This document shows positions 1 through 64,000 of a DNA stretch of 64,000 nt, one piece after another; within the stretch, counting starts at the first letter, position 1; each line of letters starts with the position of its first letter. The stretch lies in assembly GCF_011039175.1 (NCBI RefSeq), contig NZ_JAAKEN010000001.1:62001-126000 (forward strand), written 5' to 3'. Below the pieces are notes generated by a model. That model did not search any database, was not told where the DNA came from, and saw only the letters and a program-made list of their open reading frames with translations. The DNA comes from Slackia sp. ZJ119. Its GTDB lineage: Bacteria > Actinomycetota > Coriobacteriia > Coriobacteriales > Eggerthellaceae. The position numbers and the translations under genes are program-made.

Positions 1-84
1 GAAGGCTTTGGGGAAAGCACGGCAAGTTGAAAAAGTAGGCATCCATCAGCGGAAATGCCAATCCGGGCTACAGGGACGCTTGGG
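1..84. other. Upstream non-coding stretch
   Basis: No gene can be supported here. The first ten codons in frame 1 end in TGA at 28-30 and could be the tail of an upstream gene, but nine residues are too few to tell. There is no T-tract terminator. A weak 5-bp inverted repeat (GGCAT/ATGCC, 38-60) is the only other structure seen. Confidence 0.5.
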
Positions 85-113
85 TTGGCACGAGTAGTCC
101 TCGCGGGTATAGA
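85..113 (+). promoter_or_regulatory. Candidate sigma70-type promoter of the giant gene
   Basis: TTGGCA at 85-90 matches the -35 consensus at five of six positions. TATAGA at 108-113 matches the -10 consensus at four of six. They are separated by exactly 17 bases, the optimal spacing. Transcription would start near 120, giving a leader of about 118 bases before the ATG. It is the best promoter-like pair in the leader and points the right way. No start site has been mapped, so this is inference from sequence. Confidence 0.55.
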
Positions 114-120
114 GGGTGGG

Positions 121-140
121 GTCGACGTGGCTTTGTCGAC
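121..140. repeat. GTCGAC inverted repeat just downstream of the promoter
   Basis: Two copies of the palindrome GTCGAC (121-126 and 135-140) are separated by eight bases. With flanking bases 119-120 and 141-142 the stem extends to 8 bp including one G-U pair. The position, immediately after the predicted transcription start, suits either an operator for a dimeric regulator or a leader hairpin. Nothing in the sequence separates these two options. Confidence 0.4.
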
Positions 141-161
141 TCAGGGAACGCCCCTTATACG
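133..161 (+). promoter_or_regulatory. Weaker second promoter candidate
   Basis: TTGTCG (133-138) and TATACG (156-161) are also 17 bases apart, each matching its consensus at four of six positions. The -35 element overlaps the right arm of the GTCGAC inverted repeat, so a repressor bound there would block it. The match is weaker than at 85-113 and the predicted start would fall inside the hairpin at 160-179. Confidence 0.2.
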
Positions 162-179
162 CGCGCGAGCGGGCGCGCG
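160..179 (+). other. G+C-rich hairpin in the 5' leader
   Basis: CGCGCGC (160-166) pairs with GCGCGCG (173-179) around a six-base loop, a very stable 7-bp stem. No U-tract follows, so it does not look like an intrinsic terminator. It lies about 48 bases upstream of the ribosome binding site and could stabilise the 5' end of an extremely long messenger. That role is inference. Confidence 0.45.
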
Positions 180-226
180 ATTGTGGCCAAGCGTCCGCTC
201 AAGGGGCCCCGAATCCTTTGTGAGGG

Positions 227-233
227 AAGGAGG
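227..233 (+). promoter_or_regulatory. Strong Shine-Dalgarno sequence for the giant gene
   Basis: AAGGAGG lies four bases upstream of the ATG at 238. It decides the start: the next in-frame ATGs (349 and 379) have no such sequence in front of them, and the stretch between 238 and 349 forms the N-region of the signal peptide. Confidence 0.85.
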
Positions 234-237
234 AACC

Positions 238-486
238 ATGTCTGAGCACACAACTTCTACACAATTTCAGACATCTGGCTCCAACCAGAACGTCGAGACT
301 CCCCTCGGCGCGACCGAATTCGACATCGCGGCGAACTACGCTGCGAACATGTCCCGGTTTGGCCAAAGCGGCCTTTCCATGGGCACCACGCCGCGGCAGC
401 TGAAGTGGCCGTCCAAGGTGCTTGCGGTCATGTTGTCGATCCTCGTCGGGTTGACGTCGTGGAACTCGATATCCATCGCCGAAGCG
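238..486 (+). other. Extended signal peptide, residues 1-83
   Basis: About 58 polar residues come first, followed by a basic patch (R53, K56, K60), a hydrophobic core (V61 to about W75) and an Ala-Glu-Ala cleavage site at residues 81-83. Cleavage is predicted after residue 83. The N-region is far longer than in an ordinary signal peptide. This recalls the extended or YSIRK-type signals of large Gram-positive surface proteins and autotransporters, but I see no YSIRK motif. It indicates Sec-dependent export. Confidence 0.75.
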
Positions 487-3400
487 CGGTCGATCGTCAT
501 CCCCGACGATGAGACGTCGCTGGCGAGCTCGCCGGCCGACGAAGGGGCTGATGCGAAAGCCGAAGACAAAGCCGCCCAGGACGGCGGCGACGAGGACAAG
601 GGCGACAAGCCCGACGGGGACGAAGACCCCGCGTCCGACTACAGCGAATTCCTTCCCGCAGACCTGGTTGAAGCCGACCAGGTTTTGCCGTCTCTTTCGG
701 AGTCCCTCACCTCCAAGACGACCGCCGGTGCCCTGACTGCAGCCGCTGTAGAAGCCAAGAACAAGAACCGCAAAGACGCCGACAAGCTCGATCCTGAAAA
801 GGCGCTGCAGGACGCCTTTGGCGAGCGCTTCGCTTACACCCTCACGCCGAGCGGCGCGCTGAAGGCATCTGACGGCTCGCATCAGATCGGCGGCAGCTCG
901 GTGGTGCTCGACGCATCGCTGGGCGATTTGGCCGACACGCTCGACGGCGGCTACCTCGGCGGCGCGGCAGACGGCGACGTCGTGGTCCTCACGTTCGAGG
1001 CGCCGTACGTGTATCAGCGCACGGGCAACGCGAACGGTGAAGACGACAAGGAGGGAGACTTAGCGGCTTCTTCCGAATCTAGTACTAAATCAGCACTTGA
1101 AGACGCAGCCGCAACCGAACTCGAGGCTGCGGCCGCCGTGGCGGAATCCGACGCCGGAAATGTGACCGTCGCGGCTGACGGCACCGAATACGTCCAAACC
1201 CTCAGCCGCGAGGAATGGCTCGCCAACGGCGGCGACAAGACAGGCGGCCGCGTGGCTCTTTCTGCGTCTGATCTGCCGCAAGGCTGGACCGCCTGGACCG
1301 AGCACGGCGGCAAGTACCTGAAGGCCACCCCTGAATCGCTGAAGGAAGGTCTGTCCGGTCGCATCGTGCTGCGCTACGAAGGCGCCCAGGACGACAACGG
1401 CGTCACGGTGAAGGAGACCCGCGGACGGCTGACGGCGGACGCCGCCATGCCGAGCCTGGTCGCCACGATTGCCGGCGACGTGCCCGCAGTCGTCGAGCTG
1501 CCTATCCACGGCGGCTTCATGGTAGGCAGCTATACCGCCGCCGACAACGCCGACGCCGACGACATCTATTACTCTTATATAAAGAATGGCGCCGCCACCG
1601 TGTGGGTCGACAATGCCGAGCCGACGCTGGCCGTCACCGCAGAGGTCAGCCCGCTTGACAAAGAGCCGACGATGGGCACCGAGCGCGGGTATGCCCCGTA
1701 CCTTGTCAAGGTGGTCGCCGCGAAAGGCAGCGAAATCGAGAAGAGCTGCACGGTGCGCCTTGTCGACGAGCCCGACGCAGAAGGCAAGGGCGGCTTGGAA
1801 TCCGACGGCCTGATAGCGCTGAACGTGACGAAGCTTTCTGAAGAAGAAGTGGCCGCCATCGATCCGACCGACTCGCAGACGTATTCCATCGCGCCGGCCG
1901 CGAAGGTGACCGAGGTGGCGCCGGGCATCGTTGAAGCCTCGTTTGCGGCTGACGCCGAAATGAACGAGGGCGACGCGCGGCTGTTCTACGTCGCCGTGCC
2001 CTACGAGATCGAATCGCTGAACTTGCCCGAGGGCGCCGAGTGGTACGACGCCACGCAGCTTTCCTTTAGCGTGACCGCGGATCTGAATGCGAAGTTGGTA
2101 CAGGAAGAGAAGCTTATCGACGCCGAGAAGCCTGAAGACGCGCTGGCGGAAGAGGAAGCCGAATTCGTGTGCCCGCCCATCATGCAAGAGGTGTGGTTCT
2201 ATCCGCCGACCGAGCAGCCCGCCGAAGACGAGGGCGAGCAGCAGCCTGCAGAAGACCAGTCCGTCGAAGGCGACGAGGCCGAAGGCGAGCAGCCCGCCGA
2301 GGGCGAGCAGCAGGACGGGGAAGACCAGCCCGCAGAAGGCGAGCAGCTCGCAGAAGAGCAGTCCGCCGAGGGCGAGCAGCAGGACGAGGAGTACCGGCCT
2401 GCGGACGACGAGCAGCAGCCTGCCGATGAAACCGGCACTGACGAGCAGCTGGAGAACCCCTTCCTCGACCTGCCGCAGTACGACCCGGCCGTGACCGAGG
2501 CCATCGCCGGCACCAGCCTGCGTGCGGTCAAAGCGCCGCTTGGCCGCACGGCCTTCATGCTGCCGGCGTCCGCCAAGCCGCCCGCCGCCGAAAAGGGCCG
2601 CGGCGAGGATACCGAGCTGACGACGACGTTCTATCGCGCGTTTTCGACTCGCGCCACCTATTCGCTTGCGCCGCCGATGAGTGCAAACACCGCCACGCTC
2701 ACTGACGCCAACTTCAACCCGACGATCATTCCGAACGGCTTGTCCACCAACCTGGGCAACAACGTGTATCTGGTCAACTCCAAGGAAACGCCGTCGCTCA
2801 GCTTGCAGATCCTCGGCAGCGGCACCGGCTACTGGGGCGGCTACAGCGCCTACGGCGAAGACTTCTACGGCACTTACACGAAGCCGGAGGAGGGCACCGC
2901 GTACGTCTATGCGAAGAGCCAGGAACTGGCCGAAGCAGATCCTACGAAAGTAAAAGACTTTACGGACAGCGCAACCGAAAACCAGCTTACCGGCGAAGCG
3001 GCCGCTGCGGCTGCCGACAGAGCTATCGCGTACGCCGAGGGCAAAGCCGGCGCAGACGAAAACGAAGGCGACGGCTTTGGGCCGCTCAACTACCGGACAG
3101 AAATCGAGGCGGCGGAAAACCGGCAGGGTGCTCTGGCTACCGAGATTAAGACCAAACAAGCCGAGATTGGAACGTATGATGAAGCCATCGAAATGGCGCG
3201 GCAGGTCATCAATGCGTATCCGTCGGAGCAAGAATCTTATCCAGATTGGACGAGCCATATCTCGCTAACCGAGGACAATACGGCCGTGTTTTTGGCTCTT
3301 GGGGCTCGAATAGGCTATACGGGCTCCCCTACTAAATCAGCCGTCGAGCAAGCCATTGAATACTTCCAAGAACAAAAGGAGACCGCCGAAACCGCCATCA

Positions 3401-6400
3401 AGAACGACGAAGCCGAGATCGCCAGGCTTACAGACGAAGTGCGCTCGCTCAAAATCCAGGACTACAACGAGCAGAAGGACGCTCGCGGCTACGAGGAAAT
3501 GCGATCGCACCTGTACCTGCATGTGCCTTACCTGTACAAGAACCCGGCCGGCGGCATCAACTCCACCTATTCCTATGCGGACTGGCAGGCCCACGGCGGC
3601 AGCTATGACTCCGAGGGCGGTCCGGCCAACAGCGAAGCGCCGCTGTTCGCCATCAACTTCGGCACCAACGTCGAGACCATTCTGAACTATTGGAACGTCT
3701 ACCTTATTCCGGATCCGAGCGAACAGAACAAACGCATTTTGCTCAACGACGTGCTTCAGATCAGTCCTGGCGACACCAAGAGGCTTGACGATCTGTGCGA
3801 GAAGGCTGGCGTCAACATCAGGGGACTCAACTTCAAGCAGGGCGTGTCCGGCATCATCATGTTCGAGTGGCATGGCGCACAGGGCTCCGACCCCACCAAC
3901 ACCGGCTACGAAGAGCGCATGTACTCGACCGGCTTGAACCAGCGCGTGCCCAACGGCACCATCGCCATGCTGGGCGACATCCCCGAAAACGGCGGCGGCG
4001 ACATCTTGCTCGGCGGCGACACCTATGCCTGGACGAGCGTCAACGGCTCTATCGCCACCACCTTCTACCCCAGTAGCAGGCGTGGGATGAGGTTCAATGC
4101 GGCGCTGGGCGTAGGCCACAACAACTCCGTGCGCAAGATCACGCTGCTGAAGACCAACCTCACGTGGGAAAGCACCTATAAGGCCATTTCCAACAATATC
4201 TTGTTCGACCGCTACAATTATATGGTATACAAGATCGACACCGCCAACACGTCGACGGGCAATTCCGAAATCGACCATCTGACGTACTTCTTCAACGTCA
4301 CGAACACCGGCGAAGGCGGTTACGGCATTACGCCGCAGGACCTGAAACAGTGGTACTACAACAACGGCAACCCCGTCATGAACATGATGGACGAAAGTCA
4401 GCAGCTGGTCGCCGACCAGTTCGTCGGCATTCCCAACAAGGGCGGCGTGCTCATCTACAACACCACCAACTGGGTGGATGCCGACTACAAAGCGCTCGAC
4501 ATGCGCCAGTTCAGCAATTTGGACTCCATCATGGAGCGCGCCGAAGCTCGCAAGCGCATCTACACGGCCGACCTCGACGTGAAGGGCCCCGTGACGGTGC
4601 AGGTGAAGGGCGGCCAGAAGTTCGAGTTCAACCACAAGGGTGAACTGAAAATCAACGACGGTGCGGCTGAGCCATTGGAGAACGAGACTCATGTCTATGC
4701 CTCAGAAGGCGGCACGCCTGTCACCGTGAAGTGGAACAAAGACCTGCGCGAATGGGTCAACACTGCAAACAACGACATCGTGACCATCCCGAATTGGTAC
4801 GGCGATGTGACACCCGACGAAGACGGCAAGTTGGCGCTGTACAACGAAGAGACCGGCGAGCTGACGGTTACGCCCGATGGCGCCATCATGCAGTCCAACG
4901 GCAGCGGTACGTACACCTACACGCCGAAGGACTGGCGCCTGGAGCTGCGCGTCACGCCCAAGACGCAGGAAGACATCGATAACGAAACCGTCACCACCAC
5001 GCAGCATCTTGAGCGCGTTGTAGAAGAAAAGACCGCTGAAGACGGGACTAAAACTAAGCAAGTCACCTTCAGGGACATCGACAAAAACCGCACGGTTGCC
5101 ATCAACGACGCTTTCAAGAACTCCGCGACGGGAGTGCATGAGCCTCGCGATGGGTCAGTGGAACTCAACGGCGGCACCACCACCATCACCTTTACTCGGA
5201 CTGAAGACTTGGTCGATCCGGAAAAGAATGACGGCAACTACATCTATATCTACGAAACCGTTCAAAAGCCCGACAGCAACGTGAACGTGCGGATGCGTCT
5301 CATGTCGCGCGGCGACGGCGATGAGGCCACCGCCACCTACGACTACGCCGGCGGCACTGGCACGCGCACCTTCATCTACGATCGCGCTACCGACAATCTG
5401 CCAGCAAACAAGATAGAACCAAGGTTCGACGACAAAGGCAACCCCGAGATCACGACGCAGGCCATTCCGTACCAAACCAACGGGCAGACCGGCCAGGTGA
5501 ACTTCCGCTTGTACGACACCGAAGGCGGACATTTGTTCCCTCGTGACAAGGTGGTCGACTACACGTATCTTGAAGGCGGCACCCCGCAAAGCATCATCGT
5601 GGAATCGGATACCGCCGCAGCTGGCAACACGCCCACCTGGAAGGATCTCCAGGGCAATGCGGTCACGCTCGCCCCTGTCCACACCATGGAAACCGTGTCC
5701 ACCTACAACTACACGCCGCAGGACCAAGATGGAAGCGCACCGGTGCGGGTCTACCTCTCAGCCGACGGCTCTTATTACCGGGTCGACAACAGCAAACAGG
5801 TGGTGCCGAAGGAGGGCGACACGCTGGAGCCGGACAACCAATCCGAATACCTCTACACGTTCACGCCCGACGGCACCCCGCAAACGGTCGCCGGCAACGG
5901 CGTGTCCACCTGTATCATGGCGGTGCCGTACACCACGAATTTGAAGAGAAGCATCGGCGCGTTGGGCGAGGGCTATTACGTTGACCTGGACCCGTTGACC
6001 ACCGTTCGCTTCGGCAAGCTGGGCTATACGAAGGACTACACCTGGTCTGACACAGTCGCTCCTTTCAGCAGCATGTTCAAAGGCCCCGAGGGGTCTATGG
6101 AGGTGAAGAAGTACATCTGGGAGATCCAGAACAACGAGCTGGAGAAGGTCACATCCACGGAAAACAGCTACTTGGGCTATCCGGTCACGTATGAAATCGG
6201 CGACATCAAGCTGTCGGGCAACATGCCGCTGTATGGCAAAAACCCGCTGTCGACCACGGTCGGCCCGGACATCATCGACCAGCTGCCTGACTACTTCCAT
6301 CTGTACAACATCGAGATCGACGTCACGTCGACGTCGAACGATGCCAAGACCGCGCTGGCGCAGTATTTCAACACCAACACCGGCAACGGCGTGTCGGACA

Positions 6401-9400
6401 CCGGCGCCGTCACCATGGGTGACTTCGTCGACGGCATCGACCCTGACTACGAGCGGGGAACAAACGTCGTGCAGTTCCGCGTGTCCTTCCCCAGCCAAGT
6501 GGCAAACGAGCTGGACTACACATGGATCAACATGGGCGCCCCGAAGTACGTGGAAAACTCCAAAAAGGAAGTCGGCACGGACGACGAGGGGAACACGCTC
6601 AACAAGTACACCTTCCGTCTGGGCGGCACGACGTATGAAGACGCCATCGCCACGCGCATGGCGCAGCGCGAGACGACCGACGCCGAAAACAACACGACAT
6701 TTGGCACCATCGCCAGCGTGCCGGGCTTCCAGAAGAACCTTGGCGACACCGAACCGTCTGAATACCAGTTCACCGGCATGTTCCGCGTGAACATGAAGAC
6801 GCCGGTCGAAAACGGCCAGACGCTGCCAGTGGCCGTGCGCGTGACCGGCGCCATGACGCTGCCCACCTTGAACTATGTGAACAGTGCGCATATCGAATAC
6901 GGTCTGCGCACGTGGAATTACGCGAATTCGGCTTATACGTCGCAGGCCGACGTGACCCCTTCGGCTTCGGCCGTCTATACGGTCGCGCTCAAGCCCGACC
7001 CGAAACTGAGCGCCACGGCGCTTGCGAAGGCGGTCGTACCGTTCCAGAAGAACGCCGAGATCGGTCCGGAGCGCACGACGAAGAACGCTGCGCTGCAGCC
7101 GGTGTTCCAACGTTCGGGCGCAGGCTGGCGCTTCACGCTTGACAACAAGTCGAAGTCCAAAATGAAGCCGGCCGTTTTCTCGATGGGGACCGTCTATGAA
7201 GACCCGCAGAACTCTTGCCAGGGCTACAACGCCGAGTCCATCAACTTGTCGAAGGGCCTGCTTGCCCACAGCAAGATCAGCAAGGTCGAAATCGTCTCCA
7301 AGAAAAAACTCGACAACGCGCTTGCCGGATCGACAACTCAAACGCGGACCTTGTCGATGAGCGATCTCAACGAGAAATACCTGGACAGCGAGAGTAAAAA
7401 CATCATCATCAAGAAGGGTGCGTGGGACAACGAGTATTTGGTTTCGGTGAAGATCTACTTCGACGAATTCGATTCCATCCAGGAACTGGCGGTTGGCTCC
7501 AACGGACCTTGCCAGGTTGAAATCGTCGGCACGCCGGTGGGCTTGGCTCTCATGGAAATGACGGGCACCTTCTCGACGACGTATGAAGACTATGCGCAGA
7601 ACCAAAAGGTGCGCAACGTCGCCGCTTCTCCCGCCAAGGCCTCTTTCGTGTCCATGAAGGCGCCGTACCGGCCCATCATCACCGTGCAGGGCATGCGCGA
7701 CTCCACGTTCACGGAGCAAGGCACTGGCGACTATGGCGCCACGCTGGGCGCCTTGGATCTGGTGAGGACGAACAACGTGGTCACTCAGGCAAGGCCGTCC
7801 AAGTATGAGGCGGGTGGACATGCCACGTCGCCGTTCAATACCTACAACTACTTTGAAGGCTATCCGGGCATTCCGGGCACCGGCTGGCGCATCGGCATAT
7901 CGAACGACTCCGAGTTCGACATGGGCAACACCGTCATCAAGGTGGGCACCGTGCTGGCTGAATCGAAGGGCGCCGGCAAGATCGCGACGCAGGCCAACCA
8001 GGTCGCCTCCATGCCTATTCCGTTCAAGGACGCCGACGAAGGAAGCGGGTTGGAGTACTTTGACGCGAAATACCTGGTCATCAGCCCGGATATGTGGCAG
8101 ACCTCGAAAGGCCAGAAGACCGAGTACAAAACCGAAAACGGCGTCTTTGTGAAGGACGGCAATGGCGACCTTGTGACCGAGACGGTTGACGCCATTGTCC
8201 GCAAAGGCGGTGTGTTTGGCGACTTGGTACTGAAATACAACTTGAAGTCCGAAGCGAACGATGCTCCTGAGCACACGTTCGCCATCGACGGCGCCTACTT
8301 GCGCGCCGTGGCCGAGCAAAACAAGCAGACGCTTGGCGACGATGGCCAGGTGGTGGAAGGCGATCGGCAGCCCTTGCTGTCTGTCGCTGAGGAAGCCAAG
8401 CTTGAAAACCTGAAGACCGACTCGGACGAGCAGAAAAAGTTCTTGGATTCGATTGACGCCAAGGCCGCAGCGGCAAGGCTTCACGGCATCACCATGAACG
8501 AGGCCGGCTACATCATCATCGACTTGAAAAAGGTGGCCAGCAGCGGGTTGCTGTCCAAGGGCGCGGCCGAAGGCGCCAATCTGCCCGCCGACTTCTACCT
8601 GCGCGGCTTCGATCTGGCCATGGAAAACTTCGGCTATGGCCTGAAGCCGGACGGCAGCGCGTTCATCGACGTGTATGGCCAGCTTGAAAACGTCCAGACC
8701 ACCGAAGACGACCTGTGGCTGGGCGCCACGTTCACGACCGATTACGGCAATGCTGCGTGGGATACCGCCATCGACAGCAAGGGCGTGCTGTTTGCGGCCC
8801 ACACGCCCCACGGCATGAAAGTGACCGTGCGCAGCATGAGGCAGGCCGCATCGCTGGGCGACCCGAACGCCAAACTTGGCAATGACGAAAAAGTAATCGT
8901 GACCGACGCCGCCAACACCGAAGGGGTGCACGAGGCGTACTTGAACCAGGAAGGCTCGGGCTGGCGCATCAACTTGACGAACACGTCCTCTTACGCCATG
9001 CCTAAGGCTGTCCTGCGTGCGGGCGAGGTGCTGACCAATTCGCTCGGAAGCAATACGTCGACAAGGCAGGTGTACGCGGTTTCCAACGAAACGGGCCTCG
9101 CGCACAGCGACAATCGCATTCTGTATCGCGACGGGAAGCCGGACAGCAACCTTGTGAACTTCCGCGCGTCGCATTTGGTAGCCAGCGCGGCTGTGGCCGA
9201 AGCCGCCACCTACGGCGACTTGACGCTTGAATTCGTGCATGACGGCGACGGCAAGACGAACGACCAGTCGCGGGAGCAGTTCGTGATCGACGGCGCGTAT
9301 CTGCGTGCGGCGGCCGAGCAGGGCGACGCGGGCAGCATTAATGCGGAAGCGGCCAAGAACGTCGGCATTGCCAAGAATGACGGCGGGTTCCTCGTGGTCG

Positions 9401-12400
9401 ACCTTGCGAAGCTGGCGAAGAGCGGGCTGACGACCAAGGGCGGCACCGCTACCTTCCCCGCCGACTACTATCTCTGCGGGTTCAGGCAGGAATTCACAGA
9501 CTTCAAGGGCAACGTTACGTCTGAAGATGCCTACATCGACGTGTACGGCGCGGTGGTCAACCTCGGCGAGATGACGTTCGGCGCCTCGTTTGAGACGAAC
9601 TACGCCAAGCCGCGCTGGAACAGCGGCATTGACGCGCAGGGCAAAATGTGGGGTGCTCGCGCACCGTACAAGCTGGGCGTGAAAGTGGAAGGCATGCGCG
9701 ACAAGCCGACGTCCAAGAGGGGCAACACCGAAAACGCTGTGACCGATCCTAAGAATAGGTACAGCATTCTTGAAGCCTTCATGGACCAGCCGGGCAGCGG
9801 CTGGCGCGTCACGCTGACCAACCCCACCGACTACCAGGCTCCCGAAACCGTCGTGCGCGTCGGCAACGTGCTGGAGGGCTCCCTCAATACCAATGACAGC
9901 GTCAATGCATGGACCGGCAAAGAAGTGGTCGCCACGTCCAACGAAGGCCTGACGCACACGGCCCGCGCCATCCAGCATCGCGACACCGATCCGGAAAGCG
10001 GCCTCGTGAACTTCCGTGCGTCGCACATCGTTGCGAGCAAGGGCGTGACCGACAACGCCACCTACGGCGACCTGACCATCACGTATCTGCCTGACGTCAA
10101 TGCTAGGGGCGCCCAGGAAGAGAAGACGTTCACCATCGACGGCGCGTATCTGCGCGTGGCTGCCGGCCAGGCCGAAGGCGATACCGAGACCATCGGCGAG
10201 CAAGAAATCAATGCTGCCGAAACCGCAAAGGTCGGCATCACGGCCAGCAACGGAGAGGTGTCCATCGATCTGGCGAAGCTGGCTCAAAGCGATCTGGCGG
10301 GCGCAAAAGAGGGAGAAGGCACCTTCCCGACCAACTATTATCTGCGCGGCTTCGACCTGAAGCTGACGAACTTCTCCGAGCAGGTGAGGGACGAGTCGAA
10401 TGCGTACCTGGAAGTGCACGGCAAGGCGATGAACCCGAGCGTGCGCATGACGCTCGGCGCGTCGTTTGAAACCGACTTCGACATCAAAAAGTGGAACAGC
10501 GGCATCGACGCCCAGGGCAACATCTGGGGCGCCCGCCTGCCGCATCGTTTGGGCGTCGAGGTGCAGGGCATGCGCCATTCGGTCACGTACGGCGCCAATC
10601 CTGAGAAGATCGACAACACGGAAAGCCCCGTGACTGACACCGACAACACGGGCAACGTGCTGGAAGCCTACCTGAACCATGGCGGCAGCGGCTGGCGCAT
10701 CAACGTGTCGAACGGCGCCTATGTCGTGCCCCGTGCCGTGCTGCATGTGGGCAGCGTGCTGGAAGGCTCTATTGGAACAAGCAACCCGGCGTACAGAATA
10801 GGCCAACAGATCAACGCTGAAAACGAGACGGGCCTTCACCACGTTGACCGCTATGTGCCGTATCGCGACACCGCCGAAAAGGGCGGGTTGGAATGGTTCG
10901 ACGCATCGGCCATCGTGATAGGCAAGGGCCTCAAGGATGATGCCGACTATGGCGATCTGCACATCCAGTACTTCCTTGGCGGCAACGACGACGGCGGCAA
11001 GCCGCGCACGAATGGCCAACGGCTGAACACCTTTGTCATCGACGGCGCGTACCTGCGTGTGGCGAGCGGCCAGGAGCCCAGCGCAACCGTGAACGGCGAA
11101 ACCATCACGGCTGACGTGGCTCGTCAGCGGGGCATCTACACGATGACGGGCAACTCCGAGCAGGCGCTCAACACCGGTGCGCTCGTCATCGACCTGGCGA
11201 AGGTGGCCACAAGCCAGCTGAAGGGCAAGAACAGCGACGCCACTTTCCCGACCAACTATTATCTGCGCGGCTTCTCCCTGGATCTGACCAACTTCATCAG
11301 CACGGGTTCTGACGACGACGCCTACGTTGACGTGTACGGCGCGGCGATGAACATCGGCCGCATGCCGCTCGGCGCGTCGCTGCAAACTGTCTACGATCTG
11401 CATAAGTGGGACAGCGGCATCGATGCACAGGGCCAGATCTGGGGCGCCCGCGCACCGTACAAGCTGGAACTGACCGTGAAGGCCATGCGCGAGGCTCCCG
11501 CGCCTGGCAAGGATGATGCCACGTACACGCGCGTGGGCGGTGACGTCGAAGGCTATATCTTCGACAAGGGCAGCGGCTGGCGCGTGAACATTTCCAACGA
11601 CGCAGAATACGGCATCGAGAAGGCCGTCGTTCGGGGCGGCGTCGTGCTGAGCGAAGGCTTGGGCACGAAGACCGACATCCGCAGCAGCTCGCCCATCATC
11701 AAGGCGCACAATTCGCTTGACTACGGTCGCACGGACAGGAAGATTCCGTACCGCGACACCGAGTATTCAGAGCAGGGCTACGTTGGCCTGACCGACTTCG
11801 AAGCGCAGTACCTGGCCATCAGCCCACAGGTGTACGGCGAGAAAGGCGGCCAGCTGGGCGACTTGACGCTGCAGTACTTTGACGACACGAAGCTCGCCGG
11901 CGAACAGCAAGAGCAGAAGCTCGTCATCCCGGGCGCGTACCTGCGAGCGGTCGCCGGTCAAGAGGGAACCGAGCTGCCGCTGCCGGCTGACGCGGGCGAG
12001 AATGACGAGCCGCAGCAGGCGACGGTTGCGGCGGCGAGTGCGCTTGGCATCACGAAACGCGCCGATGACGACTTCATCATCATCGACTTCGCCGCGCTGC
12101 AAGATGCCGAAGGCGCCATCAGTCTGCCTGAAACGTTCTATCTGCGCGGCTTCGAGCTGAAGCTGACCGACTTCAAGCCGGGCCTGAAGCAGGAAGACAA
12201 CGCGTTCATCGAGGTGAACGGCACGATCGTCAACCAGGACGACATGTATTTCGGTGCCACGTGGGAAACCGATTACGAGCGCGTGAGGTGGAACAGCGCG
12301 GTCGACTCTCAGGCGCTGCTGCGCGGCCGACCGTATCCCATCGATGGCACGCCGGCGTTGAGCGATTACGTCATTAAGACGTACGGCCAGACAGACCCGG

Positions 12401-15400
12401 GCAGCGGTACCTGGAAGTCGGGCGTCCTGCAAAGCAGCTGGGACGGTCACAGCAAAATCACGCAAAACAACTGGATCCCGAGCCAGCGCGGCTACTACGA
12501 CTATGCGTCGGGCTATGAGACGAAGCTGAAGAACCCCACGCGCTTCACGATGGAGCGCGGCGGCACGGCCACGGTTTCACTGCTGGACAAGAGCAGCCGA
12601 AAGGATGCGCGCTTCACCGATTCGGTGGACGAGCTCATCGGTTATGAAACGCATCGGGTGGTGCTGTCTGGCAAGCTGTTCCAGCAGCCGGGCACCGAGC
12701 AGACGTATAAGGATAGCGTGAACCAGTATGCCGGCATCGCCGAGAACCTGAAGCTGCAGTACTACGACAAGACCGACGTCAACGGCACAAACCTGAAAAC
12801 GGTCGACTTGAAGTCGCTGCTCGAATTCGTGTACCAGGCAAAGATCGGCAAGGAAGAGATCGAGCTGGCGAAGAAGGACACCCTGAGCACGCGGAAGTCG
12901 CGCAAGTGGGATCGGGCCACCTATACGGATCAGAGCATCGCGCGAAGCAGCCTTGCCAAGAATATCCAGGATGCGGTCGCCATTGATGAGACTACCGGCG
13001 ACATCACCATTGACTGGAGCCTGTGGAACAAAGGCTACCTTGTCAATGTGATCATCGATTTCTCGCAGTACAACAATTGGGTGACCGATGACACGAACGC
13101 GTTCGTGCGTTTCGACGGCAAGATGACTAATCGCCTGATGCGGGTCGAGCTTGACTCCGACTTCCGCACGCGCCAGCCGGTCGACTGCTGGACGCGCGGC
13201 TGGACGAGCCGCGTGGCGATGGATGCCATTCTGCCGCCGATCCGCCCGAATACCAGCATGGGCGCGTACGGCCACGAAGCCAATGCGGACGGCCCGGCCG
13301 ACGACAGCATCTCCACCATGCATATCAACAAAGCGGGGCTCTTCTCTGACGGCACGCTCAGCTTCACCGAGCGCAACCGTTTCATCGAGCGCTACTGGGC
13401 CCAGTACCCGTCCGGCTCGTCCGAGGTCAAGAAAGACAAGCCCATCGCGTATCGCTTGGAGGAGAATTCCGGCTTCCGCGCAAGGGTGACGAACAAGTCT
13501 CCCCATCCCATCTATCTGGGTGCGGTGCTGTCCATCGGCAATCTGACGGCGCGTTGGGACAGCGATACGCGCGGCGATAAGGAAATCGGCCAGTCGAAGG
13601 ACAAGAACTTCGGCTTCCATACCACGTTCCTGTCACTGTCCGAAGGCCTCATGAAGAACACCGCCATCGACTACGTTATCGTGAAGACGGTGCCGGCCGG
13701 CACGAAGATAAGGAGCGGCGAGGGCCGCACGACCCAGCTAGTGAGCAAAGGCGACAACTATATTTGGAATGGTCATCGTTACGACTATCGCTACATCGAT
13801 CCGGCCGACACTGACCAGTTCACCGGCCTTGGCACCTACATCCCCAAAGTCAAGCACACCACCTGGGTGCTGCTGTGGGGCGACAAGCTGAAGGACGATG
13901 AGGCAAAGGGCCGCAACATCAGCGACAAGCTGAGGAGCTACGCCACGACGCTGACGGCGGACAAGCAGCTTCTGACTACATTTGTCAACCTGCCGCTTGC
14001 GAACACCTATCAGGACGAGAACGGCAACACGTGCTATTACAAAGTCGTCGATATTTCCGACTACATGAAGAACGACGACGGCACCGGGGCCGTCGAGCTG
14101 CCGGCCAGCCTGTGGGGCAAAAACGAGGCGTACTACTTCGAAACGCACTTCTCGAACGTGGCATCGTGGTTGTACGAGGACGACAACGTGTACATGGACG
14201 TGTTCGGGTATTCCATCGACTCGCCCGACGTGAACAACGCCACCGACCCGTACTTTGCCGAATCGAACGACGCTGACAGCACGTACAACCAGTACGACAT
14301 CGCGCATTACGGCACCACGCACAGCTGGGGCTGCCCGGGCGGCGGCTACAATATCGAGCCGCGCTACTTGGGCTACAGAGCCTACGTGGGCAACTACTAC
14401 ACTGTCGTGGAAGGCGATTCCGACTTCCATGCCACCTATCCCGACGCTACGTGGGATGGTTGGTATGACACGACTGACCATGACGAGCAAACGCGTTCCT
14501 ACGACGAAGCGAACCTCTATGCCACTATCGGCATCCCCGGGGCGCTGAACGGTGCCAACTCGTATTACAGCTCGTCGCTGAAGCAGGCCAAAGACGCCGT
14601 GGCCAAGACCGATCTGAGCAACAATGCCTTTGACCAGTCGTCCAAGAAGGGCGACCAGGTGAAAACCATGTGGGGCGAAGACGGCGCGGGCTATCGCTTC
14701 TCGTTCGGCAACTTCGGTCGCAAGATGTTCGAATCCGAGCTGCGCATCGGTACGCTGGACCGCAAAGAAGAAACCAGGTCGGTGACCACGTCGCAGTACA
14801 AGAAATGGAACGGCAATGTGACGGATGGCAGCGAAGTGTATGCCGAAACCATCACCCACAGCAACGACGACGTCGAAGAATACGAAAACGCGGTGCGCGG
14901 CTTCCAGACGAAGGCCATCGCGCTGTCGAAGGAAGTCGTCGACAACACGCAAATCCGCCGCGTGGTGGTGACGTACTTCCCGGCCGGCCGGGTGCTTCCT
15001 TACACGCGTCCGAGCAAAAAGACGCTGGTCATCAACAATTCCGACGCTACCACCGACGTGGGCAACCTCCACATTCCGGACGTTCCGAACGCAGGTACGA
15101 AGTTGGTGAGCTTCGAAGAGCTGAAGAAGAACAACAACGGCGTCGTTGTGCTTGATTGGGACCTGTGGGGCAAGGGCTACGTCACCAACGTCGTCGTGCG
15201 CTTCGACGGCGTGGACGTGGGCATGGGCGCCAATGACAGCAACCAGCTGGACAACACCGGCTACGTCGACTTGTGGGGCGAAAGCAACGCGGTCGCCGAC
15301 ATGCCGCTGACGTCGTGGTTCGGCTGCGACTACAAATATGAAGGCTGGCACTACCAGCTCAATGAAGTCAATCCGGACAACAACCAAGGGCCGCTGCGCC

Positions 15401-18400
15401 CCTATGGCCTGAACCGCGGCAACTACCGGTACTACACCGAATTCCCCTATGACTCAAACCGCTCCAGTTCGTTCCGCTGGGTGCATCACAACGGCTGGCC
15501 GAACGTGTGGGCCAACGACACGTCCTGGCCGTCCGGCTTCATCAACGGCTACACGCGCGTCGGCGACTTCGTGCAGTACATGTCCAACCACTCGACGGTG
15601 TCGAACGTCACGCTGCCTGAAAGCTCGTACGACCCGACGCTCATGCCGCAGTTCAAACGCCTTATCGCCGTTTGGCAGGGTTACTGGCACGGCAGGAACA
15701 GCTCTGACGCCGGCGGCGACACCGCTTGGCTGTTCGGCCGCGTGCCGGAGGTCGATGAAGACGTCGAGGCCAAGGCGTTCGCGCGGTCGACCACGCCGGG
15801 CGGCTCGGAGAGCTACAACCCGGTGAATGACACCAAGGACGTGCTCGGTTTGAGCGATGAGGCGACCGGTTATCTGGACGAGCCGGGTTCGGGCTATCGC
15901 TTCACCATCGCCAACAATGCCGAGGCTGACAAGACCGACATGGCCAAGGCCTACTTCGCCACCATGAAGATCCCGGTCGCCGAGGAACAGAAGAAGAATG
16001 AAAACGGCGATCTGGTGAACACCGGCAAGTACGTGAACTTCACCACGGAATCCATCGTGCTGTCCAAGGGCGTGTTCGAGCGCTCGACCGTCAAGTCGTT
16101 GAAGCTGAACACGAAGCCCTACGGCCAGGGCGAAAAGACCAAGGTCGTGAACGGCGCCGACCTTATTGCGCTGGCGAAAGCGACGGTTGCTGATGACGGC
16201 ACGGTAGTGCTCGCGAACACGCCGAGCGCTGAGGCCGCGTACCTGAACTACGCGGTGTATGACAGTGTGACCGGCCGCATCAACGTGCCGAAGCTGAAGA
16301 CGACCACCGAAACGAAGGACGTGACGACGTACACGTTGGTGAACGAGGGCGGTACTGCTCTTGAAGGCTACGCGGTGACGTATGACGCCGGGGCTGAAGC
16401 CACCGACGAGACTGAGAAGTATAAGGTCACGAAGGATGGTGAAGAGGCTGTCGAGTTTACGGTCAAGGATGAAACTCCCGCCGATGCTGCCGAAGGGCAA
16501 AAAGTACTGAAGGTGTACCAAGTAGTCAAACCGGAAGACGAGGGCGGCGAGTCGACGAGCGAGCTCGTCGGCACCATCAAGGAAGACAAGACTACCGAGC
16601 AGGTTGAAAAAACCGCCGCCACCGACGAAATCCTGCTCTATCGTGACGCGCAGGGCAACATCGTCATCAATGCCGCGTTCTGGGACGGCGATTACTTCCG
16701 CAACCTGGAACTGTTCATGCGCGACTTCAGGAACAACACGAGCGCCGGCGATGCGGGCACGGCATTCGTCGAGCTGTTCGGCACGGGCACGAACCGCTGG
16801 GTCGGCCAGAAGGTGTATGCGACGTTCCGCACCGATTGGCTGACGCCGTGGTGGAACACGAACAACACGCTGCACAACTACAGCGATTCCAATGGCGAGC
16901 TAACGCTGGAGCCCAGCTTCGAGAAAGTGCGGCGTACGCCCAACGTTAAGGCCAGCCGGGATGCGTCGTCGCTCAACTGGGTGTTCCGGCGCGGCGGAGC
17001 CACGACATGGTGGACGAACGTGTGGAACACGGGCACGAGCACCAGTGAGTCTTCCACTGGTTGGACCGGCTACCGCTACAACATCTTCAGCCGCGAATTT
17101 GGGCCGTTCTCCGACAAGGTAGCCAGCCTGTCGGGCAACGCGCCGTACACGGACACCGACTGGGCGCGTCTCAACATCGCGCTGCCGCCGATGCGTCCGC
17201 GCGTTGAGATGTACTCCTACGTAAACGCCGACGGCGCGAACCTTAGTCAGAACGGCACCAACTTGACGAAGGCGAGCGGCACCGTGAAGCTGCACCAGGC
17301 GAATCATACGTCGGAAGCGGCGTCGTCCAGCTACGACACGCAGTACTACGCGAACCCCGATTCGCCGCGTGCGTACTACCTGGACGAGACGAGCGGCTAT
17401 CGTGCGGTCGTCACGAACGATTCGGAATACTCGCTCAAGCCGGGCGCGACGCTGGTGTTTGGCGAGCTCATTCCGGTGTCGTACGTCAATGCGCCGGCGC
17501 TGCTGGGCAACACGGGCTTCCGCACCACGAAGCTGACGCTGTCCAAGGCGCTCTACGACGCCGGCACGCGCTACACCGAAACCGCCACCGGCAAAGAACT
17601 GACGATCGATGCGAGCGGCCAGCTCCTTCGTCCGGACGGCGCCGCCGTGGCTGAGGACAAAGCCACCACCGAGCATACGATCAAGTCCATCAAGCTCGTG
17701 TACCGTCCGTATAACTCCGCTCGTGCGCTGAAGGGTGACGTGACGACGCGCCGCACTTCCGACGGCACGTTGCACAGCGTGGACGGCCTGGTAACTGCCA
17801 AATACGATGCCGACCAGGTGAACAGCTGGTTCGCCAACGGGTCGGACGTGGAGAAGCCGGCGCCGCTTGGCAGTGAGGTCTTCTACCAGAAGTTCGTGAA
17901 AGAGGGAACCGACGAGGCGAACTACCTGCCGGTCATGGAGTCCTTTGACGCGACGGCTGAGAACTTGGCAGCGGCTGTATCCGATAACAGTACCAAGTTG
18001 TATGTAAGCACCGACAAAGGCAGCGGATATGCGCCCGTTACGTTGCAGCAAGTGCCGGCCGAAAATGCTGGCGCCGGCTCGACGTACACGTACACGGTCG
18101 ATGGCGCCGCAGCGCCCGAAGGCCAGGGCGGGGAAGAACCCGCTGCTCCGCAGCCTGTCGTCATCGGCACGACGCAGCTGTTCGTGCCCACGAGCGACGA
18201 GGCCGTCATCTATGCGGAGTCCGTCAAGGCGAAGGAAGCCAACGGCAGTCTCTACATCCTCGACGGCGAGACCTACCGCGCCGTCACTATCCAGCGTACC
18301 GCGCAAGAACCGGCGCCGACCGGTGGCGAAACCACCGGTCCTGCGAACCCGCCCGCGACCACGTACACCTATGCCTACGTGGTCGACGGCGAGGCCGCTT

Positions 18401-21400
18401 GGGGCATCACGCGCGACGATGCAGGCAACGTGACGCTCGACGCCTCGAAGTGGATGTTCGGCGATCTGGTGAAGGTCGTCATAGACTACGGCTACTTCCA
18501 GAAGCGCCTGACCGGCACGAACGCCTACGCCGACTTCTTCGGCTACGCCATCGACTCGCCGGACGTGAACAAGCGCGACGCGCGTTACAACCACAGCAGG
18601 TGGGATTGGTACTACGACGTCGTGAAGCTGCCGGCCGACTTCCGCACGGAATACGACATTGCCGGTTGGAACTACCTGGCTCTGGGCAATAACGACGGCA
18701 AGGATACGAAAGACTTCACCGGCCAGTCGACCTTCGAGGAAAACTCTTACGACGAGCTCACGCGCTCGCACGACCATGGCACGCTGTATGCGCACCTTGG
18801 CCCCACCAGCCAACGCGTCGTTGCGAAGTCGTACTTCTACGGCGACAACAACAACGCGATCCTTCCGATGAAGGAGGGCATCGCGCTTGCCGACACGAAC
18901 GAAGCGTACTTCCGCTACTACGGTGCGGGCTTCCGCTTCACGTACAGCAACTATGCTGATCCGGACAAAGACTACGACAAGGCCGTCTACAACATCGACT
19001 ACCCGATGCGCGACTCCGTCATCACCATCGGCGCCATGCCGGAAGAGGACGTGCCTAGCCTCGACCAGTCGCTGTGGTTCAACAAGAAGCGCTGCTTCGA
19101 CGCAGCCTACGTGTCGCTGTCGAAGGGCTTCTTGGAGGCCACGACGTGGAACGCGGCCACGAACAGCACCGACGGGGTCGAGCCGGGCAACGCCATCAAG
19201 TCCATTGAGGTGCAGGCGTACGACCAGAACGACACGCCGGCTTTGCGGACGTACAACCTGAACGTCGCCGACCTGCTGGCGAAGAACAAAGACGTTGAGG
19301 GCAATGTGAAGATTCCTGCCTCGATGTGGGAAAACGGCTATCTGAGCAAGGTGACCGTGAAACTGTCGCACTTCAACGCCGGCGTGCGGCCCGACGGCGT
19401 CTGGAACGCGCCGAACGCCTCGGCCAGCAACGCTGCCATCGACGTGCTTGGCCGCGCCGATTCGTCGGAGCAGCGCATCAAGCTGTGGTCCAGCTTCAAC
19501 ACTGACTACAATGCCAATGATTACCTGAAAGGTCAGCTTAATGACAGCGGCAAATGGGACCACGCCGATAACATGTACAGCTCGCGCACGTCTAAGACGC
19601 TGGGCCTTTCGTCGAGCAAAACGTCGTATCTCGGCACTGAGTCAGAGAGCATCGACCGCGGCATGGATCTCAAGGACGTTGCGGCCCTGAACCTGCGCAT
19701 CGACGGCATCGAGCCCAGGGTGAACACCCACACGTTCCTCTACGGAGACGAGCTGGGCTTCCTGGACGAGACGATGGAATACTCCAACGACGGCGAGCCC
19801 AGCAAGCCGCTTGAGACGCTCATGGGTTCCAGCAACTCCGGGTGGCGCTTCTACCTGTCCAACCCGAAGTCGTTCGCCATGGACAGCGCACGCGTGACCA
19901 TTGGCGTGGACAACGCGAAACTGTCGTCGAGGTCCGGCGGCCACAAGATCGACGAGAGAAGCAATCACCTGAACTACGACGGCGGCGGCGTCATGTACGG
20001 CGAGCTGGTCGACGGCCAGTGGCGCGGCTTCGAAGTGGAACATCTGTATGTGAATGAGCAAGCGCTCGCGAACTTCTTGGCCGAGCCACTCGCGCGAATG
20101 CAGAGCGGATCCGTGTGGAGCAAGCTGAATTCGAAGATGCCGAACGGGGTCGATTCGACCGAAGAGCTTGTCGACACCTACGAGCACCTGACGACGCGCA
20201 TGAACCCGCAACAGAACCTTGCTGCGCTCGATGCGTTGAACGAAGAGCAGGTGAAGACACTGCTTGGCGACAGCAACGTGGTCGTGACGCACATCGCACG
20301 CAGCCCGCAAACCGACAACAGCGGCAAGCCGACGCAAGACGCCACAACCAAGACAATGCGCGTGCTGCAGAGCAACGGCCTGTATGCCAACGTCAACACG
20401 TACATTGCCACGCTCAATCCTTCTTCCGGCGAATCAAAGAAGGCAGACAATACCATCAAGCTGGCAGACTGCCTGGTCAAGAACAAGGACGGCCACTGGG
20501 TCATCGACGTGGCGTCTCGAAGCACGTGGAACCCGTCGACGCCTGCGAACTCCGACGGCGAGCGCTACTTCATGACGGCCACGTTCCACTTCCCCAGCTA
20601 TGCGGCGAACGTGGAATACGTCGACAACGAGGCGAACAACGCCAAGGCCGTCAACCCGAGCCAAGACGCGACCAACGCCTACATCGAGGTGCACGGCGCC
20701 CCGACGCGTGCGACCGTTCTGGCGCTGAACGCGGCGTTCTCGACTGACTACAACACCGACAACTGGAACAACAACACCTACACGCCCACGATTGCCGGCG
20801 ACTATGCCAAGATGCGCGTGCTGACGGCTGTTCCGTCGGTGGACTCGTACTTCAACTGGACGGGCGGCCGGACCACCGACAAGAAGCATTCCGAGGCCAA
20901 CAACGAAACCGATCCGGTGACGCACAAGCCTCTGAGCGGCAAGTCGGTCACCAGCGTGCCGTATCGCTGGGGCGAGGAATTTGCGCGCTACACCCCCGAA
21001 CAGCGCGCGCAATACGACGAGAAGGCCTGGTACGAATACATCCTGCAGAACCAGGCGAAGTCCATGGCCGAAAACGGCTTCGTGGACCTGGCCGTGAACG
21101 GCGTGAGCAGCATGAGGGCGAACGACGAGAACGGCAACGAAATAGTCGAGACGCGCGGCTTCATTGCGCAGGAGCTGCAGATCGACGGCTTCTACCTGAC
21201 GCTCGATGGCGATTCCAAGCGCAAGAACGTGAACAGCAGCACGGCGATCGCCGCTCGTGGCAACAAGGTTGTTGAGCGGGCGAATCCGCTGCCGGTGCCG
21301 TCGGTGCTCAACGGCAATGGCGGCACTCCTGTTGCAGGACTTGATCCTAATATCGACCGTAAAGGCACGGTCACCTACACCGCGCCTGCGAGCGAGGAAG

Positions 21401-24400
21401 TGACGAATCCCGAGCCGAAGACGCTGAACGTCACGGTCGTCTACGGCGAAGGCGAAGGCGATGCCGCCGCGCTCATCAGGGGCTTCAAGGTTGCCGGCGA
21501 AAGCGAGAGCGACCCTGAGCTCGTGTTCGAATGCACCGCGACGAACAACAGCGACGGCACGTACACGCTGGCGGTCACCAAGGTGCCGGACGATTCCGAG
21601 TACGTCACGGACGGCACCTACACCCTGACGCTTGCCGCTGGCCAGCCGGCGGTGCCCCTCACGCCTGCCATGCCCATCGACTATCGCTGGTACAACCGCG
21701 GCGGCGAGATCGCCGATCTGTGGCTGTACGACTACGCCACCGTCGTGCCGCACACGATAAAGGGCACCACGGCGGGCGGCGCGACCTACACGATGGAGAC
21801 GGAGGAAGAAAACACCAAGACCGTCTACACCGGCGTCATCTTGGGCCCGAACAACACGCGCAAGGAACCGGTCGCCAGCATTGAGATGACTGACGAGGTC
21901 ATCGAATACCTGCTGGAAAAGAACGCGGACAGCACCGCCATCAAATGGAACGACAACAAGGCTGCGTCGAACCCGTCCGGCTATTACGAAAAAGACGCCA
22001 TGCTGTCGCTGAAGTTGGACAAGGAATCCCTGCAGGATCTGGCCAACAAGTTCCCGAGCCAGGTGAAGCTGCGCAAGAAGAGCGGCAGCAACGAATTCGA
22101 CTACGCCGAAATTGCCAACGTGCGCCTGAACTACAAGGTCATGTCGGCCGAGCTGTACCTGAACTACCCGACGTACATTGCCGAGGAACGCAACGTGCTG
22201 TCCACGGAGAAGGCCGGCATGAACACCTCGCTCACCGCGCGCGTGTTCGGCACCGTGCACACCCACGGCACGCCCACGTCTTTGACGGCGCCCTATACCT
22301 ACAGCGGCTCCATGTCGTCGACGGCCTACTTCTTCCCGCAGTCGAGCTTCTATGGCAACATCGACCGCACGTCCATGAAGTCGGTCTCCATTTCGCAGTT
22401 TGACGCGGCGTCGTCGGCGCAGGCGTTCAAGGCCGGCGCCAACGACACCGTGCAGCCGTCCAACCAGCCCGAAACGCTGACGAACACGCAGAAGGCCAAC
22501 AGCACGAACCAGGCCATCGTCACCGTGGCGAACAAGGAAGACAAGAACGGCTACCTGTTCACCGTGCGCAACACCACGCAGGCTCGCGCCGACCGCACCA
22601 CCGTTTCCATGCGCATCGATTCGGTGTCCATGAAGGCGGCGTCCATGCGGACGGACGGCTCGGGCGCAGATCCCCTCGACACCAACTGGTACTACAAGTA
22701 CCGCGGCGTCGTGCGCGGCTTCAAGACCGATCAGCTCGACATCTCCCAAGCGCTCATGACCATGGGCGAGCTTGAAGACGTGACGCTCACGTTCCTGCAG
22801 CCCGACGGCCGCGTCGTCACCGTGAAGGTGCCGTGGGATTCCGCGCTGTGGCAGAAGATCTTCCAGACAGGCTCGAAGAGCTACAAGCTGAACTTTGCGA
22901 CCGAGTGGAAGGATGCCGGCGATCTGAGGAACCTGAAGGCCTTTGGCGACGCGGAAAACCGGAACCAGAAGCTAGAGGTTTCCTTCGGCCAGAACCCGAC
23001 CGCCTATGAAGATGCGGTTAAGGCCGACAGTGACAGTTTGAAGTACTACGAGATCGACGACTTGTACCTGTCGCGCGTCGACTTCAACTACGCCTCCATC
23101 GAGCCGTCGTGGCGTGCCGATGCGGGCACGCGCCCTGCCAAACCTGGCTACACGCCTGCCACGCCGAGCCCCGACGTGCCGGCCGACGACCTGGGCGAGC
23201 TGAACGTGCGTGCCACGGGCTCGGCCGACTGGTACAACTCCGGCGGCAACACCGCTCCGTTCAACAACGCTTGGAACGGCACGGTGGGCTACTACAACTA
23301 CAACAACGACTCCGGCTGGGTGTACGGCACCGACGCCACGAAGACCTGGTGCGTGGCGCCGTACATGACCACGAGCACCTGGTGGTACCACTCCAGCAAC
23401 TATGGCCGCAACTACTACTATTACTATCCGCACAACAACACGCTGCACACCGAGTTCTTCCTGAAGCAGAAGGGCGTGTTCGACACGCGCGGCAACGCCT
23501 ACAAGGGCTACTACCGCGACGCGTACGAGTCGAGCGAGATCACCAAGATCGACACGACGCGTGCCTGCGCGGCCATTTCCGTGGCGCGTCCCTACCTGGA
23601 GACGCATTCGTACGTGCGTTACGGCGACGTGGCCAACTACACGAACACGGCCGTTTCCGACGGCTGGTCGTCGGACAGCAACCGCACCGAAGTGTCCGTG
23701 CCCTACGGCAAGACGTTCAACTTCTGGACCACGCTGAAGAACCAGACCGCCACGTCCAAGCTTGACGACGTGGACGTGACCGTCACGTTCCCCGTGCAGC
23801 TTGAAAAGAACGTGCGCAAATCTGCAGCCCTGACGGACGCGACCGACCACTATTACACCGGCTTCCATGCCATCAACTACAACGTGTCGGCGGCGCTCAT
23901 CAATTCGTTCCCGACGGTTGACCCGACGGCTGAAGGCAACACGGATACGGATCTTGACCGTGCGAACCCGAACGACGGCGTCGGCAAGATCCGCATCATG
24001 GGTCTGTCGCCGTACCAGGTACTGCAAACGTCGCAAGATGGCGTGTCGTACCTAGGCGCACAAGTGAAGATCGTCCTGAAGCCGTTCTATGTGAACGGAC
24101 GGCTGGCTGGCTTCGAGCTTGACGAGAATTCCACCGGCGAAGACCGTGCGGGTGCGAAGGTTACGGCCGAATCCAAGGTTTGGGAGCCGGCGGAGAACCT
24201 GTACCACGAGATCGAATACGGCGAGGACGGCTATGCCGAGTACCGGCAGTCCGACACAGAGACGGTGCAGACGCGCTTCTACCTGAACAAGGACGGCTCG
24301 TTCAGCCTGACCGAGAAGCAGGTGTACGACCTGGGCATCGAAGTGCCGGTCACGTTCCAGCTGTACTCCTGGAAGAACATGCAGGAGGATTTGTTCAGCG

Positions 24401-27400
24401 GCTTCGTGCAGGGTTGGACCGGCGGTGCGAGCGGTCACCACGAGGAATCCACCGTTGCGACCAAGAGCATCGAAAACCAGACCATCAGCGTGCAGGGCTA
24501 CGCCGACTCGAACTTCGAGACGCAGCGCTCCATCCAGGTGGTCACGCAGAACCACCTCGACGGCTTCCGCGAGCCGCCGCTGGACCTTCCGTCCATGGCG
24601 ACGCCTGCCAACAACATCGCGCCGGTCGACAACGCGTCGGACAACTATATCCTGCAGCGCCAGGACCGCTCGCTGTACTTCGTGTCCAACATGTACTACG
24701 ACGCCGTCAGCCGCGTGGCATACGCCGACGTGAACTCCGGCGAAACGGTCAGCGACAAGACGGCCTCCGACGCGAAGGCCGACATGACGCCGCTTCAGAT
24801 CATCGAGAACTTCGACACGCTCTATGAGCTTGAGAACGGAGCAGACCTGTCCGCCGCCGGTGTCACCTTCTACAAGGAAACCGTCACGGTGCCCGAAAAG
24901 ACCGACGAAGGCCAGACGGGGAATCCGCCGGTGACCCCGCCTGCGGGCACGCCGGGCGCCCCGGCCGAGCCCGAAAAGGTCTACGACCCGATCGCCGACA
25001 CGGCTGCCGCCTACGAGTTCCAGGAAGAAGGCAACCAGCTCTACTACAACAACAGCCCGGTTGAAGGCAAACCCAATTATGTGAAGGCACGCCTGGTGGC
25101 GACGACCGACGAAGCCGGCGCCCCGACAGGGTCCTACACCTATTACATCTCCGAAAAGAGCGTGATGGAAAACGCTTCTGACGCGGAGAAGGAAACCGCG
25201 AAGTGGATGCTGCGCCATGAGGGCTATGTGCTCGACGTCATCTACCAGTACAGCGACAACTCCTACACGACCGTCGCCGCGCCTGACGGCACCATCCTGT
25301 TCGACTCGACCGGCAAGCTGTCCAACGAGTTTGCGGCCAAGTTCAACAAGGGCACCAACAACAACTTGTTCGACGCGTCCGGCCGCCAGGTTTACGACGC
25401 AGACCTGAAAGAGGTCTATCTCTACGACGGCGAAGGCCAAGACGCTGCCCGGACCACCTATAAGGCGGGAGACCTGGTCGACGAAGCCGTGCCCGATGGC
25501 TACGTCATTCGCGTCGACGTTGCCAAGTCTTCGGCCGACGGCCAGGGCAACACCGATCCGTCCAAGCCGCAAAACTCCGAAGCGACCGCTGCGACGCGGA
25601 AGGCCACGGTGTACGTGTCGCGCGGCCCGACACCGGCAGCGGAAGTCGAAGCGCAAGAAAACCTGCTCGAAAAAGTCGTGGCCGAGAAGATGGACGAGGG
25701 AAGCGCCAGGGCTCTGCTCGCGAATGACTACGAGATCGATGACACCGAATACGTGTACGATCGCGATCCCAATACCCAGAACAAGGTGCTTTCCGCCGAG
25801 CTGACCGCCGAAGCCGAATTTGACGACAACGGCGTGAAGACGAAGAATGCCCGGGTGAAGCTGACGGTGTCCAAGGGTCCCGATCCGCTGCAGAAGTATC
25901 TGGATGCGGCGGCCACTTCGGTGGATGCTGCCAAGGCAACCCTTAAAGCAGACGACTATATGGTGGAAACCGAAGAGGTCTACAGCGACACGGTGGCCGA
26001 GGGCGCCTTTGTGTCCATGGAACACACCACGCCCACGCCGCAGAAGACCCAGGCGAAGGAAGGCGTTGCCAACCCGATGCCGATCGGCCTGCCCGCTGCG
26101 GCCAACGAGGCGTATGACGCTTACGAGGCAGCTGCCGAGGCCTACGTGGCCAAGCTGACTCCGCACGTGACGCAAGGCCTGTTCGACGACGACGGCACCA
26201 TCATTCCGTACTACCGCGACAAAGACTCGGACAAGCTCGTGGCGGTCAGGGTGACCAAGAAGGCCGGCTTCGATGCCCCGACGTATTGCGACGTCGCGGG
26301 TCAGCCGCTGCCGCGCGACACGGAGCTGTACGACGTGAACGGCAGCGTGATCGACACGGCGTCGACCACGCTGTACGGCTATGTCGCCCAGCCGGTCACG
26401 CGCAAGGCGCGTCTGATCGATGGCGGCGCGATCGAGCATTACTACACCGACCTGAGCAACAACGTCGTTGCCATCGAACGCGTCAACGGCAGCGAAACGA
26501 CGTATGTGGACAAAGAAGGCAACGCGGTCACGATCGAAAAAGTCGAGGAGACCGTCGGCGCAGGCCAAGAGGGCGACCCGATCTATAAAGACGGCGACGT
26601 CACCTACGACGAGAGCGAAGTCGTGCGCGACATCACGGCGGACAGCATTTCGTACTACCACATCTCCGACACGGCCAAAGCGAAGAAGCTCACGCGCGAA
26701 GTGGGCACCAAGAAGACCACCTACAGCCTTGTCAAGCTGGCCGAAGTGCATGCCGACGCCGGCGCAGGCGGCCAAAGCGCCCAGGGCTCCTACGTCGACG
26801 GCGACGGCAACCCGGTCGTCATCGACACCCTTGGCCCGCGGATCTGCAACGCCGACGGCGATCGCATCGATCCGAATTCGCCGTCCATCACGCGCGTGCC
26901 CGTGGCCGAAGGCTCCGACCAGCTGATGACCGTGCTGTACAGCAAGGACAATCCCCAGCAGCAGGTCTACTATGACGCCTACGGCAACCTGGTGAACGTC
27001 ACCACCACCGTGACGGTCACCGAAGAGCATCCGACTGAGGTCACGCTCAACACTCTGAGCGGCGCCGAAAGAGCGACGCTGGAATACAATGCCAGCAATG
27101 ACATCGTGAAGGTGACATGCGCGAACGGCACCGTGTATTCTGGCGACAGCCTGGACGTTTCGAAGAACGAAGACACCGGCTTCATCACCTTGGCCGATGC
27201 CGCAGGCAAGGTCATCGGCACCATCGCGATGGTCACGAACAGCGTCACCGCGGTCGACATCGTTGATTCGCAGACGAGCACGCCGTGTACCTGGCAGAAG
27301 AACGGCCTGGTCACGCTGTATGAGCGCAAGGCCAACCTGTGGGATGCCGACGAGCCCTACCAGATCGACTGCTTCGGCACTCGTTACGCAGAAGAACCGG

Positions 27401-30400
27401 GGCGGAACCTCGATCCCCTGCAACGGGATCTTGCGCTGCCCCTTTCGGAGTTCGATGCGGATACGCTCTATCTGATGCCTGAAGGCATCACCGAGGACGT
27501 GCCGACGTACCCGACCGCCGTCGAGTGGGGCAACGAAGCTTATGCGCGGGCAACTTATGAGATCGCGAAGCTGTATGAGTCTGCCAACGTGCCGGCGCTG
27601 TACGAACGCGAAGCGGGCAGTTATCGCTTGATGTTCTATGGGTACAACGGCCAGCCTGCGGAGATGATTTCTGGTCCTGGTAGTGAAAGCGTACCTAATC
27701 CTGAATACGACTCTATCCAAGACAAGATCCCGCTGTACGGCTGGAATGAACCTCCCGTGCCGTCGCACACCTATGAGCGCGGCCTTGTCACGATTCGCGT
27801 TTCCAAGGGCAAGGACCCGGCGGACGCCGAAATCGAACGCCTGGACCAGCTGGTCGGCGCCGACATCAACACGGCGCTGCAGCAGCTGAAAGCCGAAGGC
27901 TTCCGGGTCGACTACGAGCACAGCACGCCGGAAAGCGGCGAGGCCGACACGAAGAAGGTCACGCTCAAGAAGCGCGAAAGCGAAGTCGGCGGAGAACCGA
28001 CCTACAGCTACACCGTCGTGACGGCGCACTACACCGCCGAAGGCGGCGAGCGCAAAATCACGAAGATCGTCGAAGGCGAAACGCAAACCCTGGTGACGGC
28101 TGAAAAGAACGCCGACGGCACCTTCACGCTCAGGAAGTCCGGCTCGTCCGAGGAAATCGGCACCGTCATCGAAGAGGCGTACGACCTGGCGAACCTGACC
28201 GGCGAGGGCATCGTCAAGGAAGAAAGCGCCCTTTACGACTACGGCCTGGTCACCAAGGTCGAGCGCGTGGGCAGTTACGACTACACGGGCGAGCAGAAGT
28301 CTGTCGTGAAGGTGCATGTGTCCAGCGGCCTTACTGAAGAAGCCGCTCGCGCCAAGCTGTTCAATTCCGTCATCGGCATGACGGCCACCAAAGCCAAGAA
28401 GATCCTTGAGGAAAACGGCTACACGGTCGACGACTCCTTCACCTACGAAAACTCCGTCCTGGACGAGAACAAGCAGGTGAAGTTCGCGCAGGACACCGTC
28501 ATGTGCGTCGACATCCTTACGCAGGAAGTCGAGGTGGTCGGCGACACCGCCGAAATCAAGCTGGCGGTGGACGGCGTGGTCGACCCGAACGTGGCCGCCG
28601 TCACCGTGTCGGTCATGCTGGCCGGCGACAACATCGTCGAAGTCACCGATGAGGCGGGCAAGAAGCAGTCCGTCACGATGAAGGAAGAGAACGGCAAGAA
28701 GAACCTCTATATCGACGGCAAGCTGTACGCCGAGGCAGTGTCCATCAACAAGGCCGCTGCTGCTGGGAAGGAGTCTTACAAGGCCACGATCAAGCCTGCA
28801 GCCGGCGGCGCCGAGACAGAGGTCGACGTCGAGATCGACGACGACAAGAACATCGTGAAGGTGAAGGAAGGCAGCGTTTGGATCGACGTTGAAACGAAGC
28901 ACGACAAGGTCACCGGCGCTTCTTCGTTGGTGCGGAAGGGCGCCGGCGCGAAGTACGCCGACGTGGTGTCCACGAGCTTCCCGCTGGCTGCGACCAGCTG
29001 GGAAAGCTCTGCCGTGCTGCAGTACCCCTCGGAGCAGGCCAGGATCAAGGTCAACGTCAATGCGGCGGGCGACCAAATCAAGAGCTACAGCATCGGCTCC
29101 GTGGTCTACAACGTCGAAAAGTGCGAGAAGAACGACGGGTCCTTCACCATCTACCGGAGCGACGAACTGATCGGCACGGTGACGAATCTCGTCCGCGACA
29201 GGAACAGCGACGGCACCGAGCTGACGACAGGCTCGGCCGACCTCACGTATGCGCCGGTGACTGAAAACGTCCTGATCCGCGTGGACGAAAACGGTGCCAT
29301 CGTCTCCTACAAGCCCATGGGCGCGGAGAGCATGACGCCGGTGAAGCACGTTTCGGGCGACAACGGCACCGTCACCATCGCGAATGTGGAAAACAACGAG
29401 CCTATCGCGACGGTGCTCAGCTACACCGTCGTGTCGAACGACACCGCGGCCGGCGACGACGTGGACGTGGAAAACAAGACCGTCGTGCTGACGCTGTCCA
29501 CCGGCCAGGAAATCTACGAGGGCGACACCCTCGTGCTGAAGGTGGTAAAGGACAACGAAGAAAAAACGTACGAATGCCGCCTTGACAGTGCGGGCAACGT
29601 CGCGCAGGTGCGCGAAGAAGGCACGACCGGCGAATGGATCAAGGCGACGCTCGTCGACACCGCAAACGGCACCGAGCTGAAGCAGCACTCGGGCGAGGCG
29701 ACCACCACGAACTACGGCATCGTCATTACGAACGAAGCGGGCGTGGAAACCCAGGCCACGGCGGAATACGAGAGCGGCGACAAAGCGCTGCGCATCAATC
29801 GCGTGAAGCTTGACGGCAGCAACGACTGGATTGTCGTGTACGAGTCCACTGATGGCGGTGTCATTACGCTGTACACTGATGCAGGCATGAATCCTGATTC
29901 CGTACTTGGTATGGTTACAAAACTTGCTGACACTACTGAGTCTCTCTACGAGGGCGAAAGCCTCGGCGTCGTCGCGGGCACCACGCCTACCGAAGAGACG
30001 CGCAAGACCTTCGACACGTCGAAGGTGGTGAAGGGCACGGCGTCGTCCACCCGCTTCACGAACTACACCAGTGGTTCCAACGACGGCCACCATCAGGGCC
30101 ACTGGTCCTGCTGGGGCAGCTCGGCCGACGAAAGTTCCGGCACGCTGTATCTGGGCTACAAGGGACAGGGCTCGTTCTTGACCGACTTCCGTCAGGTCGA
30201 CACGGCGCCGAACACCACGGTGTTCTCGCGGTCCGACTGGATGACGGCGCCGATATCGACGGTGGCGCCGGAAGCTACCAGCTACATGGAGCAGGGCATT
30301 TCGCCGTACTATTACAGCCAGTGCACGTCGTGCTCGGGCGCGTACTACCACAACAAGACCATCCACCACATCTATGGGTCTGCGAACGCGCCGTCGGCCG

Positions 30401-33400
30401 ACCCGGCCAGCGCGGGCAACATCCGCGGCATTTCCACGGCACACTGGTACGGCGGCGGCCTGCGGTGGCACTACGATTACCCCAACGGCACCACGCGGTA
30501 CAACTCCGTGGGCTCCTATACCTACAACACCGGCGCCCACCTGGCGCTCACCCAGTCGTTCAGCGACGCGAACGGCGAGGCCACGTTCGACGCCTACTAC
30601 GTGAAGATCAAGCAGCAGGCGCTGCCTTACCTGACCGGCTTCACCGTGAACTTCTCCGACGGCCAGAGCGTGTATGTGGACGGTCACACCGTGCGCGAGG
30701 CTTACGTTGAAGCGCTCGGCGGGAAGGACGAGGAAACCGGCGAATACCAGGTGAACTCTGCGGACCAGATTAATCCGACCTCGGTTCAGGTCGACAACGA
30801 CGGCTACTACTACCTGCGCGTGAACCTGCTGGGCACGAACGACGCTGCGGCAGCAACAGAAGGCGGGCTGACGGTCCAGAAGGCCAAGGAGGCCGAGGGT
30901 ACCCTCAACTACAACAAGGACAAGGTCTTGGCCGTGGGCGACAGGCACGTGCTGACGCTCGGCAAGGACTCCGACGCGGCCTATCGCGACACGTTCGACG
31001 ACTACGCCGAAGACACGCCCGAGTTCTACGTGAAGTCGGTCGTGTACGAGGTCGACGTCAACCAGGCAACGCTGGCTTCCACCGGCTTGCCGGAGAAGCC
31101 CGACTACGGTCAGTGGATCGCCGACAACCTGTCTTCGGGCAACGCCAACGCATGGAACAACGCGCTGTCCTACGAGGTGACCGGCCGCTTCATCAAGGCG
31201 GGCGTTACCACGACCGCCACCACCGACGTGGCCATGACGGTCGGCGGTGCCTATGCCGGCGGCGACACGGCGGGCAACCCCTACACGCACCTGCCGGCCC
31301 AGCGCTACGACGCGCCCACGAGCCGCGCCGACAACAACGCCAACGCCACCAACCGCGATTCCAGCGAATATGGCCGCGGCACGTGGTCCTACAAGAACTA
31401 CCACCGCACCGGCGCCTGCCACGACACGCGTTGGTGGCACTGGGGCTGCGGCTGGCACGGACATCACGTGCACTACTACTCCTTCGACGAAGGCAAGATG
31501 CGCCATTTGCGCACGTCGGTTTCGGCGTACACGATCGAATCGAACAACTTCGTGCGCAAGTCCATTGAGCGCAACAAGGGCAACCTCGGCGTGCAGGGCA
31601 ACACCCACAGCACGAACACGAACTCCGACCAGCGCATTTACGGCGATGACGAAGGCATCTTCTCGTCGTTCTACCGCCTGCCGAACGCATCGTACTGGAC
31701 CAACTACAAGTCTGCCTCCGACCAGGTGCGCGTCACCGAAACGCTGCCGACGGTGTACCCGAGCAAGGACTTCGAGTACTACGGCTTTGTGGGCACGGGC
31801 ATCAAGTTCTACCGTTCGAGCGACTCCAGGATGGTCGACGGCCCGACGAACAAGCTGGCAAGTGCGCTCGGAAACGACGGCACTCTTGACGAAGACACGA
31901 AGAACGAGCTTGAGAAGTCCATCACGGGCGTCACGGCGGCCAACGTATGGGCGCACCTGAACCCGTTCACGAACTACGCCGCGGTGGAGCGCGACGGCAA
32001 CTTCCAAAACGTGTTCATCACGCTGCATACCACCACGTGGAGCAAAGACGAACCGGCCGACGATGCTCCGGAGGCCGACAAGGCGGCCTATGAAGAGATC
32101 GGCTGGTGGAAGGACGTCAGCAAAGGTCGCACGCTGCGCATCCGCCTCGACGGCTTGTATGAGGTGAAGCCTTACACGCTCCAGGCTGAGGACTGCCCGG
32201 GTGGCAAGTACACGAAGCAGCTGCTTGTCGATAGCACCAGCAGCAACTCTGCCAGTGTGCGCGAGTATGCCGTACAAACGTTCGGTGATGAGGGCACCGC
32301 AGCCGACAATGGCCTGACGCAGTACCGCTACAAGTACTACAAGCTTGACGGCACGCCGGTCGAAGAAGCGAAACCGAACGACGTGGTCTACGTCGAAACG
32401 CTCGTCGACACGAACTTGAATCCGATTGCCAACGACAAGCTCGCAGAAGCCCGCGATCCGAAGGATCCCACGAGCCCCGGTCTGTACTACCTGTTCACGA
32501 AGGGCCTCGACGCCAACGGCGACGCGGTCATCTACTTCGAGCGTCCTTACGACCACACGCCCGACTTCATGGACGCCCAGTACTGGACCGTGGCGCCGGA
32601 ATACACCTGGTCGAAGAAGGACAACAAGCTGAGCCTGTCGAGTCTGCCAAGCACTGGCGAAAACGGCGTGGCTGCGAATCAGACCAACGTACCCGGCCTG
32701 TTCACCGACCATGACGCGCTGACGCTGCATCTGCCCGACGGCGAATTCGTGACCAGCTACGACGTGGATCTGGGCCCGTACGGCGGCGACGCCGACGCCA
32801 CCACCGAGACCGCGCGCGCCTATGACGGCGACGGCGGTTCGGGCGTGGGCGTGTCCGACTACGTCACGCTGGGCCGTCCGTATCTGTACAAGCACCAGAA
32901 AAGCCCGCTGTATGAGGCGATATCTTCTGTCGCTATGGGCAGGGCGGCGAACAACGCGGTGAGCAACTACATGGGCGAAAGCACCCAAGAAGCGACCTGG
33001 AGCAACTACATCGACAACGCCGTGGCGCATGCCAAGGCCACTTCGACCCGCTACTACAGGCCCAGCGGCACCAACGACCGAGCTGACGCCATTACCAGCC
33101 CGGACATCACGAGCTACTATTACAACAACTGGCGCGTCACCGATCAGTGGCGCAAGGAATGGAACTACCTGAACGGCTACAGCTATTCCCATGTGCCGTC
33201 GCATACCGCCGAAGACACCGCCTGGATGGTCGACTACAAGGTGGCCTACGGCTTCAAGGCGTCGTTGCAAACCGAGAACAACGCCGATCTGACGGCCAAC
33301 GCCGAATCGAAGAAACGCGTATACTACGGCGACCAGTACGTGTCGGACTCCGACTCGTACAGCTACAACCGGCGCAGCTGGTCCACGAAGTATGGACTCG

Positions 33401-36400
33401 AGACCGACCACAAGGAGATCTTCGACTTCGGTGACGGCGAGGCCAACGACAACATCACGCCGACGAAGGCCACCTACGAGGTGCGCTTCCAGAACCGCAA
33501 GGACGAGCACGCGGGCAACAGCACGGACCATCGCCGCGCCGCGCACCTGAGCAAAGTCGTGCTGACGAGCACCTTCGAGGAAAACGAGGGCACTGCGGCC
33601 AACAAGGCGTTCCGCCTGCAGAACCTGTACGTGCCGGCCTACCTGGCGCCCAACGGATCGAGCGACTGCACCGACCATGAAAAGGGCGTCTGCCTGGACT
33701 ACCAGTACACGACGTACGTGAAGACCGACGAGGGCAAGTACGTGCCGTACAACGGCGAGCGCAAGGTCGCTGCGATCGAAGTCGAGCCTGCTTCCGGAAA
33801 CGAGCCGGCCGAAACGAAGCTCGTGCAGGTGGCCTACGCTCCCAGCAATAATGACGTTAACGGCAAGCAGATCTGGCTCAGCATCGCCCAGGACGTCTAT
33901 GTGAAGAACGACCCGAACCAGTTCATCGAGGCGCTGCCCTGCACCGAGATGGAAGAGGTGACTCAGGAAGGCACGAGCGAAGTCAGCTACAAGCCCAAGG
34001 CGAACGCGAGCGATGCGGCTCAGAAGGCCCACGAGGACATCCGCTGCCTGTCCTGCGGCGCCGGCTGGTTCAAAGCCACCGCCTTCGAGTTCTCCTATCT
34101 GGACGCCGTCACCCAGCAGCCGGAGACCCTGACGCTCACGTGGGACGAGATGAAGGCCGCCGGCATGGTGTCCGGCCCGTACGAGCTGACGGGGGCCACG
34201 ACTTCCTACAAGGCGCTGGACGAAGACACGGAACAGCGCGTGTACGTGACGAAGCAGAACGACGATGCCAACACCTACGTCGACTCGAAGGGGAACGTAT
34301 ACGGGGCCAGCGAGGTGTCCACGCACACGAGCGCCGCGCAGATCAAGTACAACTACAGCACGGGCGAGCCGATCATCGACCATGACGGCGACTACGTCAT
34401 CGACGTCGAGAAGCTGCTGCGCAACTGCAAGAAGCAGGGCGACGGCACCTACCAGTGGACCATTACGAAGGCGGACAGTTCGACCAAGACGATCACGCTC
34501 GGCACGTACAAGGCCATCGCCGCGACGAACACCGGCACGAACAACGGCACGAACACCATCGACGGCTACGTGAGCGTCAACGACGTCAACGTCGACTATG
34601 CGCGTCCCGTCTTCACGTCGGTGAAGATCACGTTCCAATCCGGCTATGCCAACCGCCGCTTCCCGTCGACGCTGCTCGATTCGGGCCAGTGGCTCACGCG
34701 CAAGAGCGAATGCAACGTGAACACCACCGGCACGGACAACGTCTCTGTCGACACGATGGCAGGCTCCAGCTACACGAACTACGCGTTCAAGTACGACGGC
34801 GTCTTCGTCGACCGCAAGGCGAGCGACTTCGTGGCTGCCACAACGGCTACGAACTCGCTGTCGAAGAACAACGTGCTGCCGGCGACGGACGCAAGCAAGG
34901 ACGACAACCCGGCGAAGTGGTCGATGTCGTCCACGCCGACGTTCGGCAAGAAGGGCCTGGCGTACGCCGGCACCGAGTCGCGTCATGCGCTGACGGTCGA
35001 CGTGTCCGCGAAGGACCCGAACGTTGAAACGCGCTCGGACCGCATCGACACCACGGCGTCGTACGACGTCGAGCACAAGCTCGGCCTCATGGACGTGTCC
35101 ATGGTGCGCGGCCGCCTGCTCTACGACGACGCCATCAACTACGGCAAGTTCACCTACACGGTCGGCACGGGCCAAGATGCTACAACGGAGACGGCCACGC
35201 GCCTGAAGGACACGGTGTTCGCCTACGACGCCGACGCGAAGTCCATGACCAATCCGTTCAGCTATTCGGTGGACAACCTCACGAAGGAAAACATCAACGC
35301 CGTGAACGACATTCCCGACGGTGCGCTGTATCCGGGCGACTACGTGGAATACACGCTGTACCTGGGCGCTCGCAACGAGTCGCAGGTACCGCTGTCGCAC
35401 ATGGACGGCCGTTTCACGGTGACCAAGGGCCAGCGCATCATCGGTTGGGAAGTGGTCGATGACGAGAAGATCGAGCCGGGCACGCTCAACACCGTGGGCG
35501 CCACGGGCGTCCTGATCGGCACCGGCGCTACCGACTCTGCCGGCAAGCGTGTGACCAAGGTGCTCGGCGTCACCGACGATGCCGGCAATGACGTTGCAGG
35601 CGCAACGTCCGCCACGGTCACCGCGAAGCTGGCTGACGAGGCCGGCCAGGTGACGCTGGACAACGCGCCGGCGTCCACCGACCTGACGCGCAAGGCCGAA
35701 GGGCAGGCGCCTGCGGGCGACAACCAGAACCAGGTCGAAGACTACGGCAAGTACCGCCAGATCGTGTTCTCCGTCGGCTCGCGCACCCAGCAGGTGGCGC
35801 CTGGCGAGGGCGTCTACCTCCGCGTCGTCACCCAAATGACCGACGAGTTCGAGGACCAGAACTACAACGCCACTCCGAACAGCGCCTTCCATGACGACAC
35901 GCCGAAGTCTTCGCGCAATATGCCGAAGGCGGCGTTCACGGCCACGGCCGTCCCGGTGCACGGCTACACGCAGTACATCGTGGAAGAGAACGAGACCAAC
36001 GAGGACACCGAACCCTACAAGACGCTCTACGACGAGGGCCTGTCCCCGCTGCATTACCGGCATATGTTGAACCTGTCCGCATCGCTGTCCAACTTGTCGC
36101 AGTACGGCGGGCAGATCAGCTCTTCGCTGCGCTTCTTCGACTACAAGAACGACAGGTTCGCGGCCGTGCGCGACAGGAGCATTGAAGCTGCGAACAATGG
36201 CTTGACGTTGGCGGCTCAAGCTGCTGAGAAGGGAAAGACCGAGCGCGAGCTGCGCCTCATCAAGTCGACGAACGCCAACCGGGTGGGCAAGCTTTCTGGG
36301 CGCACTCCTGGCACGACCGACATGGCCGACCGCCTGAAAGGCTTGAGCGACCATTCGGACGGCTTGGCCGTGAACCGCGCCATTGCCACGGCATCGAACG

Positions 36401-39400
36401 CCCCGCGTCTGACGGAGGAGATCGCTCGCTCGAACAACGACGGCGGTTCGAACCATACCGACCGCAATTACGACATGAACATTTCGTGGGCTTGGACGTT
36501 GAACTCGCCCACGCGCGTGACCACGGCGAACCAGGACGGCAACCCCATCCGCGTGCAGGTGAACAACATCCGCAACGCCACGTGGCACACCGCCGACCTG
36601 ACCATGACCGTGTCGTTCACCGGCGCGTTCAACTCTGCCGAAGACCGCCCGATCGGCGTGCGCTTCTTCGAGATGAACAGCCACAACATCGACTACCCGG
36701 AGAATCTGCCAGCCAACACTACGTCTGGCCTTGCGACCGTCGCGGGCGAGCCGGCCTACGCCACGTACACGCCCACAAGGGTTGAATTGGTGAAAAACGG
36801 GACGCCTGAGACGGGCATCACGTACACGCGTAAAGGCACGCATCAAAAGGTGTCGCAGGTTTTCGTGCAGGGCGATGAAACCACTGGCTACTACATGACC
36901 GAAACGACCATGGTCGAGCAGGCCAACCCCGCCCAGGGTCGCAAGAACGTCAAGATCGAGTACTATGTGCCGCTTGACGAAGAGGACATGGCTGCTCTTG
37001 GTCAAGCGAAGCAGAGGCTGAGAGAGCAGAGCTACGACGATGAGCGGATCGCCGACGCCATCAAAGAAGTCAAGACGGGCACCGGCGAAAACGCCAAGAC
37101 CGTCGGCGCGTGGTTTGCCGAGGACCAGGATCGCAAGGCCCTGACCGCGTTCATGGCCGGCCGCACGAACCTGACCGACGGCACGGCCAGCGTGTACAAC
37201 ATCAACCTGTTCCGCGAAGCGTGGGCCATGCGCTGGACGTACTACGACATTCCGGCCACCACGAACGGCTACGACTCGTTCCCGCTGGACCAGGTGACCA
37301 TCGACGGCGTGGGCCGCTACACCGATACGCGCAACGACATGGCGAACTATTCCGCCATCGCAAACTACCGCACCGGCAACATCTCTGCGGACCTGTCCGT
37401 GAACCACACGCACGAAGAAGCAACCACGATCGATGAGAAGCTTCAGAAGAAGGCGACCTCCGGCGAAGGCGTCAAGGGTCGTGCCTTGTACGATACCGTC
37501 CAAGGCTTGAACTGGGAGCCCGGCAGCGTCCAGCACGGTCCGTGGCTGCAGAAGCAGAACGAGACTGCCAAGACCAACAACCTGACGGTGTACCGCCGCG
37601 TGCCCAACGCGATGTACCAGACCCAGGTCTTCCAGACCCAGGACGAAGCGACGGCCAAGTACGACGAGAACGCCCCGCAGAAGACGGGCTATGTGGCCGG
37701 CGAGACGTTCTGGTACCGCGACACGCTCACCAACGCCGCCGTCGAGCAACTGCGTGTGACAGGCGAAAACGGTTGGAGCATCAGCGACGGCGTGTACACG
37801 TCTTCTAACAAAGGCCGTCACAACAGCACGTCGACCATGGAACAAATGTTCACTCTGACGGGTGAGAACACCATCAGATGGGATTGGCGCGTCTCGTCCG
37901 AAAGCTACAACTACGACTACGTGTATTGGGAGATCTATGAGACGAAGAACGGCGGTCTCACCTGGGATGGCCTTTCGTGGACGTACCGTCGTTACGGCGG
38001 CAACTGGTATGGCTGGTACCCGGTGTCTTACGATCTGCCTGCCGGCCACTACAAAGTACGAATTTCGTACCGCAAGGACGGCTCGGTGCACAGCTACGAA
38101 GACCGTGCCCAGGTGAAGAATTTCAAGCTGGACCACCCAGGGGCGGGCGTCATCGGCACCATCGGCGGCACCATGAACAAGGGCGCCGGCGAGGTCATCA
38201 CCATTCCCGGTACGCGCCAAGATTCCGCGGGCGAATCCGAAATCTACGACGTGGTGTTCTACGAGCGCATTCCGCTTGACTACCTGAAGCAGGCCGCGCC
38301 TCAGGCGTACGAGAATGCCTCGAACGGCGATAGCATGAAGGCCTACGACCAGATCGACACCGACTACCTCGAGCACGTCATCGCCGACAACCTGGTGTGG
38401 AAGGACCGCACCGGCGCCGACGTGAAGGAAGACCGCCTGCGCAACCTGAAGATCAAGGTCACGCTCGTCGGCACCGAAGAAGTCGCAAAGACTGAAGGCG
38501 ACCAGCAGCAGATCACCGGCGGGGCTGCCTACACCGACAGCGCGAACAAGGCCTACACCACGCAGAAAGACTACGGCGGATCGATGAACTACGAATCGGA
38601 CGCCAAGGGCATCTGCGAGTGGATGAACGCCAACAACCCGTGCCGCTTTGGCGGGTCGAGCATCTACACCTCGGGCAAGTCCTACAGCGACCTGGATCCC
38701 ACTGGGACCTACGTGCGCGGCGAAGAAGCTGTGCCGGTGTCCAACACCACCACGTACGGCCTGTTCCGCATCGAATGGGTGCGCGACGACGCGGCGCTGA
38801 GGGCCGCTTGGCGTGAGAAGAACGAGGCCGGAAAGACCGGAACGCCGCTCTCCGATGAAGCCGCTCTTGCCGCTGCCGTCGAGCCGACCGACAAGCGCTT
38901 CGTCGAATACAACGAGCTTCTGGGCGGTTCGAAGCTCGACGCCGAGAACACCGCCCTGCGTCCGGTCGATCGCCCCGACACCGACTCGACCGTCATGGAA
39001 GTCGGCGACGTGCTGTCCATTGCCTTCCCGGTGCGTGCGAACACCACCGGCCTGCCGCAGGTGTACAAAGACCTCGACGTTTCCGATACTGCGGCGAAGA
39101 AGTCCGGCGGTGCCCTGGCCAACACGAGCGGCCTGAAACCGGCGTACCTGCCGCGCATGGGCGAGTACTACTACAGCAGCTATCATCTGCATTGCGGCCA
39201 TCCCGGCTGCGCTGCGGGCAACTTCTTTGTGAACCCGGGTCCGGGCACGGGGAACTTCAGCCTTGACGCATCGGATGGAACCAATGACTACATGGTTCCG
39301 ATGGATGGAACTATGAAGGTACAGACTCAGAACCTGCTCCTGGATATGGACTCGCTGATCCACGAGTCGGCCTTCACGTCCGACAAGCCGAAGCACGTCG

Positions 39401-42400
39401 ACACCTATTCCATGTACTCGAAGGCCTATACGTTCATCCCCGGCACGGCCAGCAACGCCAACGTGCGCACGGCGGTGCCCGAGGATTGGGGCGATCAGTC
39501 GGCAAACAACACCTCGACCTACGACTACGGCATTTCCGGGTCGAACGGCCAGTTCATGGACGCCGACGTCATCACCGCCAACAACAAGCAGAAGGTGAGC
39601 TATCTGCTGACGTCCACGCCGACCACGTCCAAAGTGAGCACGGCGAAACAGGGCCTGCCGAACGCCTTCTCGTTCGTGACGAAGGACAAGGCGTCGCTTT
39701 CGAGCAACGGTTCCACGCTTTCCGGCGTGTGGGCGCGCGACTACTTCCGCTTCGTGACGTCGAGCCGCATCGCCGACGCGCTGACGCTGTCTTCAAACGT
39801 CACGGTCAAGGCAGCCGAACCCGGCGCCGAAGCCGTCATGGGCAAGGGCAGCGCCGCCGCCCAGGGCAACGTGGTCACGATGGCCCAGACCGACGCGAAG
39901 GCCATTTCCGCCACGCCGCTCGTGTGGTCGCAGACGCGCCTGCACCTGCAGAAGGCTTGGCTCGCCACGTCGAGCGAAATGATCAGCCACTACGACAACG
40001 CGAACGCCTGGACGAAAGCCAAGAACCTTCCGCCGGAAGGCGACACGCCCGACGACTATCAGGCCGCGCGTCACTACAACACCGCCACGACGCTTTCCAC
40101 GTCGTCTTCGGGCTCGGCCGTGCGCAACACGCCCTTCCCGCTGTACGCCGATGTGAACTACGTGGACCCGAACAAGGAAAATGCGCGCGACATCTATTCC
40201 GCCACGCTGACGTACTGGCAGATGTCCGAGCCCACCATCGAGTTCGGCCAGTACGAAAAGGCGCTTGAGCTGGGACAGAGCTTCACGAGCCAGCTGACGG
40301 CGTACAACTACGGCGACCGCAACCTTGACGGCGTCGAGTTCCTCTACATCATGCCGCGCGGCGTCGAGCCGGTGCTGGAAGGCAGCGATCTCGTCGTCAG
40401 CGCCGAGCTGCTGAACGAATCGCTCGGCACGTCCAACGGCGCGTCGGGCGCGAACGGCCAGAACATCAACGTCACCGGCGCGAACGGCTATGCCTCCATG
40501 AGCAACAACGCGGCTGCGCCCACGTCGTACCATGCTGACGACAGCTACGGCGCTCCGTACGTGAAGGAAGACTACCTGGCCATTCCGGCCGATCTGGTCG
40601 ACGTCGAAATCGTGCAGACCCCGTACGGCGAATACAAAGGCTACGACGCGCCCAGCGCCAAGCAGGATCCGGCGGCGTACCGCACCGGCAACTGGCTGAA
40701 CGGCGGCGTTGACCTGTCCGAGAGGCTTGACGAGGCGACGTACGAGGCTTGGAACGGCACGACGGGCGAGAAGTCTGTCCTCGCGTCGGCTGCGGGTGTT
40801 GAGGCTCCGCAAGACACGAAGGACGACAATGGCAAGATCGTGGCCGACCCCGACAGGATGAAGGGGCAGAACTACACGCAAAGCTCGCAGCCGTGGGTCG
40901 TCAAGATCATCGTGAAGCAAGACCTGGGCAAGTGGTTCGGCCGCGCCATCGACAACGATGTGCGGGATGCCGCCGACCCCGATCCATCGAGTCTGACGGA
41001 AGCCTATGCAAAGGGCGGCTACAAGATCCGCGTGAACCTGGAGTCCCGCATCTTTGCGAACAACGAGAACGAGGGCTGGTACGACCGCCTGTTGACGGCT
41101 CCGTGGGACGATGTCGAGAACATTGACTCGAGTCTGTCGAAGACGAAAATTAGTTCTAATACCGAACCTAGTACCAATAATGGTACAGAAACGAACACGC
41201 CTAAGGCCGACAAGAAGCCGTTCAACGCTTCGGCCTACTACCAGATCTTCGACGTGGACGCCTACGAAGGCGGCAGCGCACTCGTCACGCGCCGTCAGAA
41301 CGTCGAGCCTTACGGCATGGACTACGAATGGACGCTCATGTGGCGGCGTACCCGCGTTGGCGTGCATGCGCCGCTCTACGGCCTGTTCTACGGCTCGCCG
41401 AACATGCCTGCCGTGGCCGGCTACACCGTGCTGAACAACTCGGTCGTGCAAGACCCGGCCATCGCCGGCGACGACCCCGATCGGGCCGAACTGGCCGAAC
41501 TGGCCAACCTTGGCCTGCGCATCACCAACGCCAGCCAGGTGAACTACGCCGACGGCCTGAAACGCGCAAAGCCGGCCGCCGACGCCGCTGAAGACGCCGG
41601 CACGGTCATCGAAGACGGTAGCAGGCTCGGCGACGCCGCGAAGGTGTACGCGCAGACCGGCACGCATGCCATCCAGCGCAAGCCCTTCGTGCGCACGTGG
41701 AACACCGTGAGCGCCTTCGAGAAAGACGTCGTGGGCGCAGACGGCACGGTCACCGAGCGCCGCACGTCCGACGCCATCCAAGTCGACAACAACACCTATT
41801 ACGTGAACACCGAAGCCGACGTGCGCCAGCTCAACGTCCACGTCGAGAACCGCTACTGGCTCAACGACCAGCCGATGTACTGGTACAACAGCTATCGCGG
41901 CACCACGTACAACACCAAGTACCACAACAACTACGCGGTCGACGGCGGCCAGAAGGGCACGCTCATGCTTCCGGTCGTTACCGTGGTGCTGCCCTACGGC
42001 GTGGCGCTGTACTCCGAGACGACGGGACTGCCGTACTACACCGACAAGACCTACGAGGTCGACAACCGCGACTGGGATATGTCCTACGTCACGGGCGCTG
42101 ATTTCGGCAAGGTGCCAGGCACCAACGAATACCGCTACGAAAACACCGGAAACACCCGGGACTTGTTGGGTCAGGATGCGCTGACCAGCGTGAACGACAA
42201 CGCTGCCGACGACGTCAAAAACCGCTGGGATGTGACGGTTTCCTATGAGCCCGTCACCACCACCGGCGGCGACACCGAATACCGCTACGTCGTGCGCTTC
42301 GAGCCTGTGGCCGACACGTACAACCATGAAGGTCTGCTGGACACCGCCATCGCCTCGGGCGGCCTCGACACGTTCAAGCTGAACGTCGTCACCTTCGCCG

Positions 42401-45400
42401 AGCCCAAGAACGGCGACGAGCGGTCGATGTCGCGCTATTACGAGAACGTCCGCACGTACGTCACGTCGAAGGTCGACGGCTACAAACACCTCACCGACGA
42501 GGACATCGCCGTGGCCAACGGCAACAAGGCCGATCGCGTGGAGCAAAGCACCGGCAACGGCACCACGACGGTTGTGAACACGATGGCCGCCAACCCGTTC
42601 ACGCCGGGCGCCGAAGCCCAGCTGCTTCGCGACCAGAAGCTGAAATGGCTGCAATTCCGCGCCTATCGCAGCTACTGGCCGTCCATCAATTCGTCATCGT
42701 ACCGGAGCGCCTACTACAACACGAAGTGGCACGAGAAAGACCTGCGTCTTGATTCCACGCAGTCCACGTTCTACACCTATTACTCGAATTGCTGCGGACA
42801 CATCTATACGGCCACGGGGCACCCGGTCGGCGTCATTCCGGCGGAGTTCGTCGACGACGGCAAGACCACCAACGAAAAGGTAAGGCGCAACCATCTCGTC
42901 GGCTTCAGCGGCTACTACAACGAAAACGGCACGGCGCACGCCACCACGGCGCGCAGCGGCCATACGCCGTCGTGCTCAAGCCATTCGGTAAAAAACAGCG
43001 CGAAAACCGGCGGAACCGTCCGCAATGTCAACGTGCTGGGCTCCACGGACACCACGGTCGTCCTGCCGCTGCATGGCGCACTGACGCTCACCAAGGACGA
43101 GTTCGGCAAGGCCATTGTTGCGCCGCAGCCGGGACAAGGCCCGGGCCTGCTTGTGGGTGACTACAACGCAGAAGATCGCAAGTACGGCCTGTCCGCCGCC
43201 GCCACGAACGGCTTGGACGGCGACGACGCGTCCTTCCATGAGACCGCCTACGTCGACCGCCTCACCGGCGTGGCCGACAAGCATGAAGACGCCGGCGTTT
43301 ATGCCACGGTGAAGCTGCGCACGAAGCGTCCGACCTTGAACGTCGAATACGAAGTGGAAGCCAACCCGACGGATCGCCCGAGCGACACCGCCGACAAGAC
43401 ATACGAATCCGAAAAAGGCACGAGCAAGACCGGCAACGGCGCCGAAGCGTCCGAGATCATCTCGACCGACGGCTCCATTATCACGCGTCCCGAAACAGAG
43501 CGGAGACTCATCGGAGGCGACAACGTGCTCGTCACGACGCGCGTGAAGAAGAGCGAGGCTGGCATCCCGTCCATCACCGTGGAAGAGGGAGTCTATCCTG
43601 ACGGCCACAAGAGAACCACGATGGTCGAGCGCGCCCTGGGGGCGAACGGCGCTCTATACCTGGTGCGCGAGGCCGAGCGCGTGACCTCCGCCGACGGCAA
43701 GACCATCACGCTGACGCTCACCAACTACGACAACGGCACGCGCGACTGGAAACTCGTGAAGACTCACAAGGTGTCCCAGCTGACCGGCGAGATCGACGAA
43801 ACGACGGCGAACCTGTACAACTACCACAAGAATTACGTCAACGAAAACAAGGAAGGCAGCACCAACGGCAAGCCGGCCGGCGAAGAGTCGTTCGTCATGA
43901 CCGAGACGTTCAAGCGTGAAAAGCGCGTGACCACGGCCACTATCTCCGACGACCGCAAGGAGTGGCTGTCGGCCAAGGGCGTCACGTTCTACCAGAAGGC
44001 TTCTGGAGACGGCTTCGTGGCGTTCAAGTGGACGAACACCGACGTCAACCTCAACTACATTGACGAGGAAGGCAATGTCTACACGCCCTACGAGGTGTAC
44101 GCCAAGGAAGACAACAAATACGTGCCCATCGGCGAGGCGAAGAACGAGTATCAAGAAGGCGCCACGCTGTACATTCAGGACACGTCCGATAATTCGTACC
44201 GTCCTGTCGCACGCACCGAAAGCGAACTGAAAGAAGAAGCCTTCAAGAGCGGCTACAAGGAAGAGAACGGCACCAAAATCTCGACGGGCACGCAGCTGTA
44301 CGTGGGATCTGACGGCGCCTATGTGCCTGTCGAGGTCCAGTACGTCCCGCCGACAGCGCCCGAAAAGATCGATCCGTTCAGCTACTTCAACTACACGATC
44401 GATGACCTGGAAGCTCAGGAACTCAACACCGTCGAAGGCGGCACGGTGAGGGAAGAGCAGCTCTACTATCAGTTGGGCGGCACGTTCCACCCGTTCCTGG
44501 AAAATGCCTCGTTCGCAGAGCTCGAACGCCATGCGAACGGCAATGCCGATGCCGCCGACGTGTACGTGAAAGTCGGAGTGGGCAAAGCTGGCAGCGCTCT
44601 GGTTCCCCAGTACCTGCCGGTGAAGCTGGCGGCGAAGGCTTACGACCTCGTCGACGACTTCTATTACACCATCGGCGACGACGGCACGAAGCAGGCCATC
44701 AGCGGCACGCAGTTCTACCTGGCCGACGACGCGACCGTCGACGTCAAGTTCACGCGCGTCACGTCGACCGACCACATTGCCAAGGTGGATCCTGAATACA
44801 ACGATTCCACCAACCAGCTTGCGTCTTTCACGGTTACGGACCCCGGCGGCGGCACGCTGAATGGCACGAAGGAGGTTGCTGAAAACGTTTTCGATCAGCG
44901 GTCCAAGCGCTGGACCGCCAAAGACGGTCAAGGCAAGGTCATCGGCACCTACAGGCTGCCCGAATACGTTGACACGAAGCCTTCGACGGTGTCGACCATG
45001 ACCGTCACCGAAAGCGGCGGCACGCAGGTGACGGCCGAAAACGCCGAAATCAAGTACGACAACAACGAATCGGTTGAGACCATCACCTACACCAAGACGG
45101 TCGACAATGCTGCCGAGCCGCAGAAGTACACCATTCAGGCCAACGAGACCATCGTCAACGGCAACATGGCGACGGTGACCGGCACGCTGAACAACTCGAG
45201 CGTGACGGTCGTCTACACGCTGCCGATGCGTATTGACGAGCAGCAGTCGGTGGACCTGCACTACACCGACGTCACCGAAGACCCTGCGGTAGACGCCAAG
45301 GGCCTTATGGGCCAAAACGGCCAAACCATCTATTCGTTGACGGTGGAGGAGAGCGGCAAGGACGTCACCTACAAGGTGAACGTTGAAGAAGACCGGGACC

Positions 45401-48400
45401 ATGAGGGTCGCTTCAACATGACCAGGCGCGACAATGGCAAGAACCTGGGCTACTACACCTATGTGCAGCCCAAGGAACTGCCCAAGCTGGAACGGCAAGA
45501 GGTCGATCTGTCGGTGGATGGCGGCATGGAGCGCGTCACTATCATCCGCAAGCAGGACGGCACGACGGAGATGCAGCGCGGCGCCGGCGACCCCGAGACG
45601 ATCGTTGAGAAGCCGAATGCCGCTACGGGCGTGGTGACCGTTGAAGGCTTCCGCTCGACGCAGTACAAGTACGGCACGTTCAAACCGACCTCTGCCGACT
45701 TCGACGCGAACGGCGACTTCAATCCCGCCAATCCCGTCGAGCTCACGCTCACCGACGAAGCCGGCCACGTGACGACCGAGTCCGTTGTCTTCACGATGGA
45801 CAACGGCATAGTTACCGGCATGTGCAAGGCGGGTACCGATCCGGCGCCGGCGATTGACGTGACGGTTGACATCAACACCGAAACGGATCCGGCCAGCGCC
45901 ACGGTTTACGCCTATCGCGACGAGCCGTACGTCGTGGGCACCTATGTTGACGAGAGCCTGGTTCCGAAGGCTCCCACCTACACCGCCGTGACGGTCGACG
46001 CGTCGAACGTGGAATCGTTCCGCGACGAAAACGCGCCGCGCCTCTATGTCGACCAGTCCGAAACGGTGGGCAGCGTCACGACGACGACGTACGCGCCGGT
46101 CGTCATCGGCAGCTACGACGTGGCGCCGCGCAGCCATTACACCTACACGTTCGTCAATCCCGAACTGCAGGGCGACGGAGCCACGTTCTACACGGCCGAG
46201 CCGAAGTACGACCAGGCCACGCTGCTTCAGCTCGGCGCCGCCACGCCGGTTTGGGTGAAGAAGCTGACCAACAACAATTACCCTGTAGATCAGCTTTACA
46301 CGCTTGAAGCCGACGGCGCCACGTACAAGAAGGCTGCCGCTCCGTCCGACGCCTACTACGTCAAGGAGGGCACGGGCGGCAAAGAGACCTATAAGAAGGT
46401 CTACGAGACCGACACGTTCTACGTGAAGGAAGCCGACGGCTCGTACGTGCTGGAGGCTTATGGCTCCAGCGTGACCGATACGACGCCGCGCTACTACCAG
46501 TCCAGCGTCGATTACCGGGAACTGCCGGACACCACCACGAACAGCGCCGGCGACGAGGTGGAAACCAATCTCGACGCCTTCACCGACGAATACGCCGATA
46601 CCCTGTACGTCTTCGTCGAGCTGGGCGGCCAGGAACGCTACATGCCCGTCAGCGTGAAGCGCGTGAAGGAAGCTCCGAAGGTGGTCGAGCCTGACGAGTA
46701 CGAAAACTTCAACTTCCGTTACAGCAAAACGCTCAGCAACGTGCGTTATGCCATCAAGCGCAACGTCTACTTCAACCTGATGGTGCACGACTTCGCCACC
46801 GAAGCGATCAAAAATACGAATGACGAACTGTTCCAAGCCGATCCCATCAGCGGCTACACGCTTGACTACGTGGCGGAGAACAATGAGAACTTCGCGCACG
46901 AAGAGTACCGCTACGATCCGTCGTTCCTGAACGAGTTCGGCCCGAAGAACGACTGGATCAACCACGAAACGCTGTTCCAGGCGTCCGAGCCCGAAGATGC
47001 GTGGCAATACACTGAAACGCCGTGGTTCTCTGCGACCATTTCCAACAATTCCGAAAAACTGGATCCGAGCGAATACGAATACGAGGTCGAGGCGCAGGGC
47101 GACGTGGCCCATGCCAAGCTCGTCTACGCGATGCATCTGCCCAGCCAGGTGACGTTCTATGGCGAAGGCATGCTGACCGACGACAAAGAGCTGGCGGACA
47201 GCAACGGCGCCTACACCTACATTGGCGACTACGAAGACGACGACTACCCGTTCTACGTCGAGCGCAGCTACACGGCCCGCACCGACGGCGAGGGGCATGA
47301 GGCTGGCGACACGGTCTTCGAGCGGCTGACGCCCAAGCAGCTGATGGACGCCGGCTGGACCGTGAAGGTTTCCTACCAGCCCGACTACGGCGACAACTCG
47401 TACTCCATCACCGCCAAGCGCGGCAAGTCGTCCAACGCCCACTACGGCAAGCCCGACGTGGACGATCCGGATGACACCGTGCTCGCGCGCGAGCTGGTCG
47501 ACGACCGGCTGAGCGCCCGCGTGGAAGCCGTGCAGGATGCCGGCGGAAACAAGTACAACGTGTCCAAGGAATTCGGTTACCGCAATGCCATCAAAGACCA
47601 GCGCCACGACCGCGAAGTGGTGGTCATCGAGCTGGCCGCGCCCGACGACGCCACCGACGAAGAGTTCGACCGCTTCGACTCGCTCGTGAACGCCATGTAC
47701 GGCGGCGTGCATGCGGACGGCTGGCTGGGCTATGGCGACTCGGTCACCCTGAAGATCAAGACGCGCCTGGACAACCTGGGCGACGTGGACACCGCGCTCG
47801 ACGACGAGCTGACCGACGAGGACGGCAACCTGGCCAGCTACAAGAAGCAGCTGGAATCCATCCTCACCTGGGACGGCGACGATTCGCGCGCATACGCCAC
47901 CGTGCATCAGACCGCCCTCGATTGGCTGAAGGACGACGATCCGCACGCTTGGACGCACAACAAGTACCAGACGACGGAACAGTCTGTGTACGAAAACAAA
48001 GAGGTCTCGCGCACATACGACGTCATCAAGGACCAGGTGCCGGTCGAACCGGTCAAGATGCCCGTGACGCTCCGTTCGCACGAAGAGGTCGAAAAGGTCG
48101 GCGAGAACGCCTACAAGTTCCCGGACAATTCAGATTTCGCCAACCTCGACGTGCTGGGCACAGTGACGCCTGAGAAACAGACGATAACCATCACTGGCGC
48201 CGATGGCAAAAAACAGACGATCGAAACCGGTTACAAGTACTACGTCGATCTGTACACGACCGGCAAGGGCGAAACCCTGTGCAGCGTCGACCCGAGCAGC
48301 GTGGGTGAAACCGCTCCAAGCGAAGAAGGCGGAAACAAAGCATATTGGATCATCACCGGCTACAAGTGGCCAGCTGGCACGCCCGAGCTCTTCACGAAAG

Positions 48401-51400
48401 GGATTCCCGTCATCGACAAGAGCAAGGTGCAAAAGACCCAGGGTGCCGACGAATCGTGGCACATCGACGTGTTCACCCGCAGCGCCTACGAAAAGGGCAG
48501 CGAGCCGGTCGTCGATCCCGGATCTGAAATCAGCTACGAAGGCCGCGTCATCGTGCCTCAGGAAGAAGTCAAGGGGCCGGGCACGAACGAGCAGGGTTAC
48601 ACCTGTGTGGTGACGACGGTTGAACCGGTTGAGGTTCGTAAACAAACCATCACCGAGTGCACGGTGCTCACCAAGCCGAAGGTCAGCCCGAAGGCGCTGA
48701 AGAACGCTGCGGCTGTTGACGCTGCTGGCAACGACAGCTTCACCGGCTACATTCAGAACGACGTTGATCCCACGCAGGACGGCGCTGATGACGGCACCCC
48801 CGCAGCCGACCCGCTCACCGTGGTGGGTTCTGCGTTCCGTTCGCAGTCGACCGACCGCTTCTTCCGTGCCGGCGACAAGGCCGAGGACAAATTCACCGAA
48901 GGCCTCAATTACGACCGCGACTCCAGCTATGAAGACTGGTACGTCACCGACCGCTCCGGCTACTTCTACGTGCGCAAGCCGAGCGCCTCGGTCCGTGCCG
49001 ACAGCGCCGAGCTGCGCGACCTGGTTTACGACAGCAACCTGAAGGTGTACTCCGGCACCGACGCGCTGCTGCGTGCGAGCAACAACTTCTATCTGACGCA
49101 GGCCATCAACACCGGCGGCGCCGTGAACTCGTTCGTCGTCGACTGGCAAGTGCCGTTCTGGGGCACGGCCAACACGGCCGAAGGCGGCACGCCGCAAACC
49201 GTGAAGAACGCCGACTTCAGGGAAGTGCCTCCCGATTCGCCCTATGCCATCGGGCGCATCAGCTCCGACTTCAAGAGCGTGTCCACCGGCGTGTGGGAGA
49301 TTCCGGGATCGGAATACGAATTGGGGACGCGCCAGGAATGGCAGCTCGAAACCGTCGGCAACGCCAATAACCAGCACATGCCCGATACCACCGATCTCTC
49401 TGCACTGGAAGGGGAATACGCCGACGAGTCCGGCAGCACGCTGTATGCCGACGCGGGCGGCAACGTTTGGAAGCTCGTGGAGGTCGACTACCGCGAGCCT
49501 CTGAACGACGTGGCTCTCCAGGAAGCCAATTACGCGCTGTTCATGTACGCGCGCATCATTCCCACGGCCACCGACGTGGCCGGCAACGGCTTCTTCGAAC
49601 AGAACGGTCCGGAAAAGCAGCTGGTCGAGCACTTCGCCATGCCCGGCACCGACGCCGACCGCGACTACTGGTACGGCGAAGACGACGTCGACGTGGTCGG
49701 CTTCTCCGAAGACTACAACACCGCTGACGAGCAGATGTGGGTGCAGATCGGCGACAAGGACGGCTATCGCATCAGCGAGAAGCAAAACGTCACCATCCCC
49801 AGCAGCACGTTCATGAACGACTATCCGGGCTATGAGGTGCGCCAGATTCGCTGGATCATCAAGGCCGTGCCGCAGGGCGGCCGGGTCGATGACGACACGC
49901 TGTCCACCAAGATGCCCGTGCCGACCGGCTTCCGCTTGGACGTCGACGCCATGCCCGACACCGAAGCGCCGCTGGAAACCGCCGACGAAAAGCAGATCGA
50001 AACCCGCGGCAAGCAGGAAGCCGACGAATTCGACCCGCTGCGCCTGAACACCGGCTGGGGCTATGCCACCAACGGCGCCGGCAAGGTGAGGCTGCTCGAC
50101 GGCATGGGCCACTACTATCCCGACATGCTGGTCACCATGCCGAACACCATCACCGACAACGCGCCGAAGATCTGCTTCGCCACGTCGCAGGCGACGGTGC
50201 CGACGCGCAACCAGTACTTGGTCGGCGTCGATGAAGACGAAGCCAACCTCAATGCCGGCTTGGACACGCACGTGAACCACTTCGTGTCTGCCGTGCCGCG
50301 TTACGACGACACGAAGTACGTGAGCGCCGAACGCAGCCGCGCCGGTTTCCAGCGCATTTCCCAGGCGCCGGTTCTGGGCATCGACATCACGCAGGGCTAC
50401 TTCTCCGGCAGCGGCACGTCGGGCTATTCGTGGACCACGGGCGCCGCTACCATCAACAAGGCGTCCTCGCGCATGATGCGCTACAAGATCCTGCTGTCGA
50501 ACCTGTCGGCCGAGCAGATGGAAGCGCTCAACTACGCGCAGATGGGCTACGAGGAAGACTTTGCGTCCAACCCGCAGATTTCCGACATCCTGCCAAGCGT
50601 TGAAGGCTTCACCGACGCAGTCCACATGACCGACGACGATCTGATGTACGTGGACTACGACAAGATCTACGTGCCGCGAACCACCAGGAAGGACACGGTC
50701 GACCTGACGACGGCGGCCGGCACCACCTACCATGTGGTGGGGCATGAAGACGCCCAGGGAGTGGTGTCGTCCTACACCGACGAGAACGGCAACGAGCTGA
50801 CGTATGTCACGAAAGTCAAAGTCGGGGATAAAATCACTCTCTACGCCCTTGCACCGGGCGGCGCGACGCCCACGGTCATGGAAGAAACTGGCGGTGGCTT
50901 CAAGGTCATGGCGCCCCACGACGGGTCTGCTGCACCGAAGTACGTGAGGGACGAGACGACTAATCAGTGGCGTGCGTACCAGGACAGCGACGCCGCCGAG
51001 GACGTCTACATGGTCAACCAGGAAATGACCGACAGTATTGCGTTCATGCTCGATTCCAGCGACAACACCTACAAAGCGGTCGACGGCACGCCGGTGGACG
51101 TCGTCATCGCTTACCGTGCGCAGCTGAAACAGCCTGCGTCGGCTGCCGTGGCGCCTGCCCTGTACCAGGTCGGCGAAGACTCTGGCAAGGGCACCGGGGA
51201 AAGTGCCGCCGAAAACGAGCAGGGCGCTCAGACGGAAGGCGGCAAGAATTCCCAGGCGCTTGGTCCGGAGATCTACAAGAACCCGGGCCTGAAGGGCGCC
51301 GACATCGCCACCGTCACCGTGGCGAGCGACAACGAGGGCGGGCTGTCCTACTATGACTCGGACGGCAATGCGTTCAAGTACCTGGTGGAATTCGACCAGC

Positions 51401-54400
51401 ACGGCTACGTCAGGGTCACCGACGACCTGAGCAACAAGGATCGCGACGAAAGCGGCAATCCGCGCGAGTACGACGTGCTGCGCGAGTACATTACGGACGG
51501 TAGTGCAGGCCCGACTTATCGTGATGCGAAAAACAATGAAGTATCGGTCGAGAAGACACCGGGCAGTGACAACTCCATCACGTACGAGAAAGCAGGTGAC
51601 AGTTCGGTCCGGTATGACGTGCTGATCGTCTACGACCTGAGCAGCAGTGCATCCGACGGCGAAAACGTGCGCATCATGCTTCCTGAGACCAAAGAGAACG
51701 GCGGCAAACGCGAAGACATCACCGACAAATCGCTCTTCGCCATCACCAACGACGCCGGCGTGACGCGCTACAGCGCGCACCACTCGCTGCTCAACCTCGA
51801 CAACGAAGGCGCGAGCAAACCCATCAAGCTGACGATGTACACCGACGGCTCCTACGAGGTGGCCAACGCGAACAAACCTACAGGGTACAACGTGCTCATC
51901 GTCACCAAGACGATCAAGCGCAAGGTGACCGGGTACGAGATAGACGAAGCCGGCAACCAGGTTCCGACCAGCTATTCTGATGAAGTGACGACCACCTATC
52001 GCAACAAGGGCGGCCAAGTGATAACCGACGTTGCCCCGGAGAAAAAGGCCGACGGCAGCTGGGTGTACAAGTCCACCGCCGGCATTCCCTACGACTTCGT
52101 GTACACGACGAGCACGGAAGAGCTGTACGACTTCACGTACGATATGAGCGTCGAACCGATGGGGCAAAAGTACTCGCTCACGTCGTCGAAGACCGATCGC
52201 TCCTACACCGACGAAAACGGCAAAGACCTGTCGCCTCAGATCTCCGTGTCCATGGAGGTGAGGAACGAGCATGCATCCGGCGCGAAATTCGCCATTGACA
52301 CGTATCCGCTGACGCGCACGGTGGTAACTGAAATCACGCACGACGTGGCGGCTGACGAGAGGTACGAGTACTTCGACTGGGGCTACGTGGCCGAAAAGGT
52401 GGGTAACAGGCCGTACCGCAACCTCGACGCGCAAACGCCGCTGTGGACCTACTACGTGGTCAACCTGGACGAAACGCTCGGCGTGACCGACATCATTTCT
52501 GACGATCCCGAGTCTGGCAAGATCGTGCCCGAGACGCTGCCGCGCATGAACCTGCCGCAGATCTACAAGTCTGACGTCAAGAAGCACAAGCAGGGCGCAC
52601 TGCGCGTGGCCGACCAGAAGACCGATCCTGACGCCGAGGAATCGGCGACACGCCTCATGTTCAACTGGCGCTTCACGGGCCATCGGTCCACCAAGCTCGA
52701 CACGGACACGAACAAACCGATCACCGACGAAGCCGGCAACCAGCTCACCGACACCTCGCTGGGCGTGCTTGAGCCTGGCCAGGGCATCGTTGTGGAATTC
52801 ATGATGCCCATCGACGAGGAAGCCGACGACCTGCGCGACGACGACGAGCTGATGGACAGCGCCTGGGGCAACAAGATGGGCAACTTCAAGCCCTACCTGC
52901 CCGTGCAAGACACCAGCTCCGACGACTCGGGCAAAACCGCCGGCAACACCTATTCCTATGACTCTGACGTGTCCGACGTCAACCAAGACTCGAACTACGA
53001 GCAGTCGATGGTCAAGGTGCAGACGCCGATGCTTGAATTCGCCGGGTCGAACAACGTCGACTCCGACAAGGCTGTCACCACGCAGCTGGAATCCATGTCC
53101 ACCTACACCACGAACGGCGCGGCGGGCGTGCCTGAAGGCTCCACGTATTCCTACCACGCCACCGTGACCAACCCCGAAACCGATGAAACGAAGGCCCAGC
53201 AGTACAAGTACATCGTGCTGTACGACATCCTGCCGCACGAAGGCGACAAGTACGTGCTGAACTCCAACAACGGCAAAGGGCAGCCGCGCAGCTCCAAATG
53301 GCACGGCTATCTGGAAGACCTTGATTCCATCAAGGTGAAGCGCTATGCAGCCAAGAGTTCCAGCACGCCTGCGGTGGACGAGGTGCTCGATGACGGCAAG
53401 GACGTCGACATCTGGGTCGGCCCGTTCACGAAGACCTCAAACGACGACGGCTCCTTCGACATCCAGATCGCCGATATGAATGCGCTGCTGTGGCTCTACG
53501 ACAAGGGCAAGATCTTCTGCGACGACAGGGACAGCAAGCTGTTCGGCACTGAAACGCACGACGACGAAACGTTCTACCTGTTCGAGGCCATGCGCAAAGG
53601 CGTCCACGAAACGGGACCCAGCGGAATCATCCAAGTGGAAAAAGACGACACCTACGAAGAAAGCCCGAAGAGCGTGTGCCAGCTTCACTGGAAGTATTAC
53701 TTCGAGTCGGACCACACGGCTGAAGAGATCAAGTATAGCCAGGGCCTCGTGCGCCTGTCCGAACTGAAGGAATACCTCGAGTACTATCCGGAGAAGGAAG
53801 AAGAGTACACCCATGCGCTGCGCGCCATTTGGGCCCAGCCGGCCAGCGACCTGTTCGTCAAGCGCAAGGGCTATGTGCGCCTGAGCTATGACCTGGTTGC
53901 CCCGCTGAACCTGCCCAAGTTCGTGGGCACGAAGACCAACGACCCGAGCGTCGATTTGTACACCGTCACGCCGAGCGAAGGCATGACGCTTGCCGAGGCT
54001 GAAGCGGCCCTGAAACCCGAAGAAAAGGTGCGCTACGCTCGCGCGAACCAGCTGCGCGCCGCCATGCAGCTCAACTCGGTGGTGGCTCGCGTCAACCAGA
54101 CGAGCTCTGACGACTACTCGGCCATCTATCTGCGCGAACTGGGCGAAGCCGGCGCGTTCATCGACGCGCCCGACAACCGCGGCTACATTGGCGACTACGT
54201 GTGGCTCGACACCGACTGGTCCGGCACCCCGCAAGATGACGTGTCGGTACTGACCACCGAGGAACGCGGTCCGGCTGGCCTGGGCGAAGAGGGTGCCAAG
54301 CCCGTCGTGTCCGAAGTCGACACGAAGACCGTCGTGGACGAGGGCACCGGCGAAGAGACTACGCAGCTCGTCGACGAGTTCGGCCATGAAGTGACCACGT

Positions 54401-57400
54401 ACGAGCCGTCCCTCAACGGCCGCCCGCTGCTGCGCGGCGTCAACCCGGATACGGGCAAGCCGTTCGACCACACGAAGGTGACCTACCGTGATCCCGAGAC
54501 GAATTTGGACAGGGAAGACGTCGACCTGAAGGAAGACCTCGACTACGACCTGAAGACCGACGATCCGGGCCTGAACCGCGTGAAGGTCGAACTGCTGAAC
54601 GAATACGGCGTGCCGGTCAACCGCGACGGCGACGCGTCGGTGTGGCGCAAGAACGACAAGACCAACGACGTCGGCCGCTGGGTCGTCGCCGATGCACGCA
54701 CCGGCGAGCCGGAGATCAACGCATTCGGCAACTATACGATCGCCAACAGCGGTGCGCCCTACGTCACCTACACGAAGACCGACTACTACGGCAACCCCGG
54801 CTATTACATCCTGTCCAACCTGGCGCCGGGCACCTACCGCCTGCGCTTCACCTTCCCCGAGGAGTACTACAACTACTCGCCCACGACGAAGTCCATCGGC
54901 GACGAGTCGCTCTACAGGTTTGAGAACGAGACCGAGCTGACCGTCGAGCGCGTCGAGCGCAACGACACCGATCCGGAAAACATCGTCGAAGCGGCGCTGA
55001 AGGTGACCACCGGCCCGGTGGAAGTCGAAAAGGTGCAGTACGACGTTGACCCGGAAACGGGCAAGGTCGAAAATCACGCAGCCTACGACGCCAAGATGAC
55101 GTCGATGAAGCTCGGCATTGCCCAAGGCGTCACGTTCGACGGCGTAGTGTACCGCGACGACATCTTGGCCGACGGCACGGTTGAAGACGAAAACGACATC
55201 AACTCGCTGCTCGACTCGATCGGCTTGGCCAAGCCGCAAGCCGTCATCAACGAGAACGGCGCCGAAGAGCTTGAGCAGCTGTCCGCCGAGGAAAAGATGG
55301 TCGGCGCCACCGCTGCGCCCGAGAAGCGCCTCGAAGGCATTCGCGTGAACGTCTACGAATACGATCCGGAGACCAGCACGCTGTCCACGAAGATCGCCAC
55401 CGACGCCGACGGCCAGCCCGCCACGCTCGTCACCGGCACGGACGGCGCGTTCCGCTTCCGCCTGAAGAACGACAAGCATTACGTCATCCGCACGGCCGAC
55501 ACGGTGCCCGACCGCCTGATCAAGGCAACGCTGAACACGTGGGACAAGGACCCGCTGAAATACCAGACCGACGACTTGTACTATGGGGATTCCAGCTACA
55601 AGGTCATCGACAACGACCTGCGCTATGTGTCCGGCTCTGCCCGCACCTATCCGTTCAAGGCCATGCTGCCGCTTGACGAAGACGGCCGCGCCATCTTCGC
55701 CGACCCGAACAACACCTGGAAAGGCTACGAGCGCCAGGATAAGTTTGCCTTGGGTTACATTGACGGCACGAAAGGCTACCTGGGCGACACCGTTTGGGAG
55801 GACGAGAACTACGACGGCATCCAGCAGAGCGAAGAAGAAGGCATTGGCCAAGGCGAGGCCGACGGCATCAAGGTGAAGCTGGAAACCTGGTACTGGGCGC
55901 CGAAGAACACCGAACTGGTGTGGATGCAAAGCCTCAACGCCGACGGCACGCCCAAGTACGTGCTGAAGGCTGACGGCTCAAAGCAGCCGATGATGGCAGA
56001 CGCTGCAGACGGCGGCCTGAAGGATGGCCAACCCATTCCCGTGTACGAACAGAAGCTTGTCGCGCAGGGCACGACGGAGGACCTGACGACCACGAACGCT
56101 TCGTCCATGTTCACCGAATCTGCCGACGACAAGGTCTACGTCACCGACGAGTTCGGCAATTTCAAGAAGGATGAAAAAGGCCAGAAGATCGTGGTGAAAA
56201 AGGCGAAGGCCAGTGCGTCTGGCACTACCAGCAACAGCGGCTGGGCGTGGCAGCTCTATCCCGGTACGGAACAGCCGGTGACCAATGAAGCTGGCGAGAT
56301 CGTCTACCAGACGAACGACGACGGCAGCGTCAAGGTGGATGCTGACGGCAAGCCGATTCCGAAGACCGAGTGGAGCGACAAGCTGCGCGAGGCCTACACG
56401 GGTGCTTCGGCCGGCGCGGGCACGTACCTGTTCCGCGACGTGACGTCCTACGTCGTCGATCCGCGCGACACCCGCAACATCGACGACGATTACAAGACCA
56501 AGCGCATCGCCGGCTACCGCCTGCGCATCGACCAGGAAGACCTGACCGGCCGCGAGGACGACTACGCCATCACGCTGCGCGACGCCAAGCTGCCCGGCGG
56601 CGGCAACGCCATCGACGCCGATTCCGACCTGCTGGCCAAGGCCGTCGAGACCACCGTGCTTTCGCAGGCGAAAGCTGACGGGCATCCCGACAACAACCAG
56701 ACGTCTGAGGGCAAGCGCACCGACGGCAAGTCCACGCTGACCTATTACCTGAACGAAGACGGCTCGGCCGCCGAGGCGGGCTCGTTCTACAACAGCTACA
56801 TCGTCATGGCCAATATCGGCAAGCTGACCGCACAGCCCGATCCGTTCACGGAGCTGCCGGTGCACGTGCGCACGCAGGTCGCCTACACGGCCACCTACAC
56901 GAACGAATCCGACACGACCGAATACGTCACGCTGAGCGACCCGTATCCGGCGGGCGCGAACGTGTGCGCCACGTCCGCTGCCGTGACCTATGGTGGGGAA
57001 GAGTATGCGGCCGGTACGGAGGCGACCGGGCTGGACCATGTCTTCAACGGAGAACCGTCGCTCATTCCGGCGACTTTGACAGAGGTGCCCGCCCTGGCTG
57101 TCCAGGGTTCGACCGAGCTCAACGCCACTGACGCGCGTCAGCGCATTGTCATCAGCTCCATCACGGACGCCGATGGGAACCGCTCTCTGACGTTCGGCGG
57201 CACCTGGACGCCCTTGGGAGAAGACGTCGAGGTCGAGAACGGCCTGCGCCTGCTGCCGGGCGAAAAGGTGACCGTAAAAGTCACCTATGACTTGAAACCG
57301 ACCAAGACCATTGTGCACGCCGTGACCATCACTGGCGGCACCGAAAACGTGATCGAGACGAACACCGTCAGCCACAAGGTCGAGCGCGACCTCGTGGGCA

Positions 57401-60400
57401 TCAACCCGCTGCCTCCGTTCATGAACGCCACCGCCGGCAGCGACAACGACGTCGTCACCTATGACGATAACGGCAAGGAAGAAAGCAAGAAGACCCCGCT
57501 CAACCGTGTGCCCAATGTGGTTGGCAAGACGTACGCCCAGGCGAAGGACGACCTTGAGGCTAAGAAGCTCGTGACCGGCCGCATCACGTTCGCCAAGACG
57601 GATGATCCAACGAAGGCCGGCACGGTGGCCGCGCAGACGCCGAAGGTGACCGACGAGGCGGGCAACCCGATCGAGGTCAAGAAGTTCGACGGGCAGCCGG
57701 TGAACCTCACGCTGTACTACTTCGACAACGGCACCCAGAACTACGACACGATGGGCTACGACGGCTCTGACAGCGACAAGGACCCGGTCGTGAAGGCGCG
57801 CAAGGCTGCCAAGGCGGGCGCGGGCGCCACCGAGCCTGCGGATGACGCCGTGCTCACCTATGCCGACGAGCTGAGCAAGACCGACCACGTGAGTTACAAC
57901 CTGTCGGCTGCGGCCATCGAGGCCATCGTAACCGAGTTGAACAAGACCCTGCCCGAAGCCGACCAGCTGGCGCTCGTTGACGAGAAGGGCGAATCCACCA
58001 TCGGCACGTCGTCCTACCTCATCCCGGTGGGCGACTTCGCGGGCGACACGTTCACGTACCACTACGTGGGCACGACCCGCTTCAACGTCGAAATCGGCGG
58101 CGACGTGGCCGGCGTGACCGAACCGCAGCTGAACAACTTGTGGGCGAACGTTTCGGCGGCCAAGATCCGCATTCCGGCCAAACCCGTCGAGCCGCTGAGC
58201 CCCGACAAGATCAATCCGGAGACGGGCGAATTCGCGTGGGCGAAGTACCTGCCTGCAAACGTGGAGGCGGACAAGGCGGACGCCAATCAGAAGGCCGAGG
58301 CCATGAGCGCGGCAGACGGCGCTTGGCAGGAGGCGTGGGACGAGTTCACGGCCGACTACGCCAGCAAGATCGGCTTCGCGTACTTCAACAACAACGGAGA
58401 GCCGATCACGCTTGAAGACGTCTCTCCGATTGCCGGCACGGACGTTCCCTACATCCAGCCGTACGTGACGAGCAATCTCGACAAACCCTTCCAGCTGGTC
58501 ATTCCGCAGAAGTCCAACAAGGAAATGTACGAGGCGTACAAGAAGCTCTATGACGGCCCGCAACCGCAGGTCAACTCGGCAGCAAGCTACGCCTACCTGG
58601 TCAACGAGAAGGGCACCACGGACCTCATCACGTTCGACTCCGAGGGCGTCAAGACCGGCTACGGCACGAAGGCCGTCACGGTCAGCTCCGATTCGAGCAA
58701 GAACTTCCCCGGCTTCAAGCGCATCTACGACAAGCTGAAGGGCGAATACGACGCCGCGGTGAACAAGTACATCGAAGCGATGACGCTCTACACGCAGCTC
58801 AACGACGAATACAGCAGCTACAAGGCCGACTACAAGCATTACCTGCAGGAGAAGCTGGAATACGAGTCCGAGATCGACTACTCGTCTGGCAAGATGCTGT
58901 TCAACGAGAAGGCCGACGGCACGGCCGCCACCAACACGGTCTACGACCTGGGCGACGCCGCGCGTCTGTACAACTGGGACGCCGGCCTGGTCGTCGTGCC
59001 GCGCTCGACGGTCACCGGCAAGGTGTGGGACGACTCCTACTTCAAGGCCGACACTCCCGACAGCCTGGCGGCACGCCTCACCTACGACGGCGTGACGCCG
59101 GCCGACCTGGAAGAAGCGGTGAAGGGCATCGTCGCCCAGCTGACCGACAAGGCGCGGTCGAACGATCAGAGAACAGCGATCCAGGATGCCTTGGCCAAGA
59201 ACAAGCCGTTCAACTACATAGACGCAGAGCTTGGCCTGAGCCCCGAGCAGATGCAGGTGCTGGACACCGAGCTGTCGAAGCTTGCCTATAACGGCATGCA
59301 GGACAAATGCGAACCTGGTATTGCAAACGAACCGGTCTACCTGACCCAGTGGTACTACCTGCCCGTCACCGAAGAGGTGGAACGCAAGGATGAAAACGGC
59401 CAAGTGGTGAAAGATGCCGACGGCAACATCATCTACGACACCGTGTACTGCTGCGACACGAAGGCATTCGCGAATGCCGTTGCCAAGGTCGATACCACGT
59501 CGGACGTGGACCAGGAGCAGGCCAAAGCCAAGCTGAACTTCCTGCTCAAGAAGGCCGGTCTCGAAGGCAAGAACCCCAAGGACATCGAGCCTGCGACCGA
59601 CTACTCCGGCCTGTGGGTGCGCTCCACCACGTTCGGCACCGACGAGCAGACCGGTCGCTGGACGGCCGTGTCCAAGAACGAAGACACGCTGGTGCAGGTG
59701 AGCGGCGAGGGCGACGCCAAGACCGAAACAAAGGTCGGCTACGATGACGTGGTGCAGAAGTTCGCTGAAGCCGAAGCTGCGCACACCCCGGCCCCGAACG
59801 GCACCTACTACCGCGTGGACGGCGACAAGCGCTACGAAGTGCGCTCCATCTACGGCGTGCTGAAGTACCTGGAAGGCCCGCGCACCACCGATTCCTGGAC
59901 CGTCAGCGCTGATGAAATCGACGAGCGCATCGACGGCCTGGTGGCGGTCAATACCGGCGAAGTGGACAAGCGCGTCACCGTGGACGCCGGCGGCAACCTG
60001 AACGTGGAATACAACAAGGACAACCTGGGCGTGTACCGCTTCGACCATCTGCCGAGCGCCTACACTGCGCCCGACGGCTCGCACTACCTGGCGGCCTACC
60101 GTCTCGTGCTGCCCGACACCTATTACTACAATCCGGACACGACCACCACGGCCGACGACGAGCGCTGGCTGCTGTCGAAGTACCACAGCGCCGGTGAAAG
60201 CGCAGGTGAAGGACTGACCAACTCCGGCGCCATTCTGGAAGAGCTTGCGGCCGACTCCGACGTGTCCGACGGCACGGGCGGGTCGATCATCGCTGCGCGC
60301 ACCCGCGGCTATGCCCTGACGGCGCAAGACACGGTCGTCATCCCGGCCGTCAACGAGACCGCCAGCGAAAGCGCTGCCGACCCAGACACGCTGCTGACCG

Positions 60401-63400
60401 GCGTGCGCGCCCACAGCGGCCAGATCATCGTGGCCGGCATGACCACCAACACCCTTGGCTCGGCGCGTCTGGCCGACAAGAACACCGACCCTGCCGTCAT
60501 CCAGGAATCGAAGGTGACCATCCCGGTGGCCGACGTCATCCAGGTGGACGGCGAGGCCGCAAACGGCGGCGCGAAGGGCGAAGGCAACAAGCCGCTCATG
60601 GTGACGTTCGACTATCTCACGTACAAGTTCCTGGAGGATGCGAACGGCGAAGCGGTGAAGGACGAGAACGACAACCCGATCAAGCAGGTCGACGGCGGCT
60701 CGGTCGGCGAGATCCGTCCGCCGGTGCAAGACATCACCGGTTTCGTGTGGGACGATTCCAACGACCACACGCCCAACAACGGCATCCGCGACGACAACGA
60801 GCACGGCGTGGACGACGTCCAGCTGACGCTTGAGCGCTACTGGCAGGTCGCCGAAACCGACACGTCCAAGACCGATGCGACCAACACGTGGACGCGCGAC
60901 GACACGTGGGCGACTGCCGACGCCTATAAAGCCTACGAAGCAGACCCGACCGTGGGCCTGAAAGGCGAGAAGTACGGCTCGCTCACCTACGGCGCGAACA
61001 AGCCCGAGTTCGGCAAGCCCAAGGCCGCTACGGGCTCTGCGGTCGAATTGCGGGTCGGCTACGCCAACGGGGAGAAAGTCGGATACTACGACCAGGAGGC
61101 CATTGACGCCCTGACCACCGCGAAGGACGAAACGGTGGCCGCGCTGGTCGCCAGCGGCGTCACGGACGCCGGTTCGATGACCGACGTTCAGGCACAAGAC
61201 GCGATGAACGCGGTGAAAGCCGATCTGGAGGCGACGCCGAACACGCTGACGCCGGCAGAGAGGGACGCGAAGACCGGGCAGATGACGAACCTGAACCGCT
61301 TGGCCAACATTCTCGCAAAACTGGCTGAGCAGACTGCGCTGAATCCGCTGGGCGACCGCACGGTCGTGACGCGCGAGTTCAACCACAACGACGAAAGCGA
61401 AGAGGACGGCTCGTATTGCTTCGCGAATCTGAAGACCCAGGGCATTTTGCCGCTCGCCCCCGATGACGACGGCAACCTTGTGGTTGACGCCGAGAACGGC
61501 AAGAAGACCCGCGTGGTGTTCGCGTACCGCGTGCGCGTCACGGCAAAGGATTGGTGGAACCGCTACCTCGGCACGGCGAAGTACCTGCAGGGCAGCGACT
61601 ACGCCATCGACGGCGAAGGCCACCTGACCGACTCCGACCTGATCAACGACACCGGCTACCTGATGAACGATGGGCTGGTCAACGACGGCAACGCCGCAGA
61701 CGACGAATACACCGTGCTGCTCGACGTGGCCGACACGACGTGGAAGACCGGCAATCCGGCCGAGAAGGTCGACCGCCACGACGACAAGGGCGCGACGCTG
61801 CGCTACAACCAGGTGCTGGCGTCCAACCCGAACAACCCGAACCAGAACACGGCGGACACGTACGGCAGGGACGTTGACGAAACGTTGTTGACCTATACGC
61901 CGAAGCAGGCGGCATGGGCGAATGTTTCAAGTACTGGAAACAAACCTGGTACTACAAACGAAACCAATGCGGTCGCCCCCGCGAAGAACCTCACGTACGA
62001 TCTGGCTCGTGGCGCCGACCGTGCGTCCAACGACGCCGGCCTGACGGTCCCGGTGAAGCAGCCCATTGAAGGCACGCTGTTCAACGACGTGGACTATGAC
62101 GGCAGGCTGGACATCGCGAACGGCCAAAACAACGCGACCGACAAACTGCTTGCCGGCAAGCGCGTCATCCTGAAGCAGTGGTACTGGGTGCCTGTGGACA
62201 AGATCATTCCGGGCACCGAGACGATGAGCGACGGCAAGCCCGTTCCGGACACCGGAACGGTAAGCACCGGCCAGTGGGTGCAGTACGAGAACTTCGGCAA
62301 CGACGCCTACACGTGGGCCGACCATATCTGGGAAGGCGACGCCTCCACCGGGTCCTATAAGGCACGTGGCGAAACGTCCTCCGACTACGACGGCGTCGTG
62401 AAGCAGTTCGTCATCAAGAATTCGTACTACTACAACCCGGCCGAAGACGGCCTGACCGGCGATGCTGCAGATGCCGCCTCCGCCAAGGTGTTCGTCTACA
62501 CCGACGAAAACGGACATTACAGCTTTACCGACCTGCCCACCCGCGTGGTCATCGAGCGCGGCGGCAAGGCTGACCAGGTGGCACAAGAGTACCTGGCCGG
62601 CTACACGGTCGAAGTGCTGGGCGGCCCGGTGGCCGAGGGCGACGCGGACGCCGTGAACGGCCTGCCGGCGACGCCGCTGCAAGAAGGCTCGCTCGCTGCC
62701 GACGACGTCAATTCCAAGGCGGTCAGCAACTTCGAGGCCAAGAATCTGCGCAGCGCCGAAACCGCGAACGTGAGCACCAACGTGTTCGGCCGCTATGACG
62801 AGGGCAACTACCCGATCCTCTGGAACGAGCGCACGGTACAGCTTGGGTTCGGCGAGAACGGCACCCAGGCTCCGTTCAATGACAACGTGGAGACGGTGGG
62901 CAACAAGGTTTCGAAGTCCACGTTCGACGGCATGATCGTGTTGGCGGGCCGCGGCACGCATGACGCCAACCAGGCGAGCGTTGCAACTGCCGGCACGGAG
63001 GTTTCGCGGGGCACGTCTTCGTGGTACCACGTGGCGGCGATCCGAAATGGCGCCGAGGCTCGCGGCCCCGTGGTGGCCGACGTCGAAGCGTTCAAGCCTG
63101 CGGAACCGACCGTCAACTACGCCAAACAGGACGTGCACTTCGACTGGTCGCTCGGCCTGGGCGGCACCGTGCCGTCGGAGAACAAGGGCGAGCTGCGCAT
63201 GAACGCCGGCTTCGGCGAGTTCGGCCTGTCCGACATCTCCGGCAAGGTGTGGCAAGACGGGAACTTCGACGGCGTCCTCAATCCGGGCGAGCTTGTCATG
63301 GCCGACGCCACGCTGTCCATCAGCCAGTGGTTCTTCGTGCCGGAAGGCACCAAGACCGCTGACGATCAGGACCTGATCACAAAGCTGAAGGCCGACACCT

Positions 63401-64000: not shown

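Follow-up and report, generated by a model that had tools for sequence, protein, structure and literature searches.

The question raised by this locus is what is encoded by a reading frame that opens near one end of a 64,000-nucleotide stretch of DNA and runs past the other, and why a cell would keep it. This stretch, referred to below as the window, comprises bases 62,001-126,000 of a 406,786-bp contig in a genome of 2.84 Mb (40 contigs, 99.9% complete). We use A for the giant gene of the window, B and C for its two paralogues, and G136 for a single-contig genome of the same genus. The sequence-only reading of this DNA had proposed that the frame is one real protein, still unfinished at the edge of the window.

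Extent and reality of gene A

The frame carries no in-frame stop from 238 to 64,000, as had been reported. Upon extension of the contig downstream, which that reading had advised, a TAG is reached at contig position 153,422, preceded by a sortase-type signal, and the frame is thereby completed. From ATG 238 to this TAG, gene A specifies an acidic, cysteine-poor protein of 30,394 residues (3.3 MDa, pI 4.5). An in-frame ATG is also present at 55, from which the ORF listing gives 21,315 aa with an open 3′ end. ATG 238 is nevertheless the likely start, since AAGGAGG lies just upstream and the first codon is where the match to the orthologue of the sister species sets in. A similar leader, CTCTGAGGGAAGGACGAACC, precedes the start of B (ATG C39:9464).

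With random codons of the same base composition, about 904 stops would be expected over the length of gene A, and the two other forward frames of the window hold 628 and 431. One antisense frame over A has only 25 stops in the window. The longest antisense ORF over A is 5,114 aa long (window 24052-39396, minus strand). The GC3 of gene A is 0.839, and its long antisense ORFs are most likely shadows of this high value.

G136 carries an unbroken orthologue of A at the same locus, 30,597 codons long. The flanking blocks of more than 400 bp are 89-97% identical between the two genomes on both sides, except for an 867-bp block just upstream (79%). The neighbours of A are MurT/GatD-, TatA- and SNF2-type genes upstream and DnaK, DnaJ and ClpB downstream. 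In a MAFFT alignment, A and its orthologue share 58% protein identity, and each of the 16 blocks of 2,000 codons has a Ka/Ks within 0.32-0.61; for C, the range is 0.24-0.37 in 12 of 12 blocks. On this comparative evidence, gene A is a real, continuous and selected protein-coding gene, in line with the earlier claim. The notion that it is an assembly artefact or a decayed gene that merely looks open, which might be prompted by the 40 contigs of the source genome, can be dismissed along with chance given the independent single-contig orthologue of near-equal length with its open frame and syntenic flanks, a Ka/Ks below 1 in every 2,000-codon block, and the number of stops expected.

Divergence between A and its orthologue is distributed unevenly. 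It should be noted that the MAFFT alignment forces weakly related stretches together, making Ks in the arm (residues ~500-20,500, window 1738-61737) a rough value, and that the chain of local matches read in 500-codon windows omits A from ~28,000, the first ~4,800 residues of C and four arm windows. In these windows, Ks is 0.10-0.23 for three flanking genes or gene parts, 0.26 for the first 500 residues of A, 0.66-1.4 for the arm (20-64% protein identity where aligned), 0.27-0.61 for residues 21,000-25,500 and 0.72-1.13 for residues 25,500-28,000. The final two MAFFT blocks have Ks of 0.29 and 0.17. Ka/Ks reaches 1.02 in one arm window and 0.98 in a window near residue 27,500, both of them poorly aligned, and is below 1 in the other 500-codon windows. 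Thus, divergence from the sister species is much greater in the arm of A than at the N-terminus, in most of the stalk and in the neighbouring genes. Recombination, or an exchange of alleles long ago, would account for this and is a possible origin of the pattern.

The surroundings of the gene were also searched. Over 2.5 kb upstream and 0.9 kb downstream, the exact inverted repeats have arms of at most 12, and an invertible promoter before A was set aside on this basis. No Rfam family reaches its gathering score in window 1-2000, where a 5′ RNA element was sought. A phage origin of A was likewise rejected, as none of the 35 pattern matches from a viral-contig scan with the N-terminal alignment was confirmed.

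Anatomy of the protein and its relatives

The features of A that fall within the window are collected in Table 1. Where a signal peptide had been noted earlier, a hydrophobic, signal-peptide-like stretch can be made out by eye, but some 55 residues of extension precede it. A similar hydrophobic N-terminal stretch is visible in relatives of A.

Table 1. Features of gene A in the window, with window coordinates.
Feature	Position	Strand	Basis
Giant gene A, residues 1-21,254	238..64000	+	Open frame; continues past the window to TAG, contig position 153,422
Shine-Dalgarno AAGGAGG	227..233	+	Read from sequence, ahead of ATG 238
Hydrophobic stretch resembling a signal peptide, residues 56-84, preceded by a 55-residue extension	403..489	+	By eye from translation
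First conserved N-terminal region, residues 135-870, presumed tip	640..2847	+	Alignment of 21 family members
Acidic tandem repeat within the N-terminal region	2229..2423	+	Tandem Repeats Finder
Second conserved N-terminal region, residues 1085-1450	3490..4587	+	Alignment of 21 members; AlphaFold2 model
~290-residue repeat, 4-5 copies roughly 27-47% alike, residues 2,650-4,034	8185..12339	+	Self-comparison
Core, residues ~6,800-18,600, mostly common to four short (9.6-10.6-kaa) members	20635..56037	+	Family comparison
Best conserved core stretch, residues 13,150-13,850, 40-61% identical to 13 relatives	39685..41787	+	Alignment
SdrD_B-like (Cna-B type) stretch	55780..55884	+	Pfam above cut-off, E 1.1e-7
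PASTA-like stretch	57505..57648	+	Pfam above cut-off, E 1.6e-8
Start of wall-proximal super-repeat, unit ~1,420 residues, residues ~20,400-25,300	61435..64000	+	Self-comparison; runs beyond the window

At the other end of the protein, residues 30,350-30,394 comprise LPQTSDP, a hydrophobic stretch and RRRR, i.e. a sortase-type signal. The sorting motif is LPQTS, not LPXTG, in A, B and the orthologue, and LPQTG in C; B ends with LPQTSDP and C with LPQTGD. The C-terminal ends of the other members read are comparable, with LPTLGD, LPKLGD or FPKLGD at the position of the motif in three relatives. The same genome has two PF04203 (sortase) matches over the cut-off and two below it. One of the former, at C37, lies in a stop-free frame, and the other has an internal stop.

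Pfam matches along A are isolated. In the Pfam scan, which covered residues 1-30,001 of A minus codon 21,255 (the final 393 residues were covered by NCBIfam), SdrD_B and PASTA are above cut-off once each and DUF4124 barely so, and no family is above cut-off in residues 1-18,000. Several matches fall below the cut-offs, including coiled-coil-like ones and, in the super-repeat region, SdrD_B and carboxypeptidase-regulatory-like ones. Six stretches of A have no NCBIfam match. In the self-comparison, 183 of the 303 windows of 200 residues each are without another match in the protein.

Structure prediction was applied to the second N-terminal region and to the core. The AlphaFold2 model of the former (396 aa) has a mean pLDDT of 68, with values of at least 80 in 15 of its first 18 ten-residue blocks. 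VIA-align matches this model weakly to the C-terminal domains of streptococcal antigen I/II (Z 5.2 at best, 3.3 Å over 108 residues, within model residues 1-223 of 396). The best eight rows (Z 4.1-5.2) consist of six antigen I/II-type adhesins, one pilin and S. sanguinis SSA1632; the antigen I/II Z scores are in a range that VIA-align calls common, and lower rows include pore-forming leukotoxins (Z up to 3.6). The core model is poor (mean pLDDT 43), and no fold is claimed for it. With neither model does Foldseek give a hit at E ≤ 0.001, and PDB sequence searches with the N-terminal and core alignments return nothing at E ≤ 1. A picture of the arm as a series of elongated modules is unproven because of the Foldseek result and the poor core model.

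The first 421 residues of A match two further open frames of the genome, namely B (34,927 codons between stops) and C (22,174 codons), both of which are collinear with A over its length. Together, the three genes occupy 262,987 bp, or 9.3% of the genome (ATG to stop, with B counted from ATG 9464).

Beyond this genome, the N-terminal query matches 42 genes in 18 of 138 Eggerthellaceae genomes, as counted from the result table. The class-wide search, in which an alignment of the best conserved core stretch served as the query, identifies 17 of a sample of 396 genomes of the class; these represent 5 of 153 genera and all belong to the Eggerthellaceae. Since at most three candidates were scored per genome, the copies per genome are lower bounds. 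A contig scan with a single-sequence query gives no relative, and the alignment query gives 27. Two size groups dominate among the open frames of the family, one of about 18-35 and one of 8-13 thousand codons; the others are shorter fragments that frequently lie at the end of a contig. Among the named members are Adlercreutzia mucosicola, A. faecimuris, A. caecimuris, A. muris, A. equolifaciens and A. agrestimuris, Parvibacter caecicola, a Gordonibacter and a Rubneribacter MAG. The names of these relatives suggest that the organism is probably from the gut. More distant matches (26-32% identity, frames of at least 3,700 codons) occur in Massiliimalia and two Ruminococcus MAGs.

The order of segments along A is kept from end to end by 13 other members. 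Four short ones align in parts only, namely at the N-terminus, the core, parts of the stalk and, mostly, the C-terminus. The super-repeat is the exception to this collinearity, as its best matches jump between copies.

G tracts at the fronts of the giant genes

B changes frame at a G13 tract (C39:10143-10155, locus L011), which splits ~226 N-terminal codons from the rest of the gene. This tract is a candidate site of phase variation or a homopolymer sequencing error. We consider it alongside the fronts of all 42 genes matched by the N-terminal query, including five with frames below 2,500 codons (590, 614, 703, 1,226 and 2,486), some of which are cut by contig ends.

In 19 of the 42 genes, a coding-strand run of at least eight G (G8-G13) lies no more than 1,700 bp from the first conserved region. 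From -2,500 to +5,000, the runs of eight or more comprise 23 of G, 2 of C and 2 of A. In 8 of 42 genes, against 0.10 expected, a G tract of at least ten is present in the 700 bp that lead up to this region, an excess of about 80-fold that should be read with the facts that this interval was picked after the positions were seen and that tracts of related species are not independent. Within 1,700 bp on either side, such tracts are present in 10 of 42 genes against 0.48 expected. The expectations derive from 336 tracts of this length in the 18 genomes. Past codon 1,000, by comparison, 14 giants (854,670 bp) contain no G run of eight or more and a single C run.

The tracts differ in where they lie with respect to the frame. 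Intragenic tracts leave the frame open in six cases (L116, L130, L131, L053, L128 and L126) and apparently break it in five (B in L011, L115, L118, L132 and L133), while those upstream of the frame include L114, L117, L121 and L043. These calls depend on the likeliest start: L118 and L132 have an ATG in the downstream frame that lacks a Shine-Dalgarno sequence, L116 has an ATG in another frame directly before its tract, and the contig of L126 ends ~735 bp past its tract. The gene at L115 has an open frame of just 1,226 codons.

Near their starts, the family genes of other Eggerthellaceae (L114-L118, L121, L130-L132, L043, L053, L126, L128 and L133) have coding-strand tracts of G9-G12. By eye, the G9 of L117 and the G11 of L121 appear to occupy the same site in different species. 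Homopolymers of eight or more are absent from gene A and the 20 kb before it, and neither its orthologue nor paralogue C has a G tract.

The pattern in the relatives and in B suggests phase variation by slippage. We consider it likely that the giants form a switchable set of up to five genes per genome, many of which would be wall-anchored adhesins of 1-4 MDa, with some turned on and off by slippage at their front G tracts; B would be out of frame at G13, and A and C are tract-free. If such a switch exists, the cells of a clone would differ, with just a part of them bearing the cost of any one giant and exposing it, and this would be one answer to why such genes are kept. A switch of this type has been measured in the sortase-dependent pili of Bifidobacterium breve (PMC9187656). 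As described there, these are also surface structures of a gut bacterium whose frame is set by the length of an intragenic G tract; they differ in being polymers of pilins with measured slippage, whereas the giants are single chains for which slippage is deduced from sequence, and A has no tract. Among the matches listed by our literature search, whose scope excluded preprints and most subscription journals, none concerns switching of Eggerthellaceae giants.

Two observations on G tracts stand apart from the family genes. The genome G090 has 98 tracts of at least ten G, as opposed to 1-33 in each of the 17 other genomes searched. Outside the window, at C34:142212-142267, long runs of G and C face each other, perhaps as an effect of assembly.

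Proposed function and known giant proteins

We read A as a wall-anchored surface protein because of its sorting-type signal, the sortase of the genome, its composition and its SdrD_B-like stretches. More specifically, A would be a giant modular surface protein of Eggerthellaceae, most likely a far-reaching adhesin, to which we assign a probability of roughly 0.75. Its N-terminal signal would export it, and sortase would cut the C-terminal LPQTS signal and tie the chain to peptidoglycan. The wall-proximal third may serve as a repetitive stalk with Cna-B-like stretches and the next roughly 20,000 residues as a long arm. The N-terminus of wall-anchored surface proteins faces outward, and for this reason the conserved front is the likely tip, which may bind host mucus, a food particle or other cells.

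The uneven divergence along the gene can also be read in another way. Blocks that evolve differently (Ks of ~0.3 in the first 500 residues and 0.27-0.61 at 21,000-25,500, against 0.66-1.4 in the arm) would suit a polyprotein, made whole and cut after export into several surface proteins, such that no 3.3-MDa molecule is present on the cell. We regard this as unlikely, since the sorting-type signal is at the very end and could not retain pieces cut from the arm, and since, the super-repeat aside, segment order is preserved over the whole length of the members read.

Another alternative, which we consider a long shot, concerns what the giants are for rather than how they are made: they may build an envelope layer instead of binding a target. 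Three paralogues and 9.3% of the genome suggest bulk, and a coat has been proposed for the Omnitrophota ORF of 39,678 aa (PMC10066038). However, the G-tract patterns of the relatives and the fast-diverging arm are easier to reconcile with an exposed contact molecule than with an essential coat, and 379 of the 396 genomes of the class have no match.

We compare A here with other very large bacterial proteins. The sequence-only reading had set A against a Chlorobium giant of 20,600 residues; A is indeed longer, but that length is not the record. A longer Chlorobium protein has about 36.8 kaa; our literature search did not return it. A record length for A is rejected in any case, given the printed Omnitrophota ORF (Velamenicoccus archaeovorus; PMC10066038). 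Like A, the Omnitrophota giants are encoded by single ORFs that span tens of thousands of codons, and they are thought to act at the surface, whereas the protein of V. archaeovorus is longer, has 42 predicted transmembrane helices and is proposed to have a coat or predatory role, the likeness being one of description (PMC10066038). Giant1-5 of Apilactobacillus kunkeei are likewise very large extracellular proteins that take up about 6% of a small genome, but they have 3,000-8,000 residues, with helical repeats in Giant1-3, and neither "sortase" nor "LPXTG" occurs in the text that describes them (PMC12863079). The giant adhesin of Mobiluncus mulieris, also compared by description, is another very large protein, made of many cross-linked Ig-like domains; at 7,651 residues it is a quarter of the length of A (PMC10619420).

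The closest precedent is from the family Eggerthellaceae itself. In 2013, two "giant genes" with LPXTG, 24.7-24.9 thousand codons long, were described in Adlercreutzia equolifaciens and called putative surface proteins, and the literature also reports a strain without giants. As in A, these genes (74,766 and 74,247 nt) encode a C-terminal LPXTG-type end and a surface-type composition; relative to AEQU_0093, A is 22% longer and B about 40% longer. A is thus a larger member of the kind noted in 2013. In the parts of that literature available to us, the A. equolifaciens giants come with no analysis of family, architecture, selection or switching. What is surprising here is the share of the genome, the conserved architecture of the family and the likely on/off switch in relatives and in B.

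Gene A, its paralogues and its orthologue make a clear-cut example: in a 2.8-Mb bacterium, three giants account for 9.3% of the genome, and selection is demonstrated for A and C. Why cells keep such genes becomes testable because cultured relatives exist, namely the type strains of Adlercreutzia and Parvibacter. In A. equolifaciens strain DFI.6.87, relatives of A have open frames of 24,860, 20,475 and 12,867 codons, and through this strain we infer that AEQU_0093 and AEQU_1251 belong to the same family of Eggerthellaceae giants.
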